Positions 1-64,000 of a stretch of DNA of 64,000 nucleotides are shown here, piece by piece. A program made the translations under genes and the position numbers. The notes beneath the pieces were generated by a model. The model worked only from the letters and a program-made list of their open reading frames with translations, made no database searches and was not told where the DNA came from. The DNA comes from Asparagopsis taxiformis (Eukaryota; Rhodophyta; Florideophyceae; Bonnemaisoniales; Bonnemaisoniaceae): assembly GCA_030407315.1 (NCBI GenBank), contig JALQPE010000056.1, positions 1-64,000 of the forward strand, written 5' to 3'. Position 1 is the first letter of the stretch. The number at the start of each line of letters is the position of its first letter.

Positions 1-592
1 GGAAATACCGTAAGAATATAGTGGAATGAAACTGCGCCGTGGGAGTGGGTAGAAGCACGTGGACATGGTGGAATTTTCCACTACTGTACGGAAAAATAAC
101 AATGGAAAGGACAAAGACACGTCGCGTTGGTCATGACGGTGACCGGAGGTGGCATATTCCACGATTTTTATAATTTTCATGCTGGAATGACGGAACGGGG
201 GAGCCATATGTATGACAGTACCATGTTGGACTCGAACCATGAACTTGGATGGTTATGCCGGTCTGTAGTACGGATGGCATTCGTAGCAGTGTAGTGAGGC
301 TAGCGTGATGGACTGGTTCCAACGCGCCATACCCTTCGATGGCGTCACGTTTTGGGCGTCCATGAGGAATATGATATCATATGGAAGAGGCGAAAATGCA
401 AAGTGTATGACGTTAACTAGCTAATCTCGATATGGCCATTGTTGTACCATAGGTAGGGTATGGTGGAAAGAGTAGACAATTGTACTTGAGTTTAGTTTTT
501 CTAGTATTACTTCGTACAGAATGGAACCATCTATGTAGATTTTTAGCACAGATACTACGGCATAGTTATTATCGCGGTCGCTAAAATTTTTA
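1..592. other. Stretch without recognisable gene
   Basis: Only short open frames on both strands with no recognisable motif. No palindrome of the element's family is present. It is probably the upstream part of the decayed gene at 593-2557 or intercassette DNA. Confidence 0.4.
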
Positions 593-2557
593 ATGAAGTC
601 ACTCCCCGCATGCACAGGATTGACCGGAATAGTGAGTTTCGCCCTGGCTTTAAGCGTGACTAGTATCTTGAACGCAGTAGTAGTGTGTTTGACAACTTGT
701 ATGGCAGTAGGGAACATGGTAGTGATTTCGTATCATACTATAAAAATGAAAAAATTGGACGTTACAGACATGGGTGAAGTAGTATCTGGTGAAGAAGTTG
801 ACGAAGACTTGTCCTAAACAAAATTGCAGATAGTGCGTTGTAGTATCTTTATTTCGTGGAGGAACTATGACTAGGCGTGAATCATTGCGAATTAGGCGAC
901 AGAGCGAAAAAGCGAAAGCTGGCCGTGAGCGTGAGCGAGCAGCGCCGTAGATGCACTTCCCTGTGTCGGAACGCAAATAGACGTGTGGTTCCAAGTGGGT
1001 GATGACGCAATATGGTGGAAGGCTACTGTTGTGGAAATCAAACTTCCTGAGCAGTATCCTGTTTGCAGTGGTAAGCCGTCAGTGGAGACCGCATCGATGT
1101 AGACAGAGGAGATGGCGTGTACACGCCTGGTGTGGTGGAGCACAATAGACAGGATGTGAGTGATGCAATTGTGAGGTTGACGACAGAGGAAAAGGATATT
1201 GCAGTGATGGAAGTATCGAAGTGGCGGTACTCGGATGCTGTGAAGCCAAGGCACGATGAAATGGTGGTTGCGGAAGGCAGATTGTTATATGATGCTATCC
1301 CTGAAAGGAATTACCCTTGTGTTTCCTACGAACATGTAAAATTTCTGATGGGAAGTAAGTTAATGTCCGGGGGTCAGCCACCGACACAGTGGCGAAGGAG
1401 CAACAGAGAGGTTGTGGACTACGAAGCGGTGGGGTAGAATTTCATGAACAATCAGATGGAGAATCTGAAGGGATATCACCGCAGAGGAAGAAGCAAAAAG
1501 TGGAATCAGCACTTGACGCCAACACATACGGTGGTATGGAGACAAGGCTGAGAACACTAGAAAATATAATGCTTTCTGGAAATGGTAGCGAGTGTCGGCT
1601 TGGTTGGAACGGAATGGTTCGAAATTGTGGATCAACAGTATCAGCTGGTAAGGTTTTATTGATGCTCTTACAGCGTGCGGTAGAGAAAGTTGTGGAACAG
1701 GTTAATCGAAGCACTTTGTCAAACTCAGGTGGCGGCTACCCACATAGTGAGATTGACGGTGCCTGTACAAGTGGAACGGCTATTAGCGGACCGGTGCAGA
1801 TTCCCATCTCATTGAGCACTGAGTTATTCCGGGAAATGCTAAAGGGAACAGCAGAAATCTATGGAGGGGGGTATTACAAAGTTTACCCAGGGCTTCACGC
1901 GGCAGTGGCTGGAACTGGTGGGGAAGCTTTGAACATTACGTGTTCCAGTTTTGCAACACTATCAGATCTGCTAGGATTGGGGCACCGATGGCGAACCGAG
2001 TGTCTGGTTCACAGGCGTAATATCAGCAACTCGGAAGAGGAGGACAATGAAGAGTGTAGTTACATGAACGGTTCGGCGAGGTCATGTGGTTTGCGGTTGT
2101 TTGGTACGATATTGTGCTCGGGAATCATGGAAGCACAGTCGACATCTGTTGCAATTGGCAGTAGCTCATTCTGCACTGTGGAAACAACATCAAACGTGTG
2201 GTGTCTAATTCGAAAAAGTAGTTCTGTGGTCCAAGGTGAATACGTGCACGGAATGGAGCTGCAGAAATGTCCTTTGACATGTGATTTGCACGGGAGGAGC
2301 GACGGTGAAGGGAGTCTGGAAGGGTGGAAAAGCGAAGGAACAAATGTTTCCGTATAGAATGGGAGCCTGCGATGCAAAGAAAGAGAGGAAAGGCAGGGGA
2401 TGTATTGTGGGGATCTCTGAGAGTGCATATGCCGTACGTCGTATTCCGTGGTGTGGAAGAACCTTGTCGTATAGACAAGTTGATAACAGAAGATGTAGTG
2501 AACGACGTAGTAGGGTATAGTGCGTCAGAGAAAAAGGCAGAGAAGTACATTAAATGA
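593..2557 (+). pseudogene. Frame-broken hypothetical gene in the leftmost visible cassette
   Basis: Open fragments on the plus strand follow one another at 593-817, about 1117-1437, 1389-2357 and 2324-2557. Each step moves to the frame one base back, as if single bases had been lost. The best fragment (1389-2357) has a basic nuclear-localisation-like stretch (RKKQKVE) near residue 33 followed by a Gly/Ser-rich part. The last fragment is lysine-rich and ends KKAEKYIK. Around 2065-2240 an alternative frame looks more protein-like, so further shifts are likely. I do not recognise a family. I read it as one decayed gene on the opposite strand from its neighbour at 2701-4370. It could also be a spliced gene, but I see no convincing intron borders. 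Confidence 0.3.
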
Positions 2558-2700
2558 TGCCAGCAGTTGGATGAATGAGAAATACTTTAATACAGATGAT
2601 GCATGCATTGCAAAGCATAACTAGTTGAGCGTTGGGAACTTTTCCTAGAACTACTAATGAACCATACCGATATAAAGTTTCTAATCAAACTACACATCAA

Positions 2701-4370
2701 TTAGAGAAATACCAAGCTCGTCATCCTCCTGTAGAGGGACGCAATCAGGATTGGAAATGCGCCTGTCTGCCGAGTTTTCAAAGGAAGTTCGGTTTGTACG
2801 ATGCTTGAATCGAAACGTACAGACTCGTATTCTTCAGCAGTGAGATTTCTCTTCTTTCGGATGATTCCGAACAGGCAATCACCTCCCATGAGGTAGTCCC
2901 GCAGCTCTAGATGTCCCCATGAAACTCGCAAAGGGAATCCATCTTTCCCGAACTGAGGTGTAGGTAACTTGCTGAGGGCCGCATTGAATAAACCTTGGAG
3001 ACATATTGCTATCCGATAACAAGCTTGAATGGCATGGGGCTCATGACAAAGCATCTCCAGTTGTGTGCATTGGCAGAAACTGCATAACAATATCATAGCT
3101 AAAGTAAGAAAAGAGAATGAACATACAGCCAATTTCTCCACTGGATTCTGCGCAGTTGTAATGTTTCCATTAACGATACCGCCGCTTACCTGAACTTTGT
3201 AAGTAACCTGAACGTGAAGCTCGGGACGACTGAGAATGAAATTTGAGAAGGTAGAATCATTTCTTGAATACACTTCTAGAGCGTCTTCTCTCCTGTTCCG
3301 TAAGCTTTCAAAGTTGTCGGAATTGAGTCAAGTGGACACATGTCCGACGTGGACACATCAGAGTCAAGTGGAACAGCAATAGTTGCCTTCATATCTCGGT
3401 GGATGAGGAAGAATGCTTGCTTGACCAATTCCATTTTCATTTGCTTACGGGAACTGTTGAAGAACTGGGTGAGCTGCCGTAGAGCAGAGGTAATGATCGG
3501 AATGGACTGTATATCCGACGGTGACAGGTGGGCATAGCGGAAGACGAAGAGGAGGACGTAGATGCACGGCGTGCTTCTCCTTTCGAACCAGACAGTCGCC
3601 GACGCTTTGAAGATCCAACCTGCAAACTCGTGGACTGTTCTATGTTGCGTTCTGCCTCCGTGGGCATCGAAATATCCATGGCATGGAAAAGAGCGCGCTG
3701 CGAAATGTGCAGCCAAGATGGTTTATCGATGGGCACAATTGTTGCATTGCGTAGTGCATAATCTCTTGAGATAGTATTGCTGTTCAAGTCCTCTTCTTCG
3801 CCGGGTCCAGGATGCCGGCATTCCTGGTGGCCGAGTCCTTCCATCGTACAATTCTGTCATTCGCCATCGAAATAAATGCTGTTCCGACAATAGAGCGTTT
3901 TAAGAATATATGCCGTTTCCCAACCGCCGTGCCAATTAGAGATTTCTTGGATTGTCTTACCTCTGCATTAGAACTGGAAGTCTGCGAAAACGACAATGCA
4001 GCAAGTAGCAATGTTGTGCAGGACTTCTCTTGCGGGGTTTCTTCAGACCTTGCATTCAAGTTCCTGAGCAAACTTGATCCACTGAAGTTTTGGTAAGCTC
4101 TGCAACGGTTCTGAAAGCGACGAATCTAGATGTCACATGCCTATTGTTGAACAAAGAGGACACTAGAGTGGTAATTTGACCTGATTTTCTTGATCTCTCC
4201 TCGAGAACTACTGAAGGTACAGTGTTTGTCCCTGCAGCAGCCGAGGTCATGTACCGAATGCAAGCAAGCTCCATTTCAATGGACGAAAGGGAGTCGCGCA
4301 TATACTGTTCGAGGGATGCAAACTGTTCCTCAAACTTTGCAAACCTTGACAATGATAATTCATCTCGCAT
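2701..4370 (-). pseudogene. Frame-broken hypothetical gene, minus strand
   Basis: Overlapping minus-strand fragments run 4370-4056, 4071-3784, 3844-3437, 3716-3276 and 3273-2701. Each of the four joins steps back one base. The N-terminal fragment is predicted helical (FEEQFASLEQYMRDSLSSIE), possibly a coiled coil. The third has a basic Ser/Arg-rich patch (SKRRRLSGSKGEARR) followed by a serine run. The fourth and fifth look like a folded C-terminal region. No family recognised. The start lies about 226 bp from the palindrome at 4596-4726, so the gene reads away from that palindrome. Four shifts in 1.7 kb argue for decay or for sequence errors. Confidence 0.35.
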
Positions 4371-4595
4371 TTCAGCTCAAAATGATGGGATGTTCCACGT
4401 CCGGGAGAGGAGAATTGAGGTGCACGAGCAAATTGATTATCCAACGAGAAAGATAAATAGAAAGACTCGAGGGAAATGTCTGTCGTAAGCAGACCAATCA
4501 TGTAACGGACAAGTGCAATGGTAGTGCCGTTACGAAATATGAGGGCTGTAACGGTCCTCGGCATACTGAGAAGCAGTGAAACCAGCAATGTAGGC

Positions 4596-4726
4596 TAGAG
4601 TTGAAATTGGTAATTTTTATGGTCTGAAATTGCTGCAGTAAAAAGCGATCTACCATTGTGCACTTTGCTAGATCGCTTTTTACTGCAGTAATTTCAGACC
4701 GTAAATATTACCAAATTTCAACTCTA
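4596..4726. repeat. Long palindrome P1
   Basis: Arms of about 60 nt begin TAGAGTTGAAATTGGTAAT and carry TTRCTGCAGTAA followed by AAAAGCGATCTA. The centre contains TTGTGCACTTTGC. The left arm has a few mismatches (GCTGCAG instead of ACTGCAG; TTTTTATGG opposite CCGTAAATA). It separates the minus-strand gene at 2701-4370 from the plus-strand methyltransferase cassette. Confidence 0.9.
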
Positions 4727-5700
4727 CAAACCATGACGGCCAACAATACATGATCTAGTATTTTACCACCGCTTATTCTGCTCAGAGACTGTGAAGGTGC
4801 GGCACTGGGAAACTCGGTGAGCTTTTCGGCCGTATACTTTGGTAATACACGACCGGGAATTTGTACGTAGCAGAGCACATTGGTGCCCCGCAATGTTAAC
4901 GACAGCAAAGCTAACTTTTTTGCTCTGTGCATTCCAATATGCGCAGAGTGCAATAAGCAGAGCAAGTGATAGCCCCCTTACTCTGCAGCACACATGTATA
5001 ACATTGCGCAATTTTACACACTAGTGCACTTGTCAGCATGCTGAACAGCAGTACGACGCGCCATCATCATGCGCTGGAATGTATCGTAGGACGTCCGCGA
5101 AGTTAGTTAAAAGTCTAGACTAGTTTAACGATCGATATCCAAAACTAGGAATTCCAGCAAGATTTATTCGTAAAAGAAGAATCTGATGATTATCGTTCCA
5201 TAAACTAGTCAGACGTTTCAGTTGGTTAGTTCTGGAATAAAGCATGAACGATTAGAGCGGTGCTTTAAATTTGGAAATTTTTCATTCTGAAATTACCAAA
5301 TTTCCATCTAGTGTGTACTCGGAACTAGTCTTGCTACTAGTATTTCTCTACTCTAAAAATTCCTTTCCATTGCGAATCGTTGAAAGTTAGTTTACTGGCA
5401 CAGAGTGCAAGCAACTTACGCACCCCTTCCAACTAGTACAAACCCCTCTACTAATCCCTGCAATACAACTCTGGACTTACGTCGCCCTTCCTCACTCAAA
5501 ACCCCCTGTCCCCACACGAATCCCCCCGTCGCGAGATATCGGCGGCGTGTCGGTTCCAGAATTTCCGATTTCGAATTTATTGGCGCCGCGTGGACTTTGG
5601 AGGGCGTGGACTTCCAGTCCGCCCTTTGATCGTCGAAAACTTTCCCCACTCATCTTTTTCCATTCTCCCTGCTCTCCCTTTTCTCTTCACCTCACAAGTA
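4727..5700. other. Intercassette DNA upstream of the methyltransferase cassette
   Basis: No supported gene. At 5267-5303 lies a short degenerate relative of the palindrome arms (AAATTTGG ... TTACCAAATTT) lacking the CTGCAG core. From about 5430 the strand becomes pyrimidine-rich (CCCCTTCC-type tracts) up to the ATG at 5701. This resembles the CT-rich leader of the 11,032 gene and may be promoter or 5' UTR. Confidence 0.4.
5267..5303. repeat. Degenerate palindrome relic
   Basis: The outer arms AAATTTGGAAATTTTT and ATTACCAAATTT of the palindrome family are present but the PstI-site core and apex are missing. It is probably an internally deleted copy of P1-type palindromes. Confidence 0.6.
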
Positions 5701-7522
5701 ATGGCGGAAGTACGACGGCGACATGGGCTCGTCGTAACACGCAGCGAAAATGGACCAACAGAACCGCATGATTTGTACGGAGACGGAACAATTCTCTGGG
5801 TGGATCCGGCGCGCGTTGTTTCAATTCCAGCGATTGAAGGGGCTGCCACTCCTGCCTCTGATATTCCCCGCGGAACGCACCTAAACTTCGATGCTCTCTA
5901 TCTGTACGGTACCATAGCGGAAAACGGGGACGTTACCCTGGTTGGAGGTATGGACGTGTGCGAAGAGGTATTGTCACGCCCCCGAACCAAGACTTCAAGG
6001 TATTTACTCCGCATGTGCTATGAGTCTATTTCCACGAAACCGCATACGCTTGCCTTGATTCTGTATCACATTCTGGAGAGCGAAAGGACAATTCCGTTCT
6101 ACGAAAGTGTGTCAATTGTAGCTTACATGCGGGACTGCTGGCATAATAGAGAGAAGGACGAGATAACGTTCCACTCGAAGAACGTTCACTCTCAGCGTTC
6201 CGAAGGGCTGTGGGCAGTCTGTACAGATTCAATCTACCATCTCTAGAAGCCATCGTAATCGTTGACAGGTGGTTTTCATATGCGTACCACCGCCACACGT
6301 TTAACATTGTGCAATCAGTGCGGAACTTCACGAGTACTGGTGATGATGGCAATACAGAGCTTGATACTAGAGTATGGGATCTGTTTCTTACCAGCTGTGG
6401 GATGCAGGATTTGTCGGTATCGTTCTTTATTCCGGTGTACATCAATGAGCGTGATGAGCCAAGGGGTGTAGAAATTTCAACGAAAACCTCCCAGAGTCCT
6501 CGTCCCTCAGGTCCAGTGTTCTATGAATACCAAAACCATAACACACAGGAAAGGACAGCTATTGGACGAGATGCGTACTCCAGGCAAACTCTGGCTTGTC
6601 AATTCTTTGTTTCACACGTTCAGGAAAGGGCTACAGATCATGGTAACTGGGCAACTCCAAGATATTCCCCGTCTTTCCGGAAAGTTGTATTTCTCATGGG
6701 ATTGATTCAGATGGATCGAGACTGGAAGTTGCGAGTAGAAACGCGCCCACGACAACGGACAAGAACCAGGTCTGCGGCTAGATTGACAGCGCTAATCAAA
6801 AAGGACAGTCCTTTTACGGCACAGCGTCTGGGATATGGGGTTCATCAGGTTCTGGCAGCATGGGATGAGTTGGCAAAATCCTTGGGGTCAGGCGGTGCAG
6901 AAGAGCTCCTACAACCTTACCTTCTTTACGACCAGAGACTGTTTACGTACCACGTCCTGGACTCGGAAAATAGGGGCTTTTCACCGCTTCGAGAGCTGAA
7001 GACCTTGTTGCATGGCAGAGGAGCTGTTCGAAGAGTGCAACACTCGGCAAGCATTTCAAGTGCTGCTGTCCATCGTACGCTGCTGCAAGACGCTCAGATG
7101 CGCCTCTGTGCAAAGTCATTCTGGGAACACTTAATGGCAATATGTCGCAATGACAAATTGTTCGACCTATCTGTCTCGGCTCCGCAAGATATACCGTTCA
7201 TACAGAGCTTCCAGCCGTCCCCCGGTCCCCGGTTTCCGGGAGGTTCACGACTATTCCGGCACTGGCGATGGTGGAAAGGCAGCTCACAGCGTTCAGCCTC
7301 ACAGAAGAGCCGCAATCAACGCCCGACCCAAATGAGGAGCTGTTCAGAGAAATGGAGACGACAGCTTCTCCAGTGCGGGAATCTTCGGTAACCCGACAGT
7401 TGTCGGAAGCCGTGGCCGCGAACCCGACTAAGCGTAGGCGTCTAGAGGTCAGTACGATCGGTGCAGCAAGCTCAGGGGCTAACCCGGCTAGCAGCAGCAC
7501 CGGTCAAACGAAGCTGATGTGA
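5701..7522 (+). pseudogene. Unknown protein in three frame fragments, directly upstream of the methyltransferase
   Basis: ATG at 5701 (MAEVRRRHGL) opens a frame to 6246. The text continues one base back in 6210-7391 and again one base back to 7522. The switches fall near 6200 and 7230, the latter in a C/G-homopolymer-rich stretch. The middle fragment has a basic region (RPRQRTRTRSAARL, about residue 180 of that frame). The last fragment ends in a low-complexity tail with an NLS-like PTKRRRLE. The final frame stops at 7520-7522, just before the ATG at 7528. The methyltransferase frame is again one base back, so this could originally have been the N-terminal part of the same polypeptide. No family recognised; the function is unknown. 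Confidence 0.45.
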
Positions 7523-7527
7523 ACTCC

Positions 7528-9183
7528 ATGCGGGTCGAAGAGGAAGTGTTAATTCCTGCGGAACTGGAGAACATGAAAGGATGTTTCCTACATACATTCA
7601 ACTGTAGTTTCCGAGACCTTCTGAAAAACTACGACGCCGTTGACAATCCTGGAAAGCCGCAAATCCGGGAAGGTGCTCAGTTGGTCCTCACTGACCCGCC
7701 GTACAATACTAGGCGTATGTCCGGCAGAGGAAACTCTGGTTACGATGTCCTCCGTCAGGAAGAAATCGAAGACACGGTAGCTGAAATTTCCAAGGTGACG
7801 CGCAAGGGTGGTCATGTTCTTATATTCACATCTGCTGCTCTGTTCTACAATTGGGTTTACGAGCTCCGCAAAGTGAAGTACTCTGCCGGCTATCCTATGT
7901 TTGCCGTTGATTCGCAGCCTATTGTGTGTACTCGGAGCCCGACACATTTCACATCCCCCCCGTATCGTATCACGACAAGTTTGTTGAATATGGTGGAGTT
8001 GGTCGTACATGCCACCAAGCTCGGCAAGGGGAGAGAAGGCTGGGGGATGGTTAATTACCGAAATGCCGGATACATACCTTCTAGATTCAAGGCTTGGACA
8101 AATGTCATCGACAACATCCCGCGGATCACTGCGTCGGAGACGGTGAAATATATGGACAAGGACAAGAAGAAGGTTACGTTGCGCCCCGAGCAGAAGACCG
8201 TCGCTCTCATGCAAGAGCTCATTGGGCGTTTCTCAAACCAGGGCGACCTGGTTGTTGACATGTTTGCTGGAACTTTCTCCACCGCTGTTGCATGCCTGAC
8301 AATGCACCATGGTCAGTACAGGAGGTTTGTCGGGTGTGAGAAGTTCAAGGATTGCTACGAACTGTCTCTTCCTAGAGTCAACGTCGCATTTCTCCACCAG
8401 GTCTCTATTGGGAACTTTGCCCAGCAGTCCACGACTGCCCTACAGCAGCTGGCTTCTGCTCGTCTGGGAACTTCGGAAGAGAGTTCATCATTGAAGACAA
8501 CCTCAAAAGTGCCCATTTCAACCAAACTTCCGCCCCACCTCATCAGCTTTCTTACTGGCATCTGGTGCATTCCGGACCAGCACAAGGAATTGACAGAACA
8601 ACCCATTGATAAGTGGCCACAATCGCTGCTGGGTTTGTTATCTACCGTGGATATTAAAACCCTGCTGTCAATAGACGCGATGGCACACAATGTATACGTC
8701 GCAGCGTCAACGATTCCTTCGGCTGGTGACGGCCTGTTTGCAAGAGTGGATATTGATCCTGGAGATATTGTAGGGTACTATTTCGGGTCTGTGGTTTACA
8801 AGGATTTGTACAAGGCGAAATTGAAGACTTTCGGTACTGGACCTACTTCCTTCTCGATTGAGCGTTTCCAGAAGTACGCTGTTCAAATTAAGGATGCAAA
8901 TGTGAAATGTCTGATGCCATCCACGTCTGCAAGTCCGATCTTCATTGTTCCATTCGAGTATTGTGCGGCATCGAAAATCAACGACCCAACGTTTGTGGAC
9001 CCAGCGGAGGGAACTGAGCGTCCGTCACGTACTGCTAATGTTAGTTTCTCTTCCCCCATACAAGAACTTCTTGATGAGACCTCCGTATCAACCTATCAAG
9101 TTGTATGCGTCACTGCCAATGTGCCCATTTCAGCTGGCTCAGAGTTATTCATCGAGTACGGACACGAATACTTTTCCGTGTAA
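7528..9183 (+). CDS. DNA amino-methyltransferase (DPPY, beta-type order) fused to a SET domain
   Basis: 551 aa from ATG 7528. Residues 1-290 form an N6/N4-type DNA methyltransferase: the catalytic motif DPPY at 56-59 (LVLTDPPYNTRR), then GGHVLIF as the following strand, and the AdoMet motif DMFAGTFSTA near 243. This DPPY-before-FxG order is typical of beta-class enzymes. DPPY favours N6-adenine over N4-cytosine, but specificity cannot be read from sequence. Residues about 385-551 are a SET domain: VYVAASTIPSAGDGLFA at the start, GYYFGSVVY, and ELFIEYGHEYF at the extreme C terminus. The usual NHSxxPN segment is weak (SRTANVSF). The predicted protein could modify DNA and, via SET, lysines on histones. 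It lies between palindromes P1 and P2, whose near edge is 148 bp past the stop. It has no visible break. Confidence 0.85.
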   Translation: MRVEEEVLIPAELENMKGCFLHTFNCSFRDLLKNYDAVDNPGKPQIREGAQLVLTDPPYNTRRMSGRGNSGYDVLRQEEIEDTVAEISKVTRKGGHVLIFTSAALFYNWVYELRKVKYSAGYPMFAVDSQPIVCTRSPTHFTSPPYRITTSLLNMVELVVHATKLGKGREGWGMVNYRNAGYIPSRFKAWTNVIDNIPRITASETVKYMDKDKKKVTLRPEQKTVALMQELIGRFSNQGDLVVDMFAGTFSTAVACLTMHHGQYRRFVGCEKFKDCYELSLPRVNVAFLHQVSIGNFAQQSTTALQQLASARLGTSEESSSLKTTSKVPISTKLPPHLISFLTGIWCIPDQHKELTEQPIDKWPQSLLGLLSTVDIKTLLSIDAMAHNVYVAASTIPSAGDGLFARVDIDPGDIVGYYFGSVVYKDLYKAKLKTFGTGPTSFSIERFQKYAVQIKDANVKCLMPSTSASPIFIVPFEYCAASKINDPTFVDPAEGTERPSRTANVSFSSPIQELLDETSVSTYQVVCVTANVPISAGSELFIEYGHEYFSV

Positions 9184-9602
9184 CCAGTACCCTGTCAGGA
9201 GAAATGTTGAGAAGTAAATGATTTCCCATCTTCCTTTAAACCCTGTTCATAGGCTTGTAGTTCAAGTAAGTGTATGTGAGACAGGAGGGAAACCCTGCAC
9301 AGGTCTCCTAAACGACGTAAAACCCGAGCGTAAAATTTGGTAATTTTTTTGGCTGTGAAATTACTGCAGTAAAAAGCGATCTAGCTTGTGCACTTTGCTA
9401 GATCGCTTTTTACTGCAGTAATTTCACAGCCAAAAAAATTACCAAATTTTAAGCGCACCTAGAGCTGACCTGTGGCGCCTTTTCGGCGACTGCTCTAGTC
9501 TGCTCTCAACGCGACCGTTGCTTCAATGATGCCATTAGGCAAAACGGTATGGCTTAGGTTTACTTTCTACAATAAACAGTCTTTGACGCAGCTCGACTGT
9601 GT
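9093..9602. repeat. Left arm of an interrupted inverted duplication (methyltransferase 3' end plus block A)
   Basis: 9093-9330 (last codons, stop and 3' flank of the methyltransferase gene) reappears inverted at about 10,026-10,264. 9452-9602 (block A, with CAATAAACAGTCTTTGACG) reappears inverted at 10,265-10,409. Reading the right arm as its reverse complement, the two blocks are in swapped order and joined directly at ACTGTGT. It is therefore a rearranged rather than a simple fold-back copy. Confidence 0.85.
9331..9451. repeat. Long palindrome P2
   Basis: 121-bp near-perfect palindrome. The arms are TAAAATTTGGTAATTTTTTT, GGCTGTGAAA, then TTACTGCAGTAAAAAGCGAT. The apex is CTAGCTTGTGCACTTTGCTAG. 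It lies 148 bp downstream of the methyltransferase stop codon. Confidence 0.95.
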
Positions 9603-9904
9603 ATGATGGCCGTACTACACCTTGCGGGTGTCACGATTGTTTGCTAGCAGGCGCAAGTAGCTCCACTATGGGACAGACCAGAACATGTATTCGTGGTCAT
9701 GCTTCGTGCATTACCATACGGTGCATTTATATTAGTTCATGTACATCCGGGTGAATATAGCGATGGAAAAGTAGAGGAACAACTACATTGCATTGCTCGC
9801 TAGCTTGCGTTCCGATGGTTAACATGCCGGAAACAGAGGGTACTGGTCCGCGGTATGAGGGGAGATGTGCAAGGCAAGTACCACAGCCGCCACAAGCTAG
9901 ACTG
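9603..9904. other. Unique spacer between the inverted blocks
   Basis: About 300 bp without a supported gene or repeat. It holds only short open frames. Confidence 0.4.
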
Positions 9905-10025
9905 TAAAATTTGGTAATTTTTTTGGCTGTGAAATTACTGCAGTAAAAAGCGATCTAGCAAAGTGCACAAGCTAGATCGCTTTTTACTGCAGTAATTTCA
10001 CAGCCAAAAAAATTACCAAATTTTA
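9905..10025. repeat. Long palindrome P3
   Basis: 121 bp with the same arms as P2 (GGCTGTGAAA type) and the apex in reverse orientation (GCAAAGTGCACAAGC). It is the inverted partner of P2 in the duplication around 9.1-10.4 kb. Confidence 0.95.
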
Positions 10026-10409
10026 CGCACGGATTTTACGTCGTTTAGGAGACCTGTGAAAGGATTTCCCTCCTGGCTCACATACACTTACTTCAACTGC
10101 AAGGCTATGAACAGGGTGTAAAGGAAGATGGGAAAAATTTACTTCTCAACATTTCTCGTGACAGGGTACTGGTTACACAGAAAAGTATTTCGTGTCCTTA
10201 CTCGATGAATAACTCTGAGCCAGCTGAAATGGGCACATTGGCAGTGACGCATACAACTTGATAGACACAGTCAAGCTGCGTCAAAGACCGTTTATTATGT
10301 AAACGTAAGCCATTCTGTTTTGCTCAATAAAATCATCGAAGCAACGGTCGCGTTTAGTGCAGACTAGTGCAGTCGCCGAAAAGGCGCCACGGGTCAGCTC
10401 AAGATGCGC
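10012..10409. repeat. Right arm of the inverted duplication
   Basis: Inverted copy of the methyltransferase 3' end (to 10,264) fused to an inverted copy of block A (10,265-10,409). Several substitutions and single-base indels separate the two arms, for example an extra base in the last codons. The copy is thus not brand new and does not encode a complete protein. Confidence 0.85.
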
Positions 10410-10532
10410 TTAAAATTTGGTAATTTTTTTCGCTCTGAAATTACTGCAGTAAAAAGTGATCTACCTAAGTGCACAAAGCTAGATCACTTTTTACTGCAGT
10501 AATTTCAGAGCGAAAAAAATTACCAAATTTAA
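10410..10532. repeat. Long palindrome P4
   Basis: About 123 bp. The arms are TTAAATTTGG-like with CGCTCTGAAA, then TTACTGCAGTAAAAAGTGAT. The apex is CTACCTAAGTGCACAAAGCTAG. It marks the left border of the ParB/dioxygenase cassette. Confidence 0.95.
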
Positions 10533-10679
10533 TGCCCATCCTCCATTCTCTCCATGACCGTTCAATATGAGTTCTGATTGATTAGGACGCAACCGGCGGA
10601 TATTTTGCGCATTAGGTGTTATATTGCGCTGTCCCACGGTCCTGTTTGGACAACCTTCAAGTGCATACCTTACACGACC

Positions 10680-11031
10680 ATCCACTTCTTCTTTCTCGGC
10701 TCCTACTCATCTGCTACTCTCTCTGCTTCTTCTGCACTTGAAAAGCAATCCCGATCGAGGACTTCCCCCTACGAGACGCACTGTTCCGCTCTCACTCTCT
10801 TTCTCTCTTTCACTCCCTACACCAATCTCTCCACCTCTACCTACCTCTCTCTGCCAACCTTTCAGGGATCCTCTCTACCACTTCATTGCCAATCTCTCTG
10901 GCACTATCCACCACTCTCTCCCTCCCACTGTCTCTCTAAAGCGACAGTCTTTCTCTCCTCGACCATCTCTGTTCTCCTATCCCCCTCTCTTTCTCACTAC
11001 ACTTCCGCGCTACCCACTCGGCAAAAACAAC
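10680..11031 (+). promoter_or_regulatory. Pyrimidine-rich leader of the ParB-dioxygenase gene
   Basis: About 350 bp of almost pure C/T on the plus strand (repeated CTCTCT, TTTCTCTC, CCCTCTC), ending just before ATG 11,032. The frame stays open through it, but the translation is low-complexity Ser/Pro/Leu. I treat it as promoter or 5' UTR and start the protein at 11,032. Confidence 0.5.
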
Positions 11032-14000
11032 ATGCCTCCGCGTACTATCCCTCAGTCGACCACCAGTGCAGCTCGAGAGCTCACCATCCCTGCCATGTCC
11101 CGCACTGGCACCTCGCTTTCGAACTACCTGTTCAGGGAAACGAAACTTCCGATCGCTGACATTCATGTCACGGAAGAAACATCCCGCGAGGTTGATGTCT
11201 CTCATGTTGAAGTGCTGTTCCAGAAGATGGTTCTCGAAGGCTTTCAGACCTCTTCTGTGGGCTCCATGACTGTGGTAAATCTACCATTTGGGCCCGATGG
11301 AACACGCTACTACATAGCGGACGGTCTTCATCGTCGTGGAGCTCTGGTGCGGGCGAAGGAGGAACAGGTTGAGCGTCTAGCTTCCGTTGTGGACAACGTT
11401 CCTGTCCAGGAAGCCTTGAGGCCGGATGGTGCGCCAATGACTATGGAGGATGTCCTTTACCTCAGTCAGCGGTTGAATGAGCTTGTTCACACTGTTTTGC
11501 CAACCACCATCCGGGATCGTATACATGCTATCATTAGCATATACAATTGCAACCTCAAGTACGCTCAACCTGGGGATAGGAATCTGGCCAACATGACGGC
11601 TTCGCAGCTGTCTAATTGGTTCTTCCAACGTCATTTTTCTGGCATCCTCCGGAAGAGTACAGTGACGTCCATGGTCAATGTAGCTATGAATATGCGACGT
11701 TCGCCTCGCACGTACGCAGCCTACAAGATGGCTTCCGGGAGGAAGGAGAACGAGGTCGGCATCAGCCTTCTGGTCCTAAAAGACACAGCATTCACGAAGG
11801 CTGAAGACCGTGCTAGTGAATTGATGGTCAAATGCCTTCACTACCGGTCTGTGCTGCTGATGCGTTCGTTTGGACGTATCCCAGGTCTCCAGCTCCGTAC
11901 ATATCTCAATTACGTTAGAGATTTCTACGAGGTCATCCGTGAACTAGCACCCATGGTTGACCTCAGTACGGAGCAATTGGCAGACCTGGAAGACCTTGAA
12001 CCGGATGGAAAGGAAATGATCCCGACCTGGAAATCCGTGTTCAAGCGTATGGTTCAGTACGAGGAGGAGCCGGTGCCGAAGAGAACGGAGAACCAAGATC
12101 TTCGTATAGCAGATTTCCGTTCGGTCATCCAGCAGCGGTTTAATGTTGCACCGAAGCAACAGACTCCTCCTCGTCCTGAACCGTTGGACACTGCAGCGAA
12201 TACCACTCCCGCCAATGACGTGGTAATGGAGGAGGGTGCGAGGGATTCAACGAGTGCTCCTCCTCCACCTGTCCCTCCGCCAGGATCACCATCGCAAGTG
12301 CCTGGCAAGGATCGTTCTCCGACACAGTTCGGAGAAACTATCATCGAGCCTCTCCCTGTCCCCCTTCCCTCTGAGCCCCTCCCAGAGGATGAAACTGGTC
12401 CCTTGGAAATATCTGCTGCTGTTCCACCTGAACAAACGCAGCAGAATGCTCCCGGGTCCTCAGCCAATCCCACCACCCCTCCTGCCAATCCCCCCACCCC
12501 TCCTGCCAATCCTACCACCCCTTCTCCTCATCCCTCTCCTGCTCAGTCTCCTATGGCAGTCTCAACAACCTCCGCTATCCGGGTTCCATCTTCTCCCCCC
12601 AAGTCTCCTATGGCTGTGTCACCACCCTCCCCTGCTCCAGTTCCCCCCACTCCTATGGGGGAACATCAGAATCCCGAAACTGTGGAAGTCCCTGAACCGC
12701 TGGGGGGTGGTGCGGAGTATCCCGTTTCGCGTGCCATTCGCATTCCGGCCGACGAAACTACTCCACGCCCCTTCCCTTGCTCTCTTGGACCGCACTGTCG
12801 CTTTCCCGGCTCTGCCGCTGTGCACAAATGCACAGCGTGCAACTCCAAGCCAGTTCACAATCTGTGCGACTATCCCCGCGTCCACCATCTCATCCCCATC
12901 AAGTACCTGAATCAAGGTGAGCGAGACATGGTCTTCGTCTGCTCCCGTCAGTGTTACGATGGTCGTCAACCCAATGACGCCCCTTCTTGGACCCCTCCTG
13001 CAGGGGTCACGTTACAAGAAGCGTGGGATGGTGATGAGTTCAATCCTTTTCGCAAAGGAGGCTCAACGACCGAGTCGGTGGAACAGGACAAGGGTGAAGC
13101 GGGTGACCAGGACAAGAGGAGCACCGTAGGAGAGAAGACTCCCATATCTCTGGGCAAGGTGAAGAAGCTCTCCAAGAGTACCCGACGAGGGGAAAAGAGG
13201 AAAAGGGACGATACCTTTAGTCCGCTTCCGGCCCGTGTTACTCGGTCGAAGACCAGAAGTGCTGCCGTTGCAGAGCAGCTCATCGCTCTTGGCAGCACTT
13301 CTTCCCCTCCTTCCTCCCTTCCGCTTCCTGTTCAAACCCCGTCTTCGGGTGAGAAGGAGCGTGACAATGAAGGTGAGAGTGAGGAGGAGGAAGAAACCCC
13401 CACAAAATCGAAGGTGACTTCGAAGGGGTTTCTGGTCCACCGGTACGAGGACGAACAGCCGAGTCCACCTCCCCACCTCCTCGAGAATATTTCCGCGGCC
13501 GAAGCTGAATCGTTAGTCCGTTCAGCTTCGAGCCTACTTCATCCCGAACACCGCTCTGGGTTCTACTTGACGGAAGGGGAGGTGGAGGAGCTGAGGGAGG
13601 ATATTGACTCCGCGGCTGGTTCTTCGTCCATCGAGAGGGCTGTGTATTTCGAGCGGGCAAGGGCTAGTATTGATTCTGATGGATATGTTGTCCTGGAGAA
13701 CATACTAGGAGCTAAGGAAGTGCGGTCTAGTATCCACGACCTTCTGTCAGCCTTCGCCAAGAAGTTCTCGGAAAACGAGGAAGGCGCGTGGAACTCGATT
13801 CTCAATTCCGGTTCTACAGCCAAGGATGCAGAAGGGGGCCGTCTCGGCAGCGGTACATGACCCCCTGCAAGGCCGTTGTCGAAGACCTGGACACGCTCGA
13901 GTCTGGTCCAATCGCTCACGATAAGGTTTCTGTGGATGTTCTGCTCGCTATTATAGCAGAAAAGCTCCACTTAGAAGATTCCGTTTCGTCATTGAAGGGA

Positions 14001-14594
14001 TTCAAGGAAGGCTCCAAGCTCAGGTTTGGCAGAACAGGTCTTCGGATGCTGCTCACAGGGTCGGGCTGTGATCGTCAGATACCTCATCTGGACTTCACAT
14101 ACCCCGGTCCACCGCCAGGGGAACCCAACCGATACTACGGTAAACCTGCACCAGATCCTGACTATGCATTCATTGCAACTGGTGCAGTGGGTTCCCCGAT
14201 TCTGGTACGACCTCGCAGTCATACCTTCCTCAACTCCCCACGTAAGGCATTCCTGGACGTCTGGCCCCACCTCCTTCCCAAGTTGGTCTGGATACCTCCG
14301 TTCTCTGTTTTTGTCTCTCGTGGAGACTTGGAACATGCAGGTCCAGGATGGCAGGACCACGATTTCGTGAAGACTAGGCTTTCCAACACTGGAATGCCGT
14401 ATGGTCGCCATATTCGAGTCCATACAATGGCTGCGCGTGTCTCCTCTCAGCTCGTCAACGACCTAGTTTATGCGCCAGGGCTGGGTGACGACCCCAATGC
14501 TCTGCCAGAGCCCTACGATTTCGATCACGACTACGCGTCGGATAGTGATAAGGAAGAGGAAAGTAGTAGCGAAGAGTATATTACAGTTGAATAG
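11032..14594 (+). CDS. ParB-like domain / zinc finger / 2OG-Fe(II) dioxygenase fusion, one frame break
   Basis: From ATG 11,032 (MPPRTIPQ) a frame of 942 aa runs to 13,860. Residues about 40-140 resemble the ParB/Srx fold with the hallmark YIADGLHRRGAL near 95. A proline-rich linker follows (about 380-560). A Cys/His cluster spans 582-642 (CSLGPHC, HKCTACNSK, HNLCDY, FVCSRQCY). Then come basic, acidic and Ser-rich regions (TRRGEKRKRDD). From about 885 a dioxygenase begins (DSDGYVVLENIL). The domain continues one base back in the frame ending at 14,594 and carries HLDF (HxD), a distal GDLEHAGPGW histidine and a GRHIRVHT arginine, the expected iron and 2OG ligands. The switch lies at a five-G run near 13,834, consistent with one missing G. 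I infer DNA-base oxidation. A protein-directed hydroxylase is the alternative. Confidence 0.75.
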
Positions 14595-14818
14595 ATAGCA
14601 TATGAACTATAACTTGCTCTAAACTGATATTTCTCTTGTTTCCATGTTCTCCCACATTCCTATAGTCTACTTGTAGTTTGTCAGAATCTCCTTCCGTTGA
14701 TGGTTCTCTGCCCTCGCCCGTTCTGGTGCATGGCAAGGTAAAGAATGGTAGTATGCTAGTTGCAACCAGTGTGCATTCGTAAGTCGCAAAGGGCGCTGGA
14801 CCCCTGGCGTTGAGGTCC

Positions 14819-14940
14819 TAAAATTTGGTAATTTTTTTCGCTCCGAAATTACTGCAGTAAAAAGCGATCTAGCAAAGTGCACCAACCTAGATCACTTTTT
14901 ACTGCAGTAATTTCGGAGCGAAAAAATTACCAATTTTTTA
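14819..14940. repeat. Long palindrome P5 (hybrid arms)
   Basis: 122 bp with CGCTCCGAAA-type arms. The left arm carries AAGCGATCTAG, whereas the right arm carries the complement of AAGTGATCTAG, so the two halves come from different sub-versions. The right flank ACATTTCCCGTTCCATG is shared with P6. Confidence 0.9.
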
Positions 14941-15510
14941 CATTTCCCGTTCCATGGATACCGCGTTTACAGAGGTGCTCAAACCAGGGAACCTGGCCAC
15001 GTAAGCATGGTTGAGCTATCACTGTTTCAACAAAGTTAGTCATGTTGCAACACTTCACAGAGCACAACATTATTTTGAAATCACTAGTTTGTACAACATT
15101 CCCATAGGTACACGACACATTCCGAATTCTGACTAGGCATAGCAGCCACTAAACATACGTGTAAGACTTTTGAATTCCTGCTGCGGCTGGAATGCAATAT
15201 GCACTATCCAAGTCTTTCCAAATAGGGGCTATCCCATACATAGGGTACATGAAGTGAAGGTTTAAAGAAGTTTGGTCTATTTTACCTGGTAGTTTCTCTC
15301 GTCGACTTCACTTCCTAGATCATCTATATATAGACATGTAGTATACCGCGGAATGGGTACTATGACAATAATACTCCTAATGACCTATTGCGATTACCCT
15401 GTACGTACCTTTCCCTCTCGATATAACACATTAGGGTCGTAAGCGCCGCATATGGGGCTTATTCCGGTGCAGGTCGTTGGAAAAGCCCAAGTTTGGCGCC
15501 CGGAAGCTCA
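14941..15510. other. Noncoding spacer between palindromes P5 and P6
   Basis: About 570 bp with no supported gene. A TATATATAG near 15,325 could be a TATA-like element, but nothing open follows it before P6. Confidence 0.4.
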
Positions 15511-15650
15511 GGGAGATGTTTAAATTTGGTAATTTTTTTCACTCCGAAATTACTGCAGTAAAAAGTGATCTAGCAAAGTGCACCAACCTAGATCACTTTT
15601 TACTGCAGTAATTTCGGAGCGAAAAAAATTACCAAATTTCAACATCTCCC
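15511..15650. repeat. Long palindrome P6
   Basis: About 140 bp, the longest of the family. The pairing extends outward to GGGAGATGTT / AACATCTCCC. The arms contain CGCTCCGAAA-type sequence (left arm CACTCCGAAA) and AAAAAGTGATCTAG; the apex is GCAAAGTGCACCAACC. It lies 216 bp upstream of the transposase reading frame. Confidence 0.95.
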
Positions 15651-15865
15651 GTTCCATGAATGATTGCTGTTTATGGGTAGTATAGTCGTATGTGCAACTG
15701 AGCAAGGTCATAGTTAAACTATTAGACTGTAACGGTCGACTTATTCATGTTCTCCCTTTCTACAGCTTTATATCTGTGTGTTTCGTTTCTATGCTCACTA
15801 CAGCAAGGCCTACACGCGGTCCCTCACACATATATCAGAGCCTGCAAATTGTCTGTCATCGAGAC

Positions 15866-16837
15866 ATGGCAAGACCGAGAAAGTCTAGGACTGGCCTACG
15901 ACTACGATACAACAATGTATACCCTGGTCGTAATCGGGCTCGGCGTTCGACTACCAGAACAGTTTCTGACCCTTTCTCTGTCCATCACATGGGCTGGAGA
16001 CCAATGCAAAACCCTCTTCCTCCCCCACAAATAGACCATGACAGCACTTTGAACATTCCCCAGAATCCAAATGCTATCAACCACCGGCTCCCAGATGCAA
16101 CACCCCCTTCCTCGCCTGTCCTGGATACGTCTACAACTGGGAACAATAGCTTGCATGCTATTGCTCTGGTACCCATGGATACCACTGTCTCTCTGGAGTT
16201 CGCCAAAAGCGAAGAGGGAAACACCCTGCCACCTCCAGCAGTTGAAAACCTATCCACCATTCCCGACGATTGTGATATGATACTTCCTTCTAGGACTGAA
16301 CCTGCTTCTGCTGTTGCGACAGTTCCTACTGAATTCCATCACGATAGTTCTGACGAACCCGATGATGTATTCTCAGAACATGATACCGTGTCGAATGATA
16401 AAGACCTGCTACTGCAGGAGGAGATAGAGGCTAAACTTCTCATCTCTTCTCCTTTCATCTTGAATACGTCCAATCCAGCCAAAGCTCGCAGTTACATGAC
16501 ACAATGGACTACGCTGTATGCTGTCGCAAAGCTGACAGGTTCCACCAAAAGTACTGCCGCTAGCCTGCAGGAAGATCGTGTTTTGTTCGATTTCGCGAGA
16601 AAAGGCTCAACGAATAAACACGTTCAGCAAGGTCTGCCTCATTATTCGACAATAGTGCGTAAGGTGAGACCGTGGCTATTCTACAATGCATGGTTGCGTT
16701 CAGAAACCGTTTATTTTCCTGTAAACGTAGAGCGCAGTGCAGCCCGTGTAGCTTCCTCCGCAATTCTACGAAGAAGCCGCGTCGAACGAGCAACAACAGG
16801 CCAATCAGCACCTGTACTTATCGTTCCACCAAGCTAA
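15866..16837 (+). CDS. N-terminal region of the transposase reading frame, closed by an in-frame TAA
   Basis: ATG 15,866 (MARPRKSRTG, an AT-hook-like basic start) opens 323 codons to TAA 16,835-16,837. The frame is already open from 15,692, but the segment upstream of 15,866 looks like leader. The middle is Pro/Ser/Thr-rich and acidic. The last 100 residues look folded (KARSYMTQWTTLYAVAKL; STIVRKVRPWLFYNAWLR). After the TAA the same frame continues without shift into the downstream transposase. This is either one long gene with a single nonsense codon (readthrough or mutation) or a separate small DNA-binding protein. The function is unknown beyond the location. Confidence 0.5.
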   Translation: MARPRKSRTGLRLRYNNVYPGRNRARRSTTRTVSDPFSVHHMGWRPMQNPLPPPQIDHDSTLNIPQNPNAINHRLPDATPPSSPVLDTSTTGNNSLHAIALVPMDTTVSLEFAKSEEGNTLPPPAVENLSTIPDDCDMILPSRTEPASAVATVPTEFHHDSSDEPDDVFSEHDTVSNDKDLLLQEEIEAKLLISSPFILNTSNPAKARSYMTQWTTLYAVAKLTGSTKSTAASLQEDRVLFDFARKGSTNKHVQQGLPHYSTIVRKVRPWLFYNAWLRSETVYFPVNVERSAARVASSAILRRSRVERATTGQSAPVLIVPPS

Positions 16838-16900
16838 TATGCACGAGCAGACATTACTACGCCACAAATATTCGACCTTGCGTGGCGTGATAACACTCAA

Positions 16901-19900
16901 TTGGATGCTTCCGACTCGGATGAGTTACTAAGTTTACATGGTAACGTGTGCAAGTCGAAGCTAGGAAAATTCAGAGAGTACTCCTTAAAAGGACAAAACT
17001 ACACGATGAGGGCAGAGGATAAGGATGGCTCTCCGGTTCCTGCTTTCGGGGGTAGTATTGTGGAGCTTCACGTGATATCTGGGCGGCACTCCTCTCCTCT
17101 AGATCCTACTCTCAGTTCCCTTTTCCAACAGGAATCACTATCTTCCAGCCATGAGTCGTTCAAAGCTCTCACATCTTCTTCGTGGATTAACTCTGGTGCC
17201 GCATTTCATAGCAGGCTTTCGGTCTCCCCGCATTCATATGGGTCCGCCTTCATCCTTCAGAAAGAGTCGTTCCGGGAATATGCTCGGCCGGGTGATCACC
17301 TGACAGTTTTATCACCCAGTCCTGAGTGTAACCCTACTCAAAATTGTGGTATACAGTTCTTCATTGGGCTTGTCGTCAGCTCTCCCGGACCGCCAGGCCC
17401 ATCACAAAAACTGCTCTTTCTCGTCAACTCTGAAGGGCATTACAAAGTTGTCGGCGGAACTCGTGCAATCAATAATGTCAAGTTATTGAAACCAGGCACG
17501 AGCCCCAGCCCCTTTCATCCTACACATCTCCGTGGGGTTCTCAGCTGCGGTACCACATACTACGTCTATCCATTTCTTTTATACTGCGATGACTTCAATG
17601 AAGCCTCTGGTAAGAAAGGGAGTGCTGGAGGATGCTATATGCTCCCAATGGGTCTTCCGCTGGACTGTCGCCGGAACAGTTCTGCTGTGCGCGTTATCGG
17701 TGTCACAGGTCCTGGTGTTAGTACAAACCATATCCTTCGACATATCTCTAGAGACATTATTCAAGGATGTACGTCGGGGTTTCGTGATGTCGATCCAGAC
17801 GGCAATGAATCTCTAATTTTCCTGGACTTTATTGGTTTCGTATCGGATTATCCTGCCTGTTCTCATGTGCTGGATGTCATGGGGCACAACGCAGACTGCC
17901 CATGCCATTTGTGTTTCTTTGTAAGAGGGGGGAAATATGGGAAGAACTCGCAGTTTGGCTACGACACCCGTTTACATTCGAGCTCTGATACACACTTTCG
18001 CACATCCGAGCGAACAGCTGCTGTTCAGTCATCGGAAAGTTCTGCAAACATCTTGAAGTATCTGGGTTTGAGAACAGTGCAAAATATCACAGACACTCCA
18101 TTGCATCTCATTGAAAGACTACTTCATGAAGCTAGGTCCAAAGGGCTGGTTCCAACCGGGACACCACTCGGAAACGATGGTCTACGAATCCCTGTCGTGC
18201 CTGCTATTCTGGACCCATACCGTTCGACGTTTGTTGGAATTGACCATCTCCTCCACGGACTGGCAAAGGATGCTCTGGACAATGCTTTTTCAAGCTTGCC
18301 TAATGATGGTGTGAGAAGGCTGGCCGACAGGTTCATGGTGGATGCCCTCCGTGTATTGGGTCTCGCAAATCAGAACAAGATATATAACTTCAACGCAGGT
18401 GAAACTCATACAATGGGAATCTCAGACAGATTTGCAGTTCTCCTCGTCGCCGAACACTGCTTCAGGTCTTCTCTGAAATTCCAATCGCAGACTACAAGGT
18501 CATCCGAAGGTAGCGGTTCAAGGTCACTCCAGGCTTCTGAAGAGCAACTCCATCTGTCTCTAGAACTTGTTCGTCTCCTGTCCTCTATATCTGCAGCTAC
18601 ATACTTCCTACCACGAAAAAATATCGACGGTTCTGAGGCAGTACAGAGAGCTACAGGGAATTCTGCGCACAACAGTCTCCGTCGTCTGCAGCAGCTATCG
18701 AAAGAATATGCTACTCTAGTGGATGACCTGCTCAAGACTGTTCCTACCAGACAGCGGAGCACAGCGGTCTCGAAGAAACGGAAGATGCAGACAGAAGGTA
18801 TAGTAACGAATGATAATGACCACATTGAGATGGAAAACAAGACTGCTGGATTCCGGGCAAGGAAGATTCTTGACAATAAGCCAAACTTGCACCGTCTCAT
18901 TGAGGCATTTGAACACACTGTTCCTCTGCTCGGACACGCTCGCCAGGTAGCTGAGCTATCATTCGAAGCAACACATCAGCAAATGAAACGAGGTCTAGAG
19001 CATTCCGGAGGTGCTGACAGACAGTTGGATGCTATGTTAGCGGCACTCGGAAACTATTGGAAAGGAAGCCTCCATCTTGCTTTGAAAAGTTTCTCCAATT
19101 CTACTCCAGCATCTGTGGAGAGACAACGTTCTAAACGGTTTCTCCTTCGTGTTCTATTCGGACGGGAGCACTGTAAATCCATGGAGAACCTCCCGGCTAG
19201 TACGCTGCATGACCTCTGTCAAGAACCCCTTCTCGAACATTTGAATAGGTCTTCTTTACCATTCTTCTCTTCTCCATATTCATATTGCTCGTGGACAGGA
19301 GTTCCCTCTTCATTACCACAGCAGGATTTTTCCTGTGGGCAGAATTCGGATGCAGTCATGCTTCATGGAAAACCTTGCAAGGGAGCACGTCTCAGTTCTG
19401 CCCACCCTGCCTGTGCAGCTTCGCCCTCTGCTGCGTCTCGGGACTTTTCAAAGCCACAAGAAATAGCTTCTGGCTGTGTAGTACAAGCTTGCTACTCAGC
19501 TTCCCCGTCTTCTAGAATTCTACAGAAGACCTGTTCGCCTTCTTTTTGGGCTGTTACCACCGTGTTTGACCTGACTATTGATGGAAACATTGCTTCACCT
19601 GGAAACGTTTGCATACACGAATCTCACCAGGAAAACTTTTCTCCACCACACGCTATTGTTCTTCCAGCTATCAAGCAGAAGTCCTCCCCCACTGCGTTTG
19701 CTCCGAACACCGATTCCGGCTCCTGGTTTCTCCCTCTCACTTCAGGGGTTCGTAAGATTGGTCTCCTCCACAATTGTAGCCCTTCATTATGTTCTGTGGA
19801 GCAAGGCACTTCGAATGGAGGAATTACGCATGGAGGTCCTTCGTTTATGGATGGTGGTTCCTTCTCTATCTTTCCAAGAGAAGATGGATATCCGCCAAGG

Positions 19901-19909
19901 ACTGCATAA
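16901..19909 (+). CDS. Tnp2/CACTA-like (Plavaka-like) transposase
   Basis: 1002 aa from the first ATG after the upstream TAA. The catalytic region has the Tnp2 order: YPFLLYCDDFNEA near 224-232 (first Asp); a GCYMLPMGLP then VTGPGVSTNHI block; SDYPACSHVLDVMG near 315; then a Cys/His knuckle CPCHLCFF near 335. Further along, PVVPAILDPYRS and LLHGLAKD match the helical insert seen in this group. The third catalytic acid is not assigned. The C-terminal 250 residues are Ser-rich with paired cysteines. It is the gene nearest the element's right terminus and is bounded by P6 and the P7 core. KDZ-type transposases, known to travel with TET/JBP dioxygenases in fungi, are the main alternative. The frame is unbroken after 16,901. 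Confidence 0.65.
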   Translation: MDASDSDELLSLHGNVCKSKLGKFREYSLKGQNYTMRAEDKDGSPVPAFGGSIVELHVISGRHSSPLDPTLSSLFQQESLSSSHESFKALTSSSWINSGAAFHSRLSVSPHSYGSAFILQKESFREYARPGDHLTVLSPSPECNPTQNCGIQFFIGLVVSSPGPPGPSQKLLFLVNSEGHYKVVGGTRAINNVKLLKPGTSPSPFHPTHLRGVLSCGTTYYVYPFLLYCDDFNEASGKKGSAGGCYMLPMGLPLDCRRNSSAVRVIGVTGPGVSTNHILRHISRDIIQGCTSGFRDVDPDGNESLIFLDFIGFVSDYPACSHVLDVMGHNADCPCHLCFFVRGGKYGKNSQFGYDTRLHSSSDTHFRTSERTAAVQSSESSANILKYLGLRTVQNITDTPLHLIERLLHEARSKGLVPTGTPLGNDGLRIPVVPAILDPYRSTFVGIDHLLHGLAKDALDNAFSSLPNDGVRRLADRFMVDALRVLGLANQNKIYNFNAGETHTMGISDRFAVLLVAEHCFRSSLKFQSQTTRSSEGSGSRSLQASEEQLHLSLELVRLLSSISAATYFLPRKNIDGSEAVQRATGNSAHNSLRRLQQLSKEYATLVDDLLKTVPTRQRSTAVSKKRKMQTEGIVTNDNDHIEMENKTAGFRARKILDNKPNLHRLIEAFEHTVPLLGHARQVAELSFEATHQQMKRGLEHSGGADRQLDAMLAALGNYWKGSLHLALKSFSNSTPASVERQRSKRFLLRVLFGREHCKSMENLPASTLHDLCQEPLLEHLNRSSLPFFSSPYSYCSWTGVPSSLPQQDFSCGQNSDAVMLHGKPCKGARLSSAHPACAASPSAASRDFSKPQEIASGCVVQACYSASPSSRILQKTCSPSFWAVTTVFDLTIDGNIASPGNVCIHESHQENFSPPHAIVLPAIKQKSSPTAFAPNTDSGSWFLPLTSGVRKIGLLHNCSPSLCSVEQGTSNGGITHGGPSFMDGGSFSIFPREDGYPPRTA

Positions 19910-20203
19910 TACTCTAGGGTCTAGTACATAAGCTTCTCTACCATATTACTTACCGTAAACAAACTTCCTCATATTGTAGCGTTCCCGTCACATACATCCA
20001 CCTTGACATTGGCCATACTTAAGTCCCTTGTCCCAAAACCTGTGAGACAATATGTTCTATTCTATGTAACCATCTCTAATTCCTCGTCTATACCATTCAT
20101 GCTTCTTCCAGAGCTTATCATTTCCTTGAACTGCCTCAAGCCTGAACCAGCTTCCTCAGGGCGGAACGTACCACAATAAAATTAAAGTAAAATTAGGTTT
20201 CTT
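19910..20203. other. 3' flank of the transposase gene
   Basis: About 290 bp, no gene seen. AT-rich toward the right (AATAAAATTAAAGTAAAATT). The match to the inverted copy at the end of the window begins about 20,185. Confidence 0.4.
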
Positions 20204-20264
20204 TTACTGCAGTAAAAACTGATCTACCAAATGCATCTTCCTAGATCACTTTTTACTGCAGTAA
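20204..20264. repeat. Palindrome P7 (core only, diverged apex)
   Basis: TTACTGCAGTAAAAA-type arms with CTGATCTACC on the left and GTGATCTAGG (complement) on the right. The apex is AAATGCATCTT instead of the GTGCAC type. The AAATTTGGTAATTT outer arms are replaced by unrelated AT-rich sequence. Confidence 0.9.
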
Positions 20265-20350
20265 CTAGTCATTTTTTCTAATTTTTCATCATTGGCTCCT
20301 CAGCCTGCAATACACGTTTCCGCTCACAAGCGTGCAGCTCCACGCCAGCT

Positions 20351-20390
20351 GTAATGAAATAGAACACTACCTAGTCTTCTATTTCATTAC
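20351..20390. repeat. Hairpin in terminal block
   Basis: Arms GTAATGAAATAGAA and TTCTATTTCATTAC. The partner copy at 63,794-63,833 is a perfect 19+2+19 palindrome, so this copy has lost part of its stem. Confidence 0.85.
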
Positions 20391-20609
20391 GTGTTCATGA
20401 CGAGTCCATCTCGAGTCCATGACGTGTCCATGACGTGTTCATAGATCATCGATGATTTGTTTCTGATTTGTCAGTACGAAAAGCGCGCGCTTTCTCACTA
20501 CGCAAGTGAAATACGCGACCTCTGGGCTCACTCTGCAGCAGTATTTAAGCCTTGCGTCACGCCGGGCAACATCGCCAGCACCTGTCGCTCGGAGCACACC
20601 ACCTACGCA

Positions 20610-20672
20610 GGATGGGGCGGCGGAGTGCAATCACATCCCTACGGATGTGATTGTGCCCCGCCGCCTCCATCC
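20610..20672. repeat. GC-rich hairpin in terminal block
   Basis: Arms GGATGGGGCGGCGG plus AGTGCAATCACATCC, and GGATGTGATTG plus GCCCCGCCGCCTCCATCC, around a 4-nt loop. The inverted copy at about 63,510-63,573 keeps the same fold. Confidence 0.85.
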
Positions 20673-21433
20673 TACGATAAGGTTTTCCAGCTCATTTAGT
20701 CTCTTGGCCATTCCTCCCATTCTCTTTTTCTGCGGTTCTTCGTTGTTCTTCTGCTAACATACTTTTCTGCCTTTCCTACTTTCTGTTTCGTCTTTCTCCA
20801 GGGCTACTGTCATTACTACGTTTTCTCACTTCTAATCGAGCTTTTGGCATTCCGTTTCCAGCACTAACCACTGTGTCATCCACTTCTTTCCATCTATGTG
20901 CCAGCAGAAGTTTCTGGGTTCTCTACAATCCGCTTACTCAAGCTCTGGCTCCACTATCAACGGTATGTTCTCTCGCTTCTAATCATGCTTCTACCGTTGA
21001 TGAAATTACATTCCTAGCACTAACCATTGATTCATCTATTCTTTTCCTTCCTGGTGCCAACAGAAATTTCTGGCTTCCCCTCATCTCTCTTTTCATGCCT
21101 ATATGTATTTGTAGTTACTTTATGTAGAGCTAGCGTTTTGCCGTTTAGTGTCTACCATGGTAGCGTAGTTCATAGTTCCTTAGTGCAGTGTACAGATGAT
21201 CTTCATGTCGTTAAACTTTTGGCGTTAGCTGCCCATTTACCTATTCCATATCCACTACACCATATCGTAAATCTTGCGTACCCGCTACTGGCTGCAACCT
21301 AGTCTAATTCATTGTCCCTATGCCGATTTCCATTCTACCTAGATATCGTTTCAGTCAGACCTATCCGTCCTGCAGTTTCTCCGCAAAAGTGCGATGTGCC
21401 GCCCATTCTACCTTTCAGTTTCTACCCAGAGCG

Positions 21434-21555
21434 CCCACCGGTGCAACCACTCTACCCAGTGGACATGGTCCACGCCCACTCGACGGTACAACCACTCTAC
21501 CCAGTGAACATGGTCCACGCCAACCCGACGGTACAACCACTACATCCAGTGGAAG
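21434..21555 (+). repeat. 45-bp tandem repeat inside the terminal block
   Basis: Two full units and one partial unit of 45 bp (ACCACTCTACCCAGTG ... CATGGTCCACGCC). They keep an open frame (VQPLYPVDMVHAHST and variants) that belongs to a 309-codon frame at 21,312-22,241. In the inverted copy that frame is interrupted by a stop near 62,484. I therefore do not call a gene. Confidence 0.75.
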
Positions 21556-22307
21556 TGAACCGTACCCATTACAGTGCTCCACGGTGGAATAATACCAGTG
21601 TCACGAGCAGGTGTTATAATAGAATATATCCGGGCTTTACACAGTACTGTAGTTTGGAAACTAACCGCGCTTTGCCTTGGGCCGTATATGCCCAGTCAAT
21701 GGTCCCTTTCCAGATTATCGTTTGGCCAGTTCCACAAGTCAGCTTGGTCACGTCCCATAAGCAAAAAGTCACCTACTCTGGAATTATTCCAATGAATACA
21801 ATAATCATACTTTGGTCACCGTCCATTCAGCGAGTGCTGCTTACGCCTGGTTTCAGACACCGGACCGTCACGGTGTGCCCATTATATTTTATAGTTTATT
21901 TCTACGAATCGCTCTGCACCTTCCACCACATATCGCAGTCACGGTGCACCCCATATCTAACTATTCCCATATACAGTACTGGTTCCATTCCAACAGTCCG
22001 TGCCTGCGTGACTTGGCCCGTTCTAGTCAACCCGCCGTCCTGCTCATATATGGACGTGGTTCATTTCCATCCCTACGTGTCCTTCCGAACATGGTTCAGC
22101 CATCACCTCACGGCCACACCATACTTCTGCTTGGTTCCTGCCTACTATAAAACAAAAATCGCCGTGCTGGTCTCAGCCCATGATTTTTTACATTTTTTTC
22201 GATGGGCCTTATCCAAACGTTGGGGATGGGCGTTCCGCTAAAATATGGTGACTAGTTCTACTGTACAATACGGCATTTTCCATGGAATATTCTCTATTTT
22301 TGCTTAT

Positions 22308-23490
22308 GCTGTGCGATATGAGTTCAGAGGCAATGGGTGAGTTGAATGTTTTGGAGTCAGTGAATCGAAAACGTTCAAGGAGGGAGTCAATGTATGCTAG
22401 TTGGGATATGAGTATGCCTTCTTTGGAGTGTGTCACTTTCCAACCAAGTATGTGTTCGACGGTGCCAAGGTCTTTAAGGGTGTATTTGAGTTGGATAGCG
22501 GATTTGACGTTCTGAACTAGATGGTCGGAGTTGGTTACGATTAAGAAGTCGTCCACGGTGATCACTAGGAGTACAAATGATTGCTCATCGGATGGGTCAC
22601 GGTGTATAAAAGAGCATGAGTCACTGGAGAGGCGGGTAAAGCCGATATTCTGTAGGTGAGAGGCAAGGCCGTCGGTGAATATTTTACAGGCCTGTTTGCT
22701 GCCATACATGTTGCCTTTCAGTTTGGCAACATGGTCAGGATACTTTTTGGAGCCGTCAAAACGGGAAGGCTGTTGGAGATAGATTTCTATGTTGGGTGGC
22801 AGGCGTTCATGTGGAAAGGCAGACTCAAGGTCCCAATGGTATACCTTGTAGTCGTGTGTGACAGCTAGAGACAGTGCAGTGCGGATAGAGTCACGGTTGG
22901 CAACGGGACTTGTGACATCTTTAGGATCATAATGAGTGCCGGCAATTTGCCGGTCGCCGCGAATTGTGCAGCGTGCTTTTCGAGGAGTTGGACGACCATT
23001 ACTGTCGTGTTTGACTTTGAGTATGGTGGTGACAGGAAGCAATTTGGTGTTTGGGGGTAGTTTTGATCTGGGGATGTATTCAAGTATGTCACGGCGCTCG
23101 AGGCTGTCTAATTCATTGTTCCAGGCTAGTTCCCAAAGGGAAGAGTCCGGTGCGCTACGTGCTTGTTGGACTGTTTTGGGAAATGTGAAAGGTGGGTTTG
23201 AATCAATGGTGTTTGTGATTGCATATGATGTGTTGACGGGGTCTGTGGCAGGGTTATAGATGGCGAAGTCTTTTGCTCGGCAAATACCGGTCTAGTTGGT
23301 GTGAGGATCAAAGAAGTGGTAATGAGTGTAGCTTGATCGGCCGATGTAATGGACGAGTCGAGCTCCGGGATCAAGTTTCTTGTGTGGTGTTCTGTTGTGG
23401 ACAAAACCTGGGATGCCGAAGGGAAGAAGCGTATCAACTTGTGGTGTGCAGTTGTGATATAGAGCAGCAGGTAATTGGCACTGACGGAGA
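22308..23490 (-). pseudogene. Copia-2 reverse transcriptase region, truncated
   Basis: From about 23,437 the text reads as copia post-integrase sequence (FAIYNPATDP, ARSAPDSSLWELAWNNELD) with small frame changes. The clean frame from 23,042 has KVYHWDLESAFPHE, GNMYGSKQACKIF and the catalytic ITVDDFLIV (copia YVDD variant), then LGWKVTHSKEG. It ends at SELISHS, where the giant element's terminus supplies a spurious tail. RNase H is absent. Confidence 0.85.
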
Positions 23491-23517
23491 GTAAGTTGGA
23501 ACGTATAGCAGGAGAGA

Positions 23518-24240
23518 CTACGGCCGTATGTGGTGGAAGTGTGAGAGAGTCAGAGATCGGAATGGAGAGTTCGTCGCGGTGGGTAATTGGTAAGGAGGAA
23601 CCGTCGGCGATGTGGGTGATTGAGTTGTCGCTTTATGTTTAGTGATGTATTCAGATACAGTCATACCGGTGGTCCATGTGATTGATTGGGCTTTCCTTCG
23701 GAAATTATCTGGTGTATGTTCGGGATTGGGAGCATTAATACGAGTGCGTATCTTGTGGTAGAGTACGTGTAGAGGTCCAGTGAGCTCGGTGTCTGTGAAA
23801 GAGTTGAGTATGTCGGGAGATAGCGTAGAGACGAGTAGTTGTGCTTGGTTGTGTTTGGCTTGGTGTGCTGCGAGGTCTTCTGGGGATAGGTCATCCGGGA
23901 TAGGAATAGTGAGATAGCCATGAACGTCTTGAGCGCGAGCAAAATGCTCACGCTGATACGCCAAGGTATAAAGTTGTCATTTGTAAGTAAGGGGATTTCA
24001 AGTTGGTGCTGCACGGCTGGGGCGAGATTCATTGGAAATGGAAGGTGGTGGGAGAATGTGTAACCTGAAGTGTCGGTGGGAGGATACGTCACCGATCTGA
24101 GGTGTGTTGGCGGGAGAATGCGTCGCGGGATCTGAGGTGTGTTGGAGGGAGAATGCGTCGCCGGGTCTGAGGTCTGTAGGCGGGAGAATGCGTCGCCGTT
24201 TGTTAGGAACCGAAATGGGTAAACGAAGAGGGGGGCTGAT
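23518..24240 (-). pseudogene. Copia-2 gag, frame-broken
   Basis: Fragments contain NFIPWRISVSILLAL in one frame and NFIPWRISVEHFARAQDV-like text in the next, then AQLLVSTLSPDILNSF and RRKAQSITWTTGMTVSEYI. These are colinear with the gag of copia-1. At least one frame change is needed near 23,930. No zinc knuckle remains before the internal deletion. Confidence 0.75.
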
Positions 24241-24263
24241 TGGAGAGGAAAAGCGTTAAGCGT

Positions 24264-24277
24264 CTGGGCTCATAACC
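24264..24277 (-). promoter_or_regulatory. Copia-2 primer-binding site (initiator tRNA-Met, internal)
   Basis: On the minus strand GGTTATGAGCCCAG follows the LTR directly. It is complementary to the anticodon region of initiator tRNA-Met, the half-tRNA priming known for Drosophila copia. Confidence 0.75.
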
Positions 24278-24379
24278 TGTTGAGATGATCGTGTGATGAT
24301 GACTTTATTATCTCATGACGGTCGGCGGAAGGGGTTTAAGTATGTTTCTATAGCTGGAAATACTGTAAGTTATTCGTCA
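24278..24379 (-). repeat. Copia-2 5' LTR
   Basis: 102 bp, TGACGAATAAC ... CATCTCAACA on the minus strand (TG...CA ends). No partner LTR is present because the 3' part is missing. Confidence 0.75.
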
Positions 24380-24410
24380 CACATAACTACAAAACGATGG
24401 GGAGTGATTT

Positions 24411-26249
24411 GGGGGGAGTGATTTTCCTACCGCCGGTAGAGAGGGTAGCCAATCAGAGCAACTGGTCCGCCGATTTCGACCAACCACAGCAACTCGTCCA
24501 CCGTTGGCATCTCAACCAATCAGATCATCCCGTCCTCCATTTTGACGGCTTTTTATTGGCTGTTCCCTAAAAAAGCCCAAAAAATAACCATAGAGCCTTA
24601 CCTCCCAAAACAACCCCTCTGAGGGGGATCCGCGACTCGGCTACTTTGCGTGACGGCACCGGGCGTGACCAAGCTCTTCCTCATTTTCAAAATTGAAATT
24701 GCAAAATCGAAACCTGGTCCCAACTTTCGTCGTCCATGTTTTCAAATCGGGAAAACTAATTCGAAACTCCCAGCTTTCACCGCCGTCGCCCGTCCGCAAA
24801 TTGGCGCCAGTTTCACCCGCCCAATTCAAACGCGACGGCCCGCTAAGAGCGGACCTCCGTACCAACCCCATATCGGTCCACAGAGGCACGACAGATATTC
24901 ACCCTTACCACATCCCACTCCGCACTGACATCTCGAGCCGCGGTAGTGCGCATCGCTGCCAACAAACATCTCACTCTGCGACATATCTCTTCCGCCTGTC
25001 TCTTTGACAGTACGCACCGCTGACACAACTGCAAGCAAACATTGTTGCTCCTCGCACCACCTCTCTCGCGCCTGCCCTTTTGCTTCAATAGTTTTGCACA
25101 TCTTCCAAGAAGACAGTGATCAAACTGTAGCGTGCTTCTTCTTCATTCACGAGCGATTTGTTTCTATCCCCATTTTCAGGAAGCGAAACACAAAATTTCC
25201 GTAGCTGACCCTTCTCACATCCTGCATCGCACCTGAGAATTGAAAATAGCCGCCGTTGCTTTTGATGTGCATCAATCATCTGTTTTGGAAACAAAAACAG
25301 TGTATAACATTTCTTCGGAAAAGAAGATACACACGCCCAGTATTTCAAAAGCATGGAAAAAGGCAGTTTCAAGGTTAAGAAGTTCTTTCACGTTCTGTCC
25401 AGGCTTAAAACCCTGAGTAAATCTGATAGTAAGAAAATGAAGGAATATATGGAAGCTTTTGATCTAGTTTTTCAGGCTTCCGATACTGCTCGGCCATGAT
25501 TTGAGCACTCAATTCCCAAGACGATGCTTGAAGACCATCTACTTCTAGCCGGTCTTGCCGAGTATGAATTCAAAGAAAACACAATTGTTTTCGGAAGCAA
25601 TACTACGCAGTTCTTCGTGAGGGGCGCTTCCAAATATGTATCAGCAGATGTAGAATTTGATGAAACCGATGAACTATATTGCAATATCCGAGAAAGCATG
25701 GTTGATGCTTGGGTAAATAGAAATGCCGCATTTTCTTTTGCAATTCCTGTGAACATCGACCAAAGACATTGGGGTGCGGTTTTCGGTATTCAGAGCGAAG
25801 ATGATTTGGAGTTCGGAACATTGTATTGGGGGGACAGTTTGCGTTATGCAGAGCCTCTGCATACTTTAGATTTCGTAGAGAGCTTCCTCAACGAACTACC
25901 TGGAGAAGTGTACTGGGAGAAAAGCAAAGAGAACTACATTTTGGATGTGCTGTCATATGAACGGCAATCAGACACGTACAGCTGCGGATTTTATGTTCTA
26001 TCTGCAGTCTCATCTCTCTCGAAGTCACACAGACGGATGCCCAAAGATAATTACAGCTCGGGATACAGTGCAGAACTCACAGAAAAAATTCGGGACTGCT
26101 GCACCGTTCGTTATGTTGAGGCCGTATTTGAAGCAGAACAGAAGGGATGGACCAATTCAAACGAGTTGGTAGCAGATGTAGACGTATATCGCTACCTTTG
26201 TTCATTGCTCCCCGGAAATCAAGTTACAAAGGTATATCATGGTGATTCC
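24411..26249 (+). repeat. Left MULE arm
   Basis: Begins GGGGGGAGTGATTTTCCTACC and ends TATATCATGGTGATTCC inside the transposase gene. It contains about 1.1 kb of noncoding sequence and the first 242 codons of the 25,524 gene, including the whole protease domain. Confidence 0.9.
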
Positions 26250-28574
26250 ACCGTCATAGATTTGGACACGACCCTTACAAAGGAAATATGTGACAACTTA
26301 CCCATCAGCGATAATTGTTTGGAAGATGATTTGCAGGTAGATTTAATCAGCCTCCAAAACGATACATGCGGCCAATCAGAAATTGAAGCTGACCACGGCG
26401 CTTCGAATCCGTTTAAAACGAATAGTGGAGAAGATGAATCGGAAAATACGTTCGGACCACAAAAAATAGTGGTTGAGGTGACAGATATACCGTGTCAGAA
26501 TCAGGTTGAGCTTTCATCGAACTGCGATGAGATCTTCCCACTCAGTCCATGCTTTGGTGATGTTCAGAGGTATGGAGGGGTAGCAATAAGGTCACCACAC
26601 CAAGATCAAACAATTAATAACTGGCGTATTGGATGTTTTCCAAAACAAGAAAAAGGCTTAGACAATAAGTTGGCGACTGAACCTGTCTCCACAGCCATGA
26701 AAGATAATTTCTCTTTTACCAATCTTCCTGAGCAACAAAGTACGACGAAGAGCTCTTTGAACACCAAAGAATTATATCAAGATACAGGAAATGCTCCCTC
26801 CCTCCAATATATAGCGGGGTGTGAGCCAGCAGCAAATGAAAATAAGGATCCCCCCGGGAAATCACCAGATAACATCGTACCAGAACAGGTTGAGACTGCA
26901 AAATGTGAGGGAGCAAATCGAACAGATGACAAAAATCCCTCTTGTACCGATCCAATTATTGTCACGGGCATGGTTCCCGTGGATGATACCCCGCAGGATC
27001 AAACAACTGGATATATGACTATTGATGGGGATCTCCAAAGCTACTTGGATAAATGCATTCGGAACAGCATACGTTATGGTGCTGCCACCACTCGGATATT
27101 GAAACGAAAGGACTCGGCGTTTGTCCCTCTCGTACGTTTCAGATGTATTGAAAATTGTCGTTCAAGCCGGTGCCCTGTGGAATTATACGCTTGGAAGAAG
27201 AGGAACTGTAAACAATGGTACCTCAAGAAACCTGTTCTGAACCATACACACGATACAAGTGTAGCACCCCCACCTTCGCAGCGCCAAGATTCGCTTCGTC
27301 GAACTCTGGAAAATCTAGAACATCAGCTTCAGATTCGAGGTTTGAGTTCTGTCCGCCTAGAACGACAAACATCCGTTCGACTTAACTGTCATGAACAGTA
27401 CTCCTCTACCCAGAAAGATCACTTCTCCGACAAAGGTGTCACTTCCCAAAGGAGAAAAGTAGAATCGTTGGGGGCCTCTCATAATTCTCATGGCAGCGCA
27501 CGAAAACTTCCTCCAGTTGAACCTTACGATCCCTTCTCTACCGATACGTATGTCAACCATCTTGCTAAGCTCGAGCGGGAAAAGAGCTCTACTGTTCACC
27601 GCACTGTTGATACTGAAGTACGGAAGTTCGGCCTGTTAGGGTACACATCTACTGACATAAATGCGGGTCAAAATGAGACCCATAATCCTCAACCAGTCAA
27701 AGTGGAAACGAATTTATCCACAGGTAGACAAGATGGAATTGAATTGCATGACGTCAATGGCACGAACAACGATTATCCAGATTTGCGTTGTATGGAGAAA
27801 CGAAATGTATCTGTTCCAATTGCGGTCAGAGATGGTGATGAACAAAATGAAACGCTTTTGCAGGATAACAGCTCCTATTTCAGAATCAGTACGAATGTTG
27901 AGGAGCTTAACTCAACAGGCTGCAGCGCAGCGGAGACGGAGAAGAGAATTGTATGTGGCAATGTTGCCGAGGCTATGATTGCAGTTACTGGGGATTTTCG
28001 GAATGTGGATAGCAATGGACTCATATCACAGCTCAGGCATGTATCAGAGAGTTATGGGTATGAAATCACAATTAGGCGTTCCATGTATCATGACAGCCTT
28101 CGTCAAATCGTTAAAAATGTTACTATTGTGTGCAAAAACGCAGGAGACGGTTGTACGTATCGTTGTCGACTTCGCGGCTATATCCATACCAGAGAGGACA
28201 GTTCCCATTCTGCAGCATGTAACAATTCTTCTTCATCACAGGAAAACTCGGAAAAAGGTGCAACGAAACGTGTTGTTCATGTCTTAAATTTCATTGAGTT
28301 CCTGCACAACCACAACCCTTCTGCCGAAATTACGAGAAGGTCTGTTCCTCCTGCTGCTCTAGAAACAGCACTGTTGATGAGGGAAAACTCTCATATTCGT
28401 TGCCGAGACATAGCTAGGTATCTCGAAGACAAGTATAACATTGCTGTTGACTATACCAGAATCCGTAATTTTCTCACCCGGACTATGCGAAGAAAATTCC
28501 CGTTTGAAGAAGACAGCGCAAAAATTTTATGCAATCTAGTGCAGCTTCAACATGCGAACCAGAGAACGCACTAG
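25524..28574 (+). CDS. MULE protein, part 1: Ulp1-type cysteine protease plus zinc-finger DNA-binding regions
   Basis: 1016 aa. Residues 70-165 carry the C48/Ulp1 catalytic set: His82 (DQRHWGAV), Asp104 (YWGDSL), Gln148 and Cys154 (YERQSDTYSCGFYV). A long low-complexity linker follows. Two Cys/His regions of the WRKY-GCM1/FAR1 type come next: CIENCRSSRCP ... LNHTHDT near 550, and VCKNAGDGCTYRC ... EFLHNHNPSAE near 870-935. A helical segment (RCRDIARYLEDKYNIAVDYTRIRNFL) precedes the stop. The DDE domain is in the frame one base back, overlapping by 46 nt. Ulp1-bearing MULEs are known from plants. Here the protease is part of the transposase reading frame and of the inverted arm. Confidence 0.85.
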   Translation: MLEDHLLLAGLAEYEFKENTIVFGSNTTQFFVRGASKYVSADVEFDETDELYCNIRESMVDAWVNRNAAFSFAIPVNIDQRHWGAVFGIQSEDDLEFGTLYWGDSLRYAEPLHTLDFVESFLNELPGEVYWEKSKENYILDVLSYERQSDTYSCGFYVLSAVSSLSKSHRRMPKDNYSSGYSAELTEKIRDCCTVRYVEAVFEAEQKGWTNSNELVADVDVYRYLCSLLPGNQVTKVYHGDSTVIDLDTTLTKEICDNLPISDNCLEDDLQVDLISLQNDTCGQSEIEADHGASNPFKTNSGEDESENTFGPQKIVVEVTDIPCQNQVELSSNCDEIFPLSPCFGDVQRYGGVAIRSPHQDQTINNWRIGCFPKQEKGLDNKLATEPVSTAMKDNFSFTNLPEQQSTTKSSLNTKELYQDTGNAPSLQYIAGCEPAANENKDPPGKSPDNIVPEQVETAKCEGANRTDDKNPSCTDPIIVTGMVPVDDTPQDQTTGYMTIDGDLQSYLDKCIRNSIRYGAATTRILKRKDSAFVPLVRFRCIENCRSSRCPVELYAWKKRNCKQWYLKKPVLNHTHDTSVAPPPSQRQDSLRRTLENLEHQLQIRGLSSVRLERQTSVRLNCHEQYSSTQKDHFSDKGVTSQRRKVESLGASHNSHGSARKLPPVEPYDPFSTDTYVNHLAKLEREKSSTVHRTVDTEVRKFGLLGYTSTDINAGQNETHNPQPVKVETNLSTGRQDGIELHDVNGTNNDYPDLRCMEKRNVSVPIAVRDGDEQNETLLQDNSSYFRISTNVEELNSTGCSAAETEKRIVCGNVAEAMIAVTGDFRNVDSNGLISQLRHVSESYGYEITIRRSMYHDSLRQIVKNVTIVCKNAGDGCTYRCRLRGYIHTREDSSHSAACNNSSSSQENSEKGATKRVVHVLNFIEFLHNHNPSAEITRRSVPPAALETALLMRENSHIRCRDIARYLEDKYNIAVDYTRIRNFLTRTMRRKFPFEEDSAKILCNLVQLQHANQRTH

Positions 28575-30121
28575 TCCATTCGTGTAACCTCAGAACGCGA
28601 TACCTCCACAGCATTGTGTGGGCACTGCCACAATGGCGTGACATGTATGACATGAATAGGATACTACCTGGTATTTCTATAGATTGCAAATCTGTTTCCA
28701 ACGTGTACGGATTGCCGCTAATCGGATTTGCAGGAAGAACAAATGAGGGGAAAGTGTGCATATTCATGATGGGTGTTCTTGGAGACCAAACGGAGGAAAG
28801 CATTTGTTGGGCAATGGAAGAATTTAACAAAATAGCTCCAGCACCACCGAACGTAGTGGCTCTTGACCAAGATGCCGCTGGTATTAGCGCAGCTCGAAAA
28901 GTATGGCCGGAATCATACCATTTACTTGATGACTGGCATTTGAATGCCAACCAACTCAAGAACGTTGCTTCGTTTCTCATCAAGAACCGTAGCCAACAGC
29001 TGTCTAATCGTATATTGTCAGGGGATGTTATGCTGCCAAGACGAAAAGCACGCTCTTTTGAAAATGACTCGACGTTACATCAGTACATGATATCTGATCT
29101 TCATAGTTTGCGTGTGAGCTATACTGAGACAGTATTCTTGAAGCAGAGGGATGCTTTTGAGAAGATATATTTCGGAGGTTTGTCTATTCAGGATTATCCA
29201 AGATGGTACATATCATTATATCATAAGTTGAAAACGATGGTCGTCCATTGCTTCAATCGATCCGTTTGCGGGCTTCGATTTCTGTTCCAGGGAACTGGTT
29301 ATACTGAGTCGTTCAACTCAATTTACCGGAATACTATCATAGAGCGGAGAGTTCCACTTGGCCAGGTTCCCATAGAAATGAATAAGTATACGGATCGAAA
29401 AGAATATGAAAGGATTAGGGACATCAACAAGGTTGCGCGCACACTCAAGGCAGAGGTAGGAGCCATGAACTACTTCAACTCACATGGCAGTTTGGACCGA
29501 TTTATGCAGGAGTTTACGAACCATGGAGTATCTCTTTTCTTCCACAAAAGCTACAAGAATTCAACATACTGGCACATTTCATGTTTCTCTCTTGTCCACC
29601 CGCTCGCTCGAAGTTCCAGCGATGAAGGATTACTCCAAAACGGCGTGGCGTACTTCAAACATGTCAAGCTGAAAATGGAGTGTGATGAAGGCAGCAAAGC
29701 GGAAATCTTAATTTGGTACCACTCAGGTGTACTGCGCGCTGCATGCTCTTGCCTTTTCCCGCGTTCAGCTGGACTTCCTTGTATTCACCTAACAAAATTG
29801 ACATTGACGTACTCCGATTTCGTCAAAACAAACCCATCGGTAACGTCATTTCTCGGCACAGAAGATCTACTAGACCTAAAAATATTCTTCCACTCGTACT
29901 GGAAGCGTGACCGTCGTGAATGGAGGGAACAGGTTGTGAAACTGCGGTTTACTAAAACGGTTAATGATGTGACTGACTCCATCAATCCATTTGGGCAAGG
30001 AATTACAACTGTTCAAAACGATTCTCATCGTCGGGTAGTGGACTATGACACCAAATATGGAAATTTGAAGCCATTTTCGACCAAACATTCCGACAGGCAG
30101 AATGTCTCGGAGTGGATGTGA
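28529..30121 (+). CDS. MULE protein, part 2: DDE transposase with SWIM zinc finger
   Basis: 530 aa in the frame one base back from part 1. That frame is open from about 28,508, so the join lies between 28,508 and 28,574. The AAAAATTTT run at 28,520 is the obvious place for a lost base. DDE residues fit MULE: Asp52 (GISIDCKS), Asp113 (VVALDQDAAG), WHLN after SYHLLDD, and Glu260 (GTGYTESFNSIYRN). A SWIM motif follows (CSCLFPRSAGLPCIHL). It is probably one polypeptide with part 1 in a working copy. Confidence 0.85.
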   Translation: MQSSAASTCEPENALVHSCNLRTRYLHSIVWALPQWRDMYDMNRILPGISIDCKSVSNVYGLPLIGFAGRTNEGKVCIFMMGVLGDQTEESICWAMEEFNKIAPAPPNVVALDQDAAGISAARKVWPESYHLLDDWHLNANQLKNVASFLIKNRSQQLSNRILSGDVMLPRRKARSFENDSTLHQYMISDLHSLRVSYTETVFLKQRDAFEKIYFGGLSIQDYPRWYISLYHKLKTMVVHCFNRSVCGLRFLFQGTGYTESFNSIYRNTIIERRVPLGQVPIEMNKYTDRKEYERIRDINKVARTLKAEVGAMNYFNSHGSLDRFMQEFTNHGVSLFFHKSYKNSTYWHISCFSLVHPLARSSSDEGLLQNGVAYFKHVKLKMECDEGSKAEILIWYHSGVLRAACSCLFPRSAGLPCIHLTKLTLTYSDFVKTNPSVTSFLGTEDLLDLKIFFHSYWKRDRREWREQVVKLRFTKTVNDVTDSINPFGQGITTVQNDSHRRVVDYDTKYGNLKPFSTKHSDRQNVSEWM

Positions 30122-30468
30122 TTGATGCCTACCGCACATTGTTGGTATACGCTCAGTCACAAGTTTCCCGAGGAGAAATTCCCGGTAGGGCAATATTGCT
30201 GGAAAGTCCTTTGGTCATTGGTGCACGAGATACGGCTCTTCATACTCTTCGCAGCAGCGAAAACGGTACTACAGGAGCTTTTCCTATACGGAACCCTGCC
30301 GTTAGACGCAATAACAGAGGTTCTTATAAGCGTAAGAGAGCATTCCATGAGCGCAGAGGACGTCGTAACAATCGTGGTTCATCGCAAAACCGAGATGTTG
30401 GCCGAAACCGTCTAGAAGCTTCTGAAGCGCTCAATCGCGCAATCAACGTTCTGTCTACGAATGATTAG
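30112..30468 (+). CDS. MULE protein, part 3: basic C-terminal tail
   Basis: 118 codons, again one base back, overlapping the end of part 2 by 10 nt (GGATGTGATTG). Rich in Arg/Asn (RRNNRGSYKRKRAFHERRGRRNNRG), as expected for a nuclear or nucleic-acid-binding tail. It could be a continuation of part 2 after a lost base, or a small coupled frame. Confidence 0.5.
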   Translation: MDVIDAYRTLLVYAQSQVSRGEIPGRAILLESPLVIGARDTALHTLRSSENGTTGAFPIRNPAVRRNNRGSYKRKRAFHERRGRRNNRGSSQNRDVGRNRLEASEALNRAINVLSTND

Positions 30469-30742
30469 TATCCCGTAAACCATTGAGTAGATGTTCCCCT
30501 TTGAAAATATCTCCTCGAAATACTATTCAGCGTTCACAGATAAATGTCACATGTCTCTGAAATCATGCAACGATAAACTTTAAACAACAAAGTCTGTTCA
30601 TCAGTTTGAAGACAGCACTGAACCATTTACGAGAGTAGATATTCAAAACAATTCGTTTCCTCTAGACGTAGACTTGTAGTCTTGACCCGAGACATATCAC
30701 AGAAAAGATTGTCCATATGTGTGTAATACGTATTTTCCAGAA
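30469..30742. other. Downstream spacer of the MULE before the right arm
   Basis: AT-rich, no gene seen. Confidence 0.4.
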
Positions 30743-31468
30743 GGAATCACCATGATATACCTTTGTAACTTGATTTCCGGGGAGCAATGAACAAAGGTAG
30801 CGATATACGTCTACATCTGCTACCAACTCGTTTGAATTGGTCCATCCCTTCTGTTCTGCTTCAAATACGGCCTCAACATAACGAACGGTGCAGCAGTCCC
30901 GAATTTTTTCTGTGAGTTCTGCACTGTATCCCGAGCTGTAATTATCTTTGGGCATCCGTCTGTGTGACTTCGAGAGAGATGAGACTGCAGATAGAACATA
31001 AAAATCCGCAGCTGTACGTGTCTGATTGCCGTTCATATGACAGCACATCCAAAATGTAGTTCTCTTTGCTTTTCTCCCAGTACACTTCTCCAGGTAGTTC
31101 GTTGAGGAAGCTCTCTACGAAATCTAAAGTATGCAGAGGCTCTGCATAACGCAAACTGTCCCCCCAATACAATGTTCCGAACTCCAAATCATCTTCGCTC
31201 TGAATACCGAAAACCGCACCCCAATGTCTTTGGTCGATGTTCACAGGAATTGCAAAAGAAAATGCGGCATTTCTATTTACCCAAGCATCAACCATGCTTT
31301 CTCGGATATTGCAATATAGTTCATCGGTTTCATCAAATTCTACATCTGCTGATACATATTGGAAGCGCCCCTCACGAAGAACTGCGTAGTATTGCTTCCG
31401 AAAACAATTGTGTTTTCTTTGAATTCATACTCGGCAAGACCGGCTAGAAGTAGATGGTCTTCAAGCAT
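30743..31468 (-). pseudogene. Second, inverted copy of the Ulp1 protease segment in the right MULE arm
   Basis: Almost identical to 25,524-26,249 but with frame breaks. The right arm has one A fewer in the CCAAATATG-equivalent (near 31,358) and one T more in the GGATTTTATG-equivalent (near 31,003). The catalytic motifs are still visible in pieces (DQRHWGAV, YERQSDTYSCGF). It is cut from the rest of the gene at the arm's inner end, so it could at most give a lone protease. Confidence 0.85.
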
Positions 31469-32581
31469 CGTCTTGGGAATTGAGTGCTCAAATCATGGCC
31501 GAGCAGTATCGGAAGCCTGAAAAACTAGATCAAAGCTTCCATATATTCCTTCATTTTCTTACTATCAGATTTACTCAGGGTTTTAAGCCTGGACAGAACG
31601 TGAAAGAACTTCTTAACCTTGAAACTGCCTTTTTCCATGCTTTTGAAATACTGGGCGTGTGTATCTTCTTTTCCGAAGAAATGTTATACACTGTTTTTGT
31701 TTCCAAAACAGATGATTGATGCACATCAAAAAGCAACGGCGGCTATTTTCAATTCTCAGGTGCGATGCAGGATGTGAGAAGGGTCAGCTACGGAAACTTT
31801 TGTGTTTCGCTTCCTGAAAATGGGGATAGAAACAAATCGCTCGTGAATGAAGAAGAAGCACGCTACAGTTTGATCACTGTCTTCTTGGAAGATGTGCAAA
31901 ACTATTGAAGCAAAAGGGCAGGCGCGAGAGAGGTGGTGCGAGGAGCAACAATGTTTGCTTGCAGTTGTGTCAGCGGTGCGTACTGTCAAAGAGACAGGCG
32001 GAAGAGATATGTCGCAGAGTGAGATGTTTGTTGGCAGCGATGCGCACTACCGCGGCTCGAGATGTCAGTGCGGAGTGGGATGTGGTAAGGGTGAATATCT
32101 GTCGTGCCTCTGTGGACCGATATGGGGTTGGTACGGAGGTCCGCTCTTAGCGGGCCGTCGCGTTTGAATTGGGCGGGTGAAACTGGCGCCAATTTGCGGA
32201 CGGGCGACGGCGGTGAAAGCTGGGAGTTTCGAATTAGTTTTCCCGATTTGAAAACATGGACGACGAAAGTTGGGACCAGGTTTCGATTTTGCAATTTCAA
32301 TTTTGAAAATGAGGAAGAGCTTGGTCACGCCCGGTGCCGTCACGCAAAGTAGCCGAGTCGCGGATCCCCCTCAGAGGGGTTGTTTTGGGAGGTAAGGCTC
32401 TATGGTTATTTTTTGGGCTTTTTTAGGGAACAGCCAATAAAAAGCCGTCAAAATGGAGGACGGGATGATCTGATTGGTTGAGATGCCAACGGTGGACGAG
32501 TTGCTGTGGTTGGTCGAAATCGGCGGACCAGTTGCTCTGATTGGCTACCCTCTCTACCGGCGGTAGGAAAATCACTCCCCC
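30743..32581 (-). repeat. Right MULE arm
   Basis: Inverted copy of 24,411-26,249. The few differences I see are mostly one-base changes in homopolymers (T4/T5, T5/T6, A3/A2). Confidence 0.9.
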
Positions 32582-32591
32582 AAAAAAATGG

Positions 32592-33754
32592 AGGAGATGA
32601 GGAAGCGGAGCATCGTAAGTTCACACGCAAGAGAACATGCGGATGAAACTGCTGCATATTCCGGAATGACAATCGGAGGAGCCATGATGGGAGAGTGTGA
32701 CGATGTCGGGTCTCCCGGAATTGGGCGTACCAGGAACTGTGGTGGCCTGGGGTGGAAAATTTTCGAGTGAAGCGAGAGTTGATGGGAGACAAAATCACGC
32801 GCTGATGGACAACAACTGTTTGCATTGGAATTTGTTCACCGAATGACAGAGAATCGCGGAGGTGAACAGCATTGGAGTCTGGATCTGGGCTCGCACAGAT
32901 CTCGATAGGGCTAATCCGATCAACTTGATCGTTGTCGGCACTGCAGTAATACAAGCTATTTCGCATCATCGGCATATTGATGCAGTTTGATTACTGAAAA
33001 GTAAACGGCGAAGGGACAATAGTTGTTCAATTGCAACGGTATAACGAAGCACATTGCTAGATAGAGGAAACAAAGACCCGCAGCTACGCAGCATTTTGTG
33101 ATGTATATTGGCGCACAGCCTTTATGAAAACATCTTTCGACCCGAAACAAGATTGGAGGGCGATTGCAAGGCCCAGATGCGAGCCGGTGATGAATGCTAC
33201 CTTGTCCGCCTCTGGCAGTTCGAAGCTGGAGGCTAATATGAAGAAGTGGGGGGACAAACGCGAAAACAGCTCTGGTGAGGACTGGTTGACGGTGACTGGG
33301 CGATGGGTAGAGGCAAGATGGACAAAACTGCGAGGACGGTGGACGTGGATTTTGGGAAGGCCAAAGACGATTGTAATTGGGATGCTTGCGTGTGCCAGTT
33401 GCTTGGTGAATGTCTAGATGGTGAGGGTGTTTGGTGATCGGAAAGACATTGAGGAGTGCTAGTATCGGTGAAGACATAAATGCTAAGATGGACGCTCTTT
33501 AGATCGTCTCCTTATCTTATCATTGCGCGGGCGGAGGAATGAGGTAGTGTGCGAAAGATGGAACACAGGCGGCATAGAATTACAAGTGGAGGACGAGGAG
33601 AACTGGAGCCGACATGGACTGGTTACGGTCATTGGTGTGATGTTACGTGGAGCGCTTACCTGTCAGAGTGATTCGCCAATGGGCCCACTCCATGGAGGTT
33701 GAAATGGGCAAAAAGACTCTCGCACTCTGCCATCGGAGGAGATGAGCGGGAAGT
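32592..33754. other. Left part of duplication A without a supported gene
   Basis: 32,592-32,960 is one of four copies of the WD40-upstream repeat. Open frames around 32,960-33,480 on both strands differ from the other copy by amino-acid changes and by a frame change. I see no sign of coding constraint. Confidence 0.45.
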
Positions 33755-33846
33755 AGGGTCCGGCGTGAGTCGAACACGCGACCTATCGATCTGCAGTCGA
33801 GTGCTCTCTCGTGCTTCCATTCTCCGTACCACTGAGCTACGAACCC
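33755..33846 (-). tRNA. tRNA-Cys(GCA) with D-loop insert, copy A
   Basis: Acceptor GGGTTCG pairs fully with CGGACCC. D-stem is GCTC/GAGC, anticodon loop CTGCAGA (GCA, Cys), variable loop AGGTC, T-arm GCGTG-TTCGACT-CACGC. The discriminator is U, as expected for tRNA-Cys. The D-loop is enlarged by about 20 nt (CGGAGAATGGAAGCACGAGA after GGTA), as in red-algal tRNAs with ectopic D-loop introns. This copy has a C-U mismatch at the top of the anticodon stem (CTCGA/TCGAT). Confidence 0.85.
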
Positions 33847-34559
33847 CTTCACTACGACGCACATACTGTAACAGTCGGAAGCTCTGGCTATTGAATCGTG
33901 AGTTCTCTCTTCACACTGATATGTTCATCTCCTGCTAATGAAAGCCCCGCTACCATTCTTCCAGGCGGACACATCTTGAGCTTTACAATTCCTATCATTC
34001 TATGCGCTCTCAACTTAACTTTCGACTCCCCAGTACAGCGCTGGCGTATCATGATTATTTATTTTCACCACAATACCTTGCTCCTCTTCGAAAATTCCAT
34101 ACCGCTGCATCTCCAACTCATAACATGATCCTTTTTGTTTCTAGCAGCCAAAAGTTGGCAAAAGAACAAGCGGCTCATTTGTAAACTAGAGAAAAACCTG
34201 TGTGCCATCCAATGTAGCACTCTAGGCAGCGTGAGCATTTGAACTCCTAGATGTTCTATGTTAATTTAAAGCTCAATCACTGCAGAATGGACTCCGCCAA
34301 GTGCTCATCTGCAGTCGAAAGTTCTCGCTCTCGACATTGACGTGAGCAAGACACCACATCATTGCCTTTCTCTGCTACGACACTAAAAGAAGGATTTTTA
34401 AGTCGTTCATGACACGAAAGAGTTGATGAAACCAGCGATCGCTACGGAAAAATGCTTCTCTACGAACTGTACCAGATCCGATCCGATCTGGTCAGTCTAA
34501 AACTAAATCCAAAGAGAAACAACGCAAAAACATTTGGATACAATTTTCCGTTTATTCAT

Positions 34560-34919
34560 TCATTCGTCACTCATTACATGACTACAAAAACGATTCTGGC
34601 CACAATCAATGCAACCTTCACCATCATATGTAGGGATGCTACGCATCCGCGACAAGAAGGATTCGATATCCAACACGTGCTCCCAAAGCGCATACCACGC
34701 TTCGCGACCGCGCGACATGAGCTGGAAGATGAAGTGATGCATTCTTCTCAGACTCTCTGCCGTGGGAGCACCTTCCTGTCCTACGTCGTCATTGACTCGC
34801 GAAAGATTTCTCAGAAACCACTGTATTTCTTCGAGATCTTCGCGGAGTCGCTGCTCGTTGGGTAGGACAGGGGAGGGGAAGTCTTCACGAGCTTGTGTTT
34901 GTCCACTGTTCTTCGCCAT
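34560..34919 (-). CDS. Small hypothetical protein, 119 aa (copy A)
   Basis: Start ATG at 34,919 (MAKNSGQTQAREDF). Mostly helical (RLREDLEEIQWFLRNL; SLRRMHHFIFQLMSRGREAWYALWEHVLDIESFL), then CIDCGQNRFCSH near the C terminus, which could bind a metal. The paralogue at 59,919-60,278 differs only by conservative changes (K/R, D/E) near the start, while neighbouring DNA has more differences. This mildly supports real coding. No family recognised. Confidence 0.5.
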   Translation of the reverse strand: MAKNSGQTQAREDFPSPVLPNEQRLREDLEEIQWFLRNLSRVNDDVGQEGAPTAESLRRMHHFIFQLMSRGREAWYALWEHVLDIESFLSRMRSIPTYDGEGCIDCGQNRFCSHVMSDE

Positions 34920-36178
34920 TGTGATAGATTTTGGCTTCTTTTCTGGTAGTTGTGGAGAGAGTTGACAGCAAGCTTGAGAAGTTTTGGGGAGGTGGGAGGG
35001 CAAGGGGATGGATTGTTGGATTGATATTTATATGGGAGAAGGGGAGGCATTGGGGGATCAGTCGTGTGGTCGTTGTGTGAGTGGCAGGCACACAGGTTGA
35101 CTGAAAATGTAACCTTTCTTTGTTCAATGCAATGTAGCGCGCTTGATTGTATGGGTGAATGTGTAATTATTTTGCACTGCAGCTCGTGGAGGCAGGTGAA
35201 AGGTGCGATTGCTAGCGGGAGTGAGGAGAGGAGGAGTTACAATATTCACGTGGGGGAAGCATAGAAGAGAGAGAGGGGAGGGATAGAAAACACAATCTGT
35301 GGCCCTTATCGGAGGAATCAGTAGCGCAGGAGGTCACTCTCAGTTGTGTGTTGTGTTTTTCCTCTGTCTATCTCTTCTTGGCGGTCTCGGCGACTATCTA
35401 TTTATGTAGATCGTAAGCCCTAGCGGCAATCGCACAGAAACTAATTAGCTGCCATGTAATAACCTTCGGGTATTCACACTCCCGAAGTAGGTGCTAAATT
35501 ATTACGTTGACATGTAGATATTCAGGACTGCGCATTAGTGTTGTTACGTGTCTGAATAATTGCCACGTGTTGGTGAACAAGGTAGAGGGGTCATGATGGC
35601 TACAAATCGTATTGCATTGCATTGTTGACAAGTAGAAGGAGAAGTGAATGATGATAGGGATGGATGTGAAGATTAGTAAATGGTGGAGTAAATAGATGAG
35701 ATTACCTGTCTACCGTTGTTTGAATTAGATGCTGTAGGTCTGCGTCCATGTTGGCGGGGAGGAAATATCAGAGTGGGAAAGAGCTTTGCATTATGTGTTG
35801 GTAGTACAAACTGTGTCACCTATCATTATGCTATAGCAGATTAAGAGAGAGCACAGTACCGTTGGGCGGGGGTGGAGGCATGGTGCGGACAGGGGCGGTG
35901 CTGTTTCACTAATTTGACATTACAGCACACCAGAGGGCGGGTGGGCGGGCAGTCATCAGGGAAGAAATGTCGCGACATCAGCAAACAACTGATCAGATTG
36001 GTCTAGCTAGATGAAATGATAATCTGTGAACGGGATAGTATCGGAAGGTTATTGAAGTGGAGAGGTGAATCGCGAAACTATGACAGGGTGTAGGAGAAGG
36101 ATGGTAGAAACATCAATGTGCATGATGCTAGAGGATGATGTGTGGTAGCAGCGTTGGCTGTGAAGTTGGGAGAGAAAC
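34920..36178. other. Right part of duplication A without a supported gene
   Basis: G-rich on the plus strand with no convincing frame. It contains the 307-bp insertion listed separately. Confidence 0.4.
35298..35604. mobile_element. MITE-like 307-bp insertion
   Basis: Present in duplication copy A, absent from copy A' (CACAATCGTATTGC is uninterrupted at 60,651). The ends are TGTGGCC and GGCTACA (imperfect inverted ends) and it is flanked by AATC on both sides (35,294-35,297 and 35,605-35,608). A deletion between AATC repeats in the other copy is the alternative. Confidence 0.55.
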
Positions 36179-36378
36179 GGGCTACCAGTCCGTCGTACCA
36201 ACGTGTGTGGATTTTGATGTATGGGGAAATCTCAATTTCAGCGGTGGCCACTTAATGTCAGCTGACACCGCATTCGCGTATTCCAAAGGCATTCTAGAGC
36301 TGCCTCGCATCAATGTCTTCCGCAATCGAGGATGAGCCACTCCGTTGAGCGTCCAACATGCATTACTTTCAGTCAACC

Positions 36379-36850
36379 TCACATATCAACCAAACGTTCA
36401 AACCTCTCTACTTTCTCCATTTCCGAGCTATCCGCGCCCTTCTCACCCACACTCCACACAAACATATCCGTGGCCAATGCGATCAGCGATCTCCCGTCGG
36501 CGCTCATCCATAACGAGCACAAATTCCTCATCTGCTCATCCCTTAATTCCACGACGAATATGACCCCGCCATCCAACTTGCTCACGTCCCACATGCAGAT
36601 TGTCTCTCTCCCTCCAGTGTACAGCAACTTGCCATCAGCGCTGAACACCATCGAAAATGCGCTTCCGTGATGGCCTCTGAGCGGCGCACAAACCTGCTTG
36701 CAGGTTTGCAAGTCCCAGATACAGATGCTGCCATCGTATGCCGCTGATGCCACCAGTCGTCCGCACGTTCTCACAGCCAAGCCGTTGAGTGGCTTGGTGT
36801 GTAGCAGAGGACGTCCATGTAGATGCGGTCGGAACTTTCCATGCTTAGCG
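36379..36850 (-). pseudogene. WD40 gene fragment (copy E, C-terminal part)
   Basis: Reads PLNGLAVRTCGRLVASAAYDGSICIWDLQTCKQV, then the last WD repeats and the family C terminus (SLIALATDMFVWSV ... FERLVDM). The similarity begins only about 36,850. The first two-thirds of the gene, including the MFGFS start, are missing and unrelated sequence precedes it. Confidence 0.8.
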
Positions 36851-36939
36851 ACCTTTGCAAGTTCCAGTGCTGTACTAAACACGCCACTACGTCTGTACAG
36901 AGTTTCATGCCTCTCTTTAGAAAATTTTGTCTGGAGCAC

Positions 36940-37291
36940 ACATTAGACTAGCGCGTTTCAAAGAGAATACGAGGGGACTGCGGTCAGGCAACGGGGCGAA
37001 TTTGACGACCAGTTCATTGGAATACTAAAGCCGCTGTCGTGCTCTGTACCGATCAATTCCAGCTTCCATTAAAAAGACCGTCTGATCATTTAGACTCTCT
37101 GCTATGCTGTCGCGAAAATCGTCGACATAGAAACTTGTCACCGATATCCTCTACAAACTATCGCGACTTCATTCTTTCAGAGAACCAAATTATCAATCAG
37201 TTCTTCATCGACACAAAACGAATATAAAAGAGCACGAGACCTGCAGAGATAAATATTGATAGTTTTATTGCCTATAAATACACCCTCTCCT
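36940..37291. other. Spacer
   Basis: No gene or recognisable repeat seen. Confidence 0.35.
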
Positions 37292-37677
37292 TCAAACAGA
37301 ACCCTCACTCAAACCCGAACGCATCCCACATCTCGCCGCACATCCCTCTTCTACTTCAGCCGTGTTCCTTAGCACAGTCACAAGCGCCCGTTTGTACGAG
37401 GCCAGTGAAAGTTCCAGAAGCAACACTCTGTCGCACTTGTTGCCCTCCCGGTTCGCTAGCCTCTTCAGCCGCGCAAAGTTTGCATGGCAGATTTTGAGCT
37501 CCTCACTCCATTCCGAAAACGAAAACTGTTTGGCGAGCAGTTGTTTCGTGACGAGTCGGGTCGCTCGATTCTCTGCTTTCCTGGCAGCTTTCCTCACACG
37601 CTTACTGTGTGGAAGAGTGACGCTTCCCTTGCCGCTATCCGGGCTTTTTGGATGGCTTTGTTGAGGCGTGGCGACAT
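37292..37677 (-). pseudogene. Basic small protein, frameshifted paralogue
   Basis: From ATG 37,677 (MSPRLNKAIQKARIAAREAS) the text matches the intact paralogue at 46,561-46,953 until about 37,605. There one base appears lost (CACACAGTAAGC). The match resumes one frame over (KRVRKAARKAENRATRLVTKQ ... SLASYKRALVTVLRNTAEVEEGCAA). Arg/Lys/Ala-rich helical N-terminal half; no family recognised. Confidence 0.7.
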
Positions 37678-38228
37678 GTGTGGTAGTTGTGAAGTTTGGG
37701 TCGGATGAGTGTGAAGAGTGCTTTGACAGTGGGGGTGGGGGTGCGACTTTCGGATCTTGGGCGGTCTTGGGCGGTGGGTATAAGTACCGTTTCGTTGTCG
37801 AGGCGGTCGCGCGGAACGAATATTTTGAGAATGCGTAATGCAATAGGGAAGGGGAAAGAATGAGAGAGGGATTGCGTGTAGGGCTGTGAATTATCAGCCG
37901 TAATATTGACGCTGTGTTTCACATTCTGTGAATATGTTGATTCGATTCGATAGAGTAAAGACAGTTTGTGTATTGTCAATGACGGAACAAAGTGAAATGT
38001 GGTGCTTCCTTGAAACCAAGCTGCATGTTGTGCTTGCACTTACTACTTGCATTTTTAGTGTTCAGGAAATGAACGAGTTAGTGTCGATTGTAGTGGTTGG
38101 TGTGAAGGACTGACGTGAAATGTTAAGAAAATGGGATACTGATCCCCTGCGACAAGCAATATGGCTCAACTGCTCACAACTGGTGTCCGGATACTGTCCA
38201 GACAAAAGCGTTTTACAACACATTTCCT

Positions 38229-38338
38229 TGTGAAGAGAACAGTGTTCCTTCGCTGTTTATTGACGGAGTGGAGCGACGGCGGAGGTTAAAGTACTAGAGG
38301 AGTGCTGTAAGTGGCTGTAAGCATATAGTTATTTGTCA
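38229..38338 (-). repeat. Copia-1 3' LTR
   Basis: 110 bp, identical by eye to 42,762-42,871, with TG...CA ends (TGACAAATAAC ... CTTCACA on the minus strand). Preceded by the target duplicate TTCCT at 38,224-38,228. Confidence 0.95.
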
Positions 38339-38399
38339 AGTGTAAAGTTATTTGGTAGAGCTGCGAAGTGGCCACGGTGCGGAAAGGAAAAGTTATTTG

Positions 38400-40997
38400 T
38401 CAGTCGCCGCGCGCCGTGGACACTGAGAGGCGGAGTAAAGGAAGTTTGAGAGTGAATTGAGCCGGTTTGAGTGCCTTCGTTAATAGATCAGCAGGGTTGT
38501 CAATAGAGGAGATATGCTGTGGTGCAATGAGCCCTTTTTGTACCTGCTCTTTGAGCCAGTGGTACTTGATGTCAATGTGGCGAGCCTTGGGTGTCGGGTA
38601 AGAGGATTTGGCGGTGACAAGGGCAGCGGCGTTGTCGATGTACAGAGGGATTGGGGCACGGGCAAGGTGGCGGGTCTCATAAAAGAAGTTGGAAACGGCT
38701 AGTAGTTGCTGGGCGGTGTGGAACGTTGCAACATATTCGGCAGCGTGAGTAGATGGGGACACTGTGCGCTGGCGTTTGGACTGCCACGCAATAGGAGACC
38801 CATTATAGATAATCAGGCTGCCTGTAGTAGAACGACGGGTGTCCGGGCACGCAGCGTGATCTGAGTCTGAGAATGCCATGAGAGAGGATTTGAGCTGGCG
38901 GTGATATGTTATTCCCGTGTTCAGTGAGCCGCGGAGATATCGCAGGACACGCAATGCAGCCAACCAGTGGTAAGTGGTGGGGTTGTGTGAATAGCGGCCC
39001 AGAAAGCCAACTATGAATGAGATGTCCGGGCGCGTACAGTCGGCGAGATATCGCAGGGCGCCAATAAGGCCTGTATAGTCGTACTTGGATGTGTTAAGTG
39101 GTTTAGAGTCCGTGTTGGTTGAATAGAGAAGCTCTGAGGCAATCGGAGAGGGTGACGGCTTGGCGTGAGTGTGGCGATACTTGTCGAGGAGGGATTGGAT
39201 ATATCCCGGTTGAGATATAGTTATGCCTTGTTTTGATTGCGTTACTTTCCATCCAAGCAAGGTGGAGACAGGACCGAGGTCCTTGAGGGCATACTTCTGA
39301 AGGAGGGTGTTTTTGGTTGAAGAAATGAGCGTTCTGGAATTGGATATAACGAGGAAATCATCCACAGTAATGATAAGAAGGATAAAGCGGGAGGTATCAT
39401 TTTGGTCGTGACGGATGAAAGAGCATGGATCGGAGTGCAGACGGGTGAAGCTGTGAGATTGGAGAAAAGAGGCTAAACCCTCTGTGAATATCTTGCACGC
39501 CTGTTTGCTTCCATACATGTTCCCAGTTAGTTGGGCAACATGATTTGGATATCGGAGGGAGCCATCAAAGCGGGTGGGTTGGTGGACGAATATCATTCTG
39601 TCCTCGTTGAATTTCTCATGAAGAAATGCAGCTTCGAGATCCCAGTGTATGGCATGATATGAGTTTGCAGCAGCAAGAGCGAGTGCTGATCGAATTGTGT
39701 CGCGGTGAGTGACTGGACTGGAGAGATCATACGGGTCATAATGTATTCCGGGGATCTGTTTATCCCCTCGTACTGTGCATCTAACTTTGCGACTGGTCGG
39801 GGTGCCATCGCTGTCACGCTTCAGTTTGAATACTGTGGTGAGTGGAATTATTTTCGTGTCAGGAGGGATAGTAGAGCGTGGGACATAGGAGAGAATGCCT
39901 CGGGATTCTAAGTTGTCAATTTCGGTATTCCAGGCAGCTTCCCAGTCAGCGGCATCTGGTGCCTGGCGTGCCTGGGAGAGGGTCTTGGGTTCTGATACGT
40001 TTTGATCAGCAAAGGCGGTGACATGATTGGAGAACGAATCAGGTTCGGGGAAGTATGTCCTAATGGGGTCCGCAGTGGGGTGGTATTCGGCAAAGTCGGA
40101 GATGCGGCATCTGTGTACAGTATTCTTGTCAGGGTTGAATACGAAATAGTGTCGGCAATCTTGGCGGGCCAGGTAATGCATTAGAATGGCTCGTGGTCCA
40201 AGTTTGGAGTGTGGGGAGCGATCGTGGACATAGCCCTGTGTGCCGAACGGTAGGAGAGTGGTGACGTCAGGTGAGGTGCGAGTCCAGAGAGTGGCAGGGA
40301 GCGAGCCATGTGCACTGTGCGGAGTGTGATTGTATGAATCTGTTGCATTGATGAGAGCGTAGTCGAAAAGGGTGTGTGGAAGGCCAGAGGTTAGAAGACT
40401 GGAACGTGTAGAATCCAATATGGTTCGATTGACACGCTCTGCTAACGAATTTTCTTGCGGAGTGTGAGGTATCGTAGGGTGAGTGGTGATGTTGAGCTGC
40501 GCATAGAATTTTTTTAGATCCGATGAGTAATACTCACGAGCATTGTCAGAAGTGATGTCGTGTATGACATGGGGCGTGTGAGTGTGTGTGTGAAGGATGT
40601 GTGTTTTGATGAAGGCAGCGGCGCCTGATTTGGTAGGGCTGCAGTGCACTGTGAGATAACGACTGCCTTCGTCGAGGAATGTTGAAAAATACCGGTTACC
40701 ATCCTGGGAGGTGCATGGAAATGGGCCACAGATGTCAGTATGCAGGTGGCTGCCAATGGGTGCAGAGCGGGAGCGTCGCCGGAAGGGTGCAGCGCTTGTT
40801 TTACCCACTGCACAGCCTGAGCAGGACATCCTGGGCGGAGGCTGGAGAAGTGATTTAGGCATGTTGGGAACAAGGTTTTGTTTGGCCATGTGATGGATCT
40901 TTTTTGGATGGGCATGACAGAGCTTGAGGTGCCAGTGATGATAGTCCCTGAGAACTGATGAGAAGGGAACTGTGATTTTTTGTTTGACGCGGGTCAA
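38400..40997 (-). CDS. Copia-1 pol: integrase, reverse transcriptase, RNase H
   Basis: 865 codons, entered from gag-protease by a step one base back (the frame begins at a TTG, so it has no start of its own). HHCC region: HWHLKLCHAHP ... CSGCAVGK. Integrase core: HTDICGP, ITSDNAREY, ENSLAERVNRT (D, D, E). Reverse transcriptase: HWDLEAAFLHE, GNMYGSKQACKIF, ITVDDFLVIS. RNase H: AFSDSDHAACPDTRRSTTG ... STHAAEYVA ... LYIDNAAALVTAK. Full length for a copia pol. The frame is unbroken and looks functional. Confidence 0.95.
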   Translation of the reverse strand: MTRVKQKITVPFSSVLRDYHHWHLKLCHAHPKKIHHMAKQNLVPNMPKSLLQPPPRMSCSGCAVGKTSAAPFRRRSRSAPIGSHLHTDICGPFPCTSQDGNRYFSTFLDEGSRYLTVHCSPTKSGAAAFIKTHILHTHTHTPHVIHDITSDNAREYYSSDLKKFYAQLNITTHPTIPHTPQENSLAERVNRTILDSTRSSLLTSGLPHTLFDYALINATDSYNHTPHSAHGSLPATLWTRTSPDVTTLLPFGTQGYVHDRSPHSKLGPRAILMHYLARQDCRHYFVFNPDKNTVHRCRISDFAEYHPTADPIRTYFPEPDSFSNHVTAFADQNVSEPKTLSQARQAPDAADWEAAWNTEIDNLESRGILSYVPRSTIPPDTKIIPLTTVFKLKRDSDGTPTSRKVRCTVRGDKQIPGIHYDPYDLSSPVTHRDTIRSALALAAANSYHAIHWDLEAAFLHEKFNEDRMIFVHQPTRFDGSLRYPNHVAQLTGNMYGSKQACKIFTEGLASFLQSHSFTRLHSDPCSFIRHDQNDTSRFILLIITVDDFLVISNSRTLISSTKNTLLQKYALKDLGPVSTLLGWKVTQSKQGITISQPGYIQSLLDKYRHTHAKPSPSPIASELLYSTNTDSKPLNTSKYDYTGLIGALRYLADCTRPDISFIVGFLGRYSHNPTTYHWLAALRVLRYLRGSLNTGITYHRQLKSSLMAFSDSDHAACPDTRRSTTGSLIIYNGSPIAWQSKRQRTVSPSTHAAEYVATFHTAQQLLAVSNFFYETRHLARAPIPLYIDNAAALVTAKSSYPTPKARHIDIKYHWLKEQVQKGLIAPQHISSIDNPADLLTKALKPAQFTLKLPLLRLSVSTARGD

Positions 40998-42757
40998 CTG
41001 GATACGTTTAGTTCCTTTGTTTGTTCGGTCTGGTTTGGGTATTTTGCGGAGGCGGGAGGGCTTCTTGAGCGTAGATTTGATGCTGGGGTTCCCGAGAGCG
41101 GCTTCTTTTTTGTTCCATTGAGTTGGCGTTTGCGCAACGAAAGGCGGGAGGGTATGGTGCGAGCTGTGTTGGCCATGTTTCGTGAGGGGGACTTGCGCGG
41201 TGCATGATTGCTGGACAAAATATAGAGACCTTTATGTTTTGGTGCAGTGGCTATCACACGTGGGGAAGGAGGTGGGGATGATTGTTCAGTGATGTATGCC
41301 TTGTTATGTTGAAACAAAACATCATGTGTGCGGGTAACCTGTGACACGGAGAGAAGGTTCGATTGAAGTTCTGGTCCAACAATTGCTGGATGAGCAGGAA
41401 GGGTGGATTCGTGGTTAACTGGGATGGAGACATGATCTCGGTGCGTGGTTCGCGATTTGCGGCCATCAGCGTTGCGTGTGTGCGATCTGTACTTGGTCAT
41501 TCCTGAAACGGGTTTAACAAGGTGTGTCGGGTCAGCACCCGAATCCAGAATGTATGAGGTGCAGGGAGTGGTGTGGAAACGTACAGTGTCAATGGGATGA
41601 TCATCTGTGGCGGTGTCGGAGTCATGAGATTCGTCTTCATGGTACTCATGGCATGCCGATCCTGGAATGGATAGGTGTGCTTTCGGTTTCGGCGTGTGCA
41701 CGGTATTGCCTTTGTGGCGCGCGATGGCAGCGAGATGTGACTTCCGAACACGACATTCCGATGTGGAATGGTAGAACGATCCGTGTATGGTGCACCACGG
41801 ACCTGAGTGTCCGGAAGGTGGTTTTATGTGGTTGTTCGGATTGATACGGCGCTGGAATGTCGAGGAACGAGAGCGGGGATTGTACTGATGTCGGGTACGG
41901 AGTACACGAGATGTAGCAGGTGGTGACTGTAGTGGAGGTGATGTCCGCTTGGTTATGTCATCGTGTTTGGCCATCATTGATATTATTGTGGGCATTGGGA
42001 GCGGAGCTGTTGGGTGAAGAGCATTATGTGCTGCGATGGTTTGAAGGAAAACAGTCCAGTCGGAATGACTTTCGAGTCCTTCAAGAATGAATTTGACAGT
42101 GGTTTGCTCATTGGATATGTCCGGGTAGTTCGCACGGATCATAATAGCTCTGATCTCGTTGTGCTTTGCAACATACTCCGAGACAGTGAGTAAGCTGTTC
42201 CACTTGATCTGCTGAGCTTTAGATCGGAGGTTTTCATCCGTATGCTCAGGATTTCTTGTAGTGAGACGCGTCTGGATGCGGGCAAAGAGGGTGTGAATGG
42301 GGCCAGAAAGTTCGGCGTCAGTGAATAGTGCCATAATCTCAGGGGAGAGAGGGAAGTACGAGGAGTTGCGCTTGAGAGTGATTTGTGATGTGAAGGTTGG
42401 CTTCTGCTTCAGTGGTAGAGGTTGGGGTGGGTTGTAAAAGATATTGCAAGACATTGTATGATCGAGCAAAATGCTCAACGCTTATGCGCCATGGAATGAA
42501 ATTGGAAAATGTGAGCGTGGGATTTCCAGCTGATGTGGAATAGACGTGGGCGGGGTAGTCATGGGTGCAAGATAGTAGGCGGTAGTCGTCGTCGCCAATG
42601 GAATGTGAGGTGGGCGGAAGTTGTCGTCGCCGGTTCGTGTGTCGCTGGGGACTTGTGCAGGTGTTGTGGCAGAATGAGCAGATTGGCCGTCAGAGAGATC
42701 TTGTGCTGGAGAGGGAATGGCGGTGGGTGGGGATGCGCTTGGTGCGTCTGGGTCCAT
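40994..42757 (-). pseudogene. Copia-1 gag and protease, frame-disturbed N-terminus
   Basis: ATG 42,757 (MDPDAPSA) lies inside the primer-binding site. The frame leaves the gag text near 42,515, where a C appears lost in a CCC run. It reads NFIPWRISVEHFARSYN in the next frame and returns near 42,375. From there it is clean to 40,994: RRINPNNHIKPPSG, a CTIHGSFYHSTSEC zinc-knuckle-like motif, and the protease DSGA motif (YILDSGADPTHLV). It overlaps pol by 4 nt. Confidence 0.85.
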
Positions 42758-42761
42758 AACC
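42748..42761 (-). promoter_or_regulatory. Copia-1 primer-binding site
   Basis: GGTTATGGACCCAG on the minus strand, directly inside the 5' LTR. It differs at two bases from the initiator tRNA-Met anticodon-region complement seen intact in copia-2. The ATG within it is the gag start. Confidence 0.7.
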
Positions 42762-42871
42762 TGTGAAGAGAACAGTGTTCCTTCGCTGTTTATTGACGGA
42801 GTGGAGCGACGGCGGAGGTTAAAGTACTAGAGGAGTGCTGTAAGTGGCTGTAAGCATATAGTTATTTGTCA
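42762..42871 (-). repeat. Copia-1 5' LTR
   Basis: Same 110-bp sequence as 38,229-38,338, followed by the target duplicate TTCCT (42,872-42,876). Confidence 0.95.
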
Positions 42872-42876
42872 TTCCT

Positions 42877-43445
42877 CCCGCTTTCTTCAATCTATTCATT
42901 TAACAGAGGTTCCAAATTCTTCATGCAAACGATCACAGGGTTTTCATTCCTTCCCCTGCACATCAACTCATTCTTTCAGACTGAGGGTGGAAATGAAGGT
43001 GGGATGCCGTTGCTGGGAATTTCAGTTTTGTATTCTACACATAGAATGACTTGGGCCACGCACGGAACAATTCCGAACTGCATTGCTCCTCTGCCATAGA
43101 TAGAAATGCTCTACGCTATACACAAATCATCCACGGCTTTATGCTCGGGGAAGCCCATTCTCCATTTGCCAATTTGCAGCTGTTCTCCGCGGGAGTTCAA
43201 ATTCTTTACCTCGAAGTTGAACATGACTGTTGCAAACATCCCAGACATCTCAATTCTTTTTCACTCGTCTCAATTGTTCATTTCTAATTACATCTCCATT
43301 CATGCCACCTCCATTCCCTACACACTTGCCACGCTCCCCTTCGCTGTTTCTCACTTTCCTACCTCCCTATTCGACCGTCTATACCCTCCAGAAACGTCCC
43401 AAAATTTACTTTTCCTCTCTACTACTCAGCTATCCACCACCACCC
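42877..43445. other. 3' flank of WD40 copy A
   Basis: No supported gene. It shares pieces such as CATTTCTAATTA and CACACTTGCCACRCTCC with the 3' flanks of other WD40 copies. Confidence 0.4.
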
Positions 43446-44603
43446 TCAGGCCACCATCCATTCATAACGCGCCACTTCCCCTCCCCCGCCGCCACTCCAA
43501 CGACAGGCCCGCCACACAAACACATCTGATGCCAACGCGATCAGCTCGCTCCCGTCGGCGCTCATCCGCAGCGAGCACACATTCCTCATCCGCTCATCCC
43601 GCATTTCCCCGATGAATATAACCTCGTTATCCAACCTGCTCACGTCCCACATGCAGATTCTTTCGCTGTCTCCAGAGTACAGCAACTTGCCATCCGCGCT
43701 GAATGTGACCGACAAAGCGCTGCCGTGATGGCCTCTGAGCGGTGCAAATACCTGCGTGCACGTTTGCAGGTCCCAGATACAGACGCTGCCATCGTCTGCC
43801 GCTGAGGCCACTCGTCGTCCGCACTCGCTCACTGCCAAGTCATTCAGTGGCTTGGTGTGTCCGACAAGCGCGTTTCCGACTGGCTGCAAAGTGTGGGCAT
43901 TCCAGACTCGCGCACAGCAATCTGCCGAGGCAGAGACGACCACGGATCCGTCGGCGGCGACAACAAGCGAGCGCACCGTTTTGGCGTGTGCTCTGACCGC
44001 GCTCAGGATGCCGCCGTTGGAAAGGTCGATGAGGAGGAGTATGCCGGATGTGGTGCCGACCACTGCTCGGTGTGACGATACGAGTTGCATGCACTCGACG
44101 CACTCGTCGCGGCCTGTTCCTGGGATGTGGTACCAGTGAGTGGGATTCTCGTTGGTCCAGAAGATGACATTCCCTGTTGAATCGCAGGAAACAATGCGAC
44201 CCGACTGACCGACGCAAATGGCAGCGATGGCGTTATGCTCATGGCCGCGGAGGGTGTGAGCCTCGCGGTGGTTGTGGAGCGGAACGACTCGCAGTTCGCC
44301 ATTGCAGCCGCCGAGGATAATGGAGCCAAATGTGTGGGCGCGCTCCATACGCCAGGGCGAGTAGTCGACGGAGAAGGCATTGGTCAACATGGGTATCATG
44401 GGCATGGAGTGGATAATAGAAGCGAGTGCCCTTGGTGAGTGTGGGAGGATGGTGTCGCAGAGAGTGTGTTGTGATCTGCTGGCAATGTTATGGTGGGTGG
44501 GAGAGGATGGTGGGTGTGTCGAATTGGGTGGGGACAAGTTGGGAGCCTGCACGACAGATAGGAGGGTGTGTACAAGTCGTGTGAGGAAGGAGAAACCGAA
44601 CAT
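43446..44603 (-). CDS. WD40-repeat protein, copy A (intact)
   Basis: 385 aa from the ATG at 44,603. I chose this start because MFGFSFLTRLVHTLLS is conserved at the same place in three family members; the longer open frame upstream is leader. The N terminus is a hydrophobic helix (signal anchor or membrane-associated). After a Ser/Pro/His-rich linker come about six WD-type repeats: GHEHNAIAAICVGQSGRIVSCDSTG, AHAKTVRSLVVAADGSVVVSASADC, GHTKPLNDLAVSECGRRVASAADDG, GHHGSALSVTFSADGKLLYSGDSE, ending ELIALASDVFVWRA. It is likely a protein-protein scaffold; the partner is unknown. Confidence 0.8.
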   Translation of the reverse strand: MFGFSFLTRLVHTLLSVVQAPNLSPPNSTHPPSSPTHHNIASRSQHTLCDTILPHSPRALASIIHSMPMIPMLTNAFSVDYSPWRMERAHTFGSIILGGCNGELRVVPLHNHREAHTLRGHEHNAIAAICVGQSGRIVSCDSTGNVIFWTNENPTHWYHIPGTGRDECVECMQLVSSHRAVVGTTSGILLLIDLSNGGILSAVRAHAKTVRSLVVAADGSVVVSASADCCARVWNAHTLQPVGNALVGHTKPLNDLAVSECGRRVASAADDGSVCIWDLQTCTQVFAPLRGHHGSALSVTFSADGKLLYSGDSERICMWDVSRLDNEVIFIGEMRDERMRNVCSLRMSADGSELIALASDVFVWRACRWSGGGGGEVARYEWMVA

Positions 44604-44879
44604 GATTGTGAAGGCCTTGACTTGTTCGGAATTGGAAGATAGACGTGGTGAGAGTGATGAAGGGTGTTGGTTGTGGTGATTGTGGTTGTTGGACAACTTA
44701 AGTGGGGGAAAGTGGTGTGTGAGGCAGGGCCTGGGAGTGTTTAGAATTGGTTGGGAGTCGATGAGGAGGAGCGAAGCGCGAGAGAGCATGGTGCGAGATA
44801 ATTTCATTTTGGTAAAGTTTTCGAGAGTCAATGGACATGGAGGGCAAGAAGTTTTAGTAGATTGGGACACATGACTACA

Positions 44880-45235
44880 GAAATGTGAAGGAAATGAGGG
44901 AGGGAAGCATCGTAAGCTCATAGGGAAGAGAATATGGGAGTGAAATTGTTGCATGTCTCGCGGAGGGAATCGGAGAAGTCATGGCGGGATGCAGGCACCG
45001 TGTCATGGTTGACAAAATTGCGCGCGCACGAAGCTACAGTGGCCTGGGGTGGACAATTTTTTAGTAAAGGGAGTTGATGGGAGACAAAATCATGCGCTGA
45101 CGGACTAGAACAGTTTTCGTTGGCATTTTTGGCCGAATTGTAGAGCATCGCGCAGGTGAAAGTTTCGAGAGTGTGGCTGCAGAACCAGCTCGCACATATC
45201 GATGAAACATGTACCGGCGTATGTGGCATGACAGA
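44880..45235 (-). repeat. WD40-upstream repeat (copy 2)
   Basis: Related to 32,592-32,960, 49,450-49,840 and 57,953-58,300 (shared GGAAGCATCGTAAG, GAGTTGATGGGAGACAAAAT, CACGCGCTGA-like pieces). It lies 0.3 kb upstream of a WD40 gene and seems to move or duplicate with it. Possibly promoter. Confidence 0.7.
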
Positions 45236-45593
45236 TCTCTCTACGCATCAGAGTTTCATGTTTTGTTTAATTGAATGAACGGGGGAAGCGGGAAGATCAA
45301 TTAGTTATCAATGCTATCAATTAGAAAATTGGAGATTTGACGAGGAAACACTGTTGTCGAAGAAGCAGTGCTGGGGCAACAAACGACTATCAACACGTGC
45401 TGTATTATGGTTTGCTGTTCCTTGTAATCCTGTCGCTCTATTCGCTGGATGGGTGTGTACGCATAAAAGTAATGATTATAACATCCGACCCATCCGCCGC
45501 CCACAAAAACAATTTCTTAATCTTGAACTCACATCTGCCCCACTCCCACTCTGTCCGTGTCCATTTCCCTCCAGACAACAACACCCAACGTCA

Positions 45594-45740
45594 ATGATGT
45601 GCGCTCATTGTTGGTCTCAGAAAGCGAAAGGGAGCAATTATTGTGAGTCATGTGCGATGATAATTCGACTCCCCTATCAGCCTATCTTCACATTTCACGA
45701 TGACTACGCGCCATTTCCTCGATCACAGCATGGCACTTAG
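45594..45740 (+). CDS. 48-aa CxxC protein, copy 1
   Basis: MMCAHCWSQKAKGSNYCESC and a Tyr/Phe-rich tail (TFHDDYAPFPRSQHGT). Two CxxC pairs suggest a zinc ribbon-like knot. A near-identical frame at 55,874-56,020 differs at three residues or fewer. The upstream AG at CCTCCAG could be a 3' splice site, so this may be the last exon of a longer gene. Confidence 0.45.
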   Translation: MMCAHCWSQKAKGSNYCESCAMIIRLPYQPIFTFHDDYAPFPRSQHGT

Positions 45741-46560
45741 TCTTCTGCGCTCGAGTCCTGGCTCACAAATCTGCAAGGTAGCCCATGCCACAAGTTGCGT
45801 CAGCTGAGACCACCACCCAGTCGATCCCACGCATTGATCGCCATGGGATTGAGCGGTGACTGGAATGCTAGACACGCGTTACTTACGGGCTGGAGGATGT
45901 GTGGATCCACGTTTCTAGCAAACAATGCGTCGAGCTGGATATCGCAATGGCCAGCTTTGTTAACCACAAATAGCTGCACTGTTTTCGAGCGCCCTGAGGA
46001 TCCAGGCGGTTTGTGCTCAGTCAGTATTGATGTGCTCCAGCAAGCCGGACTGCATGTGAGCAACAGCTTTGCCACGCAGAACGAATTGCACGCCGTCTCT
46101 GTATTCACGATTGTTACCTCAGTACATTAGCAGAGCTCCACGAATGGTGATTTCTCACCAGGTTACCTTCCTGAAATGCGTAGATTCCACACATCTGCTA
46201 CTACTGGTGATTTTACGATCATCTCTTTGTACATATCAGTTACAGGTAGACAGTAGCATTGGAAATCCAGTCTACCTCTAGAACGTCATCTATATTCCAT
46301 CCAGTGTGTCCCGATGATCGCCGTAAGTAATCAACTTTTTCAGATTTAATGGAGATACAAAACGCAAGATTGGAAGAACCCAACACTACCTACCACTCAT
46401 CCAAACTCCAGCGTCACATGCATTTCCCCGCCATTCGGACTCTGAACTCCCTTGCTATTCTAAAACCACACTCAACTAGTCCAATCTAATAAAGAACAGC
46501 AGCACATGGCACAGAAAAGTTGGAGTTTGATTGTTCCTTTTATTATTTATAAACACCAAG
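45741..46560. other. Spacer without supported gene
   Basis: The first 50 bp match the flank of the second CxxC copy. Two overlapping open frames around 45,800-46,130 on opposite strands have no recognisable motif. Confidence 0.35.
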
Positions 46561-46953
46561 CTATTCAACGGAAGCTGATTGCATAGCTGAGCACAATCCA
46601 CCTAGTGCAGCACACCCTTCTTCCACCTCTGCTGTATTCCTAAGCAAGGTCACCAGCACTCTTTTGTAGGAGGCAAGCGAAAGGTCAAACTCTAGGACCA
46701 TGTCACTTTTGTTGCATTCCTTGCCGGCTTGTTGCTTTAGCCTGGCATAGTCTGCATGGCAGACCTCGAGTTCCTTGCTCCACTCCGCAAACGACAACTG
46801 CATGGATTGCAGATGTTTTGTGAGGAGCCTAGTGGCTCTTTTCTCGGCTTTGCCAGCAGCCTTTCTCACCCGTTTGGTGCGCTGGAAGCGAGAAGCTTCC
46901 CTGGCCGCTGAGCGGGCCTTCTGGATCGCATTTTCCAGGCGCATGGACTTCAT
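46561..46953 (-). CDS. Basic small protein, 130 aa (intact paralogue)
   Basis: MKSMRLENAIQKARSAAREAS, then KRVRKAAGKAEKRATRLLTK and a helical C-terminal half (LSFAEWSKELEVCHADYARLK; SLASYKRVLVTLLRNTAEVEEGCAA). A frameshifted relative is at 37,292-37,677. Strong N-terminal positive charge suggests nucleic-acid or chromatin contact, but no family is recognised. Confidence 0.55.
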   Translation of the reverse strand: MKSMRLENAIQKARSAAREASRFQRTKRVRKAAGKAEKRATRLLTKHLQSMQLSFAEWSKELEVCHADYARLKQQAGKECNKSDMVLEFDLSLASYKRVLVTLLRNTAEVEEGCAALGGLCSAMQSASVE

Positions 46954-47667
46954 GATGGAGTATTTTGGAGAGTCTGGAATGGAGTTTGGAAAGAGGGTTT
47001 GGAAGTGTTGAAGGTGGATGAGGGTGGACTGGGAGGCTATTGGAATGAGGATATTGAATATGTACTGGAAAGGATTGCAAAGCGACTCTGACTCTCTGTA
47101 ATGGAAATATTTAGGTGGGTGCTGAATGTCATGGGGAGGGAGAGGGTTGCGTCACGAATCAGGGGCGCATGAATGGGAAATGTGGGGCAATGAGATTGAT
47201 GCTGAGTGAATGAATGGTTTGATAATTTGTGCGAAAGGGGATACAGGTTGTTCAACATGCACGAAATGAGGCGAGAGGAGACTATGGGATGAATATTTTG
47301 AGCAGGATGAATTGCATTGGGAATGGTGTGTGGTGAAATGAGAGGAATTGATAGGGATCAGGATCAGCCTTACTGTTTCACATGATGGAGCTGACAAGAA
47401 AGTCATTGAGGCTGGAGTACTTGGGCGGAATTGGAGAGCGGGTGAAATTACTCCATTCGGCAAAATGCAACATCACCCAGGACAATCTAAACGTGAATCC
47501 CCACGCTAAGCTATTAGATAGGCTCTGGTGCTGACCACGATTGATTATGTTTGATTCCTCAACTTTTCTGAAGATGAGTCTCGTCTGTCGAGAGGAAGCA
47601 GTAGGACAAGTATGATAGGAAATCTTGAAACTGTCGGGCGCGTTCTCGTGTCTGGGAATTTATTTGA
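46954..47667. other. Spacer without supported gene
   Basis: No coding signal recognised. The duplicated WD40 unit begins at about 47,668. Confidence 0.35.
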
Positions 47668-49153
47668 TCAAACGCTGTACACGTTTACACTTGGCATTGG
47701 CTGTTGTATCCTATAATGGAATATATTTTCAGCCTCACTACCTCTTTCCATTCCACAGTGCCCGCCATGTTTCTAATTGATCGATCTCCCACACTAAATT
47801 TAATTTGTTCCTACGCCCTCAATTGGTAATTCTACTCAATCCACACTCATCATGACCCACATTCCCACTCGCAAACTACACACTTGCCATATCCTCCTTC
47901 GCTGTTTCTTCTACTCCTCCACTCCTATTCGACAGTTCCCAAACCCTTGTACAAATAATAACTATTTTCATTTACATTCTTCTACTCTCTCATGCTACAT
48001 TCAGTCGTTCAAACCTCACCACCCTCCCCTCTTCCGCTCTACCACCCACGCCCTCCTTTCCACTCACACTCCACACAAACACACCCGTGGCCAGTGCGAT
48101 CAGCGATTTCCCGTCTGCACTTATACGCAGGGAGCACACATTTCGCATACGCTCGTGCTGCAGTTCACCGACGAATTTTACCCCGTCATCCAGGTTGCTA
48201 ATGTCCCACATGCAGATTCGCTCACTGCCGCCGGAGTACAGCAGCTTGCCATCCGCGCTGAAAACAACTGACAACGCACTGCCATACTGTTTTATGAGTG
48301 GCGCGGATACCTGCTTGCACGTGCGCACGTCCCAGATACGCACACTGCCATCGTATGAAGCTGAAGCGACCAGCTGTCCGCACTCGCTGACGGCTAAACC
48401 ATATAGCGACATGGTGTGTCCGACAAGCGGCTCGCCCACTGGTTGCAACGTCTGGGCATCCCAAATTCGTGCAGAGCAATCGGCCGATGCAGACACAACA
48501 ACGGATCCGTTGGCGGCCACGACGAGCGAACGCACCGTTTTCGCATGGGCTCTCGCAATGCTCACGATGCCGCCGTTGTTCATGTCGATGAGCAGAAGTA
48601 AGCCAGATCTCGTACCGACTACCGCTCGGCTGGACGAGACAAGCTGCAGGCATTCGACGTATTCTTCGCAATCCGTTCCGGGGATATGGAACCAACCAGT
48701 GGGTTTGTAGTTGTTCCAGATGATAACGATTCCGGAAGAATCACAGGACACCATGCAGCCTGACTGCCCGACACAGATGGCAGTAATGGCATTGTCCTCG
48801 TGACCATGGAGGGCGTGACTCTCCTGACCATTGTGGGGCGAAATCACTCGCAACTCACCACTGTAGGCGCCGAGGATGATTGATACAGTGGAGTGGGCGA
48901 TTTCCATGCGCCATGGCCAGTAGTCGACCGAGAAGACATTGGTCAACGTAGGTGACATCGGCGTGCATCGAATGATGGACTTGAGCGGTTTGGGTGATGG
49001 TGGGGTATGAGCGTTAGAGATGGGGCTCTCCAGCATAGTATCTTGGTTGGGGGAGGATTGTGGTGATGGGGAAATGGATGGTGAGCTCCTTCGAGCTCGC
49101 CCAATGGAAAATATGGCCTGGAAAAGACCGACAAGGAGAGAAAATCCAAACAT
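47668..49153. repeat. WD40 unit duplication, copy 1
   Basis: Matches 56,153-57,658 from the 3' flank (ATCAAACGCTGTACACG) through the gene. The similarity fades just upstream of the start codon. Confidence 0.85.
47990..49153 (-). CDS. WD40-repeat protein, copy B (intact)
   Basis: 387 aa starting MFGFSLLVGLFQAIFSIGRARR (hydrophobic N-terminal helix). Repeats: GHEDNAITAICVGQSGCMVSCDSSG, SSRAVVGTRSGLLLLIDMNN, AHAKTVRSLVVAANGSVVVSASADC, GHTMSLYGLAVSECGQLVASASYDG, then SALSVVFSADGKLLYSGGSERICMW and the shared end SLIALATGVFVWSV ... RFERLNVA. It is the closest relative of pseudogene C at 56,478. No frame break. Confidence 0.8.
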   Translation of the reverse strand: MFGFSLLVGLFQAIFSIGRARRSSPSISPSPQSSPNQDTMLESPISNAHTPPSPKPLKSIIRCTPMSPTLTNVFSVDYWPWRMEIAHSTVSIILGAYSGELRVISPHNGQESHALHGHEDNAITAICVGQSGCMVSCDSSGIVIIWNNYKPTGWFHIPGTDCEEYVECLQLVSSSRAVVGTRSGLLLLIDMNNGGIVSIARAHAKTVRSLVVAANGSVVVSASADCSARIWDAQTLQPVGEPLVGHTMSLYGLAVSECGQLVASASYDGSVRIWDVRTCKQVSAPLIKQYGSALSVVFSADGKLLYSGGSERICMWDISNLDDGVKFVGELQHERMRNVCSLRISADGKSLIALATGVFVWSVSGKEGVGGRAEEGRVVRFERLNVA

Positions 49154-50291
49154 AGCTTTGGTTACTTTGTTTGATGTGTTGAAAACTGAATGGCAGATGT
49201 GAATGGAGCGATGAAGAGGGATGGTGGGTTGCAGTTATTGGCATTGTTGGGGAACTTAAGTAGAGGGAGGAAGTGGGCGAGAAAGGGGCTGGGCGTCCTA
49301 GGAATGGCTGAGTGTGTTGAGGAGAAGTTGAATGGGGGAGAGCATGATGCGTGAAAATTTCATTGTGGTAAAGTTTTCGAGAGTCAATGGATACGGAGGG
49401 ATAGAGCTTTCAGTAGAGTGAGACACATGACTGGAGGAAGGTGCAAGAAACGAAGAGAGGGAGTATCGTAAGATCACAGGTAAGATAACGTGCGGATGGA
49501 AGTGCGGCATGTTTCGTGGAAGGCATTGGAGGAGCCATGGAAGGAGGCTGTGAAGGTGTTGGGTCTGACGGAATTGAGCGAGTCAGGAACTGTGGTGGCC
49601 TGGGATGGAAATTCTTTGAGTGAAGTGAGAGTTGATGGGAGACATTATTACGCGTCAACAGACTACAGTGGTTTGCATTGGAATTTGTTTGCCAAATTGC
49701 ACGGCATCGCACAGGTGACTGCTTCGAGTTTGAGTCTGCAGATCCAGGTTGCACGTACGATATGGATGTGGTATGGACCGGCGAGCCTGTCTCATGCGAT
49801 TGAGTCATTCCAGAGCATCATGATTTCATGTTTTGTTTAATTGAAAGAAGGAAGGATTCGGGGAGATCAATTAGTTGTGAATATTTCCATTTACAAAATG
49901 GAAGATTCGACGAGACAACACTGTTGTCACCGCACCAGGATGCCAGCCACACTTGCTGCATTCTGGTTTGTTGTTCCTTCCAGTTCTATCGTTCAATTCG
50001 CTGGATTTGTGCGTCCACCTGAGCGATTCTGCGGCCAATTAGGGTGGAATAGATCGGCTGGACCTCAGATAAACCTCCAGCCAAAATCTATTGGATAGAT
50101 CCCGACTGTTGCACACCTTCCTGACAGATCAATTCATTTCCACTCATCTCAATTGCTCAATTCTAATTATCTCTCCTTCTGTCAGCACACTTGCCACACT
50201 CCTCTTCGCTGTTTCTCGCTTTCCTACCTCCCTATTCGACAATCGATATCCCGCACAAACGCTTCAAAATTTAATTTTCCTATCTACTCAA
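49154..50291. other. WD40-upstream repeat (copy 3) and spacer
   Basis: 49,450-49,840 is a diverged copy of the WD40-upstream repeat (GTCTGACGGAATTGAGCG, GGTGGCCTGGGATGG). The remainder has no supported gene. Confidence 0.5.
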
Positions 50292-50970
50292 TCACTCCCA
50301 CCCCCCAACCACCATCCGTTCATAACGCACCACCTTCCCTTCTCCCCCGCCTCCTCTCTCTCCACAGACCCGCCACACGAACACATGCGATGCCAACGCA
50401 ATCACCTCACATCCATCCGCGCTCATTCGCAGCGACGAAACATTCCGCATCCGCTCATCTTCCAATTTACCTACGAGTCGGATACCGCCTTCCACATTGC
50501 CCACATCCCACACACAGATTTCCTCACTACCGCCAGAGTACAGCGTGCTCCCATCAGCGCTGAACACCACCGACAGTGCAATCCCGCTATGCGCTGTCAG
50601 CTTTTCACAACTCCCCATCGATGTGCATATATTGCACACCCGAATCGTCCCGTCGTACCCTGCCGAGACCACGAGACGTCCACACCGGCTCACTGCCAAG
50701 CCGTTCAAAGATGTCGCGTGGTCAATTGGCGCCTCGCCGACCGGCTGCGACGTTTGAGCACTCCATATTCTCGCGTAGCCGTCCGACGAACCAGATACAA
50801 CAAATGATCCGTCAGCGGCAATGGCGAGCGCGTTCACCGCTTTGCTATGCGCTCTGGCAATGCTGATAACGTCGCCACTGCATACGTCAACGAGTAACAG
50901 CAGGCCGGATTGCGTGCCAACCACGGCTCGATTCGGTGACACCAGCTGCATGGACTCGACGTATTGTAGT
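50292..50970 (-). pseudogene. WD40 gene fragment (copy D, C-terminal half)
   Basis: Begins abruptly at VESMQLVSPNRAVVGT (near 50,970) and keeps three to four WD repeats and the family C terminus (VIALASHVFVWRV ... VVRYERMVV). It is the most diverged member. The N-terminal helix and first repeat are missing; unrelated AT-rich sequence precedes it. Confidence 0.8.
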
Positions 50971-52940
50971 TAATCGTGATTATGATGACACATATTTTCT
51001 CGATATTCTGGTATATCTTTCGCAATGGCCGGAGATGAGGCGCGGCTGCGATCGTTACGCCCTCGTAGGGCCATCTATTCAGCTTCCCCGAATCTCATTC
51101 GTGCGCACCGACTTCATACGCCGCCATACGTCAGAATTTTATTTATTTCTTGTCGGCTACAATTTCTCATGCGACGGTATCATTTCTATAATGCAAACCT
51201 GGTTAGTTTCTTAGCTAGTTAGCCTAACCATTACGTGCTTTTCGAGAAATATACCGGTCGAGTTACCAAACAATGGAAATGACTCATTATAGCCATTTTC
51301 TTCCCGGACGTGTTTACGAGGGCTCTGCGCGGAGGCTGGACTGAAAAAGTTTACATGGTCGTGGACTATGCGAAAGAGCAATGGAGGTACAGCATTCACA
51401 AATCTCATCACAGCGATCGGAAAAGTGAAGTTGATTAATTTATTTGAAATAACAACCAGCAGTTGAGTATGAAACTTCTCCACTGCCAATACAAACTGGA
51501 AAGTCTGATAACTGTAACGAACGCCATAGATTTTTCCTGAATCATGTTTTGCGAATAAATTTTAATAGAAATTATGTCGTCCGTTTAAATATTCAGACTT
51601 TAATAAACTATTCGACATCATCCTATTCTCGGGCGCTCAGAAGTTTATCTTTCAAACGAGTGTCAGTGTACCGTCTTGATGGTATGCTCTTGCGCGACTG
51701 GCTATCATGACATTACAAATTGCCGTGCTCTGGTTTTCTGCGGTGTCACGTTTTTGAAAATCACTAGCACCTCCATTTCATACACGCCCAGAACCTGTTC
51801 CGAGAGTATACTAAACTTGTCAGGTCTTGAACTGGCACAGAAAAGTGAATTATTGAAATACTGCTACACCTGTATCTGTAATATGATCAAAAAAGCATGC
51901 TTGCAACAACAGCATCTCGTTCATTTTTCCATGAGCTGACACAAATTCCATCTTGTGAATGGTCTCGTTCATCTATAGATCCAATCGAATGCTATCTGCA
52001 TTTTCAACAACTAACTCATCAAGGTCCAAGCTGCTGCTCGGTTCCCTTTTTATTTTCATCATGGCTAAGCTTTCTTTCCCCATCGCAATACCGAATCCAT
52101 ATCCCACATACATTTTCAGTACAAGAAAAGAGTCCTTATCCACTGATCTGTAACCGCAATCACCCGGAAATCATTCCGCGTTTCAACAATATCCAAACGT
52201 AGAGCCTGTACACAGCCTCGCACAAGCTGCAGTCATACATCGAAGCCTCGCAGAATAAACAGCAAGCAATTCTGTCTCAGAGTGCATGTATTGTGTACAC
52301 ACACCAGCATAAAATCTCCGTCGCCTACCAGAAACAAAGACCAAAGTCGTCCGGTCATGAATGCGCATTACATGCGGCAAGTCATGCGACGAATCCACGC
52401 ACGGATGCGAGTCAGAAATGAACCGGAATTGTCGCATTCAGGCGGACGGCAATCCATGATGTTTGGCGGAAGTTTGAAATGCGCCATGTCGAGCTGGTAG
52501 ATAGCAGGATTGAGCGGCACGCGGGGCGCATCGGGTGCCTTTCTCTGCAGCGTATGCGCCACTGGTGTGGAAGGAGAGCGCGATGTGGTGATACAGCAGA
52601 ACTTCATGTCGTAGGCGAGATGAGTGAGGCTTTCTGAATGCGATACTCTTTCTTATCCCGTCGCATACTCGCGGTGCGGTTTTATACCGTAATTTGCGGG
52701 CGGTGACGGAGATCGAGTGTGTCGTGTTGGCGCAGAATCGTCGTCTGGAACGGGCTTTCAAGTGAGGGCAATATCAGAGGTGGTATGAGGTGAATTTCTA
52801 CAGCATCAATAACTTTTCGCACGCCGTTACCGCAATGAACATGATGTCATGGATGAGGCAGTCACGATGTTGAATTGAAGAGTTTTCGTGCAATTCTCTA
52901 AACTCAAAAATAAATCCTTCATCCTACTGGCCACCTCCGT

Positions 52941-53085
52941 GCGATCACCAGACCGAGTGGTTCAGTGGAAGCGGTGGGGGTGCCAAAAACCGCGATGTGG
53001 GTGCCGACACGCATGGAGAACATGGAGACATGGAGAAGATTAGAAATGTTCAAGGTCGCAGGGTCGAATCCCTCCGTACGCACCG
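52941..53085 (+). other. tRNA-like relic (A- and B-box matches)
   Basis: TGGTTCAGTGG (52,958) fits a polymerase III A box and GGGTCGAATCC (53,061) a B box with one mismatch. GTGCG at the start can pair with CGCAC at the end. The box spacing of about 93 bp and poor internal stems speak against a normal tRNA. It is possibly a relic or a SINE head. Confidence 0.25.
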
Positions 53086-53418
53086 CCGCTCCGTGAAGAC
53101 ATGGCACGCTCCACAGCCTCTCAGCGATCTGTTCGCTGATTACTCGAGTCCACAGCCAAGCCAATCAACAGACTGTAATAAATAGAGAATATAGGTCGCG
53201 TAGCCCGGCGCTGGTACCGGTGATGAGTGCCGGTGATGCGTGACGTGACAGGCGTTCTCTGCGTGACGCATCACGGGATGTGGCATCACATATGGGAGCA
53301 CGGTGTGGCTTCACGGGATGTGGGATGCGGGATGAATCTTCCTTCCGCAACCAGTTGCAAACTGGTGATCATGGCTTGCGTGTGCACCGTGTCGAGTGCT
53401 TGGCACCCATGAGTGCTT

Positions 53419-53474
53419 GGCACCCATCACCGGCGCGCCGGTGGTTGCCTACCGGCGCGCCGGTGATGGGTGCC
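53419..53474. repeat. Perfect 24-bp GC-rich inverted repeat
   Basis: Arms GGCACCCATCACCGG+CGCGCCGGT and its exact complement around an 8-nt loop. Each arm contains the self-complementary CCGGCGCGCCGG. No gene frames it. Confidence 0.9.
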
Positions 53475-55873
53475 TCATCGTCTGTGATGAGCGCCTCATC
53501 GTCTTTCCGTGACGCAACAGGGATGCGTTGTCGCGAAGCACTGGGCACGGCCCCCAAATGCCCACCGTGAGAATAAAATTCCGTTACGTGCTTACAGTAC
53601 AGTAAACTCTTATCGTGAAGCAGGTGTCGTTACCGCACTATTGTTATCACGATTTCATTTTTCAGCCCGCACTTTCAACACTACACGAAAAAAAATTTGC
53701 ACCCGTGACAGTCAAAACGTTGAATATGACCGAGTCGTCGCCACAACTTCCACGCCAGTGCCCATGGATGATAGAAATACGTCATGCGATGCGCCGCGAC
53801 CTCCCAAATTGACAGACAATCAACTTACTTTATACCATTGTATTTGAATGATACAATAAATTTAATTTACCAATTCACGACCCTCGGCCGTCCCTCTGAA
53901 CTGAAAACGTCCAACGAACACAGTCCTCTTCTCGCAACATGGCGGATTAAGCTCCCTCGATCTCGCCCATACGGTGGCGGCTCAAGAATAACTACATGAC
54001 AGAGCAACATTGCTATGCCACGAGCGACAAAGCACACATGCCTATTCCACTCCCACCACCGCCCGACACATGTACGTCAACCGCGCCATCCCCGATGCGC
54101 GTTCAGCATCCTGTTGCGCAGCGCGATCAGTCATCGGCAGTCGCGTGGTCTGCTTCTCCAACACTGCATGTTGCATGCACCCGGCGAGCGCGCAGGGCTG
54201 TGAAATTCCCCAGAGTGACGCCGACGTGCGCGCGGACATTTCCGAGTGGAATGTGGTCGTTCGTGCGGATGCGTGCGGAGTGCGTGGTCGCTCGTGTGCG
54301 TTTATGGGAGAATCTGTATGACGTACCTCTGGGAATCTGCAGCTAGCAGGCGATTGCATTTAGTCGCGACCTGTCCATGCGGTATGTTGTGGCCGCGAAC
54401 TATTTCATAGAAGATGCACTGGCCAATGCCACCGCGGGATGTGTGGACGAGTGCGTTTCTGCTGACCGCAACGCCCTTCGAACAAAACGACAGACTGGTT
54501 TTCTAGTTAACGAACGCTCCAAACGGGGATGTGGCAGTCAATCTCGGATCTGCCCTATAGTCCATAGATGTAACAAGGTAACATTCCTTAGCCATCCCAC
54601 TCCTCTGGTATACCATCATAGCTTGGCGATTCCATGCCAATTTAGCATCGCACCGCGAAAAGTATCACGTTCCATCCGCGTAAGAAAGCCTCGCATCGCC
54701 GTGATCGATGGCGATCTCATCGGCAACTTGGCAAGGGCGTGGAGACATCACCGTCCTAGCACCCGGCACGAAACAACCGGTTGGTACAGAACGTTATCCA
54801 CCGATTCATCATCTGCCGATCAACCGTTGATAAAACCCGAGATGAGACGAGGTGACGAGCCGCCTAGACGTACACCCGCCCCATGTCAAGCCGAACCGCC
54901 TCGGGAATTCGCTTCACTCTGATTCGTTGTGTACATCACTCCACACAGCGAAAAAGCTGCTCATGACGCAAGCTGCATACGATTGGAGCTATAGCGCTCC
55001 AGTCCCGACCTGCGTTTCCTACTCTGATACCGCTCGCAAGGCATGGACACAACCCGAGATAGGACTTTGGATAGTACGCCCACGAGTCGCGATCAGTTTT
55101 TCCGACGCTCACCATCTGATCTAGCCCATGCGCAAGTAGTGTCCTGTTGCCGGCGTGGGTGTTTTGGACAGGTGTCCTTATTTTCAATAAATTTGAACTT
55201 GAGACATTGGCACACATGTTAACATCCGCCCACTGCCGTACTAGGCACAGAACTCGATTGAAATCGAACATGTTTAGTTTAGAGAACGCAGCGGGGCTGC
55301 CAGGTCTGCTGGATATCGAACCAGTCCAAACCGAGGGGGTAGGAGTCCTGTAGTCCTTCAGGTGATTAGCCTGCCTGTGCATTTAGCTGAAAGGCCCCCT
55401 GACGCGGACAATACATCACTAGAGTTCGATAGCTATTTGGTGAGGGTGGGCGGGAAAACTTAAGTGGAAGAGCAAGGGTGAGGCGGCACGGTGACGCAGT
55501 AGCTAGAAGCGACTAGTTGACAATTCCCTGAACGACGCAGAGCCCGCCCGTCGCGAATGACTGGTTTCCTTAGCGGCAGATGATCCTTCGGTGCAGCTCT
55601 GGATTTGTATTCCATGACAAACGCCGTCGTCGGGTGGTAAATCAATTTGGTTCCAATCAGCTTGACTCTGCAGGAGTCGGAATGCAGGGGCAAGAGTTGC
55701 ATACTGTATCGCAAACAGATTTTACCGCCAAATTAGCCACTGTGCCTCATACTTTCGTTGTGAAGTTAAAATATCTTCTTCGTTCCTTGAAACCCTATAA
55801 TCTTGAACTCATATCTGCCCCACTACCACTCCGTCCACGCCCATTTCCGTACAGACAACAACACCCAACGTCA

Positions 55874-56020
55874 ATGATGTGCGCTCATTGTTGGTCTCAG
55901 AAAGCGAAAGGGAGCAATTATTGTGAGTCATGTGCGATGATCATTCGACTCCCCTATCAGCGTAGCTTCACATTTCACGATGACTACGCGCCATTTCCTC
56001 GATCACAGCATGGCACTTAG
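55874..56020 (+). CDS. 48-aa CxxC protein, copy 2
   Basis: MMCAHCWSQKAKGSNYCESC, near-identical to copy 1 (QRS instead of QPI in the tail). The matching DNA starts near 55,795 and continues to about 56,069. A CAG before the exon start (GTACAG) is conserved as a possible 3' splice site. Confidence 0.45.
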   Translation: MMCAHCWSQKAKGSNYCESCAMIIRLPYQRSFTFHDDYAPFPRSQHGT

Positions 56021-56152
56021 TCTTCTGCGCTCGAGTCCTGGCTCACAAATCTGCAAGGTAGCCCATGCCGATGGGTATAATCTGACGAGATCAGGCATCG
56101 CTTGGACTCGAGGGTAACTTGTCTCGGATTCGTCCTCTTCTGAGAAATTTCA

Positions 56153-57658
56153 GATCAAACGCTGTACACGTTTACACTTGGCATTGGCTGTTGTATCCTA
56201 TAATGGAATATATTTTCAGCCTCACTACCTCTTTCCATTCCACAGTGCCCGCCATGTTTCTAGTTGATCGATCTCCCACACTAAATTTAATTTGTTCCTA
56301 CGCCCCTCAATTGGTAATTCAACTCCATCCACACCCATCACAACCCACATTCCCGCCCGTAAACTACACACGTGCCATATCCTCCTTCGCTGTTTCTTCT
56401 ACTCCTCCACTCCTATTCGACAGTTCCCAAACCCTTGTACAAATAATAAATATTTTCATTTACATTCTTCTACTCTCTCATGCTACATTCAGTCGTTCAA
56501 ACCTCACCACCCTCCCCTCTTCCGCTCTACCACCCACGCCCTCCTTTCCACTCACACTCCACACAAACACACCCGTGGCCAGTGCGATCAGCGATTTCCC
56601 GTCCGCACTCATTCGCAGGGAGCACACATTTCGCATACGCTCGTGCTGCAATTCACCGACGAATTTCACCCCGTCATCCAGGTTGCTAACGTTCCACACG
56701 CAGATTCGGTCACTGCCGCCGGAGAACAGCAGCTTGCCATCCGCGCTGAAAACAACTGACAACGCACTGCCATAATGTTTTATGAGTGGCGCGGATACCT
56801 GCTTGCACGTGCGCACGTCCCAGATACGCACACTGCCATCGTATGAAGCTGAAGCGACCAGCTGTCCGCACTCGCTGACGGCTAAACCATATAGCGACAT
56901 GGTGTGTCCGACAAGCGCCTCACCCACTGACTGCAACGTCTGGGCATCCCAAATTCGTGCAGAGCAATCGGCCGATGCAGATACAACAACGGATCCGTTG
57001 GCGGCCACGACGAGCGAGCGTACCGTTTTCGCGTGTGCCCTGACCGCGCTGACGATGCTGACCGTGTTGAAGATGTCGTCGCTGGAAAGGTCGATAAGCA
57101 GGAGCAGGCCAGATGTGGTGCCAACCACTGCTCGGTCTGACGAGACGATCTGCATGCACTCAACATAGTCGTCGCGACCAGTTCCGGGGATGTGGAACCA
57201 GCGAGTGAGCTTGTAGTTGTTCCAGATGATGAAGATTCCAGAAGAATCGCAGGAAACAATGTGGCCTGGCTGACGGACACAAATGGCAACAATGGCGTTG
57301 TCCTCGTGGCCATGGAGGGCCTGAGTCTGGCGACCAGTGCAGAGCGAAACGACTCGCATCTCGCCCCTGCAGGCTCCGAGGATAATCGAGTCGGCAGTAT
57401 TGGCGAGCTCTATGTGTCGGGCCAGTAGTCGACCGAAAAGACGTTTGTTAACTCTGGTAACATGGGCTTGTAGCGAACGATGGGCGTAGGAAGCTTGGAT
57501 CGTGGCGGATGATTGGCATTGGAGCTGGTGTTTTCCAAGCTCTGAAGTATGCCATCTTGATTAACGGAAGATCGCGGTGGTGTGGAAGACACTCTGGAAC
57601 CTCGCGCAATGGACAGTATGGCTTGTACAAGACCGACCAGGATAGAAAAGCCAAACAT
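56153..57658. repeat. WD40 unit duplication, copy 2
   Basis: Counterpart of 47,668-49,153, with one 15-bp coding expansion (DIFNTVSIV region) and one frame break. Confidence 0.85.
56478..57658 (-). pseudogene. WD40 gene copy C, single-base frameshift
   Basis: Starts MFGFSILVGLVQAILSIARGSR at 57,658 and reads to DYWP, where one base is missing relative to copy B (near 57,417). The frame then ends. The rest (RHIELANTADSIILGACRGEMRVVS onward) follows one base back and is otherwise intact to the family C terminus RFERLNVA. It needs only one base to be whole, so it may be a sequence error. Confidence 0.85.
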
Positions 57659-59103
57659 AGCTGTGATGCTTTTGTGTGCAGAAAGCTGGAACAATGAAGT
57701 GGCGAGAGTTATAAAGAGTGCTGCTGGTGGCGGTTACTGGCGTTTTAGGGAAACTTGAGCAGAGTGAAGAGGTGAGTTTGGAAGGGTTTGGGCGCCTTTG
57801 GTATAGCTTGTAGGTTGCTGAGCATCAGGCAGAGGAGGGATATGAGTGGGCATGGTTTGTGGTGATTTCAATGTGGTAAAGTATTTGAGAATCAGTGGAC
57901 ATGGAGGGATGGAACTCGCAGTAGACTGAGACACATAACCACAAAACGATGGAGGAGATGAGGAAGGGGGGCATCGTAAGTTCACACGAAAGAGAACATG
58001 TGGATGAAACTGCTGCATGTTCCGGAATGACAATCGGAGGAGCCATGATGGGAGAGTGTGACGGTGTCGGGTCTGCCGGAATTGGGCGTACCAGGAACTG
58101 TGGTGGCCTGGGGTGGAAAATTTTTGAGTGAAGCGAGAGTTGATGGGAGACAAAATCACGCGCTGATGGACAACAACTGTTTGCGTTGGAATTTGTTCAC
58201 CGAATGACAGAGAATCGCGGAGGTGAACAGCATTGGAGTCTGGATCTGGGCTCGCACAGATCTCGATAGGGCTAATCCGATCAACTTAATCATTGTCGGC
58301 ACTGCAGTTACACGAGCTATTTCGCATCATCGGCATATTGATGCAGTTTGATTACTGAAAAGTAAACGGCGAAGGGACAATAGTTGTTCAATTGAAACGG
58401 TATAACGAAGTACATTGCTAGATAGAGGAAACAAAGACGAGCAGCTACGCAGCATTTTGTGATGTATATTGGCGCACAGCCTTTATGAAAACATCTTTCG
58501 ACCCAAAACAAGATTGGAGGACGATTGCAAGGATCAGTTGCGAGCCGGTGATGAATGCTACCTTGTCCGCCTCTGGCAGTTCGAAGCCAGAGGCTAATAT
58601 GAAGAAGTGGGGGGACAAACGCGAAAGCAGCTCTGGTGAGGACTGGTTGACGGTGACTGGGCGATGGGTAGAGGCAAGATGGACAAAACTGCGAGGACGG
58701 TATACGTGGATTTTGGGAGGGCCAAAGACGATTGTAATTGGGATGCTTGCGTGTGCCAGTTGCTTGTGAATGTCTAGATGGTGAGGGTGTTTGGTGATCG
58801 GAAAGACATTGAGGAGTGCTAGTATCGGTGAAGACATAAATGCTAAGATGGACGCTCTTTAGATCGTCTCCTTATCTTATCATTGCGCGCGCGGAGGAAT
58901 GAGGTAGTGTACGAAAGATGGAACTCAGGCGGCATAGAATTACAAGTGGAGGACGAGGAGAACTGGACTGGTTACGGTCATTGGTGTGATGTTACGTGGA
59001 GCGCTTACCTGTCGGAGTGATTCGCCAATGGGCCCACTCCATGGAGGCTGAAATGGGCAAGAAGACTCTCGCACTCTGCGATCGGAGAAGATGAGCGGGA
59101 AGT

Positions 59104-59195
59104 AGGGTCCGGCGTGAGTCGAACACGCGACCTATCGATCTGCAGTCGATTGCTCTCTCGTGCTTCCGTTCTCCGTACCACTGAGCTACGAACCC
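59104..59195 (-). tRNA. tRNA-Cys(GCA) with D-loop insert, copy A'
   Basis: As the copy at 33,755, but with a fully paired anticodon stem (ATCGA/TCGAT), so this is the better candidate for the functional gene. The insert in the D-loop is CGGAGAACGGAAGCACGAGA (one base different). 92 nt with insert, 72 nt without. Confidence 0.88.
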
Positions 59196-59918
59196 CTTCA
59201 CTGCGACACACATACTCTAGCAGTCGAAAGCTCTGGGTATTGAATCGTGAGTTCTCTCTTCACACTGATACGTTCATCTCCTGCTAATGAAAGCCCCGCT
59301 ACCATTCTTCCAGGCGGACACATCTTGAGCTTTACAATTCCTATCATTCTATGCGCTCTCAACTTAACTTTCGACTCCCCAGTACAGCGCTGGCGTATCA
59401 TGATTATTTATTTTCACCACAATACCTTGCTCCTCTTCGAAAATTCCATACCGCTGCATCTCCAACTCATAACATGATCCTTTTTGTTTCTAGCAGCCAA
59501 AAGCTGGCAAAAGAACAAGCGGCTCATTCGTAAACTAGAGAAAAACCTATGTGCCATCCAATGTAGCACTCTAGGCAGCGTGAGCATTTGAACTCCTAGA
59601 TGTTCTATGTTAATTTAAAGCTCAATTACTGCAGAATGGACTCCACCAAGTGCTCATCTGCAGTCGAAAGTTCTCGCTCTCGACATTGATGTGGACAAGA
59701 CACCACACCATTGCCTTTCTCTGCTACGACACTAAAAGAAGGATTTTTAAGCCGTTCGTGACACGAAAGAGTTGATGAAACCAGCGATCGCTGCGGGAAA
59801 ATGCTTCTCTACGAACTGTACCAGATCCGATCCGATCCGATCCGATCTGGTCAGTCTAAAACTAAATCCAAAGAGAAACAACGCAAAACAATTTGGATAC
59901 AAGTTTCCGTTTATTCAT

Positions 59919-60278
59919 TCATTCGTCACTCATTACATGACTACAAAAACGATTCTGGCCACAATCAATGCAACCTTCACCATCATATGTAGGGATGCTA
60001 CGCATCCGCGACAAGAAGGATTCGATATCCAACACGTGCTCCCAAAGCGCATACCACGCTTCGCGACCGCGCGACATGAGCTGGAAGATGAAGTGATGCA
60101 TTCTTCTCAGACTCTCTGCCGTGGGAGCACCTTCCTGTCCTACGTCGTCATTGACTCGCGAAAGATTTCTCAGAAACCACTGTATTTCTTCGAGATCTTC
60201 GCGGAGTCGCTGCTCGTTGGGTAGGACAGGGGAGGGGAATTCTTCACGAGCTTGTGTTTGTCCACTGTTCCTAGCCAT
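59919..60278 (-). CDS. Small hypothetical protein, 119 aa (copy A')
   Basis: MARNSGQTQAREEF start at 60,278. After the first 13 residues it is identical to the copy at 34,560-34,919. The same helical body and CIDCGQNRFCSH motif. Unknown function. Confidence 0.5.
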   Translation of the reverse strand: MARNSGQTQAREEFPSPVLPNEQRLREDLEEIQWFLRNLSRVNDDVGQEGAPTAESLRRMHHFIFQLMSRGREAWYALWEHVLDIESFLSRMRSIPTYDGEGCIDCGQNRFCSHVMSDE

Positions 60279-61220
60279 TTTGATAGTTTTGACTTTTTTC
60301 TGGCAGTTGTGGAGAGAATTAACAGCAAGCTTGAGAAGTTTTGGGGAGGTGGGAGGGCAGAGGGATGGATTGTTGGATTGGTATTTATATGGGAGAAGGG
60401 GAGGCATTGCGGGATCAGTCGTGTGGTCGTTGTGTGAGTGGCAGGCACACGGGTTGACTGAAAATGTAACCTTTCTTTGTTCAATGCAATGTAGCGAGCT
60501 TGATTGTATGGGTGAATGTGTAATTATTTTGCACTATAGCTTGTGGAGGCAGGTGAGAGGTGCGATTGCTAGCGGGAGTGAGGAGAGGAGAAGGACTTGC
60601 AATATTCACAGTGTGGAAGCATAGAAGAGAGAGAGGGGAGGGATAGAAAACACAATCGTATTGCATTGCATTGTTGACAAGTAGAAGGAGAAGTGAATGA
60701 TGATAGGGATGGATGTGAAGATTAGTAAATGGTGGAGTGAATAGATGAGATTTCCTGTCTACTGTTGTTTGAATTAGATGCTGTAAGTCTGCGTCCATGT
60801 TGGCGGGGAGGAAATATCAGAGTGGGAAAGAGCTTTGCATTATGTGTTGGTAGTACAAACTGTGTCACCTATTATTGTGCTATAGCAGATTAAGAGAGAG
60901 CACAGTACCGTTGGGCGGGGGTGGAGGCATGGTGCGGACAGGGGCGGTGCTCTTTCACTAATTTGACATTACAGCACACTAGAGGGCGGGTGGGCATCAG
61001 GGAAGAAATGTCGCGACATCAGCAAACAACTGATTAGATTGGTCTAGCTAGATGAAATGATAATCTGTGAACGGGATAGTATCGGAAGGTAATTGAAGTG
61101 GAGAGGTGAATCGCGAAACTATGACAGGGTGTAGGAGAAGGATTGGTACAAACATTAATATGCATGGTGCTAGAGGATGATGTGTGGTAGCAGCGTTGGC
61201 TGTGAAGTTGGGAGAGAAAC
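60279..61220. other. Right part of duplication A' without a supported gene
   Basis: Counterpart of 34,920-36,178. Open frames are not conserved between the copies. Confidence 0.4.
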
Positions 61221-61335
61221 TGTTGAAGATCCGGTATCGCATACCGTCGTTTACTTTGGGATGCGTCGCCGTTCCGATTTAAATACTATTATGAGTTGGA
61301 TACTGTAAATGTGTTATTGTGTAATTCGTTGATCA
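61221..61335 (-). repeat. Copia-3 3' LTR
   Basis: 115 bp, TGATCAACG ... CTTCAACA on the minus strand. It begins immediately after the end of duplication A'. Sequence unlike the LTRs of copia-1 and copia-2. Confidence 0.75.
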
Positions 61336-61439
61336 TCCGATGACGTAGGGTTTCGCTGGCTGCGCTGCGGAGATGCTTTGATCATCCGACAGTCGCCGCG
61401 CAGCGCGGGCTGTGAAAGCCGGAGTAGTTCTAGTTTTTG

Positions 61440-61890
61440 TTTCTATTGGGGCGGTCTGAGTGCTTTTGTGAGGATGGCGGCAGCATTATTTGTCGAGGGT
61501 ATGTATTCCAAGGTGATATGTTTGTGTTGTATTAGTTCTTTTAGATAGTGATATTTAACGTCGATATGTTTCGACTTGGGTGTAGAATGTTCCGTGTTGG
61601 CGGTCGTTAGTGCCCCTGCATTGTCGATATGTAGTGTTGTTGGCTTTTTTCGTTGTGTTGTAAGTCTGTGAGCAGGTTTCTGACACACATTATGTGTTGT
61701 GCGGTGTGGAATGCTGCGATGTATTCTGCCGCCCATGTGCTTGTGGCTATAAGTCTTTGTCTTTTGGATTGCCATGCGATGGGTGATTGGATGTATGTGA
61801 CTAGGGTGCCTGATGTTGAACGTCTTGTTGTCGTGCAGGCGGCGAAGTCGCTATCGGTATAGGCGCGTAATGTTTCTTGGAGTGCACAGG
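61440..61890 (-). pseudogene. Copia-3 RNase H fragment
   Basis: Reads CALQETLRAYTDSDFAACTT, then SPIAWQSKRQRL, AAEYIAAFHTAQH, LHIDNAGALTTAN and HIDVKYHYLKELIQ ... AAAILTKAL. These are the copia RNase H landmarks. One or two frame changes occur near 61,670-61,775. Everything upstream of CAL is missing. Confidence 0.85.
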
Positions 61891-63509
61891 ATAAGCAAAA
61901 ATAGAGAATATTCCATGGAAAATGCCGTATTGTACAGTAGAACTAGTCACCATATTTTAGCGGAACGCCCATCCCCAACGTTTGGATAAGGCCCATCGAA
62001 AAAAATGTAAAAAATCATGGGCTGAGACCAGCACGGCGATTTTGTTTTACAGTAGGCAGGAGCCAAGCAGAACTATGGTGTGGCCGTGAGGTGATGGATG
62101 AACCATGTACGGAAGGACACGTAGGGATGGAAATGAACCACGTCCATATATGAGCAGGACGGCGGGTTGACTAGAACGGGCCAAGTCACGCAGGCACGGA
62201 CTGTTGGAATGGAACCAGTACTGTATATGGGTATAGTTAGATATGGGGTGCACCGTGACTGCGATATGTGGTGGAAGGTGCAGAGCGATTCGTAGAAATA
62301 AACTATAAAATATAATGGGCACACCGTGACGGTCCGGTGTCTGAAACCAGGCGTAAGCAGCACTCGCTGAATGGACGGTGACCAAAGTATGATTATTGTA
62401 TTCATTGGAATAATTCCAGAGTAGGTGACTTTTTGCTCATGGGATGTGACCAAGCTGACTTGTGGAACTGGCCAAACGATAATTTAGAAAGGGACCATTG
62501 ACTGGGCATGTGCGGCCCAAGGCAAAGCGCGGTTAGTTTCCAAACTACAGTACTGTGTAAAGCCCAGATATATTCTATTATAACACCTGCTCGTGACACT
62601 GGTATTATTCCACCGTGGAGCACTGTAATGGGTACGGTTCACTTCCACTGGATGTAGTGGTTGTACCGTCGGGTTGGCGTGGACCATGTTCACTGGGTAG
62701 AGTAGTTGTACCGTCGGGTGGGCGTGGTCCATGTCCACTGGGTAGAGTGGTTGTACCGGTGGGCGCTCTGGGTAGAAACTGAAAGGTAGAATGGGCGGCA
62801 CATCGCACTTTTGCGGAGAAACTGCAGGACGGATAGGTCTGACTGAAACGATATCTAGGTAGAATGGAAATCGGCATAGGGACGATGAATTAGACTAGGT
62901 TGCAGCCAGTGCCGGGTACGCAAGATTTACGATATGGTGTAGTGGATATGGAATAGGTAAATGGGCAGCTAACGCCAAAAGTTTAACGACATGAAGATCA
63001 TCTGTACACTGCACTACGGAACTATGAACTATGCCACCATGGCAGATACTAAACGGCAAAACACCAGCTCTACAGAAAGTAACTACAAATACATATAGGC
63101 ATGAAAAGAGAGGTGAGGGGAAGCCAGAAATTTCTGTTGGCACCTGGAAGGAAAAGAATAGATGAATCAATGGTTAGTGCTAGGAATGTAATTTCATCAA
63201 CGCTAGAAGCATGACTAGAAGCGAGAGAACATACCGTTGATAGTGGAGCCAGAGCTTGAGTAAGCGGATTGTAGAGAACCCAGAACTTCTGCTGGCACAG
63301 AGATGGAAAGAAGTGGATGACACAGTGGTTAGTGCTGGAAACGGTATGCCAAAAGCTCGATTAGAAGTGAGAAAACGTAGTAATGACAGTAGCCCTGGAG
63401 AAAGACGAAACAGAAAGTAGGAAAGGCAGAAAAGTATGTTAGCAGAAGAACAACGAAGAACCGCAGAAAAAGACAATGGGAGGAATGGCTAAAAGACTAA
63501 ATGAGCTGG

Positions 63510-63573
63510 TAGGATGGAGGCGGCGGGGCACAATCACATCCGCAGGGATGTGGTTGCACTCCGCCGCCCCATC
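63510..63573. repeat. GC-rich hairpin, copy 2
   Basis: Same fold as 20,610-20,672, with matched changes such as GGATGTGGTTGC facing GCACAATCACATCC. Confidence 0.8.
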
Positions 63574-63793
63574 CTGCGTAGGTGGTGTGCTCCATGCGAC
63601 AGGCGATGACGATGGCGCTTAGCGTGACGCAAGCCTTAAATACTGCTGCAGAGTGAGCCCAGAGGTCGCATATTTCACTTGCGTAGTGAGAAAGCGCGCG
63701 CTTTTCGTACTGACAAATCAGAGACAAATCATCGATGATCTATGAACACGTCATGGACACGTCATGGACTCGAGATGGACTCGTCATGAAAAC

Positions 63794-63833
63794 GTAATGA
63801 AATAGAACACTAGGTAGTGTTCTATTTCATTAC
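63794..63833. repeat. Perfect 40-bp palindrome
   Basis: GTAATGAAATAGAACACTA, GG, then its exact complement. The partner at 20,351 is damaged. Confidence 0.9.
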
Positions 63834-63920
63834 AGCTGGCGTGGAGCTGCATGCGTGTGAGCGGAAACGTGTATTGCAGGCTGAGGAGCCAATGATGAAA
63901 AATTAGAAAAAAATGACTAG

Positions 63921-63981
63921 TTACTGCAGTAAAAAGTGATCTAGGAAGATGCATTTGGTAGATCAGTTTTTACTGCAGTAA
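63921..63981. repeat. Palindrome P8 core
   Basis: Inverted counterpart of P7: TTACTGCAGTAAAAAGTGAT, apex GGAAGATGCATTTGG, then the second arm. Confidence 0.9.
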
Positions 63982-64000
63982 AAGAAACCTAATTTTACTT

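Follow-up and report, generated by a model that had tools for sequence, protein, structure and literature searches.

A giant multi-copy DNA transposon in the red alga Asparagopsis taxiformis with a methyltransferase-SET gene and a putative oxygenase gene

Does the stretch of A. taxiformis DNA analyzed here (64,000 nucleotides of contig JALQPE010000056.1, hereafter the window) hold a giant eukaryotic transposon with a toolkit for modifying DNA and chromatin, as had been predicted from its sequence, and what might such cargo do for the element? We found that window positions 1-22,313 are a single copy of a multi-copy DNA transposon of ~22-23 kb (Table 1). The inverted termini started with CACAGGATAAGCAA at both ends, and this sequence had 225 exact occurrences against 0 for the reversed control. 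All of the 39 further long matches that were listed stopped at window 22,311-22,324, most of them at 22,313, which is where we place the sharp terminus that the original prediction had put at 22,307. Both ends were found in 10 of the 12 copies attempted; six of these 10 had 2-bp target duplications, which were absent from the other four (C1754, C1847, and C98 and C384, which represent one site). The shared terminal inverted repeats (TIRs), the many copies and the 2-bp duplications bear out a giant eukaryotic transposon. Since the copies start and finish at identical TIRs, the reading of 1-20 kb as ordinary host flank was excluded. The inverted 2.1-kb block was indeed present at ~61,885 (97% identity), but it belongs to a second copy, whose right end it forms; its interpretation as the far TIR of the first copy was rejected because the true left end was located in other copies. 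The body of this second copy continues beyond the window, and an oxygenase motif lies in it at position 70,258 of the contig. Another contig, C1598, carried both an element copy and a phycobilisome linker gene, which points to a red-algal host. Three-base periodicity of the variable sites hinted at a gene within the last 2 kb at the right end, an idea rejected since the matching frames contained many stops.

Table 1. Features of the window, by position.
Feature	Position	Strand	Remarks
Transposon copy	1..22313	+	~122 bp missing at left; contig starts inside element
Left-end gene, no family assigned	1075..2539 (approximate)	+	Split frame in window; 451 codons open in L053
Second left-end gene, no family assigned	2704..4376	-	Split frame in window; 562 codons open in L051
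Intergenic palindrome	4604..4717	.	
Methyltransferase-SET gene	5701..9183	+	N-terminal part of no assigned family, then N6/N4-type methyltransferase and SET; N-terminal frames broken in window
Methyltransferase motif IV (DPPY)	7693..7704	+	
Methyltransferase motif I (DMFAGT)	8257..8274	+	Downstream of DPPY
SET domain	8725..9162	+	NVS at NHS position; terminal EYG present
Intergenic palindrome	9328..9454	.	
Intergenic palindrome	9904..10026	.	
Intergenic palindrome	10403..10540	.	
ParB-like / Cys-rich / 2OG-Fe(II)-like gene	11032..14594	+	Frame broken once in window, near 13.8 kb
ParB-like DGLHRR motif	11320..11337	+	
Cys-rich segment, probably zinc-binding	12778..12954	+	By eye
HxD motif (HLD) of putative 2OG-Fe(II) domain	14085..14093	+	
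Candidate second iron-binding His (GDLEHAG)	14322..14342	+	
Intergenic palindrome	14819..14940	.	
Intergenic palindrome	15511..15650	.	
Tnp2/Plavaka-like DDE transposase	15686..19909	+	By motif; in-frame stop at 16,835-16,837 in window
Candidate first catalytic D (LYCDD)	17579..17593	+	
Candidate second D (VSDYPA), then CPCHLC	17840..17914	+	
Candidate catalytic E (ELSFEATH)	18953..18976	+	
Right terminal inverted repeat	22300..22313	-	CACAGCATAAGCAA read inward; family form CACAGGATAAGCAA
Right end of second, inverted copy	61885..64000	-	At least 2.1 kb at 97% identity

The gene order was colinear in many copies. When place groups were built with a 1,200-bp tolerance from the best 40 places per module, 50 of the 126 groups held at least two of the five modules and 17 held at least three; within these 17 the inferred origins agreed to 347 bp or less across ~20 kb. 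This co-occurrence excludes that the genes are never linked. In the window copy the frames were broken in all three main genes, and longer open frames were found in other copies, the transposase frame being open across 1,289 codons in L034 and the C-terminal 787 codons of the ParB-like/2OG-like gene in L029 and L031. A search for relatives of the three proteins in viral contigs with six peptide patterns per protein found none. The predicted palindrome-bounded cassettes were confirmed: the palindromes between the genes are near-perfect with arms of 54-69 nt, and a 22-mer taken from them was found at 313 genomic places (control, 0). Of the listed places, which extend as far as contig C753, none with the exact 22-mer lay on contigs C134, C215, C635, C644 or C730, which carry other arrangements.

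The termini and the transposase motifs suggest that the element belongs to the CACTA/EnSpm-like (CMCT) group. The ends are CACAG..CTGTG, that is, of the 5'-CA..TG-3' (CAC..GTG) type, and together with the 2-bp duplications they fit this group, in which termini are mostly 5'-CA..TG-3' and duplications are 2-5 bp (PMC12730594). The comparison with KDZ transposons in the original prediction was not borne out, as Zisupton elements have 8-bp target-site duplications (PMC12730594) while here CACAG termini come with 2-bp ones. Plavaka elements, with TGT..ACA or CATCA..TGATG termini (PMC12730594), do not fit either. In the candidate transposase, D, D, CPCHLC and E could be placed in order by eye, with a spacing of 2 in the His pair as against the 3-4 expected from the CMCT pattern, C(2)C and H(3-4)H between the second D and the E. 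Searches with this protein found nothing in NCBIfam or PHROG, nothing meaningful in the PDB and nothing in Pfam (core at E<=10, full protein at E<=5). The predicted Tnp2-like transposase was recovered as EnSpm/Plavaka-type motifs seen by eye but not as a match to a known Tnp2 or Plavaka profile.

The DPPY methyltransferase and SET share one frame at 7,492-9,180, and Pfam profiles confirmed the predicted fusion (N6_N4_Mtase, E=1.3e-14, 55.2 bits vs a cut-off of 26.7; SET, E=1.3e-5, 25.9 bits vs a cut-off of 22.4). DPPY precedes motif I, a permuted arrangement that places the enzyme in the beta class; in the SET domain, NVS stands where the catalytic motif is usually NHS. The methyltransferase was also matched by PHROG 67 (phage DNA methyltransferases) with E=2.8e-25, and it matched 256 of 50,697 phage records at less than 60% identity (25-27% in the ten matches listed). 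The methyltransferase is under purifying selection. Its dN/dS was 0.05 over 133 codons relative to L088, which is 79% identical, and 0.14 relative to L087 (135 codons). Across 11 copies each, pN/pS was 0.09 for methyltransferase-SET, the strongest constraint among the cargo stretches compared, 0.29 for the oxygenase part and 0.32 for the transposase, in a test whose calibration is imperfect: a value of 0.30 was also obtained from the right-end control in one of its three frames. The two left-end genes gave values of 0.40 (1075..2539) and 0.58 (2704..4376, not significant). The methyltransferase is conserved, and catalysis by it is plausible. A run of C residues in this gene had a frame-breaking length in 48 of the 61 matched copies. 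Copies that lie on either side of a divergence have six C in common, which had suggested a programmed frameshift at this run. We set this aside because the read-through length occurred in the other 13 copies and in the relatives L087 and L088, the former of which has an in-frame stop farther downstream. The simplest account of the six-C form is a derived break that may have arisen twice, or partly an assembly error.

The second cargo gene was predicted to fuse ParB, zinc-finger and 2OG-Fe(II) dioxygenase parts. For the ParB region we obtained a weak ParB-like PHROG match (E=0.044) and seven ParB-like matches among 50,697 phage records (E=0.3), with no Pfam match; the Cys-rich segment was recognized by eye and the 2OG part by its HxD...H motif alone. 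ParB-like and Cys-rich parts are commonly DNA-binding. In the putative 2OG domain HLD, GDLEH and a downstream Arg were seen at the motif level, and there was no Pfam (E<=10), NCBIfam, PHROG or meaningful PDB match, nor did any profile link the oxygenase-like part to TET/JBP. AlphaFold models from single sequences had pLDDT values of 32 (oxygenase region) and 37 (ParB region), too low for fold searches. This protein may be an oxygenase and may act on DNA.

Motif searches also located the pair of methyltransferase and oxygenase in four arrangements, in rearranged elements whose oxygenases are known only from 23-base pattern matches. This recurrence suggests a joint function. LTDPPYN occurred at 1,211 places genome-wide and the oxygenase motif at 246 (one mismatch allowed). 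Among the 100 methyltransferase places listed (contigs C10-C217), the oxygenase motif lay within 10 kb of 17 of the 26 CTCAC-codon-class places, leaving nine with none nearby, and of none of the 74 in the CTGAC class; about 3.5% would be expected from random density. The most abundant classes (74 of the 100 listed) were not near an oxygenase motif, and eight of 26 oxygenase places had no listed methyltransferase within 10 kb.

How, then, might the cargo serve the element? The explanation we prefer, with confidence slightly above even, is a CACTA/EnSpm-like (CMCT) cut-and-paste transposon of a red-algal nuclear genome whose epigenetic cargo keeps it expressed or mobile. The transposase would bind the element ends and move the element, and the bacterial- or phage-type methyltransferase would methylate adenine N6 or cytosine N4 on element DNA. 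The fused SET domain could methylate a histone or another protein at the same place, coupling the DNA mark to a chromatin mark, and the ParB/Cys-rich part may carry the oxygenase to DNA, where host silencing marks would be removed or converted. The cargo as a whole would thereby keep the element expressed or mobile where the host silences repeats. We infer from these gene assignments that the element may write and oxidise DNA marks, as originally predicted, and the most likely role of the cargo would be self-marking or anti-silencing. In favour of this explanation are the ends and duplications, the linkage of the genes, the methyltransferase and SET profiles, the selection on the cargo, the pairing by motif and the red-algal host. 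Weighing on the other side are the NVS of the SET domain, the profile and structure searches that gave nothing for the oxygenase or, apart from motifs, for the transposase, the frame-breaking C run in 48 of 61 copies, the in-frame stop of L087, the four copies lacking a 2-bp duplication, the imperfect calibration of the selection test and the places where methyltransferase and oxygenase motifs occur apart.

Other explanations divide over what is marked and for whom. It is possible, though we doubt it, that the element is a writer only: methyltransferase-SET would mark its DNA and chromatin as a signal for self-recognition or transposition (e.g. end protection or replication-coupled transposition), with the 2OG-like protein acting on protein or RNA rather than DNA. 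The strong constraint on methyltransferase-SET, the excess of methyltransferase places over oxygenase motifs and the missing profile link to TET/JBP all agree with this, whereas the recurrence of the pair by motif and the presence of ParB-like and Cys-rich parts in the oxygenase protein argue against it. Host regulation, in which the cargo acts as a copy-number brake and methyltransferase-SET lays repressive marks on sibling copies, has a precedent in a methyltransferase-chromodomain fusion of related type that lays silencing marks on transposons in bdelloid rotifers (PMC8885841), and the C-run frame break in most copies would suit it. We nevertheless consider it quite unlikely, for a selfish element would hardly keep a self-silencing gene and purifying selection is strong. 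That the genes are passengers, picked up by chance and playing no part in transposition, appears very improbable: additional ORFs have been described in large EnSpm elements (PMC6431247), but the purifying selection that has acted on the methyltransferase over the long term and the recurrent motif pairing across rearranged elements speak against it.

The preferred reading can be extended, in a form that we regard as rather unlikely, to a modular transposon-borne epigenetic system. Methyltransferase-SET would write linked DNA and histone marks, the ParB-like oxygenase would act at element sites such as the palindromes to remove or convert marks in cis, and the pair would be co-inherited despite shuffled gene order, setting, with the related amplified methyltransferases, much of the 6mA or 4mC pattern of the red alga. 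The contigs with other arrangements, on which no listed place had the exact 22-mer, speak against the part given to the palindromes. If the preferred reading holds, one mobile element would combine a DNA-and-histone writer in a single polypeptide with a candidate eraser, the writer being kept by selection. One could then test whether adenine or N4-cytosine methylation in a red alga is determined by transposons instead of by the host, and how selfish DNA escapes silencing in lineages other than animals, plants and fungi.

Giant EnSpm elements in a red seaweed, dioxygenase-bearing fungal EnSpm elements and SET-bearing transposons have already been reported; our searches of open-licence full-text papers turned up no element with the present set of genes. 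Chondrus crispus has giant En/Spm (CACTA) families of 16-20 kb with 4-5 ORFs in place of the usual 1-2 (Kojima, Bao and Jurka 2013, Repbase Reports, as cited in PMC6431247). These are likewise red-algal, EnSpm-type, giant and multi-ORF, and at ~22 kb the element described here is larger, in a comparison that covers size and ORF number; in the passages of PMC4455052 on Chondrus EnSpm we found no statement on the ORFs of these elements. Fungal EnSpm and Plavaka transposons bear TET/JBP genes, for which anti-silencing has been proposed (Kojima 2025, PMC12730594). They share with our element the CMCT group and an oxygenase-type cargo, but ours has no TET/JBP profile match, has a ParB-like and Cys-rich fusion and carries the methyltransferase-SET gene in addition. 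SET genes also occur on Phytophthora HarbingerS and MuDR transposons (cited in PMC12730594), DNA transposons of other superfamilies, and the account of them there describes no fusion to a DNA methyltransferase. Phage N6/N4 methyltransferases match ours at the profile level and differ in lacking the SET fusion and the transposon context. In bdelloid rotifer N4CMT, as here, a bacterial N6_N4-type methyltransferase is joined to a chromatin module in a eukaryote (PMC8885841); N4CMT combines SPPY with a chromodomain, while the present gene combines DPPY with SET and resides on a mobile element.

The window takes up the first 64 kb of C56, a contig of 74,123 bases in a 141.5-Mb assembly of 3,156 contigs. 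With a 2.6-kb query from the right part of the element (40 long matches listed, its own included), the right ends of 39 other copies fell within window 22,311-22,324, mostly at 22,313. The left flanks of the copies on contigs C1837, C544, C1897 and C1754 converged at one point, and each of these copies started with CACAGGATAAGCAA, which is the right end in reverse complement with one base differing in the window copy. Since the four left flanks converge there and the inverted terminus is present, the element begins ~122 bases outside the left edge of the window. Its size is ~22.4 kb by window coordinates, 22.6 kb in C1837, 22.8 kb in C1844 and 21.8 kb in C86. The 14-base terminus had 225 exact occurrences in the genome as compared to 0 for the reversed control.

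Both ends were sought in 12 copies and found in 10, C1815 and C1956 being without a left end in the stretch examined. The two flanking bases were identical on both sides in six of the ten (C86 TG, C1000 TG, C635 TC, C1986 GA, C1837 AA and C1844 CA) and differed in C1754, C1847, C98 and C384; a three-base match was found in none of the ten. A 2-bp match has a chance of 1/16, and by arithmetic the probability of at least 6/10 is near 1e-5. C98 and C384 represent one common insertion site. Since the ends lay 26-38 kb apart in C1000, C635, C98 and C384, these are likely nested insertions or composite elements. Separately, in the contig pairs C98/C384, C593/C1844 and C86/C730 both members carry a common flank at the insertion site or a common pair of ends that face outward at a spacing of 555 bp, which suggests haplotypes or assembly duplications.

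Linkage was assessed with five query segments (modules) of the window copy, using the best 40 places each, window included, grouped by inferred origin with a 1,200-bp tolerance. Among these places there were 126 groups: 50 held at least two modules and 17 at least three, and all five were present in the groups of the window and C1847. Within the 17, inferred origins differed by no more than 347 bp. The 76 single-module groups, drawn from the best 40 places per module, are not a sign of module absence. Some contigs (e.g. C1824, C98, C1017, C1994 and C1900) had wider spacing, for which nested insertions are a possible cause.

The DPPY methyltransferase and SET domain share a single frame (window 7,492-9,180) downstream of a long N-terminal part of unassigned family. 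The DPPY motif precedes the AdoMet motif, as in permuted (beta) methyltransferases. The next gene combines a DGLHRR motif of ParB-like type with a Cys-rich segment and an HxD...H motif; in L029 and L031, stretches from other copies, the last 787 codons at its C-terminus form an open frame. It is followed by a transposase-like gene, whose frame stays open for 1,289 codons in another such stretch (L034), with the motif series LYCDD, VSDYPA, CPCHLC and ELSFEATH; this is presumably of the EnSpm/Plavaka type, and the profile libraries searched gave no confirming match. Two more genes of unassigned family lie at the left end. Intergenic palindromes with arms of 54-69 nt recurred at corresponding positions in other copies, e.g. 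six on C544 among the places listed.

Across 11 copies each, methyltransferase-SET had a pN/pS of 0.09, the oxygenase part 0.29, the transposase 0.32, the middle of the ParB-like/oxygenase protein 0.50, and the left-end genes 0.40 and 0.58 (the latter not significant). The value of 0.38 for the methyltransferase N-terminus is unreliable because the window copy changes frame within this part and stretch L010 aligned poorly there. Ten methyltransferase copies were identical across the compared codons; a recent burst is therefore likely and the effective sample small. For a right-end control of 7 copies, the three frames had values of 1.22, 1.50 and 0.30, so the pN/pS test alone is not decisive. 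Against distant relatives, dN/dS was 0.05 (L088), 0.14 (L087) and 0.42 (L086, only 81 codons), with synonymous sites saturated for the pair L087-L088 and near saturation in comparisons with either. A C run in the methyltransferase had the read-through length in 13 of 61 matched copies and another length in 48; since relatives read through, the length that breaks the frame is most likely the derived state. In window 20,300-21,800, variable sites among copies concentrated in one of three phases, and the corresponding frames were rich in stops.

A second subfamily (L035, L039-L042) matched window 16,391-20,200 at 96-97% and had a diverged transposase N-terminus (51% identity, 166 codons); in four further copies of it (C2078, C2079, C2341 and C2342) the right end matched at 98%. 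The LTDPPYN-coding pattern occurred at 1,211 genome places (control 0) and the oxygenase-motif pattern, one mismatch permitted, at 246 (control 1). Among 100 listed methyltransferase places, 26 were of CTCAC codon classes and 74 of the CTGAC class. An oxygenase motif lay within 10 kb of 17 of the 26 (10/14, 2/5, 3/5 and 2/2 by class) and of none of the 74. The distance was near constant per arrangement among the places listed, the oxygenases of arrangements 2-4 being known from pattern matches alone; these contigs carry 26 oxygenase places, 8 of them with no listed methyltransferase within 10 kb.

Position of the oxygenase motif relative to the methyltransferase, among the places listed
Arrangement	Distance	Strand	Places
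1 (window's own)	~+6.4 kb	same	6
2	-3.6 to -3.8 kb	same	4
3	-5.8 to -6.0 kb	opposite	4
4	-6.8 kb	opposite	3

Three other methyltransferase classes (short stretches L086-L088) are relatives at 37-79% protein identity, with Pfam N6_N4_Mtase matches under cut-off; L087 has a stop codon further along. The commonest codon classes (74/100 listed), which lie away from the oxygenase motif, include a methyltransferase (L086) ~37% related over 81 codons.

PBS_linker_poly matched 13 genome places above cut-off and, among 14 controls, Synechococcus alone; phycobilisomes are present in glaucophytes too, and a red alga is therefore the probable host. One such place shares contig C1598 with a methyltransferase gene copy. 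Elsewhere in the window, two inverted arms of ~1.8 kb, whose listed pieces are 99-100% complementary, surround a MULE transposase-domain gene at 24,408-32,585, which is a young Mutator-like element. A Copia-type element (RVT_2, rve) at 38,229-42,871 is bounded by two identical 110-nt direct repeats, and 33,406-36,178 and 58,766-61,220 form a direct duplication (pieces 88-99% identical) with three WD40-repeat frames in between.

The most likely role of the cargo would be self-marking or anti-silencing, a reading of moderate confidence, since for the oxygenase the evidence of recurrence in other arrangements consists of pattern matches. In Gracilariopsis chorda, DNA methylation is reported on transposons, genes and promoters alike and small RNA where transposons are methylated, and in Cyanidioschyzon merolae H3K27me3 is reported on repeats (PMC8566409); the element therefore has something to evade.

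The open-licence full-text literature searched contained no single element that combines a methyltransferase-SET fusion with a ParB-like oxygenase. Published accounts report EnSpm families enlarged to 16-20 kb and 4-5 ORFs in Chondrus crispus (PMC6431247), TET/JBP genes carried by fungal EnSpm and Plavaka elements and SET genes aboard Phytophthora Harbinger and MuDR elements (PMC12730594), and a bacterial-type methyltransferase with a chromodomain in action in bdelloids (PMC8885841). The kind of element is therefore already known.
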